Assembly (NCBI GenBank): GCA_019339365.1
Contig: CP079859.1
Coordinates: 2,170,001-2,234,000, forward strand
Reading direction: 5' to 3'
Length of the DNA: 64,000 nucleotides
Source: Vibrio neptunius
GTDB lineage: Bacteria > Pseudomonadota > Gammaproteobacteria > Enterobacterales > Vibrionaceae
Positions 1-64,000 of the stretch are shown piece by piece. A program made the translations under genes and the position numbers. The notes below the pieces were generated by a model. That model was not told the DNA's origin and did no database searches. It saw only the letters and a program-made list of their open reading frames with translations. The stretch's first letter is position 1; every line of letters begins with the position of its first letter.

Positions 1-883
1 AACACTCCTCATAGAAATACAGTAATTCACCAAACGTTCCGATCTTGATCAGATCCAACATACAAACCAATAGTGTTTTTGACGCCTTGCTCTGTCTAAA
101 TTTGAGCGCGGATTGATATTTCATTGCCGCCATATGAGTGTGAGAAAACAGCGGACTTGGCGGAACTTTACCAACCAAATTAAACAGGCTACTTGTATTA
201 ACTAGGTGCTCTAAGTATTTAGGGGTAACGGCTCTTGGATCGGAGCCAAAACAGGTTTTGCCGTATTGGGCGACGGATGCGCACTCATACACCGATGCAC
301 TTAATTCTGAACAGAACATGTTGGGAGCCCGTTTACTTATCCCATAAACGAAATCTAGAATGTCTTGGATGTACTGATTGGTCCCAGAGTTAAAGTTTCT
401 TTTCTTTAAAAGTGATGAGATAGAGCCAATTTTGTCATATTTCCCGCCGGTGATATTGTTTTTATACAAGAAGTCTTTGTCTCTAGTATTCACATTGTGT
501 TTACACAAAGCGGCGGCTATCTTGCTCGCGCCGTTGGCTAACACCTTGTCGGAACATCTAAATACCACCCAGCCATTCTTTCGTTTACTGGTTAGGGCCA
601 TAGACCTTACGACGCCTTCTCCGCTCGCTTCAGCAATTTCATCTTTCGATATCGCTAAAGCAGCGTGTTCAGACGTTCCTGAGCCTTGTAACTGCATCCC
701 TGCTTTCTCGTCTAAAGATTTCTTATGAATGAAAGAATCTTGCATCATAGGAATCAAAACTTCTGTTGGTTTTGAAGCGTGTCCAGGAAACATTTTAGCA
801 ATAATCACATCACCTGGTTGTAGCGTAACTTCTTTCAGGTGATCGTATTGATGTTGTGTACTGATGACTTTTTTATTAAACAT
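1..883 (-). CDS. Putative permuted papain-like (NlpC/P60-type) effector, 3' end outside window
   Basis: An open frame runs from ATG at 883 leftward off the window edge (about 294 codons, no stop). Near residue 28 it has the motif PGDVIIAKMFPGHASK, then SEHAALAIS, and later MFCSELSAS. A GDVI-like start, an early His in an HAA context and a late Cys in CSEL are the arrangement seen in circularly permuted NlpC/P60 (YiiX/YaeF-like) cysteine hydrolases. No signal peptide is visible. It is divergent from the T3SS operon that starts 280 bp away, so a secreted effector acting in host cells is a reasonable inference, but not shown. An ordinary cytoplasmic hydrolase is the alternative. Confidence 0.6.
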   Translation of the reverse strand, partial: MFNKKVISTQHQYDHLKEVTLQPGDVIIAKMFPGHASKPTEVLIPMMQDSFIHKKSLDEKAGMQLQGSGTSEHAALAISKDEIAEASGEGVVRSMALTSKRKNGWVVFRCSDKVLANGASKIAAALCKHNVNTRDKDFLYKNNITGGKYDKIGSISSLLKKRNFNSGTNQYIQDILDFVYGISKRAPNMFCSELSASVYECASVAQYGKTCFGSDPRAVTPKYLEHLVNTSSLFNLVGKVPPSPLFSHTHMAAMKYQSALKFRQSKASKTLLVCMLDLIKIGTFGELLYFYEEC

Positions 884-1162
884 GCGACGGCACCTGTGCA
901 GTTATATCTATGAAAAATAGGGTATTAACAAATTGTAGAACCTTGTAACTAACAAATCTATTTGTAAGGGTGATTTTTAGGCAGTGATCAATATTCCTTA
1001 TCCGTTGACCAGTTTAGTCAATGTAAGGAACGCGCTGCCCAAAGCGATAGCTAGGGTAAACCCCTATGTCCTGACAACCATGAGTTCAGGTGTTCACCTG
1101 ATACCTACCTGAGCTTGAACCAAGCAAACTAAACCCAACAACAAGAAAAGAAGGTCGTTGAT
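884..1162. promoter_or_regulatory. Divergent promoter region between effector candidate and T3SS operon
   Basis: This gene-free 279-bp stretch lies between the leftward effector candidate and the rightward AraC gene. Its only clear structure is the inverted repeat listed separately at 1085-1105. No convincing sigma-70 boxes could be fixed by eye. Confidence 0.5.
1085..1105. promoter_or_regulatory. Palindromic operator candidate, copy 1
   Basis: TCAGGTG and CACCTGA form perfect 7-bp inverted arms around TT (1086-1101), followed by TACC. A nearly identical 21-bp element, with two mismatches in the centre, occurs at 9896-9916, just ahead of the second half of the T3SS operon. Two copies in front of two T3SS transcription units suggest the binding site of a shared regulator. 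Confidence 0.55.
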
Positions 1163-1864
1163 ATGAAAGCATTACAGGTGGTCTTGTTCTTTAAGCCAGG
1201 TCATATCGATTATCAAGGAAAACGAACAGAGGTGGCGGGAAATCAGCTCGTTATGATCGGAGAAGAAGCTGAAATACACGCGGCAAGTCGCAGTGATTGG
1301 ATGAGTGTGTTTTTCTATCCTGGTGAGATTTGTCAGGTTTATCCATTACTGACTGAGCTGATAACACATAATCATACTGGACTACGAACAATCAACGGTG
1401 AAATAGAAACTGTCCCAGTCTTTGATGAGCTTGTTAACGTTATTCAGCAACTTCATAAAGTCAACAAAGAAGTCATGCTGCGCTTTGTTTTTACCTACTG
1501 CCTTGAGATGAACAAGCCATATTTCTCAGAGTTGCTTAACCAATACGCCGACCCAAATGACAAAGTATTTGATTTCGTAAACAAGCATCTTTATGAGCAA
1601 TGGTCAGTATCTCGCTACGCTGAGCAACTTGGTATGGAAGTGACAAAGCTCAACACGGCTTTCTACAAATATTATGGTCAATCAACCAAAGCGTGGCTGA
1701 CCGAACAACGCTTGAGCTATGCGAAACAGGTGATTCTAGAAACAAATCGAAAAATAGCTGACGTCGCTTTTGATGCGGGTTTTAGCAGTCATTCTCATTT
1801 TATCGGTGCATTCAAAAAGCGTTATCAATGCAGCCCATCAGATTTACGCGCCGGTAAAAGATAG
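1163..1864 (+). CDS. AraC-family transcriptional regulator of the T3SS
   Basis: 233 aa. The C-terminal ~100 residues form a double helix-turn-helix of AraC/XylS type, with the second HTH signature around IADVAFDAGFSSHSHFIGAFKKRY and SPSDLR. The N-terminal ~110 residues look like a beta-rich sensing or dimerisation domain. The start is ATG 1163 after AAGAAGG. It is the first gene of the T3SS operon, 9 bp ahead of the needle gene, in the position of ExsA/MxiE-like activators. It probably activates this operon, perhaps through the repeats at 1085 and 9896. The ligand or partner is unknown. Confidence 0.85.
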   Translation: MKALQVVLFFKPGHIDYQGKRTEVAGNQLVMIGEEAEIHAASRSDWMSVFFYPGEICQVYPLLTELITHNHTGLRTINGEIETVPVFDELVNVIQQLHKVNKEVMLRFVFTYCLEMNKPYFSELLNQYADPNDKVFDFVNKHLYEQWSVSRYAEQLGMEVTKLNTAFYKYYGQSTKAWLTEQRLSYAKQVILETNRKIADVAFDAGFSSHSHFIGAFKKRYQCSPSDLRAGKR

Positions 1865-1873
1865 GAGGTCATC

Positions 1874-2089
1874 ATGGATCTTAATGCAATTATCAATCAA
1901 TTGTCCCAAATGTCAGCGCAATCTGCTCAAGACATTAAAACAAAAATGGCACAAGCGGACCCGAATAACCCTGATCAAATGCTACAAGCTCAATTTTCGG
2001 TTCAGCAATACTCTAATTTTCTAGGGTATGAGAGTGCTTTGATCAAAGCCGTGAAAGATATGGTGCAGGGGATCATAGCGAAGATATGA
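1874..2089 (+). CDS. sctF: T3SS needle subunit SctF (SsaG-like)
   Basis: 71 aa, normal for a needle protein. The conserved core QAQFSVQQYSNFLGYESALIK leads into a C-terminal helix ending IIAKI, which closely recalls the SPI-2 needle protein SsaG. It polymerises outside the cell into the secretion needle. A strong AGGAGG precedes the ATG. The stop overlaps the start of the next gene, as expected for co-translation with its chaperone. Confidence 0.92.
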   Translation: MDLNAIINQLSQMSAQSAQDIKTKMAQADPNNPDQMLQAQFSVQQYSNFLGYESALIKAVKDMVQGIIAKI

Positions 2090-2403
2090 AAAGTTCAGAC
2101 AAACAGCTGCTTGTTGAAGCTGCGTTGGCGGCCGCAAACCACGGACTCGAAAAGCATGCGCTTAGCATACTCAATGCATTCTCTTCGCTGATTGAAGATG
2201 AAGAAGATAGATGTATTTGTGCCAGCTTGATCTACTTTGCTCTGGACAAACGAGCTCAGGCGATTCGTTCTCTAAATGGGTTAGATACCCCCCAAGCTGA
2301 GGGACTGCGCTTTTTGTACTCCTCAACGGCTGAAAGTGCAGACACGCACAAAATTTGTTCATTGATAACCGGAGGTTCACATGGAACTGAGTGCAATAGC
2401 TAA
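2086..2403 (+). CDS. sctG: SctG-type TPR-like needle chaperone (SsaH/EscG-like)
   Basis: 105 aa and alpha-helical, with a repeated A-L/alanine pattern (EAALAAANHGLEKHALSILNAF) typical of small tetratricopeptide-like YscG/EscG chaperones, which keep the needle subunit from polymerising in the cytoplasm. It overlaps sctF by 4 bp and sctI by 23 bp. Similarity is weak, so the assignment rests mainly on size, fold pattern and position between sctF and sctI, as ssaH is in SPI-2. Confidence 0.7.
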   Translation: MKSSDKQLLVEAALAAANHGLEKHALSILNAFSSLIEDEEDRCICASLIYFALDKRAQAIRSLNGLDTPQAEGLRFLYSSTAESADTHKICSLITGGSHGTECNS

Positions 2404-2686
2404 GGCAACATACTCTGCTCTGGAGACACAGACAGAGACGATCAATCCGGATAAAGCCATGGTTGATAAGTTCAGTCAATTGATGCAACAGAGTACGCAG
2501 GATACATCCAAGCTCAATGATATTGTCGGCCCAATGCCTAACTCCAATGCGCCAATGGGAATTTCACCCGATCAGGCCATTCAGAGCCAAACCATGGTGA
2601 CAAGAGCGCTAGTGGAAGTCGATCTGGCAGCGAAAACAGCCGGGAGCCTATCTCAATCGATTAATAAACTGGTGACAATGCAATGA
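2381..2686 (+). CDS. sctI: T3SS inner rod protein SctI (SsaI-like)
   Basis: 101 aa. The N-terminal half is polar and variable. The C-terminal half carries the conserved helix QSQTMVTRALVEVDLAAKTAGSLSQSINKLVTMQ, typical of SctI/YscI/PrgJ rod proteins that connect the export gate to the needle. The start is ATG 2381 behind CGGAGG. The gene ends overlapping the sctJ start (ATGA). Confidence 0.88.
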   Translation: MELSAIAKATYSALETQTETINPDKAMVDKFSQLMQQSTQDTSKLNDIVGPMPNSNAPMGISPDQAIQSQTMVTRALVEVDLAAKTAGSLSQSINKLVTMQ

Positions 2687-3420
2687 AAAAGTTCAAATGG
2701 CTAGCCTTAGTGATGGCTTTGCTGTTGACAGGTTGTAAAGTCGAACTCTACCAGAACCTGCCGCAGTCTGAAGCCAACCAAATGGTGGCCTTGCTCATGC
2801 TCAATCATATTGATGCAAGTTCAGAAACTGACGTAAAAACGGGCAAGGTAACGCTTAAGATAGAGAAAGATCAATTTATTAATGCGGTCGAATTGTTAAG
2901 ACAAAATGGTTACCCGAAGGCCGAATATGTCGGTATTGAGCAGCTATTTCCTTCAGGTCAACTTGTCTCTTCTCCCGCTCAGGAAGAGGCCAAAATGAGC
3001 TATTTAAAAGAGCAGCAATTGGAGAGAACGTTGTCCAGTATGGATGGTGTCATTAGTGCACGGGTCTCAATTGCTCAAAGCGACAAAAATGCCTCTACAG
3101 GGCGCACGGTAATGAGCGACAAATCGGCGGCGGTGTACATCAAGTATTCTCCGGAGGCGAACTTGGGTAATTCAGAGTCTCAGATCCGAAATCTGATCAA
3201 AAATGCAGTCCCTGATCTGCAATACGAAAACATCAGCCTATTCTTACAGCCCGCAGATTTTCGTTATCAGCCAGTCGTAGAATCGAGCTCAGACTGGGAT
3301 GATGTTCAGAACTGGGTGGTAGCAAACAAAACCCCAGTGACCGTTGGGTTAGGCAGTGTACTGATTGCTGGGGTTGCTGGGGTTGCTGGGTTGGGGCTTA
3401 GCCGAAGGAAAGAGGGCTGA
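2683..3420 (+). CDS. sctJ: T3SS inner-membrane ring lipoprotein SctJ
   Basis: 245 aa. A lipoprotein signal peptide has lipobox LLTGC (lipidated Cys18). It is followed by the two ring-building motif domains, containing KVELYQNLPQSEANQM and the conserved LEKTL-like segment LERTLSSMDGVISARVSI. One C-terminal transmembrane helix (about residues 215-237) ends in basic residues. It forms the inner-membrane ring with SctD, which is not in this window. Confidence 0.93.
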   Translation: MKKFKWLALVMALLLTGCKVELYQNLPQSEANQMVALLMLNHIDASSETDVKTGKVTLKIEKDQFINAVELLRQNGYPKAEYVGIEQLFPSGQLVSSPAQEEAKMSYLKEQQLERTLSSMDGVISARVSIAQSDKNASTGRTVMSDKSAAVYIKYSPEANLGNSESQIRNLIKNAVPDLQYENISLFLQPADFRYQPVVESSSDWDDVQNWVVANKTPVTVGLGSVLIAGVAGVAGLGLSRRKEG

Positions 3421-3422
3421 TC

Positions 3423-4001
3423 ATGTCTAATGAGACGCTAGCACTAAACAAAACACTGAGGCAAGTCAGCTCAAGATTGCATGCGCAATGGTGGTCAAAG
3501 CTGAATTTAGAGTCTTGGCAATCCATTCCAGAGCGCAACTCCTTGGTGCGCCAGCGTCTGGATAGTGCCATCCTAAGCCGCCTTGAGTGCCAATCAATTT
3601 GGTTAGAAGAGTGCTCAGAGGAAATGAAAAAGTGGCTGCCTGTATTACCAAGAATTTCTCTATTGGCGACAGCTGCCGGGCTATTGTCGCAAAACTGCCC
3701 AGATTACTTGTGGGATAGCACTTATCGACGAGTCCTATTGCAGACATTTACTCAACCTCAAATTGAACAGTTAATCGCACTATGGCCAGCAGGCTCTGAG
3801 CCACCAGCATGGTCTGCGAGCAATGTACTGGAACAGGCAGAGCGTTTTAGCACCAGCGCTATTTACTCCATTTGGAAGGATCAACCTTTTTGGTTGCTAC
3901 TTCGCCTGAGCTTACCAGTGCTCGATACCCCGATAACACTGACTCAGGAAGATACTGAGAAGATCGAAAGCTGGATATTTAGATTGGAGCGTTTTCTATG
4001 A
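3423..4001 (+). CDS. sctK: SctK-like cytosolic T3SS protein
   Basis: 192 aa, rich in Trp and Leu, with no signal peptide or membrane segment. It occupies the slot between sctJ and sctL where SPI-2 has STM1410 and other systems have SctK (YscK/MxiK/OrgA), the adaptor of the sorting platform to the inner ring. Assignment is by position, size and overlap of its stop with the sctL start (ATGA). Sequence conservation in this family is poor. Confidence 0.6.
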   Translation: MSNETLALNKTLRQVSSRLHAQWWSKLNLESWQSIPERNSLVRQRLDSAILSRLECQSIWLEECSEEMKKWLPVLPRISLLATAAGLLSQNCPDYLWDSTYRRVLLQTFTQPQIEQLIALWPAGSEPPAWSASNVLEQAERFSTSAIYSIWKDQPFWLLLRLSLPVLDTPITLTQEDTEKIESWIFRLERFL

Positions 4002-4652
4002 AGCCATTCACTATATCAGTAACACATTGTGAGCTAGATAAGTGTGGCAATACGGTGTCAAAGCAGCAAGTAGATAATGCCATTCGCAGAAAAGATTGTG
4101 AATTGAAAGCGCGTCAGCGCATTGCCGCCATCGTTCGCCATGCACGTTCGAAAAGAGATGAAGCTCGTCAACAAGCAGAGCACATACTTCAGACAGCTCG
4201 TGAAAAATCGGAACAATTGGAATCCGCATGGCGAGAGCAAGCGCAGCAAAAAGCGGTGAGTGAGTCCGTTAGGTGGCTTGTAGACCAAGGCGAACTTGAA
4301 CGGAGTTTAATAGAAAACCTTACAGGACGGATCCGTCAGCAAGTTCGCAAAGTGCTTGAGCAGTGGTCCACAGAGCAAGACATTTGTCAGTTCTTGGTTA
4401 AGAGGATAAGCGACCAGATTGCTTATCAGGTAGATAAAGAGAACCTGACCCCTGTTTGTACCACAAGCACACTATTCGAGATTAAAAAAAGAATTTGGTG
4501 AGCAGTTGAATGTGCAGATTAAAGCCGAACTTAACCAAGCACAAGCTGAGCTCACGTCTGACTGTCTGGTAATTCGAATCGATCTGGATCAGCAATTACA
4601 GATACTGCTTGATTCGTTTTCAAAGGCTTCAGATCAACAGTCAACCGCTTGA
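3998..4652 (+). CDS. sctL: T3SS ATPase stator SctL (SsaK-like), frame broken at an A7 run
   Basis: The first 167 codons (3998-4501) encode a basic, coiled-coil N-terminus (RHARSKRDEARQQAEHILQ) typical of SctL/FliH. The frame then stops just after an A7 run at 4486-4492. Removing one A continues in the next frame as KKEFGEQLNVQIKAELNQ to a TGA at 4650-4652. That gives 217 aa, close to SsaK length, and the corrected span is an exact multiple of three. SctL regulates the SctN ATPase and belongs to the sorting platform. The break may be a sequencing error, a mutation or programmed slippage. Confidence 0.8.
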
Positions 4653-4666
4653 GAGAGGGTTTTGCA

Positions 4667-5680
4667 ATGAGAGTTGAAGGAAACACCAATACTGAATTTC
4701 ATGCATTTCCGCAAAATACGGCCTCGGCGGCACCAGCCAATGAGTCTACTGCGACTTTGGCAAGCGCGGCACTAGCCGAAGTTAGGGCGGAAGCTATGGA
4801 GGAAACCATGGAGGGGTTAAGCCTTGGACTTAGTAGCATGATGAAGCGTATGAACCTCGCATCAAAAGCACAAGATCCAATGATGAATGGAATCGAGAAG
4901 CTGCTTCAACAAATGGATAAGCTAGCACGCCAATCCATAAATCGGATCTCAGAGCAACTATCACAAATGAAAGACGCTTCTCAGATTTTCACTGCGCTGG
5001 AAAAATCGGGTTTAGACAAAGGGAAAATGGCACTGGTTTTGACCTCACTGCTTGGTTTCAAAGGTCTAGATCCCGAAATAAAAAAGCAGATTAAGAAACG
5101 TCTTATGACCTTGCTCTCTGAGGAAGAAATAGAGCTAGAAATTATCGCTGCGGCACAAGGAATGAATGTTGATAAGAACGGCTTACGTGCGGTGCGCCAA
5201 CTGTATCAGCATGCTAAACGTGGTGAGAAGGGCTTAGCTCATTGGTTTGAACTCTTGGAGCGCCATGAAAATCGCCGACAATATATTCGAATTCTAATTC
5301 GCTCGATGGCAGAGCCCCTTGATGAAGGACAGAGAACGGATGATATGACCAAAGTGGTGGCAACCATTAATGATCTTAAACGATTACTACTTTTTCTCAC
5401 GTTTGAAGACCACTGCGTGTCGCTGGCTAAGGCCATGGCGTTGGAGCCGCAATCGGTGATGTCTGCCACGATAGAGCTGCTAGAGCAATCTTGGATTTAT
5501 CCCGACGCCTTGTCATTGATCATCGGCCGATTAGCGCTGGTGGATGAGCGTCGAGTAATTTTTTTACGGCGGTGGAAAGAGCTGATGGCAGTCATGTCGG
5601 AAACTTGTTACCGAGATCCCGAACAAAAAGAGCATGTTCAGGAAGCCATGCTTGAACTTTTAGATCAGTGGAATGAATGA
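4667..5680 (+). CDS. sctW: T3SS gatekeeper SctW (SsaL/SepL/YopN-TyeA-like)
   Basis: About 337 aa from ATG 4667, chosen because GAGAGAGGG lies just upstream; a TTG at 4649 is less likely. All-helical, with the YopN/SepL-type core KMALVLTSLLGFKGLDPEIKKQIKKRL and a TyeA-like C-terminal domain ending in ELLDQWNE. It acts in the cytoplasm, setting the order of translocator and effector secretion. It follows sctL exactly as ssaL follows ssaK. Confidence 0.87.
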   Translation: MRVEGNTNTEFHAFPQNTASAAPANESTATLASAALAEVRAEAMEETMEGLSLGLSSMMKRMNLASKAQDPMMNGIEKLLQQMDKLARQSINRISEQLSQMKDASQIFTALEKSGLDKGKMALVLTSLLGFKGLDPEIKKQIKKRLMTLLSEEEIELEIIAAAQGMNVDKNGLRAVRQLYQHAKRGEKGLAHWFELLERHENRRQYIRILIRSMAEPLDEGQRTDDMTKVVATINDLKRLLLFLTFEDHCVSLAKAMALEPQSVMSATIELLEQSWIYPDALSLIIGRLALVDERRVIFLRRWKELMAVMSETCYRDPEQKEHVQEAMLELLDQWNE

Positions 5681-5706
5681 TCAATCCGTTAAAGGGGAGA
5701 ACAACG

Positions 5707-6138
5707 ATGAGTCATGAACTATTGCTAGCTCGTCTTGGCGAAAAATTAGGACTACCGCTGGTCTTTGACCAGTCAAATCAATGTCTTTTGCTTTGGGATG
5801 AGCAGCTTATGGTGTCGATTGCACCGAAAAATGACGATTGGGTGCTGAGATGCATGTTGACCAAAGTTGAACCAGAAAATGAAGGGGAGACCTTTAAACA
5901 AGCATTAAAGCTTAACCATGAGTTAAACAAGCTTGATGGTGGCCATATCTTCTATGAGGAGAGCAGTCGTGCGCTACTGTATCAGGTTGTTATTCAATCT
6001 CCTCAAAGCGGTGATGAGATCTTCGAACAACTGACAGAAGTGGTTAATCAATATGACCAATTGCATAGCGAATTTCATCAAGGCCATCCACTCAATAAAC
6101 ATGTCACATCCTTAGGAGGCGTTTGCTATGCCGATTGA
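5707..6138 (+). CDS. T3SS chaperone, CesT/SycE type
   Basis: 143 aa, acidic, from ATG 5707 behind AAAGGGGAGA (an upstream in-frame ATG at 5677 lacks a good site). The sequence LLARLGEKLGLPLVFDQSNQCLLLWDEQLMVSIAP is the typical class I chaperone opening: amphipathic helix then beta strands. Class I chaperones bind the N-terminal region of a secreted partner. The next gene overlaps it by 11 bp and encodes the giant protein at 6128-9861, which is therefore the likely client. Confidence 0.82.
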   Translation: MSHELLLARLGEKLGLPLVFDQSNQCLLLWDEQLMVSIAPKNDDWVLRCMLTKVEPENEGETFKQALKLNHELNKLDGGHIFYEESSRALLYQVVIQSPQSGDEIFEQLTEVVNQYDQLHSEFHQGHPLNKHVTSLGGVCYAD

Positions 6139-9100
6139 ATTAAACCAATTTACAGCCAATGTCGACAATAGCCAGCTAGTATTGAGTGATAATGCTTCTG
6201 GCGATCCGGTTATCGTCAAATCTCAGTTCAGCTTTGCTGAAAAGGTGATGCAATGGCTAACCCAGATTCCTTTACTCAGTGATCTGAGTGCAGTTCAGGA
6301 GTTTGTCCAAAAGCAAACCGAGGGAAATCTCAAAACACTGGGCGTGTTCCTGAGTGCGCTTGCGCACGAATACGGTGATGAGTTTGCTGGAAAGGTAGCA
6401 AACAAGATGGATTTTAGTGGCCAAACACCTCTAACATCGCGCTTGGTCAAACAGTTGACGCAGGGTTCGGTGAGTGTTGAGAAAAAAAGAACCCCAATTG
6501 GTTCAGAGAGATAATAGACAGATTCAAGCAGACAGCAAAGCAGTGGAAGACTCAAGGTTACCGACAAGCACACCGATGTCGAAATTGGAACAAGCGGCAA
6601 AGTCTATCACTGGTTATTTGTGCCCAGCGCCATTGCCTTCGCCAAGCTCTCTCTCTTACATGAGTAGTTTCTTTTACAGCGAAACGGCCACTATGCAACG
6701 CCTTCAAAAAGAAGTCTCTGCCTATAATCAGGCCATCAAGACAAGTACGCTTGATGATGAAGCGCATAAGCTCGCTCAGATTTTCCAGAAACCACTTCCG
6801 TCTGAAACCGTGACCGTGAGTATTGAGACTTTCTCAGCAAAAGTCGACAAATTAAAGGAGAATTTAGCAAACGTTGAATCGGCTATTGATCAGCTCGCTA
6901 ATGATCAACAGAACGATGTTAAGCAGTTAAAGCGAGTAATGTTTAAAGAAAATGATAGGCTTGATGCAATAAAATCATTGGCAAATCTTTACCGCCAAGC
7001 TTGGCAGTCAGAGTCAGAAGATTACAAAGCATTTTCGACCTTTTATGAGACTTGTTCACCTGCACTTAAATCGACGCTTACTCCAGAGTTAGCAAGGTTA
7101 AGCTTTGAACTCATTAACAACTCGCCAAGTTTAGATAGTGAAACCTTAGCTAATCGTCTATCAGACAAACTTGTTCAATATGCTTCCGATATGTCGACAG
7201 TTAACTTAAGAGTATTGTCGGAAGTGTTGGCCGAAAAAGTGCCCTCATTGGCAGATGATGTGTTTATGCCATTTCCTAAAAAGGAACAAAAGGCGCAACT
7301 TGGCGCCATCAATCTAATTAAACAAGCACTTAAGCAAAGCCGTACTGAATTGATGGAAGAACAAAAAGGTATCGAAGCCCGCCTGGACATCCCAAGTAAA
7401 ATCAATCAGCTTCGCCACAGTGCTGCTGTGTTTGCAAAAGAAATGCAGCAGTTTTTTGAGTCGGATTCAACGGTAGAAGATCAGTTCTCTGCCACTCTAG
7501 CTGCGTTGACAGGCAACGTTTGGTTGGTTGTAAAAGGTGACAACCTACTGCCCGATGAACTGACCGATTACGATGACCTAGATCTTACAGACCAGATCAG
7601 AAATGAGCTCGACCAAATCCATATCAGCGACAAAACACGCAAGTTAGCTGAAGACGTTATTCAAGCGCAACATCGTCTCTCTTGGCTAGACAGAGAGAAC
7701 AGTGTCACTCATGAACGAAATAATCGAGCTGGCGTTAATATTTACGCGGATATTGAAAGCAAGCAACTGGCTGACAATATAACGCAGAACTTAACGTTAT
7801 ACGCCGATTATCTCGATGAAAAAGTCAGTGCGGCAAAAGCCTATGTAGCCTCGTTAGATGCTTTAGCACAGGAAACAATTAGTGACGGTGTAACCAAACA
7901 ATTAATCATTATGCGATCAGAGGCCGAGCGACAACTCACAAGACTGACTAACCTCGCAGAACAGTGTGGGACTGTACAAATGGCGCAAGATACGAAAGTG
8001 TTGCTGGGCAATAAGCTAGCACGCCTAGATACCATGTTAGATCGAACTGTCGATGCCAACACCAAACGGCTTAACCTGCAGGGATTTTTGTCTTTCTTAT
8101 CGCCTTTGAGAGCCAACAATGACCAGGTACGAGCACTCATACTGGAGCGTGAAGAACTACAACTTGAGTTGAATAAGCAAGAAAAGTATGTGGTTGATCT
8201 ACATGGTAAAAACTGGAGAAATCAACCTCATATATCGTCAGAAAAAGAAGTGGAAACGTTGAAGCGCCTTGAGTTGAGTATGGCGTCTTTAGTGCAAGAC
8301 ATCGAACTGCTTGATGACGAATACGAAAAGTCCATGTTGGAACTGACTCGCTTTGATCGCGAAGTGACAAAGGAAAAAGGTTACCCTGGTGTCAGCGGCA
8401 ACAGTTTAGAATCCTGGTCGGCCTGGGTAAAACAGAATCTAGCTGGCCATTGGTCTGGCGATTATCGTCCAGATTTAAGTACTCTAATTCTGGAACGTCA
8501 AATGGCGAAAGTCGGTATACAAAGCTATACCGAGGCTTACCAAAAAGCTTTATGCTACCTTGTCTTCTGGTGAAGTTAGCTCGAACTATCAGGGTGTGAT
8601 GAACACACTCGGGCAATTGCATAACTGGGCCATGGCACATCCTGTGGAATCACAAGCGCTAGCGGGTAACCTGACACACGCCTATCAAATAATCAGTTCG
8701 AACAGTGGTTGGTTCGGCAACGATCTCGCGGCTATGGCCTCCACAGTGTGGAAAACAGGCAGTGTCGAAAATCAAGTGAAAGATATTCTGCAAGGAAGAC
8801 GCGAGTTCTTACCTAGTCACGAATCTATGTCTATGACAGCAGAAATGATCGCGTTAATTCATTTGGCGCAATGTGCGCCATACATTGCAGGTGCCGTGAA
8901 GGGGGCCTCCGGAAGTGGCGTTGTCGCAACTGGAGCCAGTCAACTTGTCGCGGCGCTCGTTCCAGGGGCCCCACTCATGAAGCCGATGGCAAGCATGATA
9001 GGTGGCCTGGTCCAAACTTGGTCGGAACGCAAAATGGCCAACGTTGTAAACCGAAATCGGTCAACGGAAATAATGGTCAACGCTTTGATGGCGGGTATCC

Positions 9101-9861
9101 ATAAACAAGGCAGTTTTAATGATCGCGCAAAAGCTATCGCGTCTTATGCAATGCAACGTCAGGCGCTTCAAGACATCGGCACCTTGTCCAGAGATTGCTT
9201 CGAAACCAACAAAGCGGGAGCGATGAGCCGAATGTGGCAAGATGCAAAAAATACATGGCAAGAAATGAACTGGAAAGCGAAGAGCTTTACCGTTGCAACA
9301 ACGGCCGCCGTTTCTATTGGTGCCGCGGCAATAGCAGCACTTAGTATGATTGCCATCGTAGGAACAGGAGGGATTGCCATCGCTATTGCGGCGATTGCTG
9401 GCGCCGGCGTGACACCGCTGGGGGCTCTTCTTGCCAGAACCGCGCTAAACTTGATTGCTTCAACGAATTTTCTTGGCATGAATGACGCGCATAACAGAGC
9501 AAAAGAAAACATGACTCAACAACGTATCGATGAAGCGTTGCAACGGCTTGCAAATAAAACCAAAGACGATCAGCGTTTGGGGGATTTACTTGGTGACTCG
9601 CTCAACGATGCGGGACAATTGATTCAACTGAATCATCTACCAGAGGATCAGCAAGAAACGTCATTTCGCTATCAAATCGCGAGTATCGCTTCTGAACGCG
9701 AACAGCAGGTGATCGAACAGAATACACTGAGCAAAGCAAAACTGATCGAAACGGCTAAGTCTTATGTCCCTGAGTCATTATTAAAGGATGAGAACGGCAG
9801 TATTGACTGGGAAAACTGTTACCAACAAGTAGAACAAGCGTTAGTCAAACAGGCCGCTTAA
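6128..9861 (+). CDS. Giant T3SS-associated protein (about 1243 aa), frame broken twice
   Basis: Three consecutive frames (6128-6514, then to 8573, then to 9861) join if one A is removed from the A7 run at 6482-6488 and one from the A5 run near 8544. The corrected length is an exact 1244 codons. The N-terminal ~120 aa are soluble, like a chaperone-binding/secretion region. The middle ~700 aa are charged, Leu-rich helix with strong coiled-coil character. The C-terminal third has hydrophobic Ala/Gly segments (VVATGASQLVAALVPGAP and VSIGAAAIAALSMIAIVGTG) like translocator or membrane-inserting effectors. It is preceded by its probable chaperone and followed by a terminator. Function is unknown; it could be a translocator-like or host-membrane effector. 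Confidence 0.72.
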
Positions 9862-9871
9862 CACACATAAC

Positions 9872-9896
9872 GCCCCGGTTGAATCCGGGGCTTATT
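9872..9896 (+). terminator. Intrinsic terminator after the giant T3SS gene
   Basis: GCCCCGG and CCGGGGC pair around TTGAAT, followed by TTATTT. It separates the first T3SS transcription unit from the ssaM-sctQ unit. Confidence 0.75.
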
Positions 9897-9916
9897 TCAG
9901 GTGTAGACCTGATACC
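9896..9916. promoter_or_regulatory. Palindromic operator candidate, copy 2
   Basis: TCAGGTGTAGACCTGATACC matches the element at 1085-1105 except for the two central bases. It lies directly after a terminator and about 50 bp before the SsaM-like gene, with CATAAT at 9920-9925 as a possible -10. It suggests a second promoter under the same control. Confidence 0.55.
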
Positions 9917-9963
9917 CCACGCAGCATAATCCCCGCATGATAGAGCCATAGGTAATAGATGGG

Positions 9964-10353
9964 ATGGTTATGGATCTGCAAATCACGAGAAACATTGAAC
10001 AACTGATTGCATTGCTCAGGCTGCCAGCAATTCGGGTTTCGGACATCATAGAAATACACCAACAGCCTTTTGGGTTAAGACTCGAAGTACAGGGTAATCG
10101 ACTTATGCTGACTTCATGGTTATTAGCATGTTCGAGCCACAATCTGGACAATGCACTCAAGCGAAATCAACCTGAACGTTTCAGCGGATTACCTCAACGT
10201 ATTTTTCCTATTGGTCAGCAACTGTTTATTAGCGCGTTATGCCCTAAACAGTTTGACGCACATCAGTGGTTTCGTTTGTGTCAGAAGCAACGTCAGTTTC
10301 TAACACAGTTAGGTGGAGGAGAGTCGTTATGTCAATCGCAACACGTTGGTTAG
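9964..10353 (+). CDS. SsaM-like T3SS secretion-switch protein
   Basis: 129 aa. The opening MVMDLQITRNIEQLIAL and the C-terminal PQRIFPIGQQLF plus WFRLCQKQRQFL recall SPI-2 SsaM (which begins MDWDLITERNIQLFIQL). SsaM works with SpiC and the gatekeeper to control translocator before effector secretion. The gene overlaps the sctV start by 25 bp. In SPI-2, ssaM follows ssaL directly. Here a chaperone and the giant gene are inserted between them. Confidence 0.75.
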   Translation: MVMDLQITRNIEQLIALLRLPAIRVSDIIEIHQQPFGLRLEVQGNRLMLTSWLLACSSHNLDNALKRNQPERFSGLPQRIFPIGQQLFISALCPKQFDAHQWFRLCQKQRQFLTQLGGGESLCQSQHVG

Positions 10354-12308
10354 CCAAAGTAGCCGGAAGACAAGACATCATACTCAGCGCTATGCTGGTA
10401 ATCGCCGTATTTATGATGATTCTGCCTTTACCGACCACCTTGGTGGACGTGCTGATCGCTGTGAATCTCGGCATGTCGATTATCCTACTTATGATCGCTA
10501 TCTATATTCGTGATCCATTGGAGTTTTCCGCATTTCCCTCGATGCTATTAATCACCACCTTATATCGTCTCGCACTCACCATAAGTACCAGTCGTCTGAT
10601 TTTACTTCAGCATGACGCTGGGGAAATCGTCTATACCTTTGGCGACTTCGTCGTCGGCGGCAATTTAGCTGTTGGTATCATTGTTTTCGCTATTATCACT
10701 ATTGTTCAGTTTATCGTCATTACTAAAGGTTCGGAGCGCGTTGCAGAGGTTAGCGCCCGTTTCTCGCTTGATGGTATGCCTGGCAAGCAGATGAGTATTG
10801 ACGGTGATATGCGTGCTGGAATCATTGATGCTAAAGAAGCTAAGCGCCAGCGTTCAGTAGTTCAAAAAGAGAGCCAGCTATACGGCGCAATGGATGGCGC
10901 GATGAAATTCGTAAAAGGTGACGCGATCGCAAGCGTTATCGTGATCTTAACCAATATCTTCGGGGGTATTGCTGTCGGTGTACTTCAGCACAATATGTCG
11001 GCTTCAGAAGCATTGAACACATACGCTATTTTATCCGTCGGTGATGGACTTATTGCTCAAATACCTTCGTTACTTATTTCTATTACCGCCGGTTTGATCG
11101 TGACTCGTGTTCCAGGAGAGACTAAAAACAACCTCGCCAATGAGTTGGTTCAACAAGTTTCACGTCAGCCTTCATCGCTTCAGATGGCAGCGGCGGTAAT
11201 GTTTGTGTTTGCGGTCATTCCCGGCTTTCCTTGGTTCGTATTTGGACCGCTTGGTTTAGCCGTATTGGGGGCGTCTTTCTGGATAACTCGAAAAGAGAAA
11301 CATTCAGACGATCATCAGGGTTTTGTTGCCAGTGAAAATGTCGAAGCCAATGGAGATCAGGAAATGACACCTGGAGCAGTACCGCTTATGTTGGCGATTG
11401 GCCAAGAGCTGATGGAAGAGAACCTAAGCAAATCTTTACAAACGCTCAGATGGAAACTGTTCGAAAAACTTGGCCTACCTCTTCCAGAAATTCAGGTGCA
11501 GGTATTGCGCAATGAGCGTCGCGATGAGTTCGAATTACTGTTGTACCAAGAGCCCGTGATAAAACTCAACATCACACAGCAACAGATATTGACCCTGACA
11601 GATATTGAGGGTTTAGAAAGCAAACAAACCAAACTAGCGTTTAATCAGCAAATTTTGTATTGGTACCCACTTGAAGCATTGGACACAATTCAACTCAGTG
11701 GACATGACTATTATCAGGGCAATGATATATCCATTCATTTAGTCGAAATGGTTGCCCAACATTACGCCAAGGAATTTTTGGGGGTTCAGGAAACACGTTA
11801 TCTTATGGACTCCATGGAAATGCGCTATGCGGAGCTAGTAAAAGAGCTGCAACGCTTGCTTCCTGTCAGCAAAGTCACTGAAATTCTCCAGCGTTTAGTG
11901 GAAGAAAATATCTCTATTCGGGACTTGAGAACCATCTTCGAAACGCTCGTAGAATGGGCTTCAAAAGAAAAGGACACGATTATGCTGACAGAGTATGTTC
12001 GTGTGGCTTTACGCAGACACATCCGCCGGAAATTCACGGCAGCAGAAGGCTGGATCCCAATGTTGATCATTGGTGACAGTATCGAAAATCAAATCCGCGA
12101 ATCCATTCGCCAGTCGGCGGTTGGCGCATACAGCGCGTTAGATCCAGAAGAAGAACAACACATCATTACAATGATCAAAGACAAATTGCCTAGCCGCATG
12201 CCATGTGTGTTGTTGACCTCATTAGACGTAAGGCGTTATCTGAGAAAAATTGTTGAGCCAACTATGCCGATGACACCCGTCTTGTCTTTTTCAGGAGATA
12301 GGCGATGA
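10329..12308 (+). CDS. sctV: T3SS export gate protein SctV (SsaV-like)
   Basis: About 659 aa from ATG 10329, behind GGTGGAGGAG. The N-terminal half has the expected eight membrane helices and the FHIPEP-type signature region (RDPLEFSAFPSMLLITTLYRLALT, then VVQKESQLYGAMDGAMKFVKGDAIA). The C-terminal cytosolic domain forms the nonameric ring that receives chaperone-substrate complexes. Length and sequence are intact. Confidence 0.96.
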   Translation: MSIATRWLAKVAGRQDIILSAMLVIAVFMMILPLPTTLVDVLIAVNLGMSIILLMIAIYIRDPLEFSAFPSMLLITTLYRLALTISTSRLILLQHDAGEIVYTFGDFVVGGNLAVGIIVFAIITIVQFIVITKGSERVAEVSARFSLDGMPGKQMSIDGDMRAGIIDAKEAKRQRSVVQKESQLYGAMDGAMKFVKGDAIASVIVILTNIFGGIAVGVLQHNMSASEALNTYAILSVGDGLIAQIPSLLISITAGLIVTRVPGETKNNLANELVQQVSRQPSSLQMAAAVMFVFAVIPGFPWFVFGPLGLAVLGASFWITRKEKHSDDHQGFVASENVEANGDQEMTPGAVPLMLAIGQELMEENLSKSLQTLRWKLFEKLGLPLPEIQVQVLRNERRDEFELLLYQEPVIKLNITQQQILTLTDIEGLESKQTKLAFNQQILYWYPLEALDTIQLSGHDYYQGNDISIHLVEMVAQHYAKEFLGVQETRYLMDSMEMRYAELVKELQRLLPVSKVTEILQRLVEENISIRDLRTIFETLVEWASKEKDTIMLTEYVRVALRRHIRRKFTAAEGWIPMLIIGDSIENQIRESIRQSAVGAYSALDPEEEQHIITMIKDKLPSRMPCVLLTSLDVRRYLRKIVEPTMPMTPVLSFSGDRR

Positions 12309-12358
12309 CGCAAGCATTAAAGTCATCGCACAAGTTGATACATTAGCGGAGGTGCCAA

Positions 12359-13678
12359 ATGCGATTGCCGGATAAAACAGATTTAATCGAAGCGCTGAAT
12401 CAACAACTGTTCCCCGAACTGCCTTTGGCGCCAACATATCGCCGATTCGGAAAAATTTTGGAAGTCACGTCGACATTAATTCGTGCCACCTTACCCGGGG
12501 CTAGGCAAGGCGAGCTTTGTATGATTGGTCACGACCTTAAGGCAGAAGTGGTGGCAATCAATGGAGAAGAGGCGTGGTTATCGCCATTTCGCTCAACAAC
12601 CGGTATTGGCACTGACATGCAGGTCGAGCCCATGGGACATGGACACAGAGTAATGGTCGGTGATGAATTACTTGGACGTGTCTTGGATGGATTGGGTCAT
12701 CCCTTGGATGACAGTGCTTGGGTTGGAAAATGGCGAGACAATCACGGCGAAGCCCCTGATCCATTAAAGCGCAAGTTGATCAGCAAGGTGATGCCGACAG
12801 GTGTCCGTGCGATTGATGCAACACTTACGTTGGGTATAGGCCAACGGGTTGGCATTTTTGCCGCTGCGGGTGGAGGAAAAAGTACCTTGCTTGGTATGTT
12901 GGCAGGTCACTGTGAAGCGGATGTCATCGTGCTGGCTTTGGTCGGGGAGCGAGGGAGAGAAGTTCGAGAGTTTATCGAGTATTGTCTTCCACCTGCCGCA
13001 AAAAGAAAAACAGTGCTGATCGTCGCGACGTCAGATAAGCCGCCTTTGGAACGAATGAAGGCAGCAGTAACAGCAACGACAGTCGCAGAGTATTTTCGCG
13101 ACCAAGGTAAGAATGTCCTGCTTATGGTTGACTCGTTAACTCGTTTTGCGCGGGCGGGCCGAGAAATCGGTCTTGCCGCGGGTGAACCACCCGTGGCTAA
13201 CGGTTTTCCGCCTAGTGTGTTTGTCCAGCTTGCTGCTCTACTTGAACGAGCAGGACCTGCACCTGTCGGGAATATTACCGCTATCTACACTGTGCTGGTC
13301 GAAGGAGACAATATGAATGAGCCCATTGCCGACGAAGTTCGTTCAATTCTGGATGGTCACATTGTGTTATCACGTAAGCTGGCTGGTGCAGGACATTATC
13401 CAGCCATTGATGTCAATGCTAGTGTAAGCCGTGTTATGGAGCAGATTGTTACCTGCCAGCACAAGAATGACGCCAAGCACTTAAGACATTTACTCGCTCT
13501 CTATCAGGAAGTGCAATTACTGATCCGGGTCGGCGAGTATCAGCAGGGTCAGGATCCGGCCACTGACGAAGCCGTTGCTAAATTTGACTCAATCGAGCAC
13601 TTCCTTTGTCAGGGTGCGAACGAGCCTTCATCACTCAGAGATACACTTCAGCAGTTACATCAGCTAAACGGAGGATAG
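12359..13678 (+). CDS. sctN: T3SS ATPase SctN (SsaN-like)
   Basis: 439 aa. The Walker A motif AAAGGGKST is near residue 170, the Walker B region [20 protein letters not shown] follows, and an FliI/SctN-type [12 protein letters not shown] motif is present. It strips chaperones from substrates at the base of the apparatus. It begins behind GCGGAGGTG and follows sctV, as in SPI-2. Confidence 0.96.
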
Positions 13679-13682
13679 GTGA

Positions 13683-14075
13683 GTGAAATTATCCAGTCAG
13701 GACATTGACCTTATTGAACAACTGCTTCATATACGCAAGCGAAAAGAAGAACGGTTGCAAGCTCAGTGGAACCAACTCAAAGCGCAGCAAGATGAATGCC
13801 AGTGTGAAAAACAAAAATCGTATCAGGAGTGGCTTGTTTCAAGGGAAGCATTAGCCAATCCGCTACAAACTGAAGATGTCATGGATCGTCGCCAACTGAA
13901 GCAACTCTTGGGAGAGAAGCAGAATCAGTATATGGACGAGCGTTCTAAAGCGGAATCCGTCGATGACTGGCATAAACGAATAGAGCAACTGGAACGGGAA
14001 AAATTGGAACTATGGAATCAGAAAACACGGTTGATACGAGGCCAGGAAAAGCTCAAAGAGGTACTGGATGAGTAA
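13683..14075 (+). CDS. sctO: T3SS central stalk protein SctO (SsaO-like)
   Basis: 130 aa, almost entirely charged coiled coil (LLHIRKRKEERLQAQWNQLKAQQ), as expected for SctO/FliJ-type stalk proteins that connect the ATPase to SctV. The start is GTG 13683 behind GGAGGATAG. It overlaps sctP by 8 bp. Confidence 0.82.
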   Translation: MKLSSQDIDLIEQLLHIRKRKEERLQAQWNQLKAQQDECQCEKQKSYQEWLVSREALANPLQTEDVMDRRQLKQLLGEKQNQYMDERSKAESVDDWHKRIEQLEREKLELWNQKTRLIRGQEKLKEVLDE

Positions 14076-14514
14076 CAGAATTGCGCAGATTGAACGTCCT
14101 ACATGGCGTGTCGAAAGTGTTGCAGGTCGTCATGAGGCAGATCCTGAACTTAAGCAGCGATTTATGACCTTATTCCACAAACGGCAGAACGTTGATTTAC
14201 CTAACGATAAGCCGGAGGTTTGTGGGCGAATTCCGTCTTCAATCTTAAATGAACTATCGTCAGTGAATCATGTGGCAACATGGGGAAACGCTGAAATATA
14301 CAGAGGTCAAAATAGCCTCATATTCAAATTGCTCAACGGCCCAATGTCGGGATTGGTGATCACCGCCCAATGGATGGCACAAGACGTTTTGATCAACTTG
14401 AAACCGAAGAATCAAAAACAACGAGACGCCCTGACTCGTATCATGCCGAAAATAAAACATCGTCTGAGTGAATCCACGATCCAAATGACCATAGAGGTAA
14501 ATCGTTATGACTGA
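14068..14514 (+). CDS. sctP: T3SS needle-length regulator SctP (SsaP-like)
   Basis: 148 aa, short like SsaP. The C-terminal region MSGLVITAQWMAQDVLINLKPKNQKQR fits the T3S4 substrate-switch domain. Position between sctO and sctQ supports it. Sequence conservation in this family is low. Confidence 0.7.
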   Translation: MSNRIAQIERPTWRVESVAGRHEADPELKQRFMTLFHKRQNVDLPNDKPEVCGRIPSSILNELSSVNHVATWGNAEIYRGQNSLIFKLLNGPMSGLVITAQWMAQDVLINLKPKNQKQRDALTRIMPKIKHRLSESTIQMTIEVNRYD

Positions 14515-15340
14515 TCTAATTGAAATGAGCAAGGTGATTGGCGCTGGCTTAGAGAATCAATATTGTCGTATGTCACTACAGAAAGTGGGTGGAGAAGGTC
14601 TGTTTTGGTCATATCGAAGTGATTCAAAGAGCGGCATTTGGTGCAGCCATTCGGACTGGAACCATGGTGTGACTGAGATAACCGCGATTGAATCTTTAAG
14701 CATGATTGCTGACGATTTGCTACCCACATTGGTTGCTGCCATGTTTTCAGCCGTGAGTATTCCTTTTATCAAAGATATTAACACTCAAAGTGCAGAATGT
14801 TGCTTACTCGATGGCATTTATCCCGTGGTTCAATGTCAGGGTTATGAGTTTGTATTGGTGGGTTTTAACGCCACATGGCTAAAGCGCCTGACGACCAATT
14901 GGACACGTTTTTCAGGACAAAGTATCAAGGTGGATGTGCCTTTAGTAGCGGGCTACACAACCGATATTGAGTCAATCACTCAAGGTAATGGAGTGTGGCT
15001 AAGAGAAGGCCTGAATCCGGATGAGGGTAAAGCGATTTTGTGGTGGGACAAACCACTGGCAATAGTCCAGTTTGAGGGAGGACAAACCTGGTCTGTAGAG
15101 CATGTCTTCGCTCCGTACTCATTCTCTGAAGCGGTCAGTTATGTCCGGATTGCTTCACTCGAAGTAAATTTGCCCGATTTGTTGCAATTAATGGAGGGGC
15201 AAACCATCGAAGCGCCACTGTCCTGCGAAACCACGAGTAAGCTTGTATTCAACAATCAATCCATTGCCGCGGGTGAACTGTTAGTCAGCCAGGATGGCGT
15301 GCTTTTCTACACGAGTGATACGATCACTCGAGCGGCTTGA
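14507..15340 (+). CDS. sctQ: T3SS sorting platform protein SctQ (SsaQ-like)
   Basis: 277 aa, somewhat shorter than SsaQ (about 320). The C-terminal SpoA/SPOA domain is visible (LEVNLPDLLQLMEGQTIEAPL to AAGELLVSQDGVLFYTSD). Many SctQ genes also make a short SpoA product from an internal start; an obvious internal site was not found here. This is the last T3SS gene. SPI-2 would continue with ssaR, S, T and U, but here the operon ends at a terminator. Confidence 0.85.
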   Translation: MTDLIEMSKVIGAGLENQYCRMSLQKVGGEGLFWSYRSDSKSGIWCSHSDWNHGVTEITAIESLSMIADDLLPTLVAAMFSAVSIPFIKDINTQSAECCLLDGIYPVVQCQGYEFVLVGFNATWLKRLTTNWTRFSGQSIKVDVPLVAGYTTDIESITQGNGVWLREGLNPDEGKAILWWDKPLAIVQFEGGQTWSVEHVFAPYSFSEAVSYVRIASLEVNLPDLLQLMEGQTIEAPLSCETTSKLVFNNQSIAAGELLVSQDGVLFYTSDTITRAA

Positions 15341-15470
15341 TGCTAAGGATATGGGAAGTTCAGCCGATTTATAGATAAGTTAATCATGATGCTGGAATGC
15401 GTCAACCAATGAATAGTGATGCGTTGTAGACGGAGATAACTTCTTTACCAAGCGAACTAAAGAGACTAAC

Positions 15471-15497
15471 AAATGGAAGGCAAAGCCTTCCATTTTT
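15471..15497. terminator. Bidirectional terminator between sctQ and the haemolysin operon
   Basis: AAATGGAAGGC and GCCTTCCATTT form a perfect 11-bp stem around AAA with T-runs on both strands. It lies between convergent transcription units. Confidence 0.85.
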
Positions 15498-15511
15498 GGT
15501 TCATTACAAAC

Positions 15512-16927
15512 TTAAAGTTTGATTTGCTGGAGAGTCGGTTTCCATCTAGCGTGTGTCGCTTGATCTTCAAGCGTCACGCCAACGTTACGACCATCCAGAA
15601 TGTTAAGCACATAACGCTTGTTGGTGCCATCGACGTAGCGACTGATCAACTTGTCATTTTCCCAGAACCATTTTTGAGCAAGATTAGAGCTGCATGACTC
15701 AACGGTCAGATTCTTATCTTCGGAAACCGTCAAACAGCGATCTGGTGCAACACGGCTGCGGTAGCGCTCATTGCTATCTAGACCCCAAGTCTGATTCCAA
15801 CTTCCATGACAGCTCCAGCCATCCACTTGACCGCCCTCTGCTTTCTTATCACCATTGGTGCCATAGACGTCCAGACATAGGTCATTGTTGCTTAACGACT
15901 GCAAGGTCACATGTGCTTCGGCTTCGAATAGTGGGTGGCTCCAATCTATACGAACCGTTCGTGGAATTGACCATCCAGTTGTCGACCAACCCCCTGGACC
16001 ATAGACGGAGAACAGTGCTGATGGGATAACATCACCATAACGTGCTTTAGCAACAAACTTTGCGCCAATTTCAAAATCCGTTGTTCCGTTCTGAGAAACA
16101 GGCGCTTCATAAATAACGTCATAGTTGGGCTTGAAGTTAGCATAAGAAATTGGGTTGAATTTCGATTTATCGAAAACCCAGCCGCTTCCCCAGTGTGCTG
16201 ACGTAAAGTAGCAGCCAAGCTCTTCACGGCGGAGTTCTTGGCATTCATCAAACTCACGCTCAAAGGCGATTTCAAAATCACTTAATGAAGAACGGTTGTT
16301 GACACGGTAGTCCTTGGTATCAAACACCAGTGTTTTTTCATTCTTATAACTGAATGAACCACTCACTTCTGCACTGACTTTAGGGCCATCTTTGCCTACT
16401 TCTGCGCCAGCTGAACCATTAATACCGATCGAGTAGCCATGTGTATCACGATGCTGGTAGTTTTTATTTTCGTTATGAGGAAAGTCGCTGACTTTCTTAG
16501 GAACGTAACCTGACACTGGCTTTACCCACAGCTCATAGCTGCTCGCAAATGGCCCAATGTAGGTACGGCGATTCGCCCAACTTTGGAACCAGCTATGATC
16601 TTGCTGAAGATCATCGACGAGATGGAAACCCGTCCCCGCCTTGTCCGCCTCCACTGTAAAACGTACGATCTTAGCGTCAGGTGTAAAACCCTGTGAAGTT
16701 GAAGACTGAACAGAACGCATCTGTGACACGTTGACTCGAATATCAACAGAGGCACCAGCATTACACCAATCTCGTTTTGTGTCGAAGTCTTTACTTGTAT
16801 AAAGGTTACACGTTAGCTTTGAACTAGTGATGTAGTAGACTTTTTCAACAACAGGGACATAGTCGTCAGCAAACGCATTGACAGAAGCAGCAAGCAAAGA
16901 AAGAGTGAAAATCTTAGAAGTTTGCAT
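15512..16927 (-). CDS. vvhA: Pore-forming cytolysin/haemolysin, VvhA/VthA-like
   Basis: 471 aa from ATG 16927, chosen for the GGAGGTGA site; the length equals that of VvhA. A signal peptide (to about ASVNAFA) precedes a leukocidin-like beta-barrel domain with aromatic-rich membrane-binding sequence. A ricin-type beta-trefoil follows, with QxW-like repeats (WNQTWGLD, AQKWFWE). The secreted toxin oligomerises in host membranes. It follows its partner gene by one base, as in the V. vulnificus vvhBA and V. tubiashii vthBA operons. Confidence 0.9.
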   Translation of the reverse strand: MQTSKIFTLSLLAASVNAFADDYVPVVEKVYYITSSKLTCNLYTSKDFDTKRDWCNAGASVDIRVNVSQMRSVQSSTSQGFTPDAKIVRFTVEADKAGTGFHLVDDLQQDHSWFQSWANRRTYIGPFASSYELWVKPVSGYVPKKVSDFPHNENKNYQHRDTHGYSIGINGSAGAEVGKDGPKVSAEVSGSFSYKNEKTLVFDTKDYRVNNRSSLSDFEIAFEREFDECQELRREELGCYFTSAHWGSGWVFDKSKFNPISYANFKPNYDVIYEAPVSQNGTTDFEIGAKFVAKARYGDVIPSALFSVYGPGGWSTTGWSIPRTVRIDWSHPLFEAEAHVTLQSLSNNDLCLDVYGTNGDKKAEGGQVDGWSCHGSWNQTWGLDSNERYRSRVAPDRCLTVSEDKNLTVESCSSNLAQKWFWENDKLISRYVDGTNKRYVLNILDGRNVGVTLEDQATHARWKPTLQQIKL

Positions 16928-16928
16928 A

Positions 16929-17435
16929 TTATTCACCTCCGAAGCCAAGACGATCAAGTGCATGAACTAAAGACTGGGTAATACTATCCAACTCAGCCGT
17001 TGGATTATTCACAGGATCACCATTCTCATCGCGAACATCTGCAACGATGGAGTTGATGATGTTATCGCCTTGATATATACCCGTAACGACAACAGGCGCA
17101 TCACTACCAAGCCCTGTCAGCGATTGGCTAAGGTCAATCTTAGCGTCATGCCCTGAGACTTGTCTGAGATCGATAACAACCGTATCTCCTTTAACAACAT
17201 GGGATTTAGCCAGCGCGATATCATCATCTGAAGCGGTTGCTACATTAATATAAAGTGCATCATTATTGGCTAAATTTCCGTTGTACAACTCAGTTGACTG
17301 TTGATAGTGCTGAGTGATTGACTGCGAAATTTCACTTTCACTTCCAAGTATCTGAATATCAGCCAATGCATGTGCGGTAAACAAAGAAGAGAGTAGGGCA
17401 AGTGTCCCTAACACTTGCGTTTTGTTATTGTGCAT
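16929..17435 (-). CDS. vvhB: Haemolysin partner/chaperone, VvhB/VthB-like
   Basis: 168 aa with signal peptide (cut near AHALA). VvhB-type proteins help production of the active haemolysin encoded just downstream. Content: a conserved-looking middle (KGDTVVIDLRQVSGHDAKIDLSQSL) and an acidic C-terminus ending LDRLGFGGE. The start is ATG 17435 behind GAGGATC. Confidence 0.85.
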   Translation of the reverse strand: MHNNKTQVLGTLALLSSLFTAHALADIQILGSESEISQSITQHYQQSTELYNGNLANNDALYINVATASDDDIALAKSHVVKGDTVVIDLRQVSGHDAKIDLSQSLTGLGSDAPVVVTGIYQGDNIINSIVADVRDENGDPVNNPTAELDSITQSLVHALDRLGFGGE

Positions 17436-18297
17436 ACAAAGATCCTCGTAAAGAGTTATTACTTAATAACAATTCAAACGTCAGTTAACTTTCCATGATA
17501 TTTTGATGTCATCCTTGAGCGAGAATAAATACCACTTGGAATCAAGCTATATCCCAAATCAATCCCCGTGCTCTATGTATTACCATGATAAATATATTTC
17601 TGAGAAGAGATTTTTTAGACGATTTGTTTGAATTCTTATATGAACACACCAACACAAAGTGTGATATTGATCCAATCCAAACCCAGTACATACTCACCCT
17701 ATCGCTGATCAAAAATAATACAAACATTGTCTCATTAGTGATCTAAATGTTCTTTTTGTCATTATATTTAGTTCGATATAAACAGAAAATTAACAACATA
17801 AAATTCAAAAACAACAGTATAACTACATGATTTTAATTACTTTTAAATCACATAAATGAGGAGCCTTACTAATTTAAAGTAAAGATTGACTGTACAGTGA
17901 ATCTTAAGCTTAATTTTATCACCAACCCGTCTCGAAAATGATATTACCAATAGCAACATTAAAGTAATTACTCTAATTAAAATTCATGATTAGTTTTAAA
18001 TTTTTATCAAAAATCAAAACATAGATCACATAGGTTTCTTATAGGAAACTTTAAATATTTAGACTACTTTTACCTTCTTTATCTGATTCAATAGTGTGTT
18101 TTTAGAACTAATAAATTTTATATGCTATTCAGTTAAAGTTTAATATTCAATTGAGCTAATTTAATAGAGTCTAATTTAGTCATGTTCATTTAATGTCAAT
18201 ATGGGTTTTGAAGGCACTCAGTTCGCATCAGATTATGTCCTGAACCTGAACTGGACACGTGGGGAAACGAGAAGGTAGCTTATCAAGACGCGCGAAA
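17436..18297. promoter_or_regulatory. Long AT-rich upstream region of the haemolysin operon
   Basis: About 860 bp with no convincing gene and very low GC compared with its flanks. Such AT-rich DNA is a usual target of H-NS, and vvhBA-type operons are known to be controlled by HlyU, CRP and H-NS. Specific sites could not be fixed by eye. A short ORF at 17542-17727 has no ribosome site and is not annotated. Confidence 0.45.
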
Positions 18298-18322
18298 CTT
18301 GGCTGAGCGAAGTCCAGCCAAG
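18298..18322 (-). terminator. Hairpin terminator of the oxidase cassette
   Basis: CTTGGCTG and CAGCCAAG pair around 9 bases, 15 bp after the stop of the lipocalin-like gene. The trailing T-run on the minus strand is short (TTTCG), so strength is uncertain. Confidence 0.5.
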
Positions 18323-18336
18323 TGACGAAACGATGG

Positions 18337-19389
18337 TTATTTGTCTGTCACATCATCGCAGTAGAAAGGACCACTAAACTCTAACAGTGCTTGGGGCATA
18401 TGTATAGATTCCTCCAGCTGTCCAAACTCATATAGAGAGAAAGTTACATCGGCTTTCATAGACTTCATATATTTTTGTTCCCCTCCAAAAATAATAACGG
18501 ATGGGAACTCAAGAGGATAGAAATCTGCCAAATCAGATTTGGCTTCCATGACCATTTTGTATTTAATTTTGTTCATTTCAACTTTTAGGTAGCCGGCACA
18601 AGAATCATATTCACGCTTGACTGACAGATTCCCAAGTGCTGGGTAGAAAATCAGATCATAGTTGTCTGAAATGTAGCGTCCAGCCCAAAGCTCTATATTG
18701 GAATTACCGATCTTTGCTCCTGTGAACATGTAGTAGAGATCGTCGGACAACCCCATGCTGTAGACCATGCCTGCACTCGATTCTTTGTCATACCAGCCTT
18801 TATCAACCTGAGTATAACCAGTGCCGAATAAAGAGACATTGCCATCTGAGAAGCTATACTGAACCGGCGTTCCTACCGTGTAGAGAAACCATTTGCCTCC
18901 GACACCGGGCAATTCAGGAATTATCCCAAAGGGGGTCTGTCCGGGGTTTAATCCTCGCCAATAATGAGCATGCTCTCCATCCCAACGCATTGAAAAATGA
19001 AAGTCATCGTAGGTGACTTCAAGCGAGTCTTGATTGGCGACAACTATCCCTGGAATTTCATAGTGAAAAAGCGCTGCGTCATCAAAACCTGTCAGGATGA
19101 GTTCGTCGCGAAAAATATCGTATTTTACGGTTTGGCCGTTGAGTGGGGTAAAAGCAAGATGCACATAGGCTTTGGGCGTTGGTTGATTAAAATCTGGTGC
19201 GATATAGCTCTGGAGACTGATCTTGAAATAACCGACATCCGGTACCGCGACGTTATAGAACCACTGTTCTGCCCAGGTTTTATCTGAGCTTGGCAGGTGT
19301 GGTCGAATATCATCTAAGGTAGTGGCAGAAATAGTTGTAGAAAGAGTAAACATCGATACAAAGATAAGTAAAATCGATCTGAGATTCAT
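18337..19389 (-). CDS. Exported lipocalin-like (AttH/CrtC-type?) protein
   Basis: About 350 aa from ATG 19389 behind AAGGAAG, with signal peptide (LLIFVSMFTLSTTISA). The body is beta-rich with many Trp/Tyr: EQWFYNVAVPDVGYFKI near the start, then AHYWRGLNPGQTPFG and GTGYTQVDKGWYDKE. The W-rich layout recalls AttH/CrtC two-lipocalin proteins that act on lipids and terpenoids, but I am not certain of the family. It is the last gene of a three-gene unit after an FAD oxidase and a carotenoid oxygenase, which suggests a shared hydrophobic substrate. Confidence 0.55.
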   Translation of the reverse strand: MNLRSILLIFVSMFTLSTTISATTLDDIRPHLPSSDKTWAEQWFYNVAVPDVGYFKISLQSYIAPDFNQPTPKAYVHLAFTPLNGQTVKYDIFRDELILTGFDDAALFHYEIPGIVVANQDSLEVTYDDFHFSMRWDGEHAHYWRGLNPGQTPFGIIPELPGVGGKWFLYTVGTPVQYSFSDGNVSLFGTGYTQVDKGWYDKESSAGMVYSMGLSDDLYYMFTGAKIGNSNIELWAGRYISDNYDLIFYPALGNLSVKREYDSCAGYLKVEMNKIKYKMVMEAKSDLADFYPLEFPSVIIFGGEQKYMKSMKADVTFSLYEFGQLEESIHMPQALLEFSGPFYCDDVTDK

Positions 19390-19474
19390 CGTCTGGCTTC
19401 CTTTCAATAAATGCTGATGAAACAGTGAAGCTCCATCAGCCATAGGGCGCTAACCCTATGGCCGACAGGCTGCA

Positions 19475-21085
19475 TTAGCGACATATGCGGGCGTCGGTGA
19501 AGTGAAGTCCGTCCTGACACTGGGTTCCAGACTGGCAGTGTTCATCGGTTTGGCAGTAACACTCGCCACGAACATTACACCCCGGTGTTAAATAGTCTTC
19601 CATAGGAATGTCGCCGCTCACGCGTTCCCAGAAAGGATTGGTAAACACGTTGTAAGGATCCAACTCTGCTTTTGCTTGCAAGAATTCTGACCACATCGGG
19701 AATCGAGAAGGCATGTCCTCAAAAATGGCAACCGAGTTTTTACCCCAGTGTGGCCGTGCGTCGTACTTACGCAGTGACAGCTGCTCTATCTCCAAATTCA
19801 CGAAGTAATTCTTCGGCTCCTTTTTACCTTCTTGGCGTAATGTGTACTCGATCCCAACAAATGCGGTTTCACGACCAGCACTCATGCCAATATAGCTGTC
19901 TGACGCTTTACCAAAGCGGAAGTAAATGCCGTTAAGAGGGAAGCAAGTTCTTGGATGAGCCGCGACAATGTCGCGTACATCACGAATCCAATCAGGCAAA
20001 CGTTCAATATCAATCGCTACTTCCTGAAGTGCGATAGGCAGCCTGTCCCAAATACATTTGTTGGGGTCTTTACATTTGAAGTACTGCATTTGATCTGAAT
20101 AACCAATAGGTTCACTTACTTTCTTGCCGGTATTACTGTCACGAAAGTAGGATTTTGCTCTTGCATTGTAGCGTGCTACAGCGGCTAAGCACTGTAGCCC
20201 AGTCCCTGGGAATTCGTGAGCAGCATTAAACAACAAGCCGAAAAAGAACTCTTCGGCATCAGACACATCCGCCTGAGCGTTGTACGCTTCTCCTTGCGTT
20301 TCCAATGGAACAGGGTTGTAAAGCGTTGTAGTGTAACGGCCTAGGCCCGGGAACCAAGCAATATTGGCTGAGTAGTTGTTACGTGCAATGTCTAGGATCA
20401 CATCTTCTAGACCAGAATCGTCACGATACCCTGTCACTTCTGCTTTGACTTTAAAGGCTTCTTCAATCGCTAAAGTGACCTCTACGACGACACCTAGTAC
20501 ACCCAGATTTACGCGAGCAGCATTGAGCAAATCACCGTTCAATACTCGAACGTCTCCCTGACCATCGACGACTTTTAGCTCAGTCACATAGTCGGCTAGC
20601 ATGTTGCTGGGCTTGTCCAGTGTTGAGCCATGAGTACCGCTGCCAAGCATACCGCCGACCGTAAATATGGCCAGCTCAGTCACCATGTTAATCGCGTAAC
20701 CTTGTTCTCGGAGGAAGTCGTTTAAGTCGTTAAATCTCATTCCTGCTTCAACCGTGACGCGTTTATTCGCTGCGTCAAAATGAACGATCTTATTCATGTT
20801 TTTTAGCGTTAGCTGAACTTGGTCATCACCCGCGCAAGCTGCATCAATTTGGCTGGCAAACTTGCGATTGCCCGTCATTACCTTCTTGTCGCGTATCAAG
20901 GCATCTTTGATGACAGCTTGGACACCTTCAATGGATTGTGGATCGTAAACCGCTTCAGGGTGGCAAGTATACGTTCCCTGATAATTCGAGATTTCGCGTT
21001 CGGGTTCGCTTGTTTGAAGCGCAAAGGCTGTTCCTAATGCAGCCGATATCAAGGTAGCGCCGAGCGCGAGAGTTGTTATTCTCAT
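19475..21085 (-). CDS. Exported FAD-linked oxidase (aldonolactone oxidase-like)
   Basis: About 536 aa from ATG 21085 (AAGGA upstream), with signal peptide ending near GTAFA. An FAD-binding PCMH-type domain spans roughly residues 40-220, including VGGMLGSGTHGSTLDKPSN. The C-terminal part resembles ALO/gulonolactone-oxidase domains (ARPHWGKN, LDPYNVFTNPFWERV). A Cys-rich tail (CNVRGECYCQTDEHC) adds about 30 residues and should form disulfides outside the cytoplasm. It probably oxidises a sugar lactone or other alcohol with O2. Confidence 0.8.
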   Translation of the reverse strand: MRITTLALGATLISAALGTAFALQTSEPEREISNYQGTYTCHPEAVYDPQSIEGVQAVIKDALIRDKKVMTGNRKFASQIDAACAGDDQVQLTLKNMNKIVHFDAANKRVTVEAGMRFNDLNDFLREQGYAINMVTELAIFTVGGMLGSGTHGSTLDKPSNMLADYVTELKVVDGQGDVRVLNGDLLNAARVNLGVLGVVVEVTLAIEEAFKVKAEVTGYRDDSGLEDVILDIARNNYSANIAWFPGLGRYTTTLYNPVPLETQGEAYNAQADVSDAEEFFFGLLFNAAHEFPGTGLQCLAAVARYNARAKSYFRDSNTGKKVSEPIGYSDQMQYFKCKDPNKCIWDRLPIALQEVAIDIERLPDWIRDVRDIVAAHPRTCFPLNGIYFRFGKASDSYIGMSAGRETAFVGIEYTLRQEGKKEPKNYFVNLEIEQLSLRKYDARPHWGKNSVAIFEDMPSRFPMWSEFLQAKAELDPYNVFTNPFWERVSGDIPMEDYLTPGCNVRGECYCQTDEHCQSGTQCQDGLHFTDARICR

Positions 21086-21150
21086 TAAATATTCCTTATT
21101 TAAAAGCATCGTGACATTGAGCTTTATCAGCTCGAAATGGAAATTTTCTA

Positions 21151-22991
21151 TCAGCCAAATCGTGGCAATATTTGTTGTTCGATAACGTCTCGAACGGCAC
21201 GCCTATGCTGAGAAACTCGACTGCGGAAGAAGTCGCCAACGTTAGCTTTGTATCCATCCAGAGGTCTTGGGCCTATATCTGGAACCCAAAGCGCATGATT
21301 GGTTGTTGCAAAATTGAGTTGCGGATGACCTAAAATCGCCAGAGGACCTTGAGTGAGGTTTTTCGCATCAAAAATCCAGATTTCTTTACCATTACCCATT
21401 GTGTTGGTTGGTTCCTTACGAACGACTGCGGTAAAGAGGTAGCCATCATCTTGAGCGTGACTACCGGGTCTAGACATAAACTGAGGAGTGCGCATTACAC
21501 AGTCAGTTGGAAACTGATAGGCATCCGTGACTGCCATCTGTTGGCAATCCATATGGACGAGTGCGGAAGGTTGGTCTTCCTGAGGCAGAGAGTCATTGGT
21601 AAATAGGCGGTTAGGGTATTGCGCATACGCGTTAGAAACACGCTCAACAACATGGTCTTTGCGGTAACCCACAGCCGCCCAGTAAATATGGTCAAATTGC
21701 TCTGGAAATTGGAAATGCCCTCGATAGGCAGGGTCATTCATATCCCAGAAAAGCTGGTCATCTCGTATTAAGCGGAAATCTCCCGTAATTTCTCGCACTG
21801 AATCGGATTGTACCTGAATTCGAGCTCTGACTAGACCACCGACATCCACTGGTGCGGCAGGATAACCTGCGAGCGAATCACGGACTCTTCCTCCAAAAAG
21901 CAATCTATCTCTGCTATATTGCGGCTCAGATTTATCCATTGCTCCAAGGTACTGACCATACAGTGTAATTTCGTTTTCATTATCATCGTAATTACACATC
22001 ACATCCGAGGTATCGAAGTTCAGCTCAATGTAATCTGCTATAACAATGTCACGATTTGAAACTAGGTCTTTCTTGCGGATCACCCACACTGGTGTTCGGT
22101 GTTGTTGAGCGTAGACAGAACGAATACCAATCATTCGCAACGGTTCTACTTGTGCTGCTGTTTCAAAGATTAGGATGTGATGGCGAGTGACACCAAGTGA
22201 ATGTGCTGTCGCAGCGATAAACGCAGGCCGCCCGTCTCGTCCAATGATCTCCCACCCCTGAAGAGTGCTTTTCTTATCCCACTTCAGAAGTCGGATGAAC
22301 CCGTTCTTAGTCCCAGTATTTGAAATATTGCCGCCATAGTTAATGGTAAAACACTCATCGGATTCGAGATCAAAGTATGGATGGCCAGTGGTACGTACCT
22401 GAGGAAAAAGCCATTTGTCTGGGGTCAGGGCGTCCATCCATGGTGGCAAACTGCTTCGCCATTCATGGTAATGACCTATGGGTGTAATAAGATCTAATGT
22501 CATCGCATCAAACTCATAAGGAACGCCGCCCTCGTAACTTAATGCAAAACGGTTATCACCGAGATAATTGGGTGCCGTATTACAATAATTAACAAACCCC
22601 ATAGAAGGGCTGTAATACGCCATACCACCAAGTAACTTAAATCTATCAGGCCAGTAGCGAATATGCTGTTGCATGATAGCTGAAGGGGTATCGATCATTT
22701 TGCGCATAAATGAGACTTGGCCTGAGGAAAAGTCCAAGCGGGTCAGCGCACCACGACCACTCGGGCTAAGATGATCTTGTTCAAGTGGAATGCCCTCTGC
22801 AAAGAACACATGGCCCATAATGTCATCGGGCAACTGGCCGTAGAGCAGGTTGAGATTGCCCGAAGACGCCTTGAAATCAGCTCGCATTATCGATTCTGGG
22901 AAGAGTGAATGGTTTACCTCTGGTGAAGCAAATAGCTCTCCTGATACAAGAGTGACTCCTGCTAAACCCTTTAAAAAGTACGTCTTTCCAT
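21151..22991 (-). CDS. Carotenoid-oxygenase (RPE65) family protein; Tat signal out of frame by 1 nt
   Basis: The uninterrupted part from ATG 22887 gives 578 aa with RPE65-family blocks: HPYFDLESDECFTINYG, AHSLGVTRHHILIFET, and GHPQLNFATTNHALWVP near the C-terminus. Their His residues fit the four-His iron site of nonhaem cleavage oxygenases. Upstream, ATG 22991 opens MERRTF, then stops. Adding one base in the A5 run at 22973-22977 (plus strand) joins it to LKGLAGVTLVSG, giving a textbook Tat signal (RRTFLK) and a 613-aa exported protein. First gene of the three-gene cassette. Substrate unknown. Confidence 0.8.
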
Positions 22992-23394
22992 AGTATCCAT
23001 TGATAGGTAATTTATTGCATACATTGAAAAGTAGAATGGATTTATAAAATGTATTTAGGAATCTCGAAAACTATGAATTGTGGCAAAAAAAAGAGATGTA
23101 ACTGGTTGTGTAATTTACACAGTGAAGCATCAAAAAGGTGCTGAAATAATGTAGCTTTACTCCCACTTCTACATTTGTGACACTGTCACTTAAGAGTTGC
23201 GTAATTATCTATTGCCGCAAGATTTTCATCATGACTCTCGCCATTCATATCATCCTAGCCTATCTTTATTGAGTATTAGAATATTAGCGTTCCTGAAATA
23301 CTGATGCTGTTCAGAGGGGGCGAGCCTCGCTTCCCAGACGACAGTGGGATGTAAAACACTAGGCACTCTTAACGCAATTTAAGGTACCCAAGGT
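22992..23394. promoter_or_regulatory. Divergent intergenic region between oxygenase and chemoreceptor
   Basis: About 400 bp without a gene. It serves as promoter region for both flanking genes. It contains the matS site at 23177-23189. Nothing else could be resolved by eye. Confidence 0.5.
23177..23189. other. matS site (MatP binding)
   Basis: GTGACACTGTCAC fits the 13-bp matS consensus GTGACRNYGTCAC exactly. MatP itself is encoded at 56564-57010, and dif lies 3.3 kb away, so the site is in the right chromosomal domain. Confidence 0.85.
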
Positions 23395-25027
23395 ATGCAT
23401 GTGAAGAACCTTTCTATCGGCAAAAAAAATCGCTTTGGCGTTTGTCGTGATTGCCGTCATGAATTTAGGGTTTGGCTTTTTGATGTTAAGTGAGCTGAGA
23501 AACATCAAAGCCGAGCTCCTTAACTACACCGATGATACGATGCCTGCGGTCGAGAAAGTCGACTCAATTCGAGATCAAATGTCTCTATGGCGACGAGCGC
23601 AGTTCGCCGCTTTCGCAATGAATGATGCGGCAAAAATTCAATCGACGATATCCAAGAATGAGAACATTCGTCAGAAGATTAATGAAGGGCTAAACGCTTA
23701 CGGCAAGACCGTCTGGCCTGGCGAAGAACAACAAACGTTTGATCGCCTCGACAAAAAATGGCAAGGATATTTAGCAACAATGGACTCGTTCAATGAGGCT
23801 ATGTTGGATATGGACAAGGACACGGCATATCCCGTTTTGGCCAACTCACTCGGTGAGTTTGAAGGCATCGAAGCAGATATAAACAGTTTGGTCGACATCC
23901 TCAAAGGCGCAATGAACAACAACCGTGAAGCTATTCTATCGTCAGTTGATGGGTTAAGCCGTTCCGCTATGATCATCAATGCGTTGATCATCGCTGTGAT
24001 GATTCTCATGACTGTCTTTTTGACGCGACTGATATGCGGGCCTTTGGTGGTGGTTGTCAAACAAGCCAATGCCATTGCGGAAGGGGACTTGTCCAGAACA
24101 CTCGATCGTTCAGCCATTGGTAACGACGAGTTAGGTGAATTAGCTGACGCCTCAACCAGAATGCAACATAATCTCAAAGATTTAATCAATCAGAGCGTCA
24201 CTGTTGTTCGTGAACTCGGGCGTGCTGTCGACGAAATGACACACACCTCCAACAAATCCGCGCAAGAAATGCAGGACCAACAATCGCAGGTTACCCATGT
24301 TGCCACAGCAATGAGTGAGATGAAGTCATCCGTCGCCGATGTTGCACACACCACGGAAGTCTCTGCTGAAAAGGCCAACGATGCCAATGGCAAAGTACAA
24401 GAAGGGGCTCGCAACACCCAAGTCATGGTGGGCTCTATTGAAAATGTCGCTAAAATCATGAGCGAAGCCGGAGAAAACGTCGCAGAACTTGAACAGCAGT
24501 CGAATCAAGTCAATACGATCGTTGATGTGATTCGCGATATTGCGGACCAAACCAATTTACTCGCACTTAACGCGGCTATTGAGGCCGCTCGAGCAGGGGA
24601 GTCCGGAAGAGGGTTTGCTGTTGTTGCGGATGAAGTGCGTACGCTTGCTGGGCGGACACAGGACTCCACAAGTGAAATCACTGCCATTATAGAAAAACTT
24701 CAGGCTATCGCGAGCCAAGCGAAAGAAACGACAGACCGTTCTCGCAAGCAAATCGAAACGTGTGTTGAGCAAGGAAATCAGTCTCAAGCGCTCATGACGA
24801 CGATTCTTAGCTTCATCACAGAAATTGCCGATATGGGCACCCAAATCGCCAGTGCCTGTAACCAACAGGACAGTGTAGCGGAGGAGCTCAGCTCGAATAT
24901 CGAGAGTATTAACATGTCGGCGCAATCCGTATCAGCGGGTTCCGAGAGTACCGCTCAGGGGTGTCAGGAACTCAGCCGTTTGTCTGCTTCGCTCCAGCAA
25001 GCAATGGGTAAATTTAAACTGGACTAG
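23395..25027 (+). CDS. Methyl-accepting chemotaxis protein, frame broken at an A8 run
   Basis: From ATG 23395 the frame reads [11 protein letters not shown] and then needs one A removed from the A8 run at 23422-23429 to continue [17 protein letters not shown], the usual first membrane helix. The corrected length is 543 aa. Then come a four-helix periplasmic domain, second TM near residues 190-210, a HAMP domain, and the signalling tip with [20 protein letters not shown] and [15 protein letters not shown]. Ligand unknown. Without correction the protein would lack a proper N-terminus. Confidence 0.9.
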
Positions 25028-25064
25028 TGACCTAGACCAATGCCGTGTGGAAGAGGGAGGTTTT

Positions 25065-26282
25065 ATGGTTTTTCGCACAACACTGATTTCAATGGCCGTC
25101 GCATCAGTATTAAGTCCAGCGATTTCCATCGCTGCTCCTTTAGCACTGCCTGATGTGCCGCCAGCAATCAATCAAGTGCAGCAATCAAACGCTTGGCTGG
25201 AAATAAGTTTGGGCCAGTTAAAACAAAATATGACGCAGTTCCGTTCAAACCTCAGTCGCGAAACCAAGCTGTGTGTCGTAATGAAGGCGGATGCTTACGG
25301 GAATGGTATACGCGGTTTAATGCCGACGATGCTTGAGTTCAATGTGCCTTGTATTGCCATCGCGAGCAACGCTGAAGCGAGGACGGTTCGTGATAGTGGT
25401 TTTGAAGGCCAGTTGATTCGTGTTCGTTCAGCAGATATTGAAGAAATAAAGCAAGCAATGGATCTTGATGTTGAAGAATTGATCGGAAGCATAGAACAAG
25501 TTAAGCAGATCAAAGCGTTAAATGCAGACAAAACGGTCAAAGTTCATTTAGCCCTGAACGATGGAGGCATGTCTCGAAACGGGATTGACATGAACACCGC
25601 AAAGGGCAAGCAAGAGGCATTGGCTATTGCGAATGACCAAGGTGTCGATATTGTCGGGATCATGACGCATTTTCCAAACTATGATGCTGATGAGGTTAGA
25701 AGGAAACTCGCGAACTTCAACCAAAGCTCTGCGTGGTTAATTGAAAATGCCAACTTAAAAAGAGACGATGTTCTGCTTCATGTGTCCAACTCTTACACAG
25801 CGTTGAACGTGCCTGAGGCACAGCTAGATATGGTCAGGCCCGGCGGCGTTTTGTATGGCGATCTTCCGACCAATCCCGAATATCCTTCAATCGTGAGTTT
25901 TAAGACTCGTGTAGCTTCCTTACACAAGGTGCCGGCAAACTCTACCGTAGGCTACGACAGCAGTTACGTCACAAAACGTGACAGTGTATTGGCCAATCTA
26001 CCGGTTGGATACTCAGATGGTTACCCCAGAAAAATGGGGAATAGAGCGCATGTCATCGTCAATGGGCAACGTGCTCCAGTGGTTGGAAAAACATCCATGA
26101 ACACCACTATGATTGATGTGACTGATATCAAAGGCGTACTTACCGGACAAGAGGTCACACTGTTTGGTCATCAATCTAATGCGAACATAACGGTAGCGGA
26201 AATGGAGACACATGCTGAGTTGATTTTCCCAGAACTCTACACCGTTTGGGGCGCAACCAATCCAAGACTTTATATACCTTAG
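25065..26282 (+). CDS. bsrV: Periplasmic broad-spectrum amino-acid racemase BsrV
   Basis: 405 aa from ATG 25065, set by GGAGG upstream. A signal peptide is followed by the alanine-racemase fold: PLP lysine in [12 protein letters not shown], a HVSNSYTAL block, and the catalytic Tyr in [13 protein letters not shown]. An export signal and Asn/Ser-containing active-site segment distinguish BsrV from cytoplasmic Alr. In V. cholerae it makes D-Met, D-Leu and other D-amino acids that modulate peptidoglycan. It is the last host gene before dif. Confidence 0.92.
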
Positions 26283-26457
26283 TGCGGTCAGTAGCAATTG
26301 CTTGGCTCTTTTGACATAAGTATGGGCCTTTGGACAAAGCTTAACCAAGGTCAAAACCTAATAAAAGTTAGGTTAATCTCTGATTAAACGAAATGTTTAT
26401 TAGGTATTTTATGGTAAATAGCATTATGTTTAATGACTAAGCCAATAGAGAGTCGAA

Positions 26458-26483
26458 GAAAGCACTTGAGCAAGAGTGCTTTC
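26458..26483 (+). terminator. Hairpin after bsrV
   Basis: GAAAGCACT and AGTGCTTTC pair perfectly around 8 bases, followed by TATTTG. It lies 175 bp after bsrV and 15 bp before dif. Confidence 0.6.
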
Positions 26484-26498
26484 TATTTGTAACTGTCA

Positions 26499-26526
26499 AT
26501 TTAACATAATATACATAATGCGCACT
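26499..26526. other. dif: Chromosomal dif site (XerC/XerD recombination)
   Basis: 28 bp made of 11+6+11: arm ATTTAACATAA, centre TATACA, arm TAATGCGCACT. On the minus strand it matches the V. cholerae chromosome-1 dif except for one base, as I recall that sequence. It is where chromosome dimers are resolved and where integrase-less phages such as CTX insert. Here it marks the left end of the corticovirus-like prophage. Confidence 0.9.
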
Positions 26527-26598
26527 GAGGTAAGGAAAAAATAAAGGCAACTTATTTAACTAATTCAACCAGTTACCTTTACTTTTGCCTCATAAAAA

Positions 26599-26871
26599 CT
26601 ATGCGGATTTTTTCTGATTCGTAACCCGTTCAATTGCCTCTACAACACGCTCATTTTTGGAGCGTTCAGCAATGATAGCTAACAATGTTAGATCCGGGTC
26701 TAATCCCAAAATTACTGCCACTTCACACGCCAGATCATCACTCATAGAGCGTCCATTTCTCCAGCTTTGTACGGTCATATGGCTAATACCAAGATATTTT
26801 GCGACTTCTCGTGTGCTATGTACTTGTTTTTCAATACATAAGCGTTCCAATAAGTCTAAGGTAGTTATCAT
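26599..26871 (-). CDS. CI-like phage repressor with N-terminal HTH
   Basis: About 90 aa from ATG 26871, behind GGAGGTGAG. The HTH reads TREVAKYLGISHMTVQSWRNGRSMSDD; the C-terminus (LGLDPDLTLLAIIAERSKNERVVEAIERV) resembles the DUF3693-type regulators of Vibrio filamentous phages. It is divergent from the early genes and next to dif, as expected for the lysogeny regulator of the prophage. Confidence 0.75.
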   Translation of the reverse strand: MITTLDLLERLCIEKQVHSTREVAKYLGISHMTVQSWRNGRSMSDDLACEVAVILGLDPDLTLLAIIAERSKNERVVEAIERVTNQKKSA

Positions 26872-27022
26872 GTTTCTCACCTCCAAACTGGAGTATATGA
26901 CAAAGAACGGTGTAAGCGGACCGTTTACAGCAATATGTAAATGATCTTTAATCTGTTTCGTTCAAGTTGAAGTGGTTTTTGTGAAGGCCGACGATGCTAT
27001 GAACATGTCAAGTCGGGAGACT

Positions 27023-27035
27023 TTACGATCCTTTT
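27023..27035 (+). repeat. 13-bp direct repeat, copy 1 (phage control site?)
   Basis: TTACGATCCTTTT recurs exactly at 28460-28472. One copy lies before the first early gene and the other right after the replication gene, so both could be operators of the repressor. A hairpin (AGCCCCC with GGGGGCT, 27038-27071) follows this copy. Confidence 0.4.
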
Positions 27036-27037
27036 AA

Positions 27038-27071
27038 AGCCCCCTAAGTGATTCGAAGCGCTACGGGGGCT
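27038..27071 (+). terminator. Leader hairpin upstream of phage early genes
   Basis: AGCCCCC (27038-27044) pairs with GGGGGCT (27065-27071) around a 20-base loop. No clear T-run follows, so attenuator or structural RNA is as likely as termination. Confidence 0.4.
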
Positions 27072-27136
27072 ATCTGATAAAGGATTCGTAAAAGCCACTA
27101 AGTATTGACCAGATAAAACAAAAAAGGATCAAATTT

Positions 27137-27502
27137 ATGTCAGTTACACGTCAATCTCTCACACCTGGAACATCCGAATACGTACACTCTTCTACTGAGC
27201 ACACCCAAGAGAAATGGGATGTATTTACTCAGCAATGCCAACAAATGCTGTTACGTGTTATTCAATTAAACGCGACGTTACCACACAAGATATCATTTGA
27301 TGTTCACGGCGATTCTGCGACTTTGTACTGGTATGACACTAGCACTATCGGCACCAATCAAATGAAGCTTGAAAGGCCTTCATTTAGTGATAACTTGATC
27401 ATAGCTGTCTATTCGTGGGAACCCGTGGAAAATATCAATCAGTACTTCCTTGAGGCTAATATGGGCCTTGATATACTAGAAGCTGAAACTAAGGCTGCTT
27501 AA
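27137..27502 (+). CDS. Hypothetical phage early protein
   Basis: 121 aa from ATG 27137 behind AAAAAGGATC. No family recognised. It is polar with an aromatic-rich beta pattern (ATLYWYDTSTIG, AVYSWEPVENINQYF) and no membrane segment. It is the first gene of the early unit, 3 bp before the replication-type gene, so a role in replication or its control is likely. Confidence 0.7.
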   Translation: MSVTRQSLTPGTSEYVHSSTEHTQEKWDVFTQQCQQMLLRVIQLNATLPHKISFDVHGDSATLYWYDTSTIGTNQMKLERPSFSDNLIIAVYSWEPVENINQYFLEANMGLDILEAETKAA

Positions 27503-27505
27503 TCC

Positions 27506-28339
27506 ATGTCATACGAGCAGCACCCAAGCAAACTGGACTACATTTGTGCTACGTCCGGTTGTGACGAAATGGCAGATATCCCGGGCGGTATTTGCCACAG
27601 CTGCGAAACCTCTTATCAAGAGGTGGTTAACTGCCCGTTAACCAAACTACTCGATCCCCTACTCGGTCACTCTGACCCACAAGAGACCCCGGAACAAGCC
27701 CAAAGCCGTAAGACTCGTGCTCACCGTGGCTTCTGTCAGTACCACCGTAAAATCATGTACCGCACCGCGGTGTACCCGGGTTCTAACGTGGCGTTCCTGA
27801 CAGAAAACGGGCGAGCAACACAAGAAAGTATGGTCAAAGACGCGTGTCTGTTTATGGCCGCGGTCGTCAATGAAATGTGCTTAGTTTCGCGTAAAGTGGG
27901 TATACGTACTCAGCAAGGGTTTTTACTGCATACTTGGAAACATTTCGAACAGCTCACAGGCCTACCAGATTGGCGCATTAAGCAGTGTTTCAAATGGGTG
28001 CAAAAACGCGGCTGGCTATCCTCAAAACAGCCGCGCGAAAGCTACACAGGCAAGGACAATCTCCAGAAATGGCGCGGGCTCGCGTCGGTTAAGCGTGTCG
28101 AGCTGAAATACTTTGAAGATTTAGGCATTTTGAACAAGTTTCAAGACGCCCAGCAAAAGGCGAAAAGCCGACTTAAAAAACAATCGACTGACTGGAAGAT
28201 GCCAATTAAGTACATCCTAACCCCGATTACACTCCTACGTCGTCGACGCAAAGAGGCATTGGAACGTAAAGCCTCGACTAATACAAAGCCAATCATTGCA
28301 ACAGGCTTGGATTCTAACCCGCCTCCTATCCCTATATAG
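27506..28339 (+). CDS. Putative phage replication protein (zinc ribbon plus winged helix)
   Basis: 277 aa. The N-terminus has two Cys pairs (CATSGC then CHSC), a likely zinc-binding element. The middle FEQLTGLPDWRIKQCFKWVQKRGWL is a winged-helix motif like those of plasmid and phage replication initiators, and the C-terminal third is basic (LRRRRKEALERK). I do not see HUH motifs of a PM2-type rolling-circle initiator. Position between repressor and a hairpin-rich, origin-like stretch supports a replication role. Confidence 0.55.
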   Translation: MSYEQHPSKLDYICATSGCDEMADIPGGICHSCETSYQEVVNCPLTKLLDPLLGHSDPQETPEQAQSRKTRAHRGFCQYHRKIMYRTAVYPGSNVAFLTENGRATQESMVKDACLFMAAVVNEMCLVSRKVGIRTQQGFLLHTWKHFEQLTGLPDWRIKQCFKWVQKRGWLSSKQPRESYTGKDNLQKWRGLASVKRVELKYFEDLGILNKFQDAQQKAKSRLKKQSTDWKMPIKYILTPITLLRRRRKEALERKASTNTKPIIATGLDSNPPPIPI

Positions 28340-28459
28340 TGCCGTTTTGTCTGTATGCCCCTTAGTTGGGGCTTTCTGCGTTTCTTTGGGCTCAGGCTGA
28401 GCCATAGAGCGTGGTTATCACGGCTATTTTTGCCGCGGTAACACATCAGCTTGTCCAGA

Positions 28460-28472
28460 TTACGATCCTTTT
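28460..28472 (+). repeat. 13-bp direct repeat, copy 2
   Basis: TTACGATCCTTTT, identical to 27023-27035. It opens the non-coding region after the replication gene. Confidence 0.4.
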
Positions 28473-28583
28473 GCCCTCATTTTTATCATTAAAATCAGAA
28501 GTGTGCAGTTTTTAACCCGTGAAGTACTCCATACTTTACTCTATGGCTTTACTCTATATATTCCCTCCATTTATGTACATTCC

Positions 28584-28778
28584 CTAGTCTTCGACTAGAA
28601 CGCCTTCGGTTAGAGATAGTAAAGATCTTAAAGGATACTGCCTAAAGGCAGTTGAGAGTGAAGCGGCTCTACTTGGTCGCAAGCGACCTGGAGCCTTTCA
28701 GCGCTGAACCACGCCAATACAATCGACTGACTTTCTCAAAGGCGTTTAGTGTATGGGCCGTTTATGTCGCTGCGCGAC
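28584..28778. other. Hairpin-rich candidate replication origin of prophage 1
   Basis: Within the 634-bp gap between the replication gene and the cargo gene are several dyads: CTAGTC/GACTAG (28584-28598), ACTGCC/GGCAGT (28637-28652), GGTCGC/GCGACC (28675-28688) nested in GGCTC/GAGCC (28665-28695), and GTCGC/GCGAC (28766-28778). The density of short perfect hairpins after a replication gene fits an origin or nick site, but could also be terminators. A 63-codon ORF at 28749-28940 is not convincing. Confidence 0.4.
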
Positions 28779-28973
28779 GATTCTGGCAAGGCGACGGTGG
28801 AGATTTTAGGGGTGGGTTTACTTGAGGTAAATAATACGTCGTCATGGTTTAGAGCGACTCGTAAAGACCAAAGCCATACCTTTATGATATCTGCTTGTTT
28901 TAGAAAGGTTGAACGTGTAGCTTGCAGAAAAGCGTTGTAGTTGCGAATACAAGATTGTTTGCTTTAAACACAA

Positions 28974-30011
28974 TTACGGCGTATACCTTCTAGGATCCAC
29001 ATCAAGTCTACCCAAATCAAAAGGTCTCAACCTGCTCTCTTCAAAAAGTTCTATCTTGGTTCGAAAAACCATCATTTTATGGTGTTTGTCCGTAACTAAT
29101 GGTCTCTCTTTCAACACGATAGCTAAACATACTGACATCACCATTGAACCGAACTCTATTAACTCCTCATCTGTAAAGTCTTTCATGTATCGATTCTTAC
29201 GATACTCTTCTTCAATCCATTCTTGACCTCTTAACGGCTCTGTGGTTTTAGGCTGTTTAAATTTCTCAATATAAAGCGACTCATCGGTGTTGTTGCATAC
29301 CTTGTATTTACACTTATTAAAGTAAGAATAACTTTCAATAAGGTTGCCAAGAGCTTGATCTGCAATATCAGTGATTTCTGTTGCTGCAACCTTATCATTA
29401 ACGACGTGATAAATTGGTATAGCTATGCCAGCTTGGTTCGAGTCTTTCAATTTATGGGTATCTTGGATCAAGATAACGTTGTGAATATTTGCAAACCTTA
29501 GTTCGTTTTGTGGATTTTGGGCACATAACATATCTGCTATGTAACCTACTAAAACATTAGGTTCAAAAAATTCAGCAAATTCATTAATGATGATTAGCGT
29601 TCCAGTAGTTCTACTATCCATTTTCAAAGTATCAATCGTTGATATGATCTGCTTGTTAGCACTTCGCAAGATGGTTTCAATTTGACGAAATGCTTTTTGT
29701 TCAAATTTTTGAATAACAATATCACCATCAGGCAGTAGACTGACTACGCGGCGAAAATTCAGCTTTCCATAGATGGCCGGAAAATCGGGACGTTTCATAA
29801 CCTCATGGAAAAAGTTTGCCATCCTCTGTGTAGGGTCTTCTTTGAGAGTTTTTAGTTCAATGACAGTAACATCCCTTATGGAGTAGTCAGCGATCCTAGT
29901 ACCGTCAGGAAACTTCTCTTCCATCTCATCTAGGTCCTCAACCGCCTCATACTGAGTCATAAACGACTTGAAATTCTCTTCGCTAGAAAAGTCCATTCTC
30001 TTATTGCTCAT
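28974..30011 (-). CDS. Prophage cargo protein, possible nuclease-fold (ExK motif)
   Basis: 345 aa, opposite in strand to the phage genes and flanked by non-coding DNA on both sides, as for a cargo gene with its own promoter. Near residues 40-57 it has PDGTRIADYSI then VTVIELKTLK, which fits a PD-(D/E)xK core. No other domain is recognised, and no signal peptide or TM is seen. A defence or superinfection-exclusion role is an inference from context. Start ATG 30011. Confidence 0.6.
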   Translation of the reverse strand: MSNKRMDFSSEENFKSFMTQYEAVEDLDEMEEKFPDGTRIADYSIRDVTVIELKTLKEDPTQRMANFFHEVMKRPDFPAIYGKLNFRRVVSLLPDGDIVIQKFEQKAFRQIETILRSANKQIISTIDTLKMDSRTTGTLIIINEFAEFFEPNVLVGYIADMLCAQNPQNELRFANIHNVILIQDTHKLKDSNQAGIAIPIYHVVNDKVAATEITDIADQALGNLIESYSYFNKCKYKVCNNTDESLYIEKFKQPKTTEPLRGQEWIEEEYRKNRYMKDFTDEELIEFGSMVMSVCLAIVLKERPLVTDKHHKMMVFRTKIELFEESRLRPFDLGRLDVDPRRYTP

Positions 30012-30255
30012 CTGCTATTTTCCGTTATTGATTTATGCATTGGTAATGCAATTAGTTGCTTTTATCTTACATCTAACCATTGCCAATGAAAAATATGTAA
30101 CTAAAGTGGATACTTGTTTTGAAGGAACTGGCCGCATTGTGGCCCCTTTTTATATAAAACAAGTGCCTTATGGGTATAAGATATGTATAATCCTTAGCGG
30201 ATTCGTAAACTCTCCCGGCTTGTTCCAGTTAACGTCAGTTAAGGTAACGAGCTCT
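30012..30255 (+). promoter_or_regulatory. Promoter region of the phage structural operon
   Basis: A 244-bp gap between the divergent cargo gene and the first late gene. CAGTTAAGGTA at 30236-30246 recurs at 31551-31561 before the packaging ATPase. No gene was seen in it. Confidence 0.45.
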
Positions 30256-30384
30256 ATGCCACATCAAGATACTAAATCGCAAATCGTCACCCTTTCCCTG
30301 TCAGGCTTAATCTGTCTCGGCTTTTTCATACCTAATAGTCTTCCTGAGCTTTCGATCATGTATGTGTCAAAGGTACCGCTATGA
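30256..30384 (+). CDS. Small membrane protein of prophage 1
   Basis: 42 aa from ATG 30256, the first start with a ribosome site (AAGGTAACG) in an ORF that would otherwise run back into the cargo gene. One hydrophobic helix (IVTLSLSGLICLGFFI). The stop overlaps the next start (ATGA). Function unknown. Confidence 0.5.
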   Translation: MPHQDTKSQIVTLSLSGLICLGFFIPNSLPELSIMYVSKVPL

Positions 30385-30626
30385 GCCTAAGAGAGCGATT
30401 CACCCGCATCATTAACGACATCAAGCAAACCAGTCAAAAGCTCGAGGACGAGTCCCCCGATTGGGCCAGCGTGTCTGCGTTCAAGTTGGTTGGCGTTGTG
30501 AAGGAATACGTCATTCAAAACTTTAACGCCGCTCGGCTCATCTTCGATCGCAAAGTCTCAGCCCTGGAGAATCTACAGGCGCAAATCGACGAACTCAGAC
30601 AGGAACTCAAGGGAGAGAAACAATGA
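30381..30626 (+). CDS. Hypothetical phage protein, helical
   Basis: 81 aa, mostly charged helix with a C-terminal coiled coil (ALENLQAQIDELRQELKGEKQ). It is coupled by 4-bp overlaps to both neighbours. Function unknown. Confidence 0.65.
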   Translation: MSLRERFTRIINDIKQTSQKLEDESPDWASVSAFKLVGVVKEYVIQNFNAARLIFDRKVSALENLQAQIDELRQELKGEKQ

Positions 30627-31021
30627 TTTTAGGATACGTCACCTGCACGGCTCCAGGCTGCAATGAACCGATGGAAGTGTCGCAGCGTAGCAAGTACCTT
30701 AAAGGCCGCTGCAATGCGTGTGAATGCACCGAGCAGCGCGCCAATACCAACACTCAACACTACCTCAGCCAATATATGCCTTTGGAAGCGCTTAATCAGG
30801 TACATGAATTGCAACCGGAAGGTACATCCGAGCAACAAACCGCGGCAGAAGTGCAACCCGAACCCTCAAATGTACCGACGCCAAACGCATCCGATACGCC
30901 TCAGGAAGACAAAAAAAACGCCTCAGATAAGGATTCCGGTGGCGGCTGGGTGTTTGCCAGTATTGGCGCGTTCCTGGGCTACGGCCTAGGTAAATTCATT
31001 TCAAACGTCAGATTCGCATAA
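30623..31021 (+). CDS. Zinc-finger protein with C-terminal membrane anchor
   Basis: 132 aa. N-terminal Cys pairs (CTAPGC, later CNACEC) suggest a treble-clef or ribbon zinc site. A Pro/Glu/Thr-rich linker follows, then a Gly-rich hydrophobic helix (VFASIGAFLGYGLGKFI). PM2 encodes small zinc-finger transcription factors for its late genes, but the membrane anchor here is different, so a structural or membrane-bound regulatory role is open. Confidence 0.6.
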   Translation: MILGYVTCTAPGCNEPMEVSQRSKYLKGRCNACECTEQRANTNTQHYLSQYMPLEALNQVHELQPEGTSEQQTAAEVQPEPSNVPTPNASDTPQEDKKNASDKDSGGGWVFASIGAFLGYGLGKFISNVRFA

Positions 31022-31034
31022 GGAAAAATCACTA

Positions 31035-31538
31035 ATGAGCCAGAAAAATCCAACCAAACAAGAACAAGTTATTGAAGAACAACTAGAAATCGAAACGCGT
31101 TCTGCAGAAGATAAAAACCAATTTCTGAATGAGCTAGAGAGCGATTTTGATCCAGACGCGGCCCTGGCAAAGCAAAGCCAGGAAGAAGACGAGAAGCAAA
31201 AGCAAGCCGAACTTCAAGCCTTGGCCGATGAAGCCACCAAAGAAGGCGTACTCATGGCGCTAGGTGGGATTGAGGCGGTTTTAAAGGAGACGGTCGACGA
31301 ACGCCTAGAGATTGGTGAGGAAAACGCTAACGTGCTTGCAACGTCCGCGGTGCCTGTCATTCATAAGTACAACGTAACGCCCCCACCCTGGGCAGTAAAA
31401 TACAAAGAAGAAATTGGTCTAGGTTTAGCGCTGGCGACCGTGAGCTTTTCCTTGTTCATGCAGCACCGTTCGCTGAAAAAGGCCGACCGACAAGCCGCGC
31501 TCGAGAGACAGCGTGAAGCGGAACAAAACGCGGCGTAG
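31035..31538 (+). CDS. Phage membrane protein with acidic coiled-coil N-terminus
   Basis: 167 aa. The first ~120 residues are strongly acidic and helical; one TM helix follows near residues 127-147 (IGLGLALATVSFSLFMQH), then a basic tail. Probably a virion-membrane or assembly protein; family not recognised. Start ATG 31035 behind TAAGGAAAAA. Confidence 0.65.
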   Translation: MSQKNPTKQEQVIEEQLEIETRSAEDKNQFLNELESDFDPDAALAKQSQEEDEKQKQAELQALADEATKEGVLMALGGIEAVLKETVDERLEIGEENANVLATSAVPVIHKYNVTPPPWAVKYKEEIGLGLALATVSFSLFMQHRSLKKADRQAALERQREAEQNAA

Positions 31539-31550
31539 TGACCCTAGTCA

Positions 31551-31640
31551 CAGTTAAGGTATATCTGAGACACTTAATATTAGGTATCTAAGGCATATAA
31601 GCCAGTACCAATAAGACCGTCCAACGTTGGACGGTTTTTT
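31551..31640 (+). promoter_or_regulatory. Late-gene control element, copy 1, ending in a terminator
   Basis: Contains CAGTTAAGGTATAT, ATTAGGTATC and AAGGCATAT in about 50 bp, then CCAATAA and a perfect hairpin CCGTCCAACGTTGGACGG (31617-31634) with T6. The ribosome site of the packaging ATPase lies immediately after. The same arrangement recurs at 32328-32423. Confidence 0.6.
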
Positions 31641-31653
31641 ATTGGAGGCATCT

Positions 31654-32310
31654 TTGGAACCCATCAACAATAATAACAAGCTCGATAACCATCACGCCTA
31701 TGTGGTCGGCATGTCGGGCTCTGGTAAATCTTCCCTGGCGAAAAAACTATTGATTGCGGCCACAGACCAGGTGGCAATTTACGATCCCAAACGCGAATAC
31801 GACGGAATGCTCAAGGGCCGTAAAATCCGTGTTTATACCCACTTAAAAGCCTTTGCCAGTGCCCTGCTCGCTGGTCGTGAGACTCGTCAGGGCTTTAAGA
31901 TTGCCTACCGTCCGAATGAGTCTTGCGCGAAAGACTTTGATTTGTTCTGCCGCGTGGTCTGGGGCTGCGGTGACGGCAAACATAAAAAGCCGCTAAAAGT
32001 CATCTGTGAGGAGGTGGCGGAGAATTCCACAGGCTCAGGCAAAGCGACAGGTTATCACGGTAAACTGCTGCGCCTGGGGCGCTCTTACAACATCCACACT
32101 ATTAATTTGTTCCAACGCGGCCAGGAAGTGCCTAAAACCATCATAGATAACTGTGAATATGGTTACGTGATGTTGACTAAGACCCCCAAAAGCCGCCGCT
32201 ATCTAGAAGACCTAACCGGAATATGTGCCTTAGAACAGGGAAAGTTGCAGCGTTTTGAATACTTCTGCCAGGTCGGGATCGAGGTCCAACGGGGCAAAAT
32301 ACGCTGGTAG
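31654..32310 (+). CDS. Corticovirus-type genome packaging ATPase (P9-like)
   Basis: 218 aa from TTG 31654, chosen because GGAGG is 7 bp upstream and no ATG is suitable. Walker A GMSGSGKSS lies about residue 20, Walker B region LKVICEEVAE about residue 120, and the conserved segment INLFQRGQEVPKTIIDNC follows. Such HerA/FtsK-superfamily ATPases pump DNA into internal-membrane capsids of PM2, PRD1 and STIV types. It is absent from prophage 2. Confidence 0.85.
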   Translation: MEPINNNNKLDNHHAYVVGMSGSGKSSLAKKLLIAATDQVAIYDPKREYDGMLKGRKIRVYTHLKAFASALLAGRETRQGFKIAYRPNESCAKDFDLFCRVVWGCGDGKHKKPLKVICEEVAENSTGSGKATGYHGKLLRLGRSYNIHTINLFQRGQEVPKTIIDNCEYGYVMLTKTPKSRRYLEDLTGICALEQGKLQRFEYFCQVGIEVQRGKIRW

Positions 32311-32327
32311 TTTGTGAAATCCATCAC

Positions 32328-32423
32328 GCTTAAGGCATATCTAAGGCATATCCACATTAGGTATTGAAGGCACATATCGCGTTACCAATAAAGCCGTCCA
32401 CTAAGGGCGGTTTTTATTTGGAG
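32328..32423 (+). promoter_or_regulatory. Late-gene control element, copy 2, ending in a terminator
   Basis: AAGGCATAT twice (32332, 32343), ATTAGGTATTGAAGG, then CCAATAAAGCCGTCC with GGGCGGTTTTT, a hairpin with T-run, followed directly by TTTGGAG as ribosome site. It is about 70% like copy 1 by eye. A terminator placed just before the ribosome site suggests antitermination or attenuation. Confidence 0.6.
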
Positions 32424-32434
32424 TACAACTCAAC

Positions 32435-32554
32435 ATGATTAAATTGAACGCAAAAAATCTTCTTATCCTAGTCGGCGTGTCCATAGCCAGTGCCGCGGTC
32501 GTCGTTTGGGCGTCAAACAACGTCGATTCCGTTGAAGATGTGATTGGCGACTAA
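32435..32554 (+). CDS. Small virion membrane protein (39 aa)
   Basis: MIKLNAKNLLILVGVSIASA opens a single TM helix. The prophage 2 gene at 47418-47549 has the same opening pattern (RLNARNMAIIAGVS) and the same place just before its capsid gene, which supports both as real. The ribosome site is TTTGGAG. Confidence 0.75.
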   Translation: MIKLNAKNLLILVGVSIASAAVVVWASNNVDSVEDVIGD

Positions 32555-32565
32555 GGGAGAAGCGC

Positions 32566-33375
32566 ATGATTTCTGTAATGAAACTGAATTCGTTCACGGG
32601 TGCTGGCTATGGCGAAAAAGCCTCTTTGGTCATTCCGACAGGTCCGGTGTACGAAGAAATCTTTCTTGAAACTAACCTACTCCCGGAGCAAATCACTCGT
32701 GTGACCATCACCTTAAACGGCGATGAAATTGTCGTTCTGGACGGTCAACTGATGAAGATGCTCGAAGCGTACAAAGGTCTGAATTCGACACAAGGCTTTT
32801 ACAGCATTCCACTGGCGGACATTACGGCCAAGACCAAAAATGGCATGCGTTACACGGCACTGGTGACAGAAAAGACGGATAACATTTTGCTTGAGGTGGA
32901 AATTGCCCCTGCCCCTGACGGCTCACCGGATGTGCAACTGAAAGGCTTTGCGTCCGTGTCGCCAGCGCAAGCGGCTCGCATTGTCGTACCGCAAATCAAA
33001 AAGCAAACCATGCAAGCCACGTCGACGGAAAACGAGTTCTTAGACCTGGTATCTAGTGAGCTGCTGTTCGTGCGTCGTATGCACTTTGTCAGCGACAAGA
33101 TCACTTCATTGGAAATGTTCCGTGACTACATCCGTGAATACGACTCGACGGCCGTTGTCGACAAAATGCGCGCCCTACGCAATCGCCGTTTCTGGCAGTC
33201 GGGCTATTTTCATTTCGATCCAATCATGCGCGGTTATTACCTAGATGAATTGATGTCGACCGCGCACGACAATGAGCTCAAATTCACGGTGAAAACAACC
33301 GCGCCGTGTGGATCGATTCCGATCATTGTCGAGTCTGTCAAAGTGGTGCGTCCTGATCTGATTGGCGGCGAGTAA
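32566..33375 (+). CDS. Major capsid protein, double jelly-roll, PM2 P2-like
   Basis: 269 aa, the size of the PM2 capsid protein as I recall it. Beta-rich throughout, with LVIPTGPVYEEIFLETN, ITRVTITLNGDEIVVL and GYFHFDPIMRGYYLDEL. The same blocks occur in the capsid protein of prophage 2 (46587-47408), which differs at about half of positions. It would form pseudo-hexagonal trimers on an icosahedral, membrane-containing virion. Start ATG 32566 behind AGGGAGA. Confidence 0.87.
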   Translation: MISVMKLNSFTGAGYGEKASLVIPTGPVYEEIFLETNLLPEQITRVTITLNGDEIVVLDGQLMKMLEAYKGLNSTQGFYSIPLADITAKTKNGMRYTALVTEKTDNILLEVEIAPAPDGSPDVQLKGFASVSPAQAARIVVPQIKKQTMQATSTENEFLDLVSSELLFVRRMHFVSDKITSLEMFRDYIREYDSTAVVDKMRALRNRRFWQSGYFHFDPIMRGYYLDELMSTAHDNELKFTVKTTAPCGSIPIIVESVKVVRPDLIGGE

Positions 33376-33386
33376 CAGGAGGCGCT

Positions 33387-33671
33387 ATGTCATTTTTAGA
33401 TGATCTGACGAACTTTGGTAGCGGGATGCTCGATTCTGTGGGTGAAGGGTTTGATAACCTGATCACTCACGCGACGACCCCAACCCAAACCGTCAATGCA
33501 ACCACGCAAAAGCAAGGTGCTCAGGAAGCCGATAACCACGGCAACATCAAAACCAGCGCATCGATGGCGACCGCATCCAGTGGTATCCCGACCTGGGCGA
33601 TATACACGGCGGGCGGTCTTGGTGTGGCGGTCTTGGTCACGGGCCTGATTGTGTTGGCGAAAGCGAACTAA
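33387..33671 (+). CDS. Virion membrane protein (94 aa)
   Basis: The opening MSFLDDLTNFGSGMLDSVGE matches the product at 46301-46577 in prophage 2 (SFFDDLLEFGAGALDSVGE). A Thr/Ala-rich middle leads to one C-terminal TM helix (GGLGVAVLVTGLIVLAKAN). Probably in the membrane under the capsid. The ribosome site is AGGAGG. Confidence 0.75.
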   Translation: MSFLDDLTNFGSGMLDSVGEGFDNLITHATTPTQTVNATTQKQGAQEADNHGNIKTSASMATASSGIPTWAIYTAGGLGVAVLVTGLIVLAKAN

Positions 33672-33680
33672 GGGGGATTC

Positions 33681-33833
33681 ATGCCATTAGCTGTCTTATT
33701 TCCTCTACTCGCGGGCGGCGTCGGTTTCGGTGCTGGTTTTTGGTCGGGCTCAGCGGCGACCAAACTCTTAAAACTCAGCGCGTTGGCCGGAGGGACTTAT
33801 CTGGTCTACCACGTGGTTAAGGAGGCGAAATGA
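33681..33833 (+). CDS. Small virion membrane protein (50 aa)
   Basis: Starts MPLAVLFPLLAGGVGFGAG, with two hydrophobic stretches and a basic end. The homologue at 46151-46291 starts MPLVFWALGGFGVGSVFG. Ribosome site AAGGGGG. It overlaps the next gene by 4 bp. Confidence 0.7.
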   Translation: MPLAVLFPLLAGGVGFGAGFWSGSAATKLLKLSALAGGTYLVYHVVKEAK

Positions 33834-34045
33834 TACCGGGAATTACTGGCGGACTGACTAACAGCGGCTCGATGCCAATCAATGCCAGTGGTGGTCATGC
33901 TGGCCCATCCAGTGCGACCGCGCGCAATTCGTTCGGCGGCATTCGCAATGGTTCTATTCACTTTGGGGGCGGCGGTGCGTCGTCCTGGCTCCCTTGGGTA
34001 GCCCTGACGGTCGTAGGAGGTCTCTTGGTATGGAAAAGCAACTGA
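33830..34045 (+). CDS. Gly-rich membrane protein (71 aa)
   Basis: Gly/Ser-rich N-terminus and a C-terminal TM helix (SWLPWVALTVVGGLLVWKS). Counterpart at 45942-46151 in prophage 2 with the same plan and order. Probable virion-membrane protein. Confidence 0.7.
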   Translation: MIPGITGGLTNSGSMPINASGGHAGPSSATARNSFGGIRNGSIHFGGGGASSWLPWVALTVVGGLLVWKSN

Positions 34046-34458
34046 CCATAAGTTTTCTAAGACCTACTCGTCCAGATATTGGCTACCACTTGGATCAGCT
34101 TAAACCCGCATTCAATGGCTCAGACTGTGCCAAGGCGGAATGGCTGGCAATGGTGGAGCGTGTGAAATCAGGGGATGCAGGTCTCTACCTCATCAAGGCG
34201 AAAGGCGTGTTGCTGCGCTTTGTTGGCCGTGTGGTTGATGGGGCTTACCACATCAACGCGATGACGGGTAAAGGGCTACACCAAGCCGCCCCGTTAATCA
34301 TTGAGCGATGTGTGGCGATGGGTTATCCGTCGATTACCTATCACACATACCGCTTAGGTATGGGGCGCATTCTCTCGGGTTTTGGCTTTGAGCTAGACAA
34401 GCAACTCAGCCAGACCGAGCGCCGCTACCTATTGGATTTGGGAGGGTCTCATGGGTAA
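34030..34458 (+). CDS. GNAT-like protein of prophage 1
   Basis: 142 aa from ATG 34030, 10 bp after AGGAGG. The C-terminal part GLHQAAPLIIERCVAMGYPSITYHTYRLG resembles the core of small acetyltransferase-like folds. In prophage 2 the equivalent is fused in frame to the next protein (44978-45967). Function in the virion or assembly unknown. Confidence 0.6.
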   Translation: MEKQLTISFLRPTRPDIGYHLDQLKPAFNGSDCAKAEWLAMVERVKSGDAGLYLIKAKGVLLRFVGRVVDGAYHINAMTGKGLHQAAPLIIERCVAMGYPSITYHTYRLGMGRILSGFGFELDKQLSQTERRYLLDLGGSHG

Positions 34459-34993
34459 AGGCGGCAGTAGCAGCAGCAGTAACACGACTCAAAACACCAA
34501 CGTTAACGGCACAAACGCGGTCAGCGGTGACAACTTGGGCGTGTTAGTCAGTGGTGTGAATGGTTCCACAATTAACGTCACCGCCACTGACCACGGCGCG
34601 GTAAAAGCGGCCAGTGAGACGGCGAAAGCCTCGTTAGATTTTGGGCGGGATGCGCTCAAGTCTAATGAGAATGCGGTAGACAAAGCGTTGAAGATGGGCG
34701 GTGACAGCGTCACCAAGGCGCTCAACTTTGGCGAAGAGTCGCTCAAGGGGGCACTGGGTATCACAAAAGAATCGCTCGATAAGATGGAGACCACATCGAA
34801 AGGTGCGATTGATGCCGTGAAAAGCATGGCGGCGCAGTCGAATGAAAACGCCCGCACGGCCATGTCGATGGCCGACCGAGCCAAAGCACACGAACAGACT
34901 GGGAACGCCCCGGAGATGACGAAAATTGTCTATGGTGCGTTGGCTGTCACGGCCGTTGGTCTATGTGTTATGGCGTATAGGAGTAGCCGATGA
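34451..34993 (+). CDS. Helical repeat protein with C-terminal TM (180 aa)
   Basis: A Ser/Asn/Thr-rich N-terminus is followed by GDNLGVLVSGVNGSTINVTATDHGA, then heptad-like repeats with LNFGEESLKGAL patterns, and a terminal TM helix (VYGALAVTAVGLCVMAY). The prophage 2 homologue shares GVNDSDINLTMTDHGA. A membrane-anchored fibre or penetration protein is plausible. Contains a matS-like sequence at 34701-34713. Confidence 0.65.
   Translation: MGKGGSSSSSNTTQNTNVNGTNAVSGDNLGVLVSGVNGSTINVTATDHGAVKAASETAKASLDFGRDALKSNENAVDKALKMGGDSVTKALNFGEESLKGALGITKESLDKMETTSKGAIDAVKSMAAQSNENARTAMSMADRAKAHEQTGNAPEMTKIVYGALAVTAVGLCVMAYRSSR
34701..34713. other. matS-consensus sequence inside a prophage gene
   Basis: GTGACAGCGTCAC fits GTGACRNYGTCAC exactly. 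It lies within coding sequence, so it may be chance, but with the site at 23177 it would add MatP binding in the integrated element. Confidence 0.5.
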
Positions 34994-35586
34994 TTTTACA
35001 ATCTGGAGAAGTGAAACGTATTAGCGTGACGCGCTACCGCTGGTTGATTGTTCGAGAAGCACAGGATTATTTCTTTGTTCAAAGCGACAACAGCGAACGC
35101 ACGCGCCTGGATGCGGGAGATAAACTCGATATCAACGGCGTTCATGAACTCGATATCAGCAACCCGCGAACTACGCCGATCAATGTTGAATATCAGCTCA
35201 CCGACCGTGATATCGAGACCACGCCCCCTGTAAACCTCAAAGTGGCGGACGCTATGGCCGTCACAGAGGTGCGCTCTGTTGTCGATACCCGCGAAGTGAG
35301 CGCACAAAGCTTTACCACTCCAACCCACATCGATATCACGCCTGGGGAGCGAAAGCGTCTCTGCCAGGCTTCCGCGAGTCGCAAGGAAATCATCATTCAA
35401 AACATCAGTATGAACGAATGTGAAGCCATGCTAGGCGCGCAAGCAGTGTCGGCGGTGAATGGCCTCTCTATCCTGGGAGACAGACAGTCCCCGGGCGGGA
35501 TGACCTTATCTGGCGGTGGTGAGTTATGGGCGTTTAACAATGGCAGCGGTCCGTTAAAGCTGGCCGTTTTGGAGGTGCACAATTAG
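34990..35586 (+). CDS. Virion protein, possible spike base (198 aa)
   Basis: Beta-rich, no TM. N-terminal domain RYRWLIVREAQDYFFVQ to GVHELDISNPRTTPINVEYQLTD parallels the start of the prophage 2 protein at 44244-44981 (KFLILRESTHDLLLWGD ... FEYQISD). The C-terminal halves differ. Overlaps its upstream neighbour by 4 bp. Role as spike or vertex protein inferred from position. Confidence 0.6.
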   Translation: MILQSGEVKRISVTRYRWLIVREAQDYFFVQSDNSERTRLDAGDKLDINGVHELDISNPRTTPINVEYQLTDRDIETTPPVNLKVADAMAVTEVRSVVDTREVSAQSFTTPTHIDITPGERKRLCQASASRKEIIIQNISMNECEAMLGAQAVSAVNGLSILGDRQSPGGMTLSGGGELWAFNNGSGPLKLAVLEVHN

Positions 35587-35794
35587 CGGATTTATTCCAA
35601 GGCGGTCGCAATCTCTCGATCCACTTACCGAGCACCTTAAGAACCTGCAACCGGAGCAAGTCGATGCCCTCTTAATGATGCGAGGTGTGTACAGCAACCA
35701 GGCCGCGATAAGTGCGGCGCTGGTTTCGTGTCAGACACAACAGCTTAAGTCTGATGATGCTCTTAAACCACTACTGAATAAGGAGTTGTTATGA
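35582..35794 (+). CDS. Small phage protein with ATT start candidate
   Basis: A 70-codon open frame fills the gap between two genes. The only start correctly spaced from the strong GGAGGTG at 35571-35577 is ATT 35582; there is no ATG, GTG or TTG nearby in frame. It reads ISGFIPRRSQSLDPLTEHL and ends overlapping the next ATG. No homologue seen in prophage 2. Confidence 0.4.
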   Translation: MSGFIPRRSQSLDPLTEHLKNLQPEQVDALLMMRGVYSNQAAISAALVSCQTQQLKSDDALKPLLNKELL

Positions 35795-36537
35795 CGGACC
35801 ATTACGCCGCTTTAGGTGACATTGTCACGCAAAGCCGTCAGTTACTCGATCTGATTAAAGGCGGCGCGCTGGCGAAGTTTGACCAGGACGCAAAGGCTGC
35901 ACTTGCCAGTCAAGCCAGCGCTGTGGCGAATGCCGTGAATGATATTCAAGGCAAAATCCCCCGAATACCATTGACATTGAATCAGGAAATGAAGGTTTCT
36001 AGCGGAACATTGCCTGATAAGTTTACTGTACGCAATGGTGTCAGCTTTGAACACCTCGCGACCATAGACCGAGATCCTTCTAGGCGTGGGGCTTTGGCCA
36101 TGGCACTAATCACTGATATAGAAACAGACCTTAAAAAGATATTTAGCGACTTTTCAATTGCGAGTCAGGGCCACTACGTCAAATCCTTTAATATCTTTCG
36201 TGTTCGATGGGACATCGGGAACGTCGCAGATAAGTGGCTGTTCTTTCCGGCATCTTGCAACGGCTACATAGTCCCAGGACAAGGTATCCAATCCTCTTGC
36301 GCCCTGATCAAACTGGAATCTGGCGAGCTTCAGCAAACTCGCTTGGGTAAAGGTGTCATTGCGAATCAATGGGTATTGACCAAGCAGTTACAACAATTCA
36401 ATGGGTTCGGAAGTTATGTCCACCCTGTTGTGGTGGCGGCCTCAGTAACAGGTTCTTTGCTCCTAGCATTACCTGTCGTTAGCACCGGTGATATTGCCCA
36501 CCCAAACCAACTGTTTTCTTTGTGTGAGGTTAAATGA
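35791..36537 (+). CDS. Putative spike/receptor-binding protein of prophage 1
   Basis: 248 aa. Helical N-terminus (residues 1-50), then a beta-rich C-terminal domain with no resemblance to the protein in the same place in prophage 2 (43831-44244). It is followed by a small Tfa-like gene, the usual partner of variable host-binding proteins. Start ATG 35791 behind AAGGAG. Confidence 0.55.
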   Translation: MTDHYAALGDIVTQSRQLLDLIKGGALAKFDQDAKAALASQASAVANAVNDIQGKIPRIPLTLNQEMKVSSGTLPDKFTVRNGVSFEHLATIDRDPSRRGALAMALITDIETDLKKIFSDFSIASQGHYVKSFNIFRVRWDIGNVADKWLFFPASCNGYIVPGQGIQSSCALIKLESGELQQTRLGKGVIANQWVLTKQLQQFNGFGSYVHPVVVAASVTGSLLLALPVVSTGDIAHPNQLFSLCEVK

Positions 36538-36773
36538 TGCAAATCGAGTCACAAGATCTACACCCCGAGTGCGCTTTAAATCAGCTTCGCGATGTGAGAG
36601 TGCCTTTGCTGATTGAAGCGGATTACTTAGTCAACGTGGCATTGGACAACAATGTCGATATTACCCCTTATCGTCAATATCGTCAGGCACTGCGCGATAT
36701 TACCCAAACTTACAACAACCTGGATGATGTGGTATGGCCGCAAAAACCGTCATTGCCGCAAGCGTCTGCGTAA
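36534..36773 (+). CDS. Tail-fibre-assembly-like chaperone (79 aa)
   Basis: C-terminal PYRQYRQALRDITQTYNNLDDVVWPQKP is the motif of Tfa-like fibre chaperones of tailed phages (YRQ-LRD ... WP). Finding it in a tailless phage beside the spike candidate suggests a captured host-recognition module. Confidence 0.65.
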   Translation: MMQIESQDLHPECALNQLRDVRVPLLIEADYLVNVALDNNVDITPYRQYRQALRDITQTYNNLDDVVWPQKPSLPQASA

Positions 36774-37219
36774 TCGGAGCCTTGATCATTATGAACACAA
36801 AAACCGTGACCGAAGCGGTCTCAAAATGGAGCCTATCGACGCGCAGCCAAGCGCGTATGGTGGGCATTCACCGTGACTTGAAAGCCGTAGTTAAACGCGC
36901 AATTGAGCTCTCCCCCTTTGATTTTGGGATCACCTGTGGCCTTCGCACCGCGGAGCAGCAAAACGCGCTCTTTAAAAAAGGAGCGAGTCAGTTAGACGGG
37001 TATTCAAAGATCAGTCGTCACCAAACAGGACACGCCGTCGACTTTGTGGTCTACGACGAAAACGGCAAAGTGACCTGGGGCTTTAGCTATTACGAGCAAG
37101 TGAGCTGGGCTTTCAAACAAGCCGCGCGTGAGCTGGGTGTCAGCATTGTCTGGGGCGGTGACTGGACGTCCTTTAAAGACGGCCCACACGTCGAACTTAA
37201 CCGGGCCGTCTACGGATGA
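36734..37219 (+). CDS. M15-family peptidoglycan peptidase (endolysin) with signal anchor
   Basis: 161 aa. An N-terminal hydrophobic anchor precedes the VanY-like domain: FGITCGLRTAEQQNALF, SRHQTGHAVDFVV (zinc His and Asp), GGDWTSFKDGPHVEL (zinc His). Probably cleaves stem peptides for lysis. The start ATG 36734 lies 40 bp inside the previous gene. The domain of the prophage 2 homologue (43027-43515) is nearly identical. Confidence 0.85.
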   Translation: MAAKTVIAASVCVIGALIIMNTKTVTEAVSKWSLSTRSQARMVGIHRDLKAVVKRAIELSPFDFGITCGLRTAEQQNALFKKGASQLDGYSKISRHQTGHAVDFVVYDENGKVTWGFSYYEQVSWAFKQAARELGVSIVWGGDWTSFKDGPHVELNRAVYG

Positions 37220-37317
37220 TTAGCCCAAAGGAGGCGAAAACCGTCGCGTTAACCATTGTAGGCAGCGTTCTGGCTGCCTACACCATTAAGTGTCTGAAAA
37301 AGAAAGGATGGTTATGA
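37216..37317 (+). CDS. Small membrane protein of lysis module (33 aa)
   Basis: One hydrophobic helix (TVALTIVGSVLAAYTI) and a Lys-rich tail (KCLKKKGW). Coupled by 4-bp overlaps on both sides. No counterpart in prophage 2. Confidence 0.5.
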   Translation: MISPKEAKTVALTIVGSVLAAYTIKCLKKKGWL

Positions 37318-37733
37318 TTGGATTGATCACATCATTGGTCAGCAAAGGTTTAAGTTATTTTGAGCGCAAGCACGAAGCCAAACTCAAAGCTCAGGACCGC
37401 GCGGACCAGCTTGAGCAAGCCCAAGTAAATGCCAAAATCAAACGTCTGGAGAAAGGCGATGATTCCGCGGCTAGGCTGGACGAACTCAGCATCAAGCAAC
37501 GAGGTTGGAAGGATGAATATTTGTTGCTTCTCACTACTCTACCGCTGGGCGTGTCATTTGTCCCTGGCTGGGCTCCTATTGTGGAACTCGGCTTTGATGC
37601 GCTCGAGAACATACCCGAATATTATTGGTATGCGCTTGGCATGATCTACATCGATACGTTTGGCTTTCGCCGCATGGTACGTGTTGCGTTTGAACACTGG
37701 CTAGAGCAGCGTTTTGGAGGTGTCAGTGGGTGA
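37314..37733 (+). CDS. Holin, 3TM type
   Basis: 139 aa. Basic coiled N-terminus (LEKGDDSAARLDELSIKQRGWKDEY) then three hydrophobic segments including VPGWAPIVELGFDALENIPEYYWYALG and DTFGFRRMV, the pattern of the Holin_3TMs family. Lies next to the endolysin. Prophage 2 has a homologue of 136 aa at 42620-43030. Confidence 0.75.
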   Translation: MIGLITSLVSKGLSYFERKHEAKLKAQDRADQLEQAQVNAKIKRLEKGDDSAARLDELSIKQRGWKDEYLLLLTTLPLGVSFVPGWAPIVELGFDALENIPEYYWYALGMIYIDTFGFRRMVRVAFEHWLEQRFGGVSG

Positions 37734-37878
37734 ATATCAAACCCTTTTGGTGTTTGCGGTTAGCTCGATAAGTTCAGGCATAGGACTGGGCGCGATGATA
37801 CGCACAGACATTAAATGGCTACGCCTGACGATGGAGAAAATGGAAAAGCGGATTTCCCGCCTGGAAGACAGACTGTGA
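37726..37878 (+). CDS. Small TM/coiled-coil protein of lysis module (50 aa)
   Basis: GTG start overlapping the holin stop. TM helix then a charged coil (MEKMEKRISRLEDRL). The homologue in prophage 2 (42465-42623) ends IRKLEDS. The position of a spanin- or antiholin-like protein, not proven. Confidence 0.55.
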   Translation: MGEYQTLLVFAVSSISSGIGLGAMIRTDIKWLRLTMEKMEKRISRLEDRL

Positions 37879-38036
37879 AAAAAAACAAACGGCTGTATCT
37901 GGTCGTGGTCCCTGCTCTTCTACTGACGTCCTGGTATGCGTATGCCAGGACTAAAGGAAGAGATAAACTGTCAAATGTGCCAGCGCCTCGTACCAATCCA
38001 CTGCCCAATTTAGATAATCTGCTTGATCATTACTAA
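37875..38036 (+). CDS. Small TM protein of lysis module (53 aa)
   Basis: GTG 37875 overlaps the previous stop (GTGA) and gives KKNKRLYLVVVPALLLTSW, an N-terminal anchor, then a Pro-rich polar tail. An ATG at 37815 in frame would add 20 residues within the previous gene but is less likely. Confidence 0.5.
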   Translation: MKKNKRLYLVVVPALLLTSWYAYARTKGRDKLSNVPAPRTNPLPNLDNLLDHY

Positions 38037-38187
38037 GCGTTTGTCGCTATCAAACACCTTTCAACATAGGTCGATAGCAATTAATAGCTTGCAGTGATAA
38101 TAATGTAATTGTTTGATTTAATTGCGCCATAAGTAATGAGTACTGCTAGACTTAAGTAAAATAAAATACAACTTAAGAGAAACGTCT

Positions 38188-38497
38188 ATGGCTATGTTCC
38201 TCGAAATATTTCTAATAGTGGTACCCATCCTTATTGTCTTTGCAGTATTTAACGAATTCATACCTGTTCGATTTGCTAATTATACGCTGAGGCTTAGTTT
38301 TGTCCTATTAGTGATTGAGTTGATCATTAGTTGGCTAAAAGTGTTCAAGTTCATTTCACTATCCAACATAGATTCGATTTTTATAGGTGACGAATGGTGG
38401 CACCTAGTCGCGGGACCAGTTGTGTTTTTACTGTATGTTTATGTCATGACTGAACTGTCTATTTATGAGGTTAGGCAAACGAATAAAAAAAAAGTGA
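38188..38497 (+). CDS. Three-TM membrane protein, end of frame affected by an A9 run
   Basis: ATG 38188. Three hydrophobic segments (FLEIFLIVVPILIVFAVF, LSFVLLVIELIISWL, VAGPVVFLLYVYVMT). As written the frame runs on through a terminator into the convergent gene. Removing one A from the run at 38485-38493 ends it at TGA 38495, just before the terminator, at 102 aa. A possible exclusion or lysogenic-conversion protein. Confidence 0.55.
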
Positions 38498-38528
38498 AAA
38501 GGCCAAGTCACATGACTTGGCCTTTTTT
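38497..38528. terminator. Bidirectional terminator
   Basis: AAAAGGCCAAGTCA and TGACTTGGCCTTTT form a 14-bp perfect stem around CA, between the membrane protein and the convergent regulator. Confidence 0.85.
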
Positions 38529-38563
38529 GTTTCGAACGTCTAACACCTGGAGGTTTTTTAATC

Positions 38564-38938
38564 CTATACCTCTTCTTTTTTTTTTCGTCTGAACTGAATC
38601 ACGTTTGATGTAGTCTTCAAGCTCACTCGAATGTCTAGCTCCATCAAATCATACGCTGTCAGTTCTCTCCCACCTGGTGTAATGAGTTTTTCACCCCTAA
38701 CCTTAAATCCGCGCCATGGTTTAGATACAGGTAGATAACCCCTGTGCATGATGAGTAAAAGCCGGACAACAGACATGGGCCAGTTACCTTTCTTTATCCA
38801 GTTCTTAACCGTCGGAGCTGTCACACCGAAAAACTCAGCGGCTTGTTTGTGGTCGTCAAAGTGCCATAGCAACAGGTCGCTAACTTGGTTGATATATAAG
38901 TTGTGGGCGAATAACTCTTCTTTTACCTTTCTTTTCAT
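38564..38938 (-). CDS. Phage HTH regulator (DUF3653-like), copy A
   Basis: 124 aa. HTH around HKQAAEFFGVTAPTVKNWIKKG, then MHRGYLPVSKPWRGFKVRGEKLITPGGRELT. The same plan (GYLPL-WDGFRV-LITPERRE) occurs at 39436-39873, beyond the dif-like site. Such regulators are common in Vibrio dif-integrating phages. Confidence 0.75.
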   Translation of the reverse strand: MKRKVKEELFAHNLYINQVSDLLLWHFDDHKQAAEFFGVTAPTVKNWIKKGNWPMSVVRLLLIMHRGYLPVSKPWRGFKVRGEKLITPGGRELTAYDLMELDIRVSLKTTSNVIQFRRKKKEEV

Positions 38939-39114
38939 GTGATTCTTGTCTCATTATTGTAATTGAATCCCAAAATGGGCCAAGAATCATATTTATGGTG
39001 TATTGGTGTAACAATTGGCGTTGAGTAGAGCATTTGTACATTTTTGCTTTTTTGTGATGGTTGTAAAACTTCTCTACCAGTCGCATAGTGTTTTAATATT
39101 CAGTAATGTAACTA

Positions 39115-39143
39115 ATTGAACATAAAGCATAATAATGCGCACT
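39115..39143. other. dif-like attachment site at right end of prophage 1
   Basis: 29 bp: arm ATTGAACATAA, centre AGCATAA (7 bp instead of 6), arm TAATGCGCACT. The right arm is identical to that of dif at 26499, the left arm differs at one base. An altered centre is typical of phage att sites used by XerC/XerD. Confidence 0.8.
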
Positions 39144-39435
39144 AAAATATGAGGTTTTACTCGGTTTATCAACGGCTTGGTTTTTGGTGAAAACAGACAT
39201 TTCTGGGTTTGATAACATTCTGTATTCGTTCCAAAAACACGCTTTATTAGTCGATAAATAACCGTTTACGTCTTGTCGCACGCTCGGTGTCCTTCCTTAC
39301 TCAGTTTGCTTAAACGCGGATATGGTCCGTTGATGACGCATTTTTAATCGTCAAAAACAATCAGTCTGCGTTTATCAAACGTCATTACCTATCAAAATGG
39401 ACTGAAAATTATTTTATTTTTATAAGGAAGATCAC
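39144..39435. promoter_or_regulatory. Region right of the att site
   Basis: About 290 bp. A weak GTG-started frame on the minus strand (39093-39281) crosses the att site behind GGAAGG but has no recognisable features. The rest is the upstream region of the HTH gene at 39436. Confidence 0.35.
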
Positions 39436-39873
39436 ATGCTCACACCCAGTTTTCATCACTTATTGCATCAGCAGTTTATGGATCTGCACCAGGCTGCGGC
39501 TTTTTTCCATGTTCAAACCATCACCGTCAAGCGCTGGATCAGTGGTCACACACCGGTGAATCCACTGGCTGAGAAGCTGCTCAATATTAAAGCACGTGGC
39601 TATTTGCCACTCGATGAACGTTGGGACGGATTTCGCGTCCAAGAACAACGTGCGACACTCATTACGCCCGAACGTCGTGAGTTCAGTCCCAAAGAGCTGT
39701 TATCCTTTGCTCACTGGCGTGATGAACATCGCCAACTGGTTGAGTTACACGGTCACATCGAATATCCGAAGTATTATCCGCCCAAGGAAAATCTGATGCC
39801 GTTTTCAGGTGGCGGCCACCGTCGCAAACCCGCGCCCTGGGTGCCGACTAAGTCGAAGTCTAAACTGCGTTGA
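39436..39873 (+). CDS. Phage HTH regulator (DUF3653-like), copy B
   Basis: 145 aa. HTH LHQAAAFFHVQTITVKRWISG, then ARGYLPLDERWDGFRVQEQRATLITPERREFS. Longer and more basic at the C-terminus (KPAPWVPTKSKSKLR) than copy A. Lies outside prophage 1 and probably belongs to the remains of a second element. Ribosome site AAGGAAG. Confidence 0.75.
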   Translation: MLTPSFHHLLHQQFMDLHQAAAFFHVQTITVKRWISGHTPVNPLAEKLLNIKARGYLPLDERWDGFRVQEQRATLITPERREFSPKELLSFAHWRDEHRQLVELHGHIEYPKYYPPKENLMPFSGGGHRRKPAPWVPTKSKSKLR

Positions 39874-40237
39874 AAGCCAATCATCACTCCCCGACTCTCG
39901 CTCATAAAAAAGCCAGCCCTCGATGGCTGGCTTGGTGGTCACGTTTATAGAAAGAAAGCGTTCGAATTTTAATGGCTCGTCGCGCCGCATTCTTCATCGA
40001 CATAACAAAGGTGCAATTTCTTTCCTCCAGAAACAACTAAAGCCACTAAGAAGTGGCTTTAGGGACTGCCGCCCGTTTCCGGTTCGGCGATAGAAACTAA
40101 TTTCTCTTAATCAACATAACTATATGCTGTCGCTCTGTCAACCAAAGCCATTTAGCTAGTTCCACCTAACCGATATCAACATAATATGGCTAGAAACAAG
40201 GCTGCATGGGGACTGTCCTATGTTGCCTCTTATTGGC
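39874..40237. other. Non-coding region with two strong hairpins and dif-like half sites
   Basis: AAGCCAGCC/GGCTGGCTT (39910-39933) is a terminator-like hairpin. CTAAAGCCACT/AGTGGCTTTAG (40037-40062) has an 11-bp stem. TCAACATAA occurs at 40111 and, extended to AACATAATAT, at 40177, resembling XerD arms of dif without XerC arms. Possible remains of an attachment or origin region. Confidence 0.4.
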
Positions 40238-40522
40238 TTATGCCAGGGCTTGGATCACGGCTTGAGGATCTTTAGCCAGCACATTGAGCAACACTAAGGC
40301 TGGACCTCTCGGCGCTCTGTCACCACGTTCCCAATGACGTAATGTGCCTAAGCTGATCCCAAACGTTGAGGCAAACTCTGCTTGCGTCATGGCCACGCTA
40401 TGACGGACTGCTTTAACGTCAACAGAGGAAAACTTATGGACGGTTGCCCCTTTGGTCTCACCCTCAGCAAACTCAATGGCTTCCATAAGACCTTGCTGGA
40501 TACTGTCAAATGCATTCGTCAT
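40238..40522 (-). CDS. HTH antitoxin, NadS/HigA-like
   Basis: 94 aa from ATG 40522, set by CGGAGG upstream. The sequence KAVRHSVAMTQAEFASTFGISLGTLRHWERGDRAPRGPALVLL is the NadS/HigA-type Xre HTH; the N-terminal part GLMEAIEFAEGE also fits. No RelE-like toxin precedes it; instead a Fic gene is divergent 130 bp away. It may be an orphan antitoxin or regulate the Fic gene. Confidence 0.75.
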   Translation of the reverse strand: MTNAFDSIQQGLMEAIEFAEGETKGATVHKFSSVDVKAVRHSVAMTQAEFASTFGISLGTLRHWERGDRAPRGPALVLLNVLAKDPQAVIQALA

Positions 40523-40654
40523 GATTGCCTCCGGTAACTTCTGTGAGTTGGGGTTATGGTAAACCTTGTCATTGTACGCGATGAGACGCCCTTCTTGAAC
40601 GCTATCTAATACCACCTTACACTAACTCGAAAGCTTTTGGTTTAGGATCTTTTA

Positions 40655-41269
40655 ATGTCTAGGTATGACGTCGATACAGTTGAAACTCAATTTCAACCAG
40701 GCTCTAACGAACAGGTGCTCCTTAACAAGTTGGCAATCACCAGCGTCTCAGAAATGGACGACGTCGAGGCCTTTCTTCTCGTGAAACTGTATGAAAAGGT
40801 ATTCTCAGATGATGAGCCAGCGTTTCCTTTCAGTTTTCAGACTGTGATGGACTGGCATCGCCAATGGTTCGGTAACGTTTACCCTTGGGCTGGTAAGATG
40901 CGCAATGTCAGAATGTGGAAAAGCGATTTTGAGTTTGCTGCGCCGCTGCAGATTGAACGAGCCATCCGAGTGTTTGAAAACGACTACTGTTCAAAATTCT
41001 CGGCCATATCGACGTTTAGTCAGAAGGAGCTTGTTTCATTCCTGGCTCAAAGCCATGTTGAATTTATTCTGATCCACCCATTTAGAGAGGGAAATGGCAG
41101 AATCAGTCGTCTATTGATGGACTATCTGAGTCAAGAGGCAGGTTATGGGCTGTTAGATTACTCGTTGTGGGATCAACACAAGGATTTCTATATTCGTGCC
41201 ATTCAGGCCGGAGTTTGTGGCGACTATCAGCACATGGAGCGACTGGTGGGTGATATTTTAAACCGCTAA
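40655..41269 (+). CDS. Fic-domain AMP-transferase
   Basis: 204 aa. The Fic core HPFREGNGRISR is intact (catalytic His, phosphate-binding GNGR). The preceding GNVYPWAGKMRNVRMWKSDFEFA is the usual flap region. I do not see the inhibitory [ST]xxxE[GN] helix in the N- or C-terminus, so regulation by another protein is possible. Prophage cargo or toxin-antitoxin function is inferred. Confidence 0.88.
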   Translation: MSRYDVDTVETQFQPGSNEQVLLNKLAITSVSEMDDVEAFLLVKLYEKVFSDDEPAFPFSFQTVMDWHRQWFGNVYPWAGKMRNVRMWKSDFEFAAPLQIERAIRVFENDYCSKFSAISTFSQKELVSFLAQSHVEFILIHPFREGNGRISRLLMDYLSQEAGYGLLDYSLWDQHKDFYIRAIQAGVCGDYQHMERLVGDILNR

Positions 41270-41407
41270 TGACAGCGAATCGTACTTACGTTTATCGGCT
41301 TTTAACTTACGTTCAATCGTCTTGACTGATTCACCGGTTTCAATTGCTGTAGAGCTGGCAACGGAGCGAAAGATCATCGCTTGAGTCACTTTTTTTCTTC
41401 TTTTCAT
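41258..41407 (-). CDS. Small basic protein (49 aa)
   Basis: MKRRKKVTQAMIFRSV at the start, then a charged helix (SVKTIERKLKADKRKY). Codon structure is coherent but the ribosome site is weak. It overlaps the end of the Fic gene on the other strand. Confidence 0.35.
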   Translation of the reverse strand: MKRRKKVTQAMIFRSVASSTAIETGESVKTIERKLKADKRKYDSLSLAV

Positions 41408-41594
41408 CTTTCATAAGAAATTACCGATTCGTATCACTAAGTGCATGTTTAGATCGTATAACAACAACCTCGGATTATCAACGTAAAGAGCGACGGCAGG
41501 CATATTTATGAGATAGGATACAAATTACCAACGATTGAATGGAAAAAGCCAGTGGAGGACTGAATCAGCATAAAAAACGCCGCTTACACGACGT

Positions 41595-41726
41595 TTATGG
41601 GTTAGGAGAGATTTGGTAGGATTTTACCTTACCTTCTTTTTTGGCTTGGCTATAGGCCGCTTTGATTTTCTTCATCGCTTCGACTTTCGCCTCTTTCGCT
41701 TTTGTAGCTTGGGGTTGTGATTTCAT
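41595..41726 (-). CDS. Small Lys-rich protein (43 aa)
   Basis: MKSQPQATKAKEAKVEAMKK then KAAYSQAKKEGKVKSY. AGGAGG lies upstream with a long spacer. It overlaps the 3' end of the next upstream gene (41650-42207), so one of the two ends may be misread. Confidence 0.4.
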   Translation of the reverse strand: MKSQPQATKAKEAKVEAMKKIKAAYSQAKKEGKVKSYQISPNP

Positions 41727-42207
41727 AACCTAAAGCCTCCTCACCTAAGTTGTTTGTTACTACAAAGTGTAACTCTTCGCTATAGAGCTTGGCAAGCCGA
41801 TCATAAAAGCGCTTGAGTTTGTCACTTTCAGCAACATAGAGATAAGCTTCGGCATGGCTATTTCGATAGTGGAAATCGAGCAGCTCTTTGATGATGTAAC
41901 CCAGCTCACGCATCGCGGTAACTGAGAGCGCGATATCAGGCTTGTCAAAGAAATTATCCGACTCAAAGTTCACTTTGAGGTCAAATTTGACCTCATAACT
42001 GTGTTCTCGGTACTCAATACCAAGCTCATCGGCTTTTTCATTAATCATGTCTTTGGTTCGAGTAGCATTCACTAGGTTGAACACCATGACATAGTCATGA
42101 TGCTCAACGGTGAACTCGATGATTTGACATGAAATATCACCAATATTGAAGTCTTGAAGGATCCAGCTAGTCAAAGTCGAGCCCTGTTTATCTATTTTGA
42201 TGTACAT
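41650..42207 (-). CDS. Hypothetical protein (185 aa)
   Basis: Acidic, alpha/beta, without signal peptide or TM: SCQIIEFTVEHHDYVMVFNLVN and FHYRNSHAEAYLYVAESDKLKRFYDRLAKLY. No family recognised. No counterpart in prophage 1. Lies just downstream of the terminator of the second structural module. Confidence 0.6.
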   Translation of the reverse strand: MYIKIDKQGSTLTSWILQDFNIGDISCQIIEFTVEHHDYVMVFNLVNATRTKDMINEKADELGIEYREHSYEVKFDLKVNFESDNFFDKPDIALSVTAMRELGYIIKELLDFHYRNSHAEAYLYVAESDKLKRFYDRLAKLYSEELHFVVTNNLGEEALGYEITTPSYKSERGESRSDEENQSGL

Positions 42208-42321
42208 ATTACAAACCGTATGAAGCGATGGCTAAGCTGTACGTACTTTCTGTGTGATGCACCCAATAATTTAATGCCGAGCGTGGCGAGTCACTTTAAT
42301 GTGGTGACGCACTTCGGGCAC

Positions 42322-42348
42322 AAAAAAACCGCCCTGTTGAGCGGTTTT
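42322..42348. terminator. Terminator at the end of prophage 2 late operon
   Basis: On the minus strand ACCGC and GCGGT pair around the loop, with A-run before and T7 after. It ends the leftward structural operon. Confidence 0.8.
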
Positions 42349-42350
42349 GG

Positions 42351-42472
42351 TTAGCGTCGGCGGCGGGTTTTGCGTCGTTTGGTTTTGCTGGCTTTGACGA
42401 CTCGCCCCCTTTGATGGTGTAGCCCTTCTTGAGCTGGCCGTTGGCCTTGCGCCCTTTTCTGCTTTTAACCAT
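42351..42472 (-). CDS. Small Lys/Arg-rich protein, frame broken at a G5 run
   Basis: ATG 42472 opens MVKSRKGRKANGQLKKGYTIKG. Adding one G at the GGGGG run then gives RVVKASKTKRRKTRRRR and a stop at 42351, total 40 aa. Without it the frame runs through the terminator. The composition suggests nucleic-acid binding. Downstream of the lysis genes. Confidence 0.5.
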
Positions 42473-42623
42473 GACTATCCTCCAGTTTGCGAATTCGTTG
42501 TTCCTGATCTTGTTGGACTTTCTTAATCCAATTGATGTCGGTTTTGAGGGCGGCGATGGTCGCGGCGCTCGAGACCAGGCCGGTGACCAGGGAAATGACC
42601 AAGGCTTCGACTAATCCCATCAT
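42465..42623 (-). CDS. Small TM/coiled-coil protein of lysis module (52 aa)
   Basis: One TM helix (EALVISLVTGLVSSAATIAAL) followed by a charged coil ending IRKLEDSHG. Homologue of 37726-37878. ATGA overlap with the holin gene. Confidence 0.6.
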   Translation of the reverse strand: MMGLVEALVISLVTGLVSSAATIAALKTDINWIKKVQQDQEQRIRKLEDSHG

Positions 42624-43030
42624 TGCCCCCTGAGTTTGAATGAAAAGAATTCCAGTAAGTAGCGCACCATGGAGCGGAAGCCAAAGGTATCAATCACGAC
42701 GGCGCCGACGATGTACCAGTAGTATTCCGGTACGAACTCGAGCGCTTTGAATCCGTCTTGGACGTAACCGGCGTAGTCTGGAATGAAAGACAATATGAGC
42801 GGAATAAAGACGACCAACAGGATGAACTCGTCTTTCAGGCCGCGCTCTCGGATCGAGACTTCGTCCAGGTTGGCCGCCTTTTCATCGCCGGATTGAAGGC
42901 GTTTGACTTTGGCGTTGTGGCGTTCCTGGTCGATTTCATCTTTGCGTTTGAGGGCGTTGGCTTTGTTGATGCCGTGTTGTTTGTAGGCATCGATGCCTCC
43001 GGTGACGAGATTGAGTAAGGCGCCAATCAT
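42620..43030 (-). CDS. Holin, 3TM type, prophage 2
   Basis: 136 aa. KRLQSGDEKAANLDEVSIRERGLKDEF followed by hydrophobic segments and FVPEYYWYIVGAVVIDTFGFRSMV, matching the prophage 1 holin (37314-37733). Confidence 0.75.
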   Translation of the reverse strand: MIGALLNLVTGGIDAYKQHGINKANALKRKDEIDQERHNAKVKRLQSGDEKAANLDEVSIRERGLKDEFILLVVFIPLILSFIPDYAGYVQDGFKALEFVPEYYWYIVGAVVIDTFGFRSMVRYLLEFFSFKLRGQ

Positions 43031-43515
43031 GGGTACACCTGGCGGTCGAGTTCGATGTGCGGGCCGTCTTTGAACGAGGTCCAGTCGCCGCCCCAGACAA
43101 TCGGTACGCCGAGCTCCCTCGCCGCTTGTTTGAAGGCCCAGCTGACTTGTTCGTAGTAACTGAAGCCCCAGGTCACTTTGCCGTGTTCGTCATACACGAC
43201 GTAGTCGATGGCGTGGCCGGTTTGGTGGCGGCTGATGCGTGAGTAGCCGTCGAGCTGGCTGGCGCCGTCGTTAAACAAGGCGTGTTGCTGTTCTGCCGTG
43301 CGTTTGCCTGAGGTGATGCCAAAATCAAACGGGCTGAGTTCGAGCGCGCGGCGCACGACGTTTTTGAGGTCGTGATGGACGCCCGTCAGTTTGGTTTCGC
43401 TTTTGACCGACAGCACAAAGCCGCTGACGGCTTTATCGATGGTTTTTTTGTTCATCAGGTACACTCCGATTAACGTCAGGAACCCAGCGAGGGTGCCCAA
43501 CTTGGTGACGCTCAT
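43027..43515 (-). CDS. M15-family peptidase (endolysin), prophage 2
   Basis: 162 aa with N-terminal anchor (LGTLAGFLTLIGVYL) and VanY-like domain: SRHQTGHAIDYVV and WTSFKDGPHIEL hold the zinc ligands. The catalytic domain is nearly the same as in prophage 1 while the anchor differs. It is the most conserved pair between the two elements. Confidence 0.85.
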   Translation of the reverse strand: MSVTKLGTLAGFLTLIGVYLMNKKTIDKAVSGFVLSVKSETKLTGVHHDLKNVVRRALELSPFDFGITSGKRTAEQQHALFNDGASQLDGYSRISRHQTGHAIDYVVYDEHGKVTWGFSYYEQVSWAFKQAARELGVPIVWGGDWTSFKDGPHIELDRQVYP

Positions 43516-43847
43516 AGGTCAAAATCCGGCAATTGGGTGACGAGTAAGGTTCGGGCCTTAGCCCGTTTGGTCCGCACTTCTGGCGGCACGTCGGCCCCGG
43601 TTTCAAACTGGCGCGTCAGATAAAAATCGGTCGCGTCCAGATAGCGTTTCGCCTGTTCACGCTGCTGGGCTAATCGTTGCTGTTGCTCGACATCAGGCAG
43701 CAGGACAAAGGCCTCACCACTCCAACGGTAGTGTTCTGGATGTGCCAGCACCTCAGGCGCAGGCGGCGCGTCGACACGGATGAGCTCTGTCGACGGTTGA
43801 GGCGCGTTAATACTGATGATTCGACCTTGCTTATCGACTTGTATCAT
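43512..43847 (-). CDS. Fibre-assembly-like chaperone (111 aa), prophage 2
   Basis: N-terminal IQVDKQGRIISINAPQP and C-terminal YLDATDFYLTRQFETGADVPPEVRTKRAKARTLL fit phage tail-fibre assembly/chaperone-like proteins. It sits where prophage 1 has its unrelated Tfa-like gene. Confidence 0.6.
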   Translation of the reverse strand: MIQVDKQGRIISINAPQPSTELIRVDAPPAPEVLAHPEHYRWSGEAFVLLPDVEQQQRLAQQREQAKRYLDATDFYLTRQFETGADVPPEVRTKRAKARTLLVTQLPDFDL

Positions 43848-44244
43848 TAGGATATCCCTTAAATCGAATACGTCCCATGATGGCCACCGTGATATTGACG
43901 TACGAGCAATTGAATTCGATAAAACGTGCCTTTTCGGGGGTCATTATGGCGATGCTGTAGCACCGATTGCTCATATTAGAAGAAAACGGAACGACCATTG
44001 CCCGGTAAGTATCGGGAACCATGAGCCCGTTCGCTTGATAGCATCGATGCCATAAAACGACTTGGTTTATATCTTTTGGTCTTTGGTTATCCTTATCGCC
44101 CCAACGGATTTGAACCTCAAGCAGTTCGTTGTTTTTTGACAAGACGAACTTCACTTTTCGGTCGGTGGCATCGGTGATGGTGGCTTCTTCCATCTCCATG
44201 CTTAGCGATTGAAAACCCGTTACTACGGGGTTGTTGAGTTTCAT
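43831..44244 (-). CDS. Putative spike/receptor-binding protein, prophage 2
   Basis: 137 aa, beta-rich, no TM. It replaces the 248-aa protein of prophage 1 in the same slot with no visible similarity. Function inferred from position ahead of the chaperone-like gene. Confidence 0.5.
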   Translation of the reverse strand: MKLNNPVVTGFQSLSMEMEEATITDATDRKVKFVLSKNNELLEVQIRWGDKDNQRPKDINQVVLWHRCYQANGLMVPDTYRAMVVPFSSNMSNRCYSIAIMTPEKARFIEFNCSYVNITVAIMGRIRFKGYPNDTSR

Positions 44245-44981
44245 CAGCGCATCTCCCCAATCTTAAGGTATTCCCAAGCTTGGCTTTGGACGGTGACGTC
44301 TTGGTTGGTGTTCAGCGTCAGATGGCCTCCGGGGTAGAGGATGATAAAGCCTTGCACCAACACTGAGTGGACGTTTATATCTGGCAACTGCAGGATCAGC
44401 GCTTTGCGTGCTTCGCTGCCTTCGATGATTTGCTTCCTACCTTTAAGCTCAAGCACGCCATCTTTGATGGGCGCATAAGTGTATAAGTTGTCGTTCGACG
44501 TGACGTTGAGGCTGTCGTTATCGACATGAACATTGAGCAACGGGTTTTGAATGTCGGTTTTGACCGGGCGTTGGATGTCGACCACATTCACGTCTAAGCG
44601 GTCATTGTCGACCTGGACGTTGAGCAACGGGTTCTGAATGTCGGTTTTGACCGGGCGTTGGATTTCGACCACATTCACTGGCCGTTGCACCTCGTGCACC
44701 AAGACTGAATTCGACACATCGATTTTCTGTGCTTGCGTGAGGATCGGCACGTCACTGATTTGGTACTCAAAGGTGGCGGCGTCGCGGTGGTGGTTTTCGA
44801 GCGTCAGCTCATTGAAGGCGGTAACGTCGATGGTATCGCCGCGCTGGATTTCGGTCGGACGCAGCGCATCCCCCCACAGCAGTAAGTCGTGGGTTGATTC
44901 GCGCAGAATAAGAAACTTCCCCGCCTGTCCGGCGTTGAAGCTCAGGGTCTGATTGGGTTCAAGGGTATGACGTTGTTTCAT
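44244..44981 (-). CDS. Virion protein with 29-residue tandem repeat, prophage 2
   Basis: 245 aa. N-terminal domain as in 34990-35586. The middle holds two near-identical 29-residue units, each with IQRPVKTDIQNPLLNV-VDND, encoded at about 44505-44680. Probably a stalk in a vertex or spike protein whose length varies by repeat number. Confidence 0.65.
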   Translation of the reverse strand: MKQRHTLEPNQTLSFNAGQAGKFLILRESTHDLLLWGDALRPTEIQRGDTIDVTAFNELTLENHHRDAATFEYQISDVPILTQAQKIDVSNSVLVHEVQRPVNVVEIQRPVKTDIQNPLLNVQVDNDRLDVNVVDIQRPVKTDIQNPLLNVHVDNDSLNVTSNDNLYTYAPIKDGVLELKGRKQIIEGSEARKALILQLPDINVHSVLVQGFIILYPGGHLTLNTNQDVTVQSQAWEYLKIGEMR

Positions 44982-45967
44982 GCGGTTTTCCTTGTGACCA
45001 AAAACGCCACGGTGATGATGGTGCCGGCAATCCCGACGATCAGTGAGACGTTTTTCAATAAGGCGTTATCTGACTCCAAGCCCCCGGTTTGCTCGCGCGA
45101 TTTGGCGTCGCTGGCCATGGCCAGAGCGGCTTTGGTGGTTTCGGTTTGTTGGCCGGCCATGGATTTAATCGAATCTATCGCGTATTGGCTGACTTCGGCG
45201 TTTTCTTCGAGCGCGGTCGAGCCAAAGCTGAAGGCCTCATCCACGGTGGAGCTGCCAAACGTGAAGGCCTCATCCATCGCCGAGGTGCCAAACGTGAAGG
45301 CTTCATCCACGGTGTGGTTGACGCTATCCAGCGCGCCGGTGACGACCGTTTCGTTCGACTTGAGGGTTTGTTGGCCAAAGTCGAGCGCTTCTTCGGCTAA
45401 ATTGCCGGCGATACTCATTGCACCGTGGTCGGTCATGGTGAGGTTGATGTCGGAGTCATTGACTCCAGCGAGCATCACGCCGTAGTTGTCGCGGCCCGCG
45501 GCGGCACTCCCACTCGTATTGGTGGTGGTCGTGACGTTGCTTTGACGGCTTTGTGAAGAGCTTCTTCCACCCATATCTGCAAACCTTATCCGTAAAACCC
45601 GTTCATCCCCTCGACGCTCAATCTCTTGTACCGGCAGCTTGAGCTTTTCTCGTAGGTAGCGCTCCGCGCCTGGTCGAAAGAAATGCGCACGGATTGAGTC
45701 AAATCCGTTGGCCCTGGCGTGGTTGATGGCGCCCAAGGTGCCGGCGGCCATCTTGCCCACTAAGGCGACCACGACCAGTTCATGGCGGCCATCGGGCAGC
45801 GATTCACCTCGCAGCAGCATCACGGTGTCTTCTAGGCGAAAGACCTGTTCACTGCCCTGTTGCACGGCCCGTTCGGCGTCGTTGAAGTAGTCTTTCAGGG
45901 CGGGTTTAAGTTGTTGTTTAACCCGTGTCCATTGTTCAGGCTCAAGACGACTTGTTAAGGACCACAT
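44978..45967 (-). CDS. Fused GNAT-like and helical-repeat virion protein, prophage 2
   Basis: 329 aa. Residues 1-130 match the plan of the prophage 1 GNAT-like protein; from MGGRSSSQSRQ onward it matches the 180-aa helical protein. The middle has short tandem repeats (DEAFTFGTSAM, DEAFTFGSSTV, DEAFSFGSTAL), and a TM helix ends the protein. An internal ATG at the junction could also give a separate product. Confidence 0.65.
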   Translation of the reverse strand: MWSLTSRLEPEQWTRVKQQLKPALKDYFNDAERAVQQGSEQVFRLEDTVMLLRGESLPDGRHELVVVALVGKMAAGTLGAINHARANGFDSIRAHFFRPGAERYLREKLKLPVQEIERRGDERVLRIRFADMGGRSSSQSRQSNVTTTTNTSGSAAAGRDNYGVMLAGVNDSDINLTMTDHGAMSIAGNLAEEALDFGQQTLKSNETVVTGALDSVNHTVDEAFTFGTSAMDEAFTFGSSTVDEAFSFGSTALEENAEVSQYAIDSIKSMAGQQTETTKAALAMASDAKSREQTGGLESDNALLKNVSLIVGIAGTIITVAFLVTRKTA

Positions 45968-46151
45968 ACAGGACGAACAGCCCTAGCACCACCAACAACC
46001 ACCAGGGTGATTGGTTGCCTCCGAGCTGGATGCCACCGCCGGTGAACCCCATGTTGTGGGTGCTGTTTCCGGAGGTGCCCGACATCGCCGGGCCTGACGC
46101 CCCGCCTTGCAGGCTTCCACCGCCCGTGAGTGAGGTTAACGAACCCAGCAT
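45942..46151 (-). CDS. Gly-rich membrane protein (69 aa), prophage 2
   Basis: Gly/Ser-rich N-terminus and C-terminal TM helix (PWWLLVVLGLFVLYVVL). Starts at ATG 46151 in a TGATG overlap. Counterpart of 33830-34045. Confidence 0.7.
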   Translation of the reverse strand: MLGSLTSLTGGGSLQGGASGPAMSGTSGNSTHNMGFTGGGIQLGGNQSPWWLLVVLGLFVLYVVLNKSS

Positions 46152-46291
46152 CACCGGCCTCCTTTAAACAGGTACAGCAACACGGCGATCATGCCGACGA
46201 GGAGCATCAATTTGTTGAGGCCTTTGCCGGCACTTAAGCCAAACACACTGCCAACCCCAAAACCGCCCAGCGCCCAAAATACCAGTGGCAT
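46151..46291 (-). CDS. Small virion membrane protein (46 aa), prophage 2
   Basis: MPLVFWALGGFGVGSVFGLS, then a second hydrophobic stretch (LMLLVGMIAVLLYLF) and a basic end. Counterpart of 33681-33833. Confidence 0.7.
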   Translation of the reverse strand: MPLVFWALGGFGVGSVFGLSAGKGLNKLMLLVGMIAVLLYLFKGGR

Positions 46292-46300
46292 ACGCGTCTC

Positions 46301-46577
46301 CTATTTCTTCAACGCCAATACGACGATAAGAGCCAACGCCAACAGGCCAAGCCCACCGCCGACATACCACAACATTGGGTTGACCTTACCTTGGGGGGCT
46401 CGCCATTGGCCGAGTGACCACGTTGCCCGCATCATCGATTCTGGGATGATTCGGCTGCTGAGTGGTATTGGGGTTTGAGGATTGGTTGGTGTTATTAAAC
46501 AACCAATCCGCGTGTTCTCCGACGGAATCGAGCGCACCGGCGCCAAATTCCAGTAAATCATCAAAAAAGCTTTTCAT
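46301..46577 (-). CDS. Virion membrane protein, frame broken at a C6 run, prophage 2
   Basis: From ATG 46577 the frame gives SFFDDLLEFGAGALDSVGE, as in 33387-33671, but stops at 46386. Removing one base from the run of six G (plus strand, about 46393-46398) continues into GKVNPMLWYVGGGLGLLAL and a TM helix. Corrected length 91 aa against 94 in prophage 1. Confidence 0.7.
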
Positions 46578-46586
46578 AGGCGCTCC

Positions 46587-47408
46587 TTAGGCCGCGCCAC
46601 CGTTCAGCTTCTCTGGTCGCTCGAGTCGCACCGACTCCACCAAAATCGGAATGGAGCCTGGGACGTCTTCTGTCGTCACCGAGAACTTGAGGTTGGAGCT
46701 GTGCTGAGTCGGGAACAGTTCGTCAATCGAGAAGCCACGCACAATCGGATCAAAGTGGAAGTACCCCGATTGAGGGGTGCGTTCATTGCGCTTGGCGTTC
46801 GCTTCCGAGATAAACCGGTTGGCTTCGAACTCTTTGACGAAGTCGCGCTCAATCTCAAGCTTGGTGATGCCCTCGTGCATAAAGTGCATACGACGAATGC
46901 TGATCAGCGGGCTGGCAATCAGGTTGGTGAACTCGTTCACGCCCTGAGCGTTGGCCGGCATGGTTTCGCGTTTCATCAGCGGCACGACCACCCGCATCGC
47001 CTGGGCATTGCTCACCCAGGCATGCACCTGAATGGTCAGCTTATCGGCGTCTGCGCGTTTATTGCGGAACTGGATATCGAGGTGGATGTTGTCGCCGAGC
47101 TCGGTGACTAAGCCGGTGTAACGCACCCCGTTTTTGGTTCGGGCAACCACATCACTGAAGGGAATGACGTAATGGCCCGCGGTGGCGTCACGGCGTTTAT
47201 AGCGCTCCAGCATCACCAGCTCTTCGCCGGTTAACACGTAGATTTCTTCCGCATTGAGCGTGATGGAAATCCGCGTCATGTCCTGCGCTTCGGCGTTGGT
47301 TTCGAGCACCAGTTCGTGATACGTCGGGCCGTTGGGGATAGGCAAGGTGCCTTTCTGCCCCCAAGCGGCTCCGACCATGGAATTGAGTTTGATTGGTTTC
47401 ACTGACAT
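46587..47408 (-). CDS. Major capsid protein, double jelly-roll, prophage 2
   Basis: 273 aa. LPIPNGPTYHELVLETN, RISITLNAEEIYVL and QSGYFHFDPIVRGFSIDEL align with the capsid protein of prophage 1 from end to end. Intact, though no packaging ATPase accompanies it. Confidence 0.87.
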   Translation of the reverse strand: MSVKPIKLNSMVGAAWGQKGTLPIPNGPTYHELVLETNAEAQDMTRISITLNAEEIYVLTGEELVMLERYKRRDATAGHYVIPFSDVVARTKNGVRYTGLVTELGDNIHLDIQFRNKRADADKLTIQVHAWVSNAQAMRVVVPLMKRETMPANAQGVNEFTNLIASPLISIRRMHFMHEGITKLEIERDFVKEFEANRFISEANAKRNERTPQSGYFHFDPIVRGFSIDELFPTQHSSNLKFSVTTEDVPGSIPILVESVRLERPEKLNGGAA

Positions 47409-47417
47409 AACGCCCCC

Positions 47418-47549
47418 TTAGAACCAACCGGATTTGCCGAGGTACTTATCTAAGCCGGCCACTTTGTTGTTGACGGCAAAGATAATCGCACCTGCTGTCA
47501 CTGCCGAGACACCGGCAATGATGGCCATGTTGCGTGCATTGAGTCTCAT
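47418..47549 (-). CDS. Small virion membrane protein (43 aa), prophage 2
   Basis: RLNARNMAIIAGVSAVTAGA opens a single TM helix. Same place and pattern as 32435-32554. First gene of the leftward operon. Confidence 0.7.
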   Translation of the reverse strand: MRLNARNMAIIAGVSAVTAGAIIFAVNNKVAGLDKYLGKSGWF

Positions 47550-47619
47550 GCTGACACCCTCTGTGGAATGGATGCCCTGACCTTAGGACGATTTTCGCCA
47601 CAACGTCAGCCAGTCAAAT

Positions 47620-47647
47620 CTATTAGGCAAGGCGTTGTACCTAATAG
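47620..47647. promoter_or_regulatory. Inverted repeat in the prophage 2 late promoter
   Basis: CTATTAGG and CCTAATAG, perfect 8-bp arms 12 bp apart, 70 bp upstream of the first structural gene. The half-site ATTAGG is also in both late elements of prophage 1 (ATTAGGTAT), suggesting related activators. Confidence 0.5.
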
Positions 47648-47761
47648 GTTATTCCTAACCGTGTTCGATAAATTATCCTTTAATTACCTTTTATCGTGCT
47701 CAGGCCAACTAGTATCCGATGTGATGCACAACGCATCCAACGTCTATTTATCGAGGTTATT

Positions 47762-48100
47762 ATGAAAAAACTTATGTTGATGGCTTCACTGTCTGTGTTA
47801 GCGCTCCCTGCGTATGCCGATGGCGTTTCACTGGATTACACGATACAAGTGAAGATTGGCAGCGCACCAAGCAAAATTAACCTCGGGCATGTGTATTTGC
47901 CTTACACACCCGATTGGCACAGCAGAAATTATCAGGATCTAAAAATTGAGGGCAAAACGTATCGATTCAAAGCCGAATTTGGCACGAATTGTAACTATGG
48001 CGCGACCTACTCCATAAGCCCAGATGACACACCCGTCATGACCATCACTCGGACCGATTCAGGGTGCAGCCCGCTTGGTGAATTATCGCCGCTCAACTAA
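47762..48100 (+). CDS. Small secreted protein (112 aa)
   Basis: Clear signal peptide (LMLMASLSVLALPAYA). Mature part of about 92 aa with Cys in GTNCNYGA and DSGCSPL, perhaps a disulfide. No family recognised. ATG 47762 behind CGAGG. Lies at the edge of prophage 2. Confidence 0.65.
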   Translation: MKKLMLMASLSVLALPAYADGVSLDYTIQVKIGSAPSKINLGHVYLPYTPDWHSRNYQDLKIEGKTYRFKAEFGTNCNYGATYSISPDDTPVMTITRTDSGCSPLGELSPLN

Positions 48101-48235
48101 CCCGCACGACTAAGCGAGTGCGCATTTCCTCTCTGGTCTATGAGGTACTGCGCCTCTTTGCTTAGCCTCACCTAACGGGCGGGGTAGATTTTTCCCTGTC
48201 GATGATTGCCGATGCCGGGCGACTTGAGAATGTAG

Positions 48236-48481
48236 TCGGCGTACACTCAAGTTGGTGCAGATCACAACGGGCCAGTATTCATCATTGCTCCTACGGGAGT
48301 TGCAGATGAGTGTACTGGTAATATAATTCAGTCCTACAAAATTGTACCAGATGGTGCAAACGAAGATGGTTACAAATCTTTTACCTCAATCGCTTTGACA
48401 GCCCAAACTGCTGGTAAACAGGTACAGGTTGAGTACGATAACGGGCCCGGTTGCTACGCTTATCGAATCATTATGAGATAA
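48236..48481 (+). pseudogene. 5'-truncated secreted-protein gene fragment
   Basis: A coherent frame of 81 codons without a start, opening at a stop codon (48233-48235) and ending TAA 48481: YTQVGADHNGPVFIIAPTG ... VEYDNGPGCYAYRIIMR. The two Cys (DECTGN, PGCYAY) and composition suggest the C-terminus of a small exported protein. The N-terminal half is missing. Confidence 0.5.
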
Positions 48482-48911
48482 AAGCTCACGCACTGTTTGG
48501 ATTTATTCTCAATTCTTGCGCTTGATGGTGCATATCAAGCGCACTCCTCAAGTCTCAACCTAAAACTAGCCTAGTTGAAGCAGTCCGCGATCAACAACGA
48601 CAAAAAGGCCTGAACGACATTCGAACATAAAATCGCGGCATCTTTAGTAACCGCGATTAGACTATTTATCACCTGCCGACATCGATGTTCCTAGTAGCTA
48701 GTAATCTTGCGCAGGGGCATCTAAGTCCGTTGTTCAAGCTATAGCGCTCGTCATTATTATACTAGCTATGTACTAGGTGACATACCAATTGCCACTGTCA
48801 TACTTTTGAACAGCAATCTTTTTTAACCCTCCACATACTTTTTTATAAAACTTTTCTACTACAATTTTGGAATAAAGATAACGAAAGTAATATTTGGCTA
48901 GGAAATCGAGT
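48482..48911. other. Non-coding stretch with two hairpins
   Basis: TGCGCTTGAT/ATCAAGCGCA (about 48517-48543) and AATCGCGG/CCGCGATT (48631-48658) are strong inverted repeats, likely terminators. The rest is presumably the promoter region of the diguanylate cyclase. Confidence 0.45.
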
Positions 48912-50024
48912 ATGAAAATCACCGACAAGTCTCTTGTTGAGCAACAAAAAATATCTGAAACCTCATTGAAACAACGCCTTTCTCTTTTTCGACTGACGGA
49001 CTCTGACCTTCAAGAAATAAGGAGTCTCAAGACAATGATTAACCGTGAGATAGATGGTTTAGTTGATACTTTTTACTACCACCAAACTCAGATACCCGAA
49101 GTTGAGTCGTTGATTGGTGATGCGGGAACATTGCAACGATTAATGATGGCCCAAAGAAAATACGTGATGGATCTATTCTCTAAGGAGATAAATCTTGACT
49201 ACGTCGAACACAGATTACGGATAGGCTTAGTCCACAAACGAATCGGTGTCGACCCTCAACTCTACCTTTCTGCAGTGAACTATCTAAAAGAAACTGTCTT
49301 TTTTACTATTTGCAAAAATATCGACGACAAGCAAAATGCCGATAGGTTGTGTACAATAATCAATCGTCTAATGGACTTTGATGTATCCTATGTGTTTGAT
49401 ACTTATATCCGAAGCATGATGCATGAGATTGAATTCGAAAAGAATAAGTACTTTGATTACGTTGGTGACCTAGAAAGCTTAGTCGCACGGCGTACTCAAA
49501 GCTTAGAGGATATGGTACGCCTTGATCCTCTAACCAACCTTTACAACAAGCGAGCGTTTGAAGAATTGGTTGAGCCAGTATTTCGAGAAGCCAAAACGAG
49601 AAATGAGCCACTGACCGTTGTTTATATTGATGTCGATGATTTCAAAAAATTCAATGATACCTATGGTCATGAAGACGGTGATAGTGTTCTGATTGCAGTA
49701 GCCGATAGTATTCGTGGAATATCTCGTAGCGTTGATCTTTGTTTTCGCATGGGCGGTGATGAGTTCGCGATCATAATGCCAAGATGTGGGGAGAAAGATG
49801 CCAATTTCACTTATGTACCTCGACTCTGGAAGCAATTACACTCCATTAGAAACGACATCTCTCTAAGTATAGGTATGTGTCAAACTGGTCCAAATGACTA
49901 CATCTCCATTAACTCTGCCTTGTCTAAGGCCGACAAAGATATGTATCTAGATAAACGACAGGATAAAAACAAAGAGAATAAAAGACTGGTGGCCGTAAAA
50001 GCGAATAAGTCGACAGGAAAATAG
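48912..50024 (+). CDS. Globin-coupled diguanylate cyclase
   Basis: About 370 aa from ATG 48912 (TAGGAAA upstream). Residues 20-175 form a globin-coupled sensor domain; HRLRIGLVHKRIGVDPQLYLSA contains the haem-proximal region typical of DosC-like proteins. After a linker helix the GGDEF domain has RLDPLTNLYNKRAFEE and the active-site MGGDEFAI. It should make c-di-GMP in response to oxygen. No EAL domain. Confidence 0.92.
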   Translation: MKITDKSLVEQQKISETSLKQRLSLFRLTDSDLQEIRSLKTMINREIDGLVDTFYYHQTQIPEVESLIGDAGTLQRLMMAQRKYVMDLFSKEINLDYVEHRLRIGLVHKRIGVDPQLYLSAVNYLKETVFFTICKNIDDKQNADRLCTIINRLMDFDVSYVFDTYIRSMMHEIEFEKNKYFDYVGDLESLVARRTQSLEDMVRLDPLTNLYNKRAFEELVEPVFREAKTRNEPLTVVYIDVDDFKKFNDTYGHEDGDSVLIAVADSIRGISRSVDLCFRMGGDEFAIIMPRCGEKDANFTYVPRLWKQLHSIRNDISLSIGMCQTGPNDYISINSALSKADKDMYLDKRQDKNKENKRLVAVKANKSTGK

Positions 50025-50085
50025 CATGAGCCAGCCGACAAGCTCGTGTTACTCTGGTTGTTGTTCGTTAGCCCCCATTCCACTG

Positions 50086-51095
50086 TTAGTTATTGGTGCA
50101 AGTGCGATAATTCTCAGAAGTACAATGCGTCATCGGTGTATACATTACTGCGTCTACGGATTGATTATTGACCAGTTTATAGAGGGTTAAGATAGCTTGT
50201 TTACCCATCTCATAAGGGTTTTGGCCCACGTTTCCGTGGGCGAGATTGTCCTTTAGATAGACCAATTGTTCCTGCGCTGTATCGGCGGTAATGATGATGA
50301 TTTCTCGGTTCATCATGGCCTGCTTGTGAGGAGTGACGACGTCTTTGTATCTATCCAGGTATTGGCTCCATCCCCCTACTGCCACGATGGCGTTAATTTC
50401 ACGTTCTTGGTATGAGTTAAGGACATTGTTGAGATCGGCTAAGGCTCGTTCAAATTGGCCGAAATTGTACAGAGGCTCACTAAATTCAGTCCAACCGTTT
50501 GCTCCCTTCAAGCGCTCGCCGGGCGGTGTTAAATACTCTTGACCAGACAACGCTGAACGAATCCCCATTATCCTCAGATTTAAATTTGGAGAGTCTGGTC
50601 TGCCACTTTGAATGATCAGAGTCCCCCCATTGGGAAGCATTGATTTAAGCTGCTCACCCAGTGCTTTGCCTAAATCAAAATCGTTAGTGCCAATATAAGC
50701 CGCTCTTAACGTGGGATTACGTTCCAATACTTCTTGTGAAAAATCCGCATCATACGTAATGATGGGAACCCCCATCTGTTGTGCTTTTTTATACTACGCT
50801 GGAGCATATATTCTGATTGAGGAACGGCAATAGCGATACCATCTATCCCCTCATCCAAAAGAGCAGAAATGATTTTGTCCTGCTTACGCACATCAACATT
50901 TTTGGGGCCTCGATAAACACACTCCACCTGGTCCAAACCTTTCGCTGCGGCCATGCACCCTTCTTTGCTTGCCTCAAAAAAAGGGTTGTTCTCTTCTTTG
51001 GGAACCACTGCAAATCGAAGCTGTTTTGACTCAGATACGCTGAGAGTACTGAATAGCAAGCTGAGAATAGTCACATTCCTTATAAACCCAATCAT
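50086..51095 (-). CDS. Periplasmic sugar-binding-like protein, frame broken at a T6 run
   Basis: From ATG 51095 (AAGGAAC upstream) a signal peptide leads into RFAVVPKEENNPFFEASKEG and GIDGIAIAVPQSEYMLQ, typical of ribose-type periplasmic binding proteins. The frame is lost at 50785-50790; adding one base gives SIKKAQQMGVPIITYDAD and continues to 50086, total 336 aa. Residue pattern also fits sensor partners like TorT. No transporter genes adjoin, so a sensory role is possible. Confidence 0.8.
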
Positions 51096-51352
51096 GTTGG
51101 CCCGTTCCTTTGAATGACTAAAAATTTTACCTGTCACTTAAAACTTAGCTCAAAAAGTAAAATTTGGGAGCTTTGTTCCGTGTCATCCATCTCAGTATCA
51201 GCAATGTAAATCTATGTAAGCATGACTTTTTGATATTCAATTATTTTGATAAAGTTCACTATTATAACATTCGAGTATGCATGACCCATCACAATGTGAG
51301 CAGAGCAAATGCAAACATTTTGGCAACATCTAAAAAAACGGATTTATCTCAA

Positions 51353-51686
51353 ATGAACACTATGAACTTGCCAGACAGTAAAGCAATAGCTTGTGAAGAT
51401 CATTTAATCATCTGGTTTTGGGAGATCAATATGCAAAAAAAAAGGCATAGAGCATAAAAAAATCATGGCTGAGCTTAAAAAGCTCGGTGATTTATTAGTG
51501 AAACTTAGACAACAAAAACCTCATTTTTTACTGCCAAGTTCACGGCTAGAGTTAGTCAAGGACATCATGCAGCATACGTTGTTAATGGGAGATAAATTCT
51601 ATAAAAAGCACGAGTACTTTGTTTCTGAAATACAACAGCTTATCGACACTCACTACAAAAATCAGTTGTTCTTTGAGTACGTTTAA
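51353..51686 (+). CDS. Hypothetical protein, frame broken at an A9 run
   Basis: Frame 1 (ATG 51353) reads MNTMNLPDSKAIACEDHLIIWFWEIN, then reaches an A9 run at 51435-51443. With one A less it continues GIEHKKIMAELKKLGDLLVKLRQQKP to TAA 51686, 110 aa in all. The second half is a soluble, basic helix bundle. No family recognised, and the start is uncertain. Confidence 0.45.
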
Positions 51687-51905
51687 ACCAACAATCGCCG
51701 TGGTGATGCCCACCCTACTTGTCCTGACTTTCTCGTTTAATCACTGCACCAATCTTTTTGAGTTATTGGCATGGTCAGTTTTTCGGCCAAAATGATACTC
51801 AGCAAAGGTGGCTGACTTATTCAAACACCACCAAACCGAGGTCGAAGCAACGGTATTTAAATGATTGCAGTGAACAACAACTAAGCGGTTTACGCTCCGT
51901 TCTGT

Positions 51906-52215
51906 TTACTGACTCTCAACCTTATCAATATTGTTTAACGAACATGACTCAGTACCCGCTGGTGAAGTTACGACTATTTTCTGAAAACCGACAACTAAAT
52001 TATACTGAACTGTACCGCTCTTGTAGGTGAGGATGTCTGCACTATTGATCCCTTTGGCTTTGACGTCTTTTTTTTCCTTCCGCGGAAGTGCAAACCATTG
52101 TGCAACCTCCCATTTTGCATGTGATATGGGTGATAAATTCAATGTTTGGATTGTTCGCAGCCCATGTTGGAAATACTGCGGCTACTAGCAAGATGCCAAG
52201 ATACGGTTTCTTCAT
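51906..52215 (-). CDS. Small exported protein, frame broken at an A8 run
   Basis: ATG 52215 opens MKKPYLGILLVAAVFPTWAA, a good signal peptide, then FITHITCKMGGCTMVCTS. After removing one base in the run at 52067-52074 it joins KKDVKAKGINSADILTYKSG to the stop at 51906, total 102 aa. Three Cys close together suggest disulfides. Unknown function. Confidence 0.5.
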
Positions 52216-52316
52216 TTAGGGTCCTAGTTAAAATTCTCTGATTTTCGTTTTCCATCTTTCAACAGACTTTAAAAAAACGTTGGCCAGCGATGTCACAAGT
52301 AAAACACACTCTTTGA

Positions 52317-53093
52317 TCAATGATATTTATCTTGATGTTGTGTAAAGACATCCTCTCTCAACTCTTCAATGGCTTGCCATATGTTTTTTGCCAGTTCCGG
52401 ATTAGTTTCAACAAATTTATGGCTTAAGACCAAGTAGTAATCTTTTGTTGTGATGGCTGGCTGAACTTGCTTTACATCGCTGATCTTCTGTTTGCTCAAA
52501 AACTGTTTTGCCATCGTATCTTGGACTGCAATTGCCGACAAGCGCTTTAACTGCAACATATTAAACAACTGCGCTGTTGTTTTTACTTCAAATACTTTTA
52601 GTTGCTTTTTCTTTAATTCTCTAACGATCGAAAAACCCAAATGCGCACCAACCTTTTGGTCTAGATCCGCTAAACTTTCTCCGTCCCAATTAAACATATG
52701 ATCTTGGAGTGTATAGAAGTAGTATCCGATAGTAGCAATACGTTTGCTGCCGTCGGGCTTGTCTCCGTTCATAGGATAGTGAGCATATTGTGCACGCTGG
52801 GTATTGTAGGAAAAAATAAACCCACCATCGACGTCTCCATTGCTTATGTCTTGTAGAACCCGTTTCCCTGGTAGGCGAACATATTTTACATCCAGCTCTA
52901 ACTGTTCTGCGACACGATTGATAACATCCAATGCTATCCCGGGAGGATCAGCGACATCTGTGCCATTTCCCATCTGAAACGGATAAGATTCAACATCTGA
53001 ATAAGCCAATTTGAGAGTGGTTGTCGCCATTACCTGAAGTGACAATAAACCCATCACGAGTAAGGCTGTCAGTTTGCAAACAAGATGATTCAT
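52317..53093 (-). CDS. Periplasmic solute-binding protein, family 3-like
   Basis: About 258 aa from ATG 53093. Signal peptide ends near LQVMA; the mature protein starts TTLKLAYSDVESYPF, with GIALDVINRVAEQLELDVKYV and GDVDGGFIFSYNTQRAQ, the amino-acid-binding (SBP_bac_3) pattern. No permease nearby, so it may serve as a sensor or use a distant transporter. Confidence 0.8.
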   Translation of the reverse strand: MNHLVCKLTALLVMGLLSLQVMATTTLKLAYSDVESYPFQMGNGTDVADPPGIALDVINRVAEQLELDVKYVRLPGKRVLQDISNGDVDGGFIFSYNTQRAQYAHYPMNGDKPDGSKRIATIGYYFYTLQDHMFNWDGESLADLDQKVGAHLGFSIVRELKKKQLKVFEVKTTAQLFNMLQLKRLSAIAVQDTMAKQFLSKQKISDVKQVQPAITTKDYYLVLSHKFVETNPELAKNIWQAIEELREDVFTQHQDKYH

Positions 53094-54446
53094 AGACACT
53101 TTACCTTTCAAGCAAGACTAAACAAAGCATAGAGTCTAATCGCATGATTGTCTGATCATTTACGACAATCGCAGACTTTAGGAGCGCGGCTAAAATTGTG
53201 AAGACATGTTATTTTGCTACGAGAGTATTCGTAATGAAGCGTTACCTGTCTGCTTCGGCTTGTGTTACCCCGCTTTCACCGTGCGCAGGGGCTGCTTCAA
53301 GTATGAACAAATAGAAAGCAATACCACTATCACCCGTTACTTATTTAAAATATGTCGCTTACTGACGATGGTTCTTATCAGCAACTGGGAGCTGGTTGGC
53401 TGTATACCGCAGAACGTCCACCTTACTACCAAAGTGAGTTGGCGACGTGATTCATTCAGAATTGCAATGTAACGTTTAGACAAAAAAAAAGGCTCAACGC
53501 TGAGCCAATAAACTTTCATAGAAAGAGATCGTAAGGCGTCTTCTGGATATACCCGTCGGACTCATTCACCATAGCTATATCGATGTAGTCAATGAAAGCA
53601 CTGTTCATTGCCAATGTGAGCTCACCCAAAGTAAAACTGCTTTATGAACATTGTTCCCAAAAAAGATGAGAACTAACCTAAACTTTGAAATTTCGCTACA
53701 AAATCTGTTTGCAAACGATGGTATCGTCGGCTAACAAATCAAAATCAACTTGTCGCACAATTGGAAGCCTGCGCCCGTTTCTATCCGGAATCACTTGCAG
53801 CATGACGCGCTGGCCAACAAATATATAGGAAAGGAAGGCCGTACTACGATGTGATACAAATTATCCACCGCTAAAATAAAAAGAACCGGCTCACGAGGAG
53901 CCGGCCTGCTTACCCGAAACAGCAAACGTAAGGCACTTGGATTATCTCCCAAGGCCCGCTTACAGTAACAAATTCATTTTTTTATGAAAGCCATCACAAT
54001 ACATCTCTGTGAAGCTCGTCCAGCAAAAAGATTGTTTTATAGATATTTGACTACATATATGAGCAAGAGTGATTATTTATATAGAAATAATCATTATGTA
54101 TTTGTTATTAATCATAATTAAAATTTTTAAAATAAATCTATACATCCATTAAATTCAATCACTTAAATTAAATACCATCAATAACTCGGCAAAAATTAAA
54201 ATTTAGCACTTGTATGACCAGTTATTGTCGAAACACATCATAATTTGGAAGCCAATCGCTAAAGTTTTTTATCGGTTGGACAAATAGTACTAATACCCTA
54301 CCCGAACAATGTACCGTTGCGAATCCCGTGCCACATTACGTTACTGAAGAGGTTAATCTTATGTTGCATTTTTATCAGGTGCATATCTGGAATGATCGCA
54401 TTACTGTTAATACTAGGTTCACCAACCGTTACATAGTGAGGTCAAG
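53094..54446. other. Gene-poor region with coding remnants
   Basis: No intact gene is convincing. On the minus strand, two open pieces look like C-termini of lost genes: one ending at 53516 (NSAFIDYIDIAMVNESDGY) and one of about 54 codons ending near 53705 (GQRVMLQVIPDRNGRRLPIV). An ORF at 53206-53472 lacks coding character. From 53950 to 54350 the DNA is AT-rich and structureless by eye. Confidence 0.4.
53482..53506 (-). terminator. Terminator for leftward transcription
   Basis: On the minus strand GGCTCA/TGAGCC pair around 4 bases followed by T9. It lies 10 bp past the stop of the remnant frame ending at 53516. Confidence 0.75.
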
Positions 54447-54629
54447 ATGAAAGTACTAATTCAATACACTCAAACTGGCAAATACCGTGATCAAGCATGG
54501 GAAGCATATACATTGAAAGCTAAAGGCGATGTACATGCTGTTACTCCTTCCTACGCTGCACAACTAATAAAACAAAACAAAGCCAACTTATTTACTACGG
54601 ACGACGCTGATATTGTTATCGAGTCTTGA
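54447..54629 (+). CDS. Small hypothetical protein (60 aa)
   Basis: MKVLIQYTQTGKYRDQAWEA start behind GTGAGG; alpha/beta, soluble, ends DDADIVIES. It is followed by a good terminator, which supports it as a real gene. Function unknown. Confidence 0.65.
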   Translation: MKVLIQYTQTGKYRDQAWEAYTLKAKGDVHAVTPSYAAQLIKQNKANLFTTDDADIVIES

Positions 54630-54635
54630 TAAAAA

Positions 54636-54665
54636 GAAGCTCTCAGCGTTAGTGCAGAGAGCTTC
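54636..54665 (+). terminator. Hairpin after the 60-aa gene
   Basis: GAAGCTCTC and GAGAGCTTC pair perfectly around 12 bases. T-run is poor. Confidence 0.55.
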
Positions 54666-54873
54666 AGACCTACACAAACACATACCTTTCCTTTACTCAT
54701 GCACCCAAATCAAAGATGGTCCCCATCACTTAAACCACATCCGGGAGGTAACGTACCAGCGCCATTGCACGAATCTGCCCGGTTAATCATCTACACCTAT
54801 TCATTTTGGGTTACATATAGTGCATATACAGTAAAATTTTTAGTTATAGTGCATTAAAACGCGTACTTAAAGC

Positions 54874-56091
54874 TCAGGAACTTAATTCTATGCGCCCAGG
54901 ATGGCTGTTGCGAATTGCTTTTAATGCATCCGGTGGCATTTGTACGTTTGCAAACCAAAAAGGCTTATGCTTGTCAACAAATACGTGACTGCGTTCAAGA
55001 GCATCATATATTGAGTAAGCCTGAGCCTGCGCCAGTGCAACACCATAAGGGCTTCTATCCAACATTGGTGTCTCTTCCAAATCTTCTAACAGAGCATTCT
55101 TTAAATGTACGTTGGTTGGTGACCAATCTATGAATTCGACCACTTTACGAGTGAGTGACTTTTCCAGACTAATAATGACTTCAGGAAGAATACTCATTGT
55201 TGGCTTAATTTCTGTGCACGCGTAATATTCCTCGCGGCGGTTTTTATCTCGATAAAACTGCATTCGCTCAATCAATGCATCCTCGAACATCATTGGAAAA
55301 TTGTTAACGATGGCAAACTGACTAATTGTGCGTAAAATCCCGATGGCTACCCCCTGCTCTGGCGATTTGACTTCGGCGGCCTCCAAGCGTAATCGAGTCA
55401 CGTTGGCAGTCAAAATCATATGCTGCCAAAGTTTGGGAGCAATCAATTTAGTAGAGGGCTCATCCCAACGAAGTAAAGGTTTAACCATGAGAATAGGAAA
55501 CAGAATACGGCTGTTGTCGATACCCAACAGACCTATTGCCATCTTAGTATCAGTGAAACTTCTGATAGTTTTGCCAAGACGAGCACAAAATTTGGGGTTT
55601 TTACAAAGCTCGAAAAGATTATTCTTCAATTGATGATCGTTCACAGCTAACACATCAAGTTTGCTGTAGCTAACCGAAGGCGAATATGCAGTGCTTAAAA
55701 AATAGGAAAAATCGGGAAAACGTCCAAAGAGTTTCAAAACTTCCAATTCAGAGAGTCGTTCTATCATACTCTTCATAGCTAATCTCGAAATATCTTCAAT
55801 GACGCTTTCATGTACCTTTTGTCTTTTTTCAGCCGCTTGACGCCTCTCCTTAACTTTGAGTTTCTCGCACTTGAGTAACAAACGCTGATTCTTCATGACA
55901 CGTTCTTTTTCGTTAAAGATTACCGTGTCGCAAAACTCGCTCTGACGGCTAAGTACAGAATCTACATCAGACTGGTCAAGAACATACTTTAAGCTTACCA
56001 ACCATTTGGCATAACGTTCTCTCGTAGATACCGCAATGTCGCTCGCAAGCTGGTTAGCCTCTTGATTGTATTTCTTATTAGTGAGTAACAA
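54874..56091 (-). CDS. HDOD-domain protein
   Basis: 405 aa. A charged helical N-terminus (to residue ~110), then an HDOD-like helical domain (LFELCKNPKFCARLGKTIRSFTDTKMAIGLLGIDNSRILFPIL). HDOD proteins lack the metal-binding His-Asp pair and act in signalling. Stands alone between a gene-poor region and the matP block. Confidence 0.7.
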   Translation of the reverse strand: MLLTNKKYNQEANQLASDIAVSTRERYAKWLVSLKYVLDQSDVDSVLSRQSEFCDTVIFNEKERVMKNQRLLLKCEKLKVKERRQAAEKRQKVHESVIEDISRLAMKSMIERLSELEVLKLFGRFPDFSYFLSTAYSPSVSYSKLDVLAVNDHQLKNNLFELCKNPKFCARLGKTIRSFTDTKMAIGLLGIDNSRILFPILMVKPLLRWDEPSTKLIAPKLWQHMILTANVTRLRLEAAEVKSPEQGVAIGILRTISQFAIVNNFPMMFEDALIERMQFYRDKNRREEYYACTEIKPTMSILPEVIISLEKSLTRKVVEFIDWSPTNVHLKNALLEDLEETPMLDRSPYGVALAQAQAYSIYDALERSHVFVDKHKPFWFANVQMPPDALKAIRNSHPGRIELSS

Positions 56092-56242
56092 GGGACAAGC
56101 TCGGTACTGGATCCTGAAAACAATAGTAGCACAACGTGACGATCTATTTGTTATTGAACAATAAATAGAAATAATACATAGGCCACTGTATTTTTGAAAA
56201 AGTGCCTTGTCGCAAACTAGGGCTTTGTTAGCCTTGTTGACG

Positions 56243-56554
56243 TCAACGTGCTTTCTTTTTGCCTTTTGAGCGAAAACCTTGATGTGGGAAAATGTTTCTT
56301 ATTCGTTGTTGTACTTTCTTGGGAACATTCTTCGAAAAAACTAACTTGGAACCAGCACGTTGTTGATAGACTTTTAGCTCGCCATCAAAGGGGGCACGCT
56401 CTGCAATATCGAGCACATTATGTCGAAAAGTAGGTGGGAAATGCCCCTTCTCTTTGATGATATGTCCTGACTTAAACTGAACATGCAACGCTGGCCTATC
56501 AACCAACACTAGCCAGAATACAACAATGATAGCGACTAAAATCACATAAAGCAT
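56243..56554 (-). CDS. DUF3634-like membrane-anchored protein
   Basis: 103 aa. N-terminal TM (MLYVILVAIIVVFWLVLV) then HVQFKSGHIIKEKGHFPPTFRHNVLDIAE, and a basic tail. This small protein is a usual neighbour of matP in vibrios. Function unknown. Confidence 0.75.
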   Translation of the reverse strand: MLYVILVAIIVVFWLVLVDRPALHVQFKSGHIIKEKGHFPPTFRHNVLDIAERAPFDGELKVYQQRAGSKLVFSKNVPKKVQQRIRNIFPHQGFRSKGKKKAR

Positions 56555-56563
56555 ATCGGCTCC

Positions 56564-57010
56564 TTAGTCGAGTAACTTACTCAAATCTTCTTTAAGACTA
56601 TTGACCGCTTTGCTCGCCTTTTCACTGCGCGACGCTTCAGATAGCAAATATTCAATGGCATCAGACAATGTACAGCCCAATTCGTTAGCACGAGTAGACA
56701 GCTTTTCCCAAACTCGATAATCCAAATCGATTGATTTTTTCTTGGTATGAATTTGTTCCGCATTGAAATGGCGTTTACGCTTTGCACGGATAGCTTGTTT
56801 GAGCTTGTTGTCCAGCTCAGGTGACATATGATGCTCTATCCACTCTAGTACTTTTGTCGGTTCGTGCTCTAAATGGCGTAACTCATTAACCGCGACCTCT
56901 GCTTCACTCGTATCAACATGTCGGGTGATCGCCTCTCCATTCCTCCATTTACTGATGAGATACGTCCACTTCCAACCACATTCTAAATTTTCAAGTTGTT
57001 GATATTTCAT
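56564..57010 (-). CDS. matP: Macrodomain Ter protein MatP
   Basis: 148 aa from ATG 57010; upstream in-frame codons are not expected since MKYQQLENLECGWKWTYL is the normal start. HFNAEQIHTKKKSIDLDYRVWEKL is the ribbon-helix-helix. MatP binds matS sites (one is at 23177) and organises the Ter domain. Adjacent to the Lon-like gene and fabA as in other gammaproteobacteria. Confidence 0.97.
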   Translation of the reverse strand: MKYQQLENLECGWKWTYLISKWRNGEAITRHVDTSEAEVAVNELRHLEHEPTKVLEWIEHHMSPELDNKLKQAIRAKRKRHFNAEQIHTKKKSIDLDYRVWEKLSTRANELGCTLSDAIEYLLSEASRSEKASKAVNSLKEDLSKLLD

Positions 57011-57178
57011 TTTAAACAGTTCTCGTTTTGTTTGGGTGACAGCGTAACTCAGTGATACTATAGTTACAATCTTTATTGTAGAAAAATCGACCGAGATCAT
57101 CACATTAAATTCGCTATGTCATACTTAACCGTTTTTCTATATAATTTCTGACCTTTTTCAAGTACATGAATACTGTAA

Positions 57179-58822
57179 ATGATCCAAGAAAGCTGGCGTG
57201 CAGTCACTCCACAATACACAAACTATGACGATATAATATCGAGATTTGAACGCCTACCTAATGTGGGGTTTCTCGACGTTCAGCCTCGACTCAAGCAAGC
57301 CTTATCAACTTTCGCAGCTATTAGAGGTTTTGCCAGAATTCTCGTCATAAACTCGCCAGATAACGCTTTCTATCGTTCCCAAATTAAGCATAGTTTATCT
57401 TTCTTTTCTGACAGTCACGTAATTGCTACAGAAAGTATTAGCGTAAACGAACTGATTGGTAGCTATTCTTGCAACGAATCAGGTGACATTACCGCTCAAA
57501 AAGCTGGATTGTTGGCGAAAGCAGATGGTGGTTTTCTGATTGTTTCTGCCAATATGCTACTCGCTAATCCAAGCAGCTGGCCAGTATTCAAATCGGTTTT
57601 TTTAGGCCAAGAGATTACTCCAGTCAATACAACGCCACGTAATATTGCTTGCAGTGTTCCTAGCCTAACCTATGACGTTAAACTCGTTGTTGTTGGCGAC
57701 AGAGACCAAATCGCTGACCTCGAATATATGGATAGTGAACTCTATACAGGTTTAGCGTCTTACACTGAGATTGAACACGACATCACTTTAAGTGAACAAT
57801 CGTTAGAACTATATTTAGGCTACTTATCATCTCTTCTGAAAGAACACAGCTTACCGACTCTCTCTCGTGGAGCGATCCACAGACTAATGGTAGCAGGAGC
57901 TAGATACACTGAAGATCAGCGCTATATGCCGATTGAACCGCTCTGGCACTTAGCTATTTTTCAGGAAGCTTGTCTCTATGCTGATGAACGCATCATTGAT
58001 GAAGGCGCATTAGACAAAGCATTAGACGCAAAGTATCAACGCGAATCTTATCTGCCCGAGCGCGCATTATCAGATATCTTAGATGGGCAGGTAATCATTG
58101 AAACACAAGGTGAATGTGTCGGGCAAGTCAACGGTTTAACCGTCATTGATGTGTCTGGACACCCACTTTCCTATGGTGAACCCGCCCGTATTTCATGTGT
58201 CATTCATTTTGGTGATGGCGATATTTCCGATGTGGAACGAAAAGCTGAACTGGGCGGTAATTTGCATGCTAAAGGTATGATGATCATGCAAGCATTTGTT
58301 TCAAGCGCTCTGCAACTGGATGAACCACTGCCATATTCGGCCTCAGTCGTATTCGAACAGTCTTATTGTGAAGTTGATGGTGACAGTGCGACACTCGCTG
58401 AGTTATGTTCTTTTGTGAGTGCTCTATCTGAGTATCCAATTAACCAACAAATCGCAGTGACTGGTGCCGTTGATCAATTTGGTCGAGTTCAAGCAGTTGG
58501 AGGTCTTAATGAAAAAATTGAAGGCTTCTATCGTGTTTGTAAACATCAAGGCTTAACGGGCAAACAAGGCGTTATCCTCCCTAAAACGAATTTAAAACAC
58601 CTGGCTCTTCATAAAGATGTAGTAGAAAGTATCAAAAATGATGAATTTCATATCTGGTCAGTGGAAACGGTTGATGAAGCAATTCCTATCATCATGGGCA
58701 AACCTTTCCGTGGCGATGATGAAACAAGTGTGATCCAGAAGATTGCAGAACGAATTGAAAACTTTGAAAAACATGAACTTCCTCAAGGATTTGTGGAACG
58801 TATCAAAAACTGGTTCTCTTAG
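57179..58822 (+). CDS. lonH: Lon-like ATP-independent/atypical protease (YcbZ/LonH)
   Basis: 547 aa. The N-terminal region is a degenerate AAA-like domain; the C-terminal S16 protease domain has the catalytic Ser in EVDGDSATLAEL and Lys in GGLNEKIEGF. No good Walker motifs are seen, as usual for YcbZ. It follows the matP divergent promoter and precedes fabA. Confidence 0.92.
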   Translation: MIQESWRAVTPQYTNYDDIISRFERLPNVGFLDVQPRLKQALSTFAAIRGFARILVINSPDNAFYRSQIKHSLSFFSDSHVIATESISVNELIGSYSCNESGDITAQKAGLLAKADGGFLIVSANMLLANPSSWPVFKSVFLGQEITPVNTTPRNIACSVPSLTYDVKLVVVGDRDQIADLEYMDSELYTGLASYTEIEHDITLSEQSLELYLGYLSSLLKEHSLPTLSRGAIHRLMVAGARYTEDQRYMPIEPLWHLAIFQEACLYADERIIDEGALDKALDAKYQRESYLPERALSDILDGQVIIETQGECVGQVNGLTVIDVSGHPLSYGEPARISCVIHFGDGDISDVERKAELGGNLHAKGMMIMQAFVSSALQLDEPLPYSASVVFEQSYCEVDGDSATLAELCSFVSALSEYPINQQIAVTGAVDQFGRVQAVGGLNEKIEGFYRVCKHQGLTGKQGVILPKTNLKHLALHKDVVESIKNDEFHIWSVETVDEAIPIIMGKPFRGDDETSVIQKIAERIENFEKHELPQGFVERIKNWFS

Positions 58823-58844
58823 GACAAAGATTGGTCACATTTAG

Positions 58845-58879
58845 ACTGATCGGAGTTGTTTAGCGTACACGTGTTCACT
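58845..58879 (+). promoter_or_regulatory. Predicted FadR and FabR sites of fabA
   Basis: ACTGATCGGAGTTGTT (58845-58860) resembles the FadR activator site of E. coli fabA, and AGCGTACACGTGTTCACT (58862-58879) resembles its FabR operator, in the same order. They should balance unsaturated fatty-acid synthesis. Confidence 0.7.
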
Positions 58880-58913
58880 AACATGCTGCTATCAAAATTT
58901 GGAGTAATTGATA

Positions 58914-59432
58914 ATGCAAAACAAACGTGATTCTTATAACCGCGAAGACCTACTTGCCTCAAGTCAAGGCGAGCTATTTGGCCCAGGCTATCCTCAGCTA
59001 CCAGCGCCAAATATGCTGATGATGGACCGCGTGACTAAGATGTCTGAAACTGAAGGTGATTTCGGTAAAGGTCTGATTCTAGCAGAACTCGATATTACTC
59101 CAGATCTATGGTTCTTTGATTGCCACTTCCCTGGAGATCCAGTAATGCCAGGTTGTCTAGGCCTTGATGCAATGTGGCAGCTAGTTGGCTTCTTCCTTGG
59201 CTGGGTTGGCGGCAAAGGTAAAGGGCGTGCTCTTGGTGTTGGCGAAGTGAAGTTCACAGGTCAAATTCTACCTACAGCTAAGAAAGTGACATATGAGATT
59301 CATATGAAGCGTGTTGTAAATCGAAAACTTGTTATGGGCCTAGCTGACGGTCGTGTACTTGTTGATGGCAAAGAGATCTACGTAGCGAAAGATCTTAAAG
59401 TTGGCTTGTTCCAAGACACGTCTGCTTTTTAA
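58914..59432 (+). CDS. fabA: 3-hydroxydecanoyl-ACP dehydratase/isomerase FabA
   Basis: 172 aa from ATG 58914. The active-site region [22 protein letters not shown] holds the catalytic His and Asp. It introduces the cis double bond of unsaturated fatty acids. Own promoter with FadR/FabR-like sites. Confidence 0.98.
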
Positions 59433-59447
59433 TTTGAAGACTTTTTG

Positions 59448-59475
59448 AAAGCGACTCCCTAGAGTCGCTTTTTTT
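59448..59475 (+). terminator. fabA terminator
   Basis: AAAGCGACT/AGTCGCTTT stem followed by a T-run. Confidence 0.9.
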
Positions 59476-59517
59476 AGTAACAAAATATTTAGTTATAGTG
59501 CGTTAAATAATTAAACA

Positions 59518-59539
59518 AAAGCCCCATTTGTTGGGGCTT
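59518..59539 (-). terminator. rmf terminator
   Basis: On the minus strand AAGCCCC/GGGGCTTT pair around 7 bases, followed by TGTTT, 28 bp after the rmf stop. Confidence 0.8.
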
Positions 59540-59567
59540 GTATGTTCCTTATGTCATATTGAGTCTT

Positions 59568-59741
59568 TTATTTGTAGAGACCAGAGTGTTTGTCTTCCCT
59601 GGCATCGCGCCAACCACCGAGCCAATAAGATCGAGCATCCATCTGCTGGTAAGGACATGAGTCCGTTGAGCGGCCATTTAAGCCTGCTTTGTAGCCTTGA
59701 GACTGGGCTCTTTCTAAGCGGTCACGCTTTTGTCTCTTCAT
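59568..59741 (-). CDS. rmf: Ribosome modulation factor RMF
   Basis: 57 aa from ATG 59741. MKRQKRDRLERAQSQGYKAG and CPYQQMDARSYWLGGWRDAR are the RMF signature. Dimerises 70S ribosomes in stationary phase. Convergent with fabA. Confidence 0.97.
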   Translation of the reverse strand: MKRQKRDRLERAQSQGYKAGLNGRSTDSCPYQQMDARSYWLGGWRDAREDKHSGLYK

Positions 59742-59905
59742 AGTGTCGTCCTCATACATAAAGTTTTTCTAACGTACTACTATTAACTTTGTGTGGAGTT
59801 TTTATGACTCCACTGTTAAGAATCGATCAAAAAACGCCCTTTCTCAAGGTATAAAAAAGGCACAGATCCAAAAGTGTGAACCTGTGCCCTAGATTAAAAT
59901 TTAAC

Positions 59906-61486
59906 CTATTTTCTGCGGAACCCTAACAAGCCAAGCAGAGCCAGAGCAAAGAAGCCCAATGAACCACCTTGACGATCAACTTTGTCTTCTTGAGTTACAG
60001 GACGAGCTTGGATATCAGACGTCGTTGCACCATTAATAGGAACAAGTTTCACTGCGACGATCTTTTCTGAACCAGTTACACCACCGTTACATTTTGAATC
60101 AATCGCAGTAGTGTCATACCCACCAGAACAAAACAAAGCAGTGCCTGATATAACACCAGCATCATTTATATCTGTGGCATCGATAATGCGGAACTGATTG
60201 TTAGTCGATGACGTACTGCCATCATTTGTCAGGTCATCGAGATACCAAGCTCTATTATTAAGAGGTGCTTTGGCATTAGAGGTTAGCGGTGCAATAAATG
60301 CCCTTTGAGATCTTGGTTTACCGCCGCCACTTTCATGGTGTGTTTGATTGTCTACAGCCCCAACGACCTCATCATTGTTATTGATAGCACCCGCTTTACC
60401 ACTAGCTCCAGAAAAGAATATGTCACCTGAGAACTCGTTGTAACTGCCATTGGGATTAGCAGGATCTGTGATGTAAAACAGACTGTTAGCATAAGCACCA
60501 TTTAAAGGTGTGGCATACTTCACTTCGCCTATTGCGATACCATTGGTGTTTACTGAGGTCAAAATAGAGCTAAGGTAGTTGCTTTGATTCTGGAACCGGC
60601 TAACAAAGCTGGTTGGTATACTGCTTAAGTTAGTCAAATTAAAAACAGCGGCAACGGGCTTTTCATCGGAATCAGAGTTATAGCCTACTGCATATGTGGT
60701 ACCCGATACATCAGCCAGATCACGTGCACTACCTTGCGGCATACTGCGCCCATCTTCGCCTACATCTGAAACCCAATTTATAAGATTTAAAGTACTACCG
60801 TTCCAAACCGCTCCATAAGAATAATAGTCGTTTGTATTATTGGTGGACTGCTTAGTCACACTACCAACATAGAGAGCGCCAGACTTAGCCCATACTTTGC
60901 TCTGATCATAACCAGTCGAATCTAATGATGTGTCTGAATAAGCGAAGGTACGGTTTTTCAAGCTTCCGCCATAATAAGTACCAACCGCATCTCCATTGCC
61001 AGTCGCAAAACTGTTAACAATGACATTGTTTTGGGTGCTTTGAACTCGAGAGGAAGCGTTCTCAATATATGCATAGGAGTTGTTTACAGCGGAACTTTCT
61101 CGAGCATAGCCATTGGTATACTGATCAGTAGCCCATTCATTACATAATGTGCTGTTGTAACCTAAAAAACTACTACAGTAGCTCGTAAAACCGTCATACC
61201 CCTCTTCCAACAAATCATAACCAAACTCGTAGCGAAACGGAGCTTCATCACGATAGTTAAAACCTTCGTAATACAACTTTTCTTCATACGCAATTTTCGA
61301 TGTCGACTGGTCACAGGCGTTTCCCCAACAATTGGTTGTTTCAGGTTCCACCGCTACACCATAGGTTTTAGCGTTACTGTCAACCACTGGTTGGTAATCA
61401 TAAACATTGTATATTGCAGCATTTGCTCCAAAAGAAGCCACAACGGCAAATGTTATGGACGACAGTTTAAACATATTACTACTCAT
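59906..61486 (-). CDS. DUF3466-family exported protein with GlyGly-CTERM anchor
   Basis: 526 aa. Signal peptide to about GANA; beta-propeller-like repeats (ADVSGTTYAVGYNSDSD, NNNDEVVGAVDNQ, INDAGVISGTAL); C-terminus QGGSLGFFALALLGLLGFRRK, a GlyGly-CTERM signal processed by rhombosortase and linked to type II secretion. Cell-surface role unknown. Located between uup and rmf as in other vibrios. Confidence 0.88.
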   Translation of the reverse strand: MSSNMFKLSSITFAVVASFGANAAIYNVYDYQPVVDSNAKTYGVAVEPETTNCWGNACDQSTSKIAYEEKLYYEGFNYRDEAPFRYEFGYDLLEEGYDGFTSYCSSFLGYNSTLCNEWATDQYTNGYARESSAVNNSYAYIENASSRVQSTQNNVIVNSFATGNGDAVGTYYGGSLKNRTFAYSDTSLDSTGYDQSKVWAKSGALYVGSVTKQSTNNTNDYYSYGAVWNGSTLNLINWVSDVGEDGRSMPQGSARDLADVSGTTYAVGYNSDSDEKPVAAVFNLTNLSSIPTSFVSRFQNQSNYLSSILTSVNTNGIAIGEVKYATPLNGAYANSLFYITDPANPNGSYNEFSGDIFFSGASGKAGAINNNDEVVGAVDNQTHHESGGGKPRSQRAFIAPLTSNAKAPLNNRAWYLDDLTNDGSTSSTNNQFRIIDATDINDAGVISGTALFCSGGYDTTAIDSKCNGGVTGSEKIVAVKLVPINGATTSDIQARPVTQEDKVDRQGGSLGFFALALLGLLGFRRK

Positions 61487-61492
61487 TATTTG

Positions 61493-63409
61493 TTAACTTT
61501 CCTGTTGCATTGCTTCGAGCTCTTCCCAGCGTACGAAGGCAATTTCAAGCTCCTGCTCTGCAGCAGTTAGCTTATCTAATACGGGTTGCGTTTGCTCGAC
61601 GGATTTTGAAAAGAAATCGGCGCTGTTGACCTGCTCTTGTAAGCTTTCAATGTCTGCTTCTAACTCTTCAAGTTTGGCTGGCAATGCTTCTAACTCTCGC
61701 TGCAGTTTATAAGATAATTTCTTAGGCTTGTTCTTTACTGCCGCTGTTTTGGGAGTTTCCTCAACCTGTTTAATGCTTTTTGTTGGTTTTTCAGACGCGC
61801 GAGCCTTCCGAGTTTGAATGCGCTGTTGCTGCGCATCGTGATAACCACCAACAAATTCCTCAATAACGCCTTCACCTTCAAAGATCCAGCTTGTCGTTAC
61901 TGTGTTATCGACAAACTGACGATCATGACTGACAAGTAAAAGCGTACCCTGATAATTGGCAAGCAAATCTTCTAAAAGTTCCAAAGTTTCTATATCTAAA
62001 TCGTTGGTTGGTTCATCTAGCACCAACAAGTTGTTTGGCCTTAGGAAGATTCTTGCAAGCAGAAGACGGTTTTTCTCGCCGCCAGAGAGTGCTTTAACCG
62101 GAGTACGAGCACGTTTAGGCGCGAACAAGAAATCTTGTAAATAGCTCAACGCATGGCGCTGACGACCACCAACCATGACTTCTTGTTTACCATCAGCTAG
62201 GTTATCAATCACCGACTTTTCAGGATCTAGTACTTCACGGTACTGGTCAAAATAAGCCACCTCTAGCTTAGTGCCACAGTGTAACTTACCGGACTCAGGC
62301 TGAAGCTCATCCAGTAACAGCTTAAGCAACGTACTCTTACCACAGCCGTTTGGTCCAATCAGGGCGATGCGGTCACCACGCATGATATTGAAAGAGAAAT
62401 CCTTAACGATCGACTTGCCATCAATGTCGTAGTTGATGTGCTTTGCTTCAAACACGATCTTGCCTGAGCGTGACCCATCATCAATCTGGATATTCGCTTT
62501 ACCCTGCACTTCACGGCGATCACTTCGCTCTTCACGTAGCTTTTTAAGCGCACGTACGCGGCCTTCGTTACGTGTACGTCGAGCCTTGATACCTTGACGA
62601 ATCCACACCTCTTCTTGAGCGAGCTTTTTGTCGAATTCTGCATTTTGCATCTCTTCGACCCTGAGCATCTCTTCTTTATCGACTAGGTAGTTGTCATAGT
62701 TACCTGGGAAAGAAGCCAGTTTGCCGCGATCAAGGTCGACAATACGTGTCGCCATCGATTTAATGAACGCACGGTCGTGAGAGATAAAGATAATCGAGCC
62801 ACGGAAGTCTTTGAGGAAGCTCTCTAACCATTCAATCGTTGTGACATCAAGGTGGTTAGTTGGCTCGTCAAGTAATAAAACGTCTGGATCGCGAACCAAT
62901 GCTCTCGCAAGCGCTGCTTTGCGCTGCCAACCACCAGAAAGGTCCGTCAGTTTGGTGTGGCCATCAAGCTTAAGCGCAGCGAGCACGTTCTTGATGCGGT
63001 CTTCAAATCGCCACGCACCAGAGTGTTCTAGGTTCTCTTGAATACGTGCAAGCTTATTGATGTTCTGCTCTGATGGGTCAACCGCAATCAGATCGAGCTG
63101 ATCTTGATAGATCTTAATCTGCTCGCCGACTTCTGCTAGTCCACCAGCAACATAATCGAACACAGTGCCTTCTTGGTTTCTTGGTGGATCTTGCTCTAGG
63201 CGTGAAACGACAACATCTTGGGTAACTGTTAGCTTTCCATCATCGAGCACCACCTCACCGGCAAGCACTTTCATTAACGTGGATTTACCCGCACCGTTTC
63301 TACCAACCAAACAAACGCGTTCATTCTCTTGCAATGCGAAATCTGCATTATCTAGAAGAGGATGATCACCATAGGCCAGTAATCCATTATTTATTGTAAG
63401 TAATGCCAT
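61493..63409 (-). CDS. uup: ABC-F ATPase Uup
   Basis: 638 aa. Two ABC domains: GRNGAGKSTLMK and GPNGCGKSTLLK as Walker A; LSGGWQRKAALARAL and LSGGEKNRLLLARIF as signatures; LLLDEPTNHLD and LVLDEPTNDLD as Walker B. A C-terminal coiled coil follows. ABC-F proteins act on ribosomes. Overlaps the glutaredoxin-like gene by 23 bp. Confidence 0.96.
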   Translation of the reverse strand: MALLTINNGLLAYGDHPLLDNADFALQENERVCLVGRNGAGKSTLMKVLAGEVVLDDGKLTVTQDVVVSRLEQDPPRNQEGTVFDYVAGGLAEVGEQIKIYQDQLDLIAVDPSEQNINKLARIQENLEHSGAWRFEDRIKNVLAALKLDGHTKLTDLSGGWQRKAALARALVRDPDVLLLDEPTNHLDVTTIEWLESFLKDFRGSIIFISHDRAFIKSMATRIVDLDRGKLASFPGNYDNYLVDKEEMLRVEEMQNAEFDKKLAQEEVWIRQGIKARRTRNEGRVRALKKLREERSDRREVQGKANIQIDDGSRSGKIVFEAKHINYDIDGKSIVKDFSFNIMRGDRIALIGPNGCGKSTLLKLLLDELQPESGKLHCGTKLEVAYFDQYREVLDPEKSVIDNLADGKQEVMVGGRQRHALSYLQDFLFAPKRARTPVKALSGGEKNRLLLARIFLRPNNLLVLDEPTNDLDIETLELLEDLLANYQGTLLLVSHDRQFVDNTVTTSWIFEGEGVIEEFVGGYHDAQQQRIQTRKARASEKPTKSIKQVEETPKTAAVKNKPKKLSYKLQRELEALPAKLEELEADIESLQEQVNSADFFSKSVEQTQPVLDKLTAAEQELEIAFVRWEELEAMQQES

Positions 63410-63629
63410 TTTCGTCTAACCAAAGCTGTAATTGTTGTAAATCAAACGGCCAATTAAGCTCGTTACCTTGATAATTGAGCACCGGAATGGTGACGCCGTA
63501 ACGAGAAAACAATTCATCGTCGAAAGCAATATCGACAATCTCGACCTGATGAGAAATATTGAGCTGTTTTGTAAGGTCAAATGCCATCTCACATAGATGG
63601 CACCCTTCTGTACTGTATAAAGTGATCAC
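63387..63629 (-). CDS. Glutaredoxin-family protein
   Basis: 80 aa. MITLYSTEGCHLCEMAFDL has the CxxC active site; VTIPVLNYQGNELNWPFDLQQL completes the DUF836-type fold. Conserved between rlmL and uup in gammaproteobacteria. Substrate unknown. Confidence 0.9.
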   Translation of the reverse strand: MITLYSTEGCHLCEMAFDLTKQLNISHQVEIVDIAFDDELFSRYGVTIPVLNYQGNELNWPFDLQQLQLWLDENGITYNK

Positions 63630-63639
63630 GTGTGACCTA

Positions 63640-64000
63640 CTATTCCTTGTGAGTCAAAACCCAGCAGTTATGAATGTGTTTATTGCGAGAAAAATCCATT
63701 GGTAAAGTTTGGTGTGAAATATTCTTTGCAACTAAGCCAAGTTCATCCAAACCCTCCATATCCATCTTAAAGTGACGCTTATTGTTTGAGAATACAATCG
63801 TACCGCCATTGCGAAGCAAACGCTTAAGGCTCTTCATTAACTGAATATGATCTCGCTGTACATCAAAGCTTTGTTCCATACGCTTAGAGTTGGAGAACGT
63901 TGGCGGATCGATAAAGATTAGGTCAAATTGTGCCGTTGAGCGCTCAAGCCACTGCAGGCAATCCGCTTGCTCGAATCTATGCTGACGACCAACTTGGCCA
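63640..64000 (-). CDS. rlmL: 23S rRNA methyltransferase RlmL (RlmKL), C-terminal part
   Basis: The open frame enters from the right edge and ends at 63640 (about 120 codons). It contains the methyltransferase motif [13 protein letters not shown] and ends [14 protein letters not shown], the end of the RlmK (m7G2069) domain. The N-terminal RlmL domain lies outside the window. Confidence 0.95.

What the first reader, a model, noticed from the sequence alone, without database searches (positions are those of the whole stretch)
26527..47647. Two inverted, divergent corticovirus-like elements side by side
Two double jelly-roll capsid genes (32566, 46587) lie in parallel gene orders on opposite strands, 13 kb apart. 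They are too divergent for recent duplication, so two separate insertions at one hotspot are likely. Side-by-side PM2-like elements could recombine or mix capsids.
Basis: partly seen in the sequence, partly recalled or inferred. Interest (0 to 1): 0.85.

Follow-up and report, generated by a model that had tools for sequence, protein, structure and literature searches.

The report
Stacked tailless prophages at dif
Next to the chromosome-terminus site (dif) of a marine Vibrio sit two PM2-like viral genomes of different lineages, the inner one complete-looking and the outer one cut short and apparently locked in, and related cut-down copies in other Vibrio genomes often carry genes that look like antiviral defence.

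Summary
Confirmed and extended. Both capsid genes are PM2 P2-type double jelly-roll proteins (Pfam; AlphaFold models whose best PDB match is PM2 P2), of two lineages, A and B, 48% identical. The array starts at a perfect dif site (26499-26526), the target of host XerCD. E1 (lineage A, 26527-39114) looks complete and ends in a dif-like att site (39115-39143); no ORF that I scanned matches an integrase family. E2 (lineage B, 39144-48244) is cut inside its packaging-ATPase gene, lacks early genes and an outer att site, and has one frameshifted gene. A conspecific genome (probably Vibrio neptunius S2394) has neither element there. The inverted layout fits a fixed, opposite polarity of the lineages relative to dif (8 of 8 A loci, 4 of 4 B loci that hold a site). 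So "two insertions at one hotspot" is right; "two elements that mix capsids" is only partly right. Beyond the window, B-type ends without their own capsid gene (11 places) are about as frequent as those with one (12). Six genomes share one truncation beside a dif, with different cargo in the same slot, some of it defence systems. Tailless prophages at dif and defence cargo are published; the stacking, polarity rule and shared truncated halves I did not find in print.

The parts
26499..26526 (-). Perfect chromosomal dif site at the E1 left edge
26527..39114 (+). E1: complete-looking lineage-A tailless prophage, 12.6 kb
   Evidence: Gene set and order as in PQ189321 (L006), V. chagasii (L105) and G243 (L129); not at this place in G144
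26599..26886 (-). E1 HTH regulator at the dif-facing end
   Evidence: phrog_4441 E=3e-26; 66-96% homologue beside dif in L094, L102, L105, L129
27506..28339 (+). E1 early gene, function not shown
   Evidence: Homologues at the early end of other A elements; no Pfam hit
28974..30011 (-). E1 accessory gene, unknown function
   Evidence: phrog_20483 E=1e-11, unknown function; no PADLOC hit
31627..32310 (+). E1 packaging ATPase, P9-like
   Evidence: phrog_2666 head and packaging E=1e-39; Pfam DUF87/HerA 1e-4, just under the curated cut-off; 84% to L006
32566..33375 (+). E1 major capsid protein, P2-type double jelly-roll
   Evidence: Pfam P2_N/P2_C; AF2 plus Foldseek to 2vvf
33387..36773 (+). E1 late genes between capsid and lysis genes (ORFs 33387, 33830, 33994, 34451, 34990, 35791, 36534)
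   Evidence: phrog_10333, 33284, 8748, unknown function; synteny
36734..37219 (+). E1 M15 endolysin
   Evidence: Peptidase_M15_4 8e-12, phrog_465 4e-55
37290..37733 (+). E1 holin-like protein
   Evidence: phrog_2524 (unknown) 4e-20; phrog_1350 holin 0.002
38564..38938 (-). E1 DUF3653 regulator at the far end
   Evidence: Pfam DUF3653 3e-8; 71-85% at the same place in L006, L094, L102, L129
39115..39143 (-). E1/E2 junction att: dif-like, exact XerC arm, 7-nt spacer, 10 of 11 bases of the XerD arm
   Evidence: no site of 2 or fewer arm mismatches in 30 base-shuffled copies of the window
39144..48244 (-). E2: truncated lineage-B prophage
   Evidence: Same orientation beside dif as B elements with ATPase and early gene in G006 and G011 (L090, L091); right edge by comparison with G144
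39436..39873 (+). E2 DUF3653 regulator at the dif-facing end
   Evidence: Pfam DUF3653 4e-18; 67-73% in L004, L090, L091, L126
40238..41269 (.). E2 cargo slot: HTH protein (40238-40615, -) and Fic protein (40655-41269, +)
   Evidence: Pfam HTH_3, Fic 1e-16; PADLOC PDC-S04 9.5e-84 for the Fic protein, no hit for the HTH protein
41650..42207 (-). E2 cargo-slot gene, unknown
   Evidence: No Pfam or PADLOC hit
42620..43515 (-). E2 lysis pair: holin-like 42620-43030, M15 endolysin 43027-43515
   Evidence: phrog_2524, phrog_465; Pfam Peptidase_M15_4 3e-11
43512..46291 (-). E2 late genes, open reading frames
   Evidence: 43512 and 43831 match L039 at 60% and 42%; the others match PQ189304 at 44-73%
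46301..46577 (-). E2 small membrane-protein gene, frameshifted
   Evidence: 63-aa ORF here; 85 aa in V. aestivus, 89 aa by coordinates in PQ189304
46587..47408 (-). E2 major capsid protein, P2-type double jelly-roll, open
   Evidence: Pfam P2_N/P2_C; AF2 plus Foldseek to 2vvf
47418..47549 (-). E2 small ORF before the capsid gene
   Evidence: 74-75% to B elements
47762..48100 (+). ORF with a signal-peptide-like start between the ATPase remnant and the capsid gene (cargo?)
   Evidence: the longer ORF 47696-48100 has no phrog or Pfam hit
48175..48244 (-). Last 23 codons of the B packaging ATPase; E2 ends here, joined to chromosome at 48245
   Evidence: 74% to residues 197-219 of 219; G144 homology starts at 48245

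Best explanation
A stack of two prophages at dif. A lineage-B tailless prophage (E2) entered chromosome I at dif by host XerCD recombination. Later a lineage-A tailless prophage (E1) entered at the dif that the first insertion had left intact and pushed E2 outward. Each lineage carries its att site in a fixed and opposite polarity, so the two end up tail to tail. A deletion from the chromosome side removed E2's outer att, its early genes and nearly all of its ATPase gene and joined the rest to a host gene; E2 can then no longer leave or package itself, but keeps an open capsid gene and its Fic cargo. E1 keeps two sites and its genes and is predicted to be excisable. Shown by sequence: sites, order, truncation, polarity, absence from a conspecific. 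Inferred: XerCD use, order of events, E1 activity, E2 immobility.
For: dif and att sites. Window 8376-26533 and 48245 onward align to one contig of the same-species genome G144 with only about 0.4 kb between. B elements sit next to dif in E2's orientation in G006:C2 and G011:C2. Polarity: late genes run opposite to dif in 8 of 8 other A-type loci and the same way in 4 of 4 other B-type loci that hold a site of 2 or fewer mismatches; 15 of 40 other loci hold such a site. G243:C2 has the same order dif - A element - att with one spacer difference - truncated B. ATPase remnant at the edge. No integrase family among the E1 and E2 ORFs scanned with Pfam.
Against: No induction, circle or read data. 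XerCD use is inferred from site sequence only; a published study found that tailless prophages at dif regularly carry integrases and left the recombinase open (PMC11630473, section 34). The 7-nt spacer is not a canonical dif core. Only one conspecific was found, and it has its own 0.4-kb stretch beside dif, so it is not a pristine empty site. The polarity counts are not all independent (L102-L104 are one species), and L127, counted as B by its capsid, has A-type ends. In L128 and L130 the intact dif lies at the other end of the element. Three divergent loci are mixed: two opposite, one same. Not all small ORFs were scanned for integrases.
Confidence: 0.85

Rival explanations
1. E2 is a satellite: a small element that supplies its own capsid and borrows E1's ATPase and replication.
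For: Its capsid, lysis and most other late genes are open; the capsid gene shows strong constraint against V. aestivus (dN 0.025, dS 0.60); an ATPase and early genes are present in E1.
Against: No outer att site found; its edge lies inside one of its own genes and inside a host gene; one late gene is frameshifted; the truncation points of other B halves differ (M15, holin), so there is no conserved minimal genome. The constraint reflects the whole history, not the time since truncation.
Confidence: 0.05
2. One element was duplicated, and one copy was inverted and diverged.
For: Parallel gene order and a 363-nt inverted repeat over the M15 genes, 75%.
Against: 48% capsid identity; each has closer relatives elsewhere (E1 86% in G144, E2 95% in V. 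aestivus); lineage-specific ends.
Confidence: 0.01
3. E2 is kept for its cargo: the truncated half stays because its Fic/HTH genes serve the host. This does not exclude the best explanation; it adds a reason for persistence.
For: The Fic protein matches PDC-S04; B halves elsewhere carry Gabija, Septu, Kiwa, PD-T4-4, bSEFIR, PDC-S21 and other matches in the same slot.
Against: No function tested; PDC models are candidate systems; complete tailless prophages carry such cargo too, so cargo alone does not show domestication. I chose the ORFs to scan and ran no control set of other Vibrio genes.
Confidence: 0.35

Closest known systems
Tailless (Vinavirales) prophages of Vibrio cyclitrophicus, GenBank PQ189286 to PQ189389 among the 41 hits; by strain names most likely those of Steensen et al. 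2024 (PMC11630473; link inferred)
   Same: E1 is of the PQ189321 kind (capsid 65%, ATPase 84%), E2 of the PQ189304/305 kind (capsid 87%). The paper describes dif use, an accessory locus and defence cargo.
   Different: The paper reports tailless plus filamentous co-integration and a label for two similar prophages in one site; its main text holds none of 'remnant', 'degraded', 'orientation'. Here two diverged tailless lineages are stacked and the outer one is cut.
NO16 / proposed Asemoviridae (PMC9966536)
   Same: Temperate non-tailed vibriophage with dif-like sites and proposed XerCD integration (passages and section 2.5).
   Different: Not compared by sequence here; all 41 phage records matched by the E1 capsid have V. 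cyclitrophicus-type names in the 40 rows shown.
Corticovirus PM2
   Same: Capsid fold and Pfam family; P9-like ATPase in E1.
   Different: 15-17% identity in the structural alignments; tblastn of the E1 capsid at E<=1e-5 matched Vibrio phage records only.
Filamentous phages stacked at dif (CTXphi and similar; recalled)
   Same: Successive insertions at a dif that stays intact.
   Different: An unrelated kind of virus.

Membership tests
Corticoviridae / Vinavirales | P2-type double jelly-roll capsid protein | tested here: met
   Both proteins: Pfam P2_N and P2_C; top PDB match PM2 P2
Corticoviridae / Vinavirales | P9-like packaging ATPase near the capsid gene | tested here: met
   E1 only: 31627-32310. 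In E2 tested and not met: 23 codons remain
Corticoviridae (PM2 type) | Rolling-circle replication protein like PM2 P12 (feature recalled) | tested here: inconclusive
   No Pfam hit for the early ORFs scanned; may be too divergent
Corticoviridae (PM2 type) | Icosahedral virion with internal membrane | not testable with these tools
   Needs particles
Temperate tailless Vibrio prophage, lineage A | HTH regulator at one end, ATPase-capsid order, DUF3653 regulator at the other end, dif-like ends | tested here: met
   E1 against L006, L102-L105, L129
Temperate tailless Vibrio prophage, lineage B, complete | Both ends, early genes and ATPase | tested here: not met
   E2 lacks early genes, nearly all of the ATPase and an outer att; it is a remnant of this lineage
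Phage satellite (PICI-like) | Own two att sites and a recurrent minimal gene set | tested here: not met
   E2's right edge is a truncated gene joined to host DNA
NO16 / Asemoviridae | Core genes homologous to NO16 | not tested
   No NO16 sequence was compared

The most novel reading that the evidence does not exclude
dif is a conveyor belt that turns tailless prophages into inherited defence islands: newer phages insert at dif and displace older ones, a cut from the chromosome side locks the older one in, and its dif-facing half (DUF3653 regulator - cargo - gpk - holin fragment) then persists as a docking site whose defence cargo is swapped by recombination with incoming live relatives.
Probability: 0.35. 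Interest if true: 0.7.

Novelty: new variant of a known kind. Interest (0 to 1): 0.5.

Why it matters
It explains how side-by-side viral genomes arise at one site (an intact dif after each insertion, a fixed polarity per lineage) and why the outer one is a half. If the wider pattern holds, it links the terminus of Vibrio chromosomes to the birth of defence islands and gives a testable route from live virus to host-owned immunity. It also bears on a point left open in PMC11630473, whether tailless prophages at dif use host XerCD or their own integrases: in E1 no scanned ORF matches an integrase family.

Tried and rejected
Search of viral contigs with the E1 capsid alone confirmed no relative; with a 15-row alignment, 2. 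By sequence, solved structures gave PM2 P2 at chance level for E1 (E 0.38) and nothing for E2, so folds were used. A lysis-gene swap between E1 and E2 was suspected because A relatives L003, L006 and L041 share only the first 29 residues of the M15 protein; rejected as recent, since L100, L101, L107 and L129 carry the E1 type and group with it. The trees are quick ones (SH-aLRT only; 41 capsid, 19 M15, 17 holin rows), and the capsid tree warns of long branches that meet. The 'stop inside' flags, and my first reading of L041 as broken, I now take as the natural stop of shorter capsid proteins that the alignment overran by about one residue. A flip of E2 was set aside on the polarity table. The own chromosome II dif (L085) seemed to hold a third element; only fragments matched and no capsid gene. 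Search of the large protein database was not possible.
Full report
What is there. The window is 2170001-2234000 of the larger of two contigs (3.58 Mb) of a 5.36-Mb genome. A 'same species' genome, G144, has a 92,511-base contig that fits Vibrio neptunius S2394 contig NZ_JXXU01000002.1 in length and in holding an A-type capsid hit, so the organism is most likely Vibrio neptunius (inference); below I call G144 S2394.

The two capsid genes are real and of PM2 type. Both match Pfam P2_N and P2_C far above the curated cut-offs and PHROG 8536 major head protein. AlphaFold2 models on 15-row alignments reach mean pLDDT 85.2 and 83.1; the top PDB match of each is PM2 P2, 2vvf, E 1.2e-18 and 3.3e-18, followed by capsid proteins of PBCV-1, STIV, an iridovirus and PRD1. 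Plain sequence search finds PM2 P2 only at chance level for E1 (E 0.38) and not at all for E2.

The site. One dif with no mismatch lies at 26499-26526 on the minus strand; with 3 mismatches allowed, shuffles give a mean of 0.06 matches. One perfect match lies on each of the two contigs. A second dif-like site, 39115-39143, has the exact XerC arm, a 7-nt spacer and 10 of 11 bases of the XerD arm. No site with two or fewer arm mismatches came up in 30 base-shuffled copies of the window. The right chromosomal flank holds matP and a Lon-like gene; in G022, G008 and G012 dif lies about 0.5, 0.6 and 3.1 kb from matP.

Empty-site comparison. In S2394 the DNA matching window 8376-26533 (95%) is followed after about 0.4 kb by DNA matching 48245-48910 (91%) and then 49991-64000 (97%). 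So 26534-48244 is the inserted stretch, and the protoglobin-GGDEF gene (48911-49990) is a separate presence/absence difference. S2394 has its own short stretch beside dif, so it lacks both elements there but is not pristine; it carries an A-type element on another contig.

E1 and E2. E1 has the lineage-A gene series between the two sites; I saw no broken gene in it but did not compare every gene's length. E2 has the lineage-B series from the regulator to the capsid gene, then a small ORF, an ORF on the other strand and the last 23 codons of the B ATPase; there it meets, at 48245, DNA that in S2394 is part of a small secreted-protein ORF whose start is missing here. One E2 membrane-protein gene is frameshifted (63 aa against 85 and 89 aa in relatives). 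E2's closest relative found is V. aestivus (capsid 95%), E1's is S2394 (86%). The quick capsid tree (41 rows) places them in different supported groups, with a long-branch warning.

Why inverted. Of 40 other loci with a capsid hit, 15 hold a site of two or fewer mismatches. The late genes run opposite to dif in all 8 A-type ones (L006, L102-L105, L128-L130) and the same way in all 4 B-type ones (L090, L091, L110, L127); three divergent ones are mixed. Not all are independent: L102-L104 come from one V. pectenicida genome. In L128 and L130 the intact dif is at the other end of the element, though the polarity is the same. E1 and E2 follow their lineages, so tail-to-tail is the expected result of two dif insertions. 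L127 is a B-type late module between A-type end genes, so the lineages have recombined somewhere. In G243 contig C2 the same stack occurs, probably independently: dif, A element (capsid 68%), att with one spacer difference, then a B remnant cut within its M15 gene. Two P2 genes within 40 kb on one contig occur in 2 of 64 capsid-positive genomes among 227 of the genus: this one and G011, where the pair lies far from the dif sites found. Draft assemblies may hide others.

Beyond the window. The E2 regulator has 41 matching rows in 36 of 227 genomes (a 42nd row, E1's own regulator, left out; two rows are pieces of one G197 gene). In 15 a capsid hit lies within 12 kb; by the maps, in 3 of these (G006 second copy, G153, G243) it belongs to the neighbouring element, which leaves 12: 4 with matching holin (this window, G006, G011, G093) and 8 without. 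Eleven rows have regulator and holin but no P2 capsid gene of their own, and 18 have neither, some as fragments or near contig ends. A capsid too divergent to be found would count as missing. Ten of the eleven lie in a stretch with a dif-like site of up to 4 mismatches, or behind an element that does; G182 is a 5-kb contig without one. G018's regulator is a fragment and not among the rows.

Cargo. In the slot between regulator and gpk I scanned chosen ORFs, not all, with PADLOC models and without a control set. Of the 11 halves, 10 had at least one hit at E<=1e-5 and one (G182) gave no usable ORF and was not examined: two-gene sets in G223 (GajA, GajB), G073 (PtuA, PtuB), G006b (KwaA, KwaB), G153 (PD-T4-4 A, B) and G091 (PDC-M22 A, B, plus dGTPase); others in G017 (PDC-S21 twice) and G243 (bSEFIR and a kinase); weak or partial ones in G099, G072 and G011. 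In G018 the two ORFs tested had none, but its slot carries a stretch with a toxin-antitoxin-like pair that is 93% identical over 0.94 kb to the V. cyclitrophicus prophage PQ189304, while the skeleton beside it is 80-81% identical to that prophage and 90-91% to the sibling half in G017. Against the B element of G093 the contrast is weak (cargo 88%, flanks 83-88%). This is one case consistent with cargo exchange, no more. In this window E2 carries a Fic protein close to candidate system PDC-S04; its HTH and 185-aa neighbours had no hit.

Mechanism and limits. Shown by sequence: sites, order, truncation, polarity and absence from a conspecific. Inferred: XerCD catalysis, that E2 came first, that E1 can excise and E2 cannot, and that halves are kept for cargo. 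Steensen et al. 2024, PMC11630473 (abstract, sections 30, 34 and 35 and searched passages seen) already describe tailless prophages at dif, co-integration with filamentous phages, and a variable locus with putatively complete defence systems in 18.6% of tailless variable loci. PMC9966536 (passages and section 2.5 seen) proposes XerCD use by NO16. I did not find stacked tailless lineages, the polarity rule or shared truncated halves in the listings of the five literature searches made or in what I read of these two papers; the library holds open-licence papers only, and supplements were not read.

Noticed in passing
window 48911-49990: Protoglobin-GGDEF diguanylate cyclase gene present here and absent at the same place in the same-species genome G144, as a clean gene-sized difference.
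   Followed up: partly
window 50086-51137: Periplasmic binding protein gene split into two overlapping ORFs; the G091 genome (L151) also matches as two overlapping pieces.
   Followed up: no
L085 (own chromosome II dif, 1512-9300): Scraps matching lineage-A genes beside dif, one with a frame change, without a P2 capsid gene.
   Followed up: partly
L127 (G226:C2): Mosaic: A-type end genes and att around a B-type late module that runs the other way.
   Followed up: partly
L146 (G073:C2) 2676-9838: Apparent internal deletion of a B element from the M15 gene to the regulator of the other end; both end genes remain, with Septu-like genes in the slot.
   Followed up: partly
L145 (G018:C2) 827-9656: dif and an A-type att enclose 8.8 kb without a match to my query set, next to a truncated B half; content not examined.
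   Followed up: no
window 28974-30011: E1 accessory gene of unknown function on the opposite strand, in the early part of the element.
   Followed up: no
window 36534-36773: Short E1 gene matches Pfam Phage_tail_APC (4e-9), a tail-chaperone family, in a tailless prophage.
   Followed up: no
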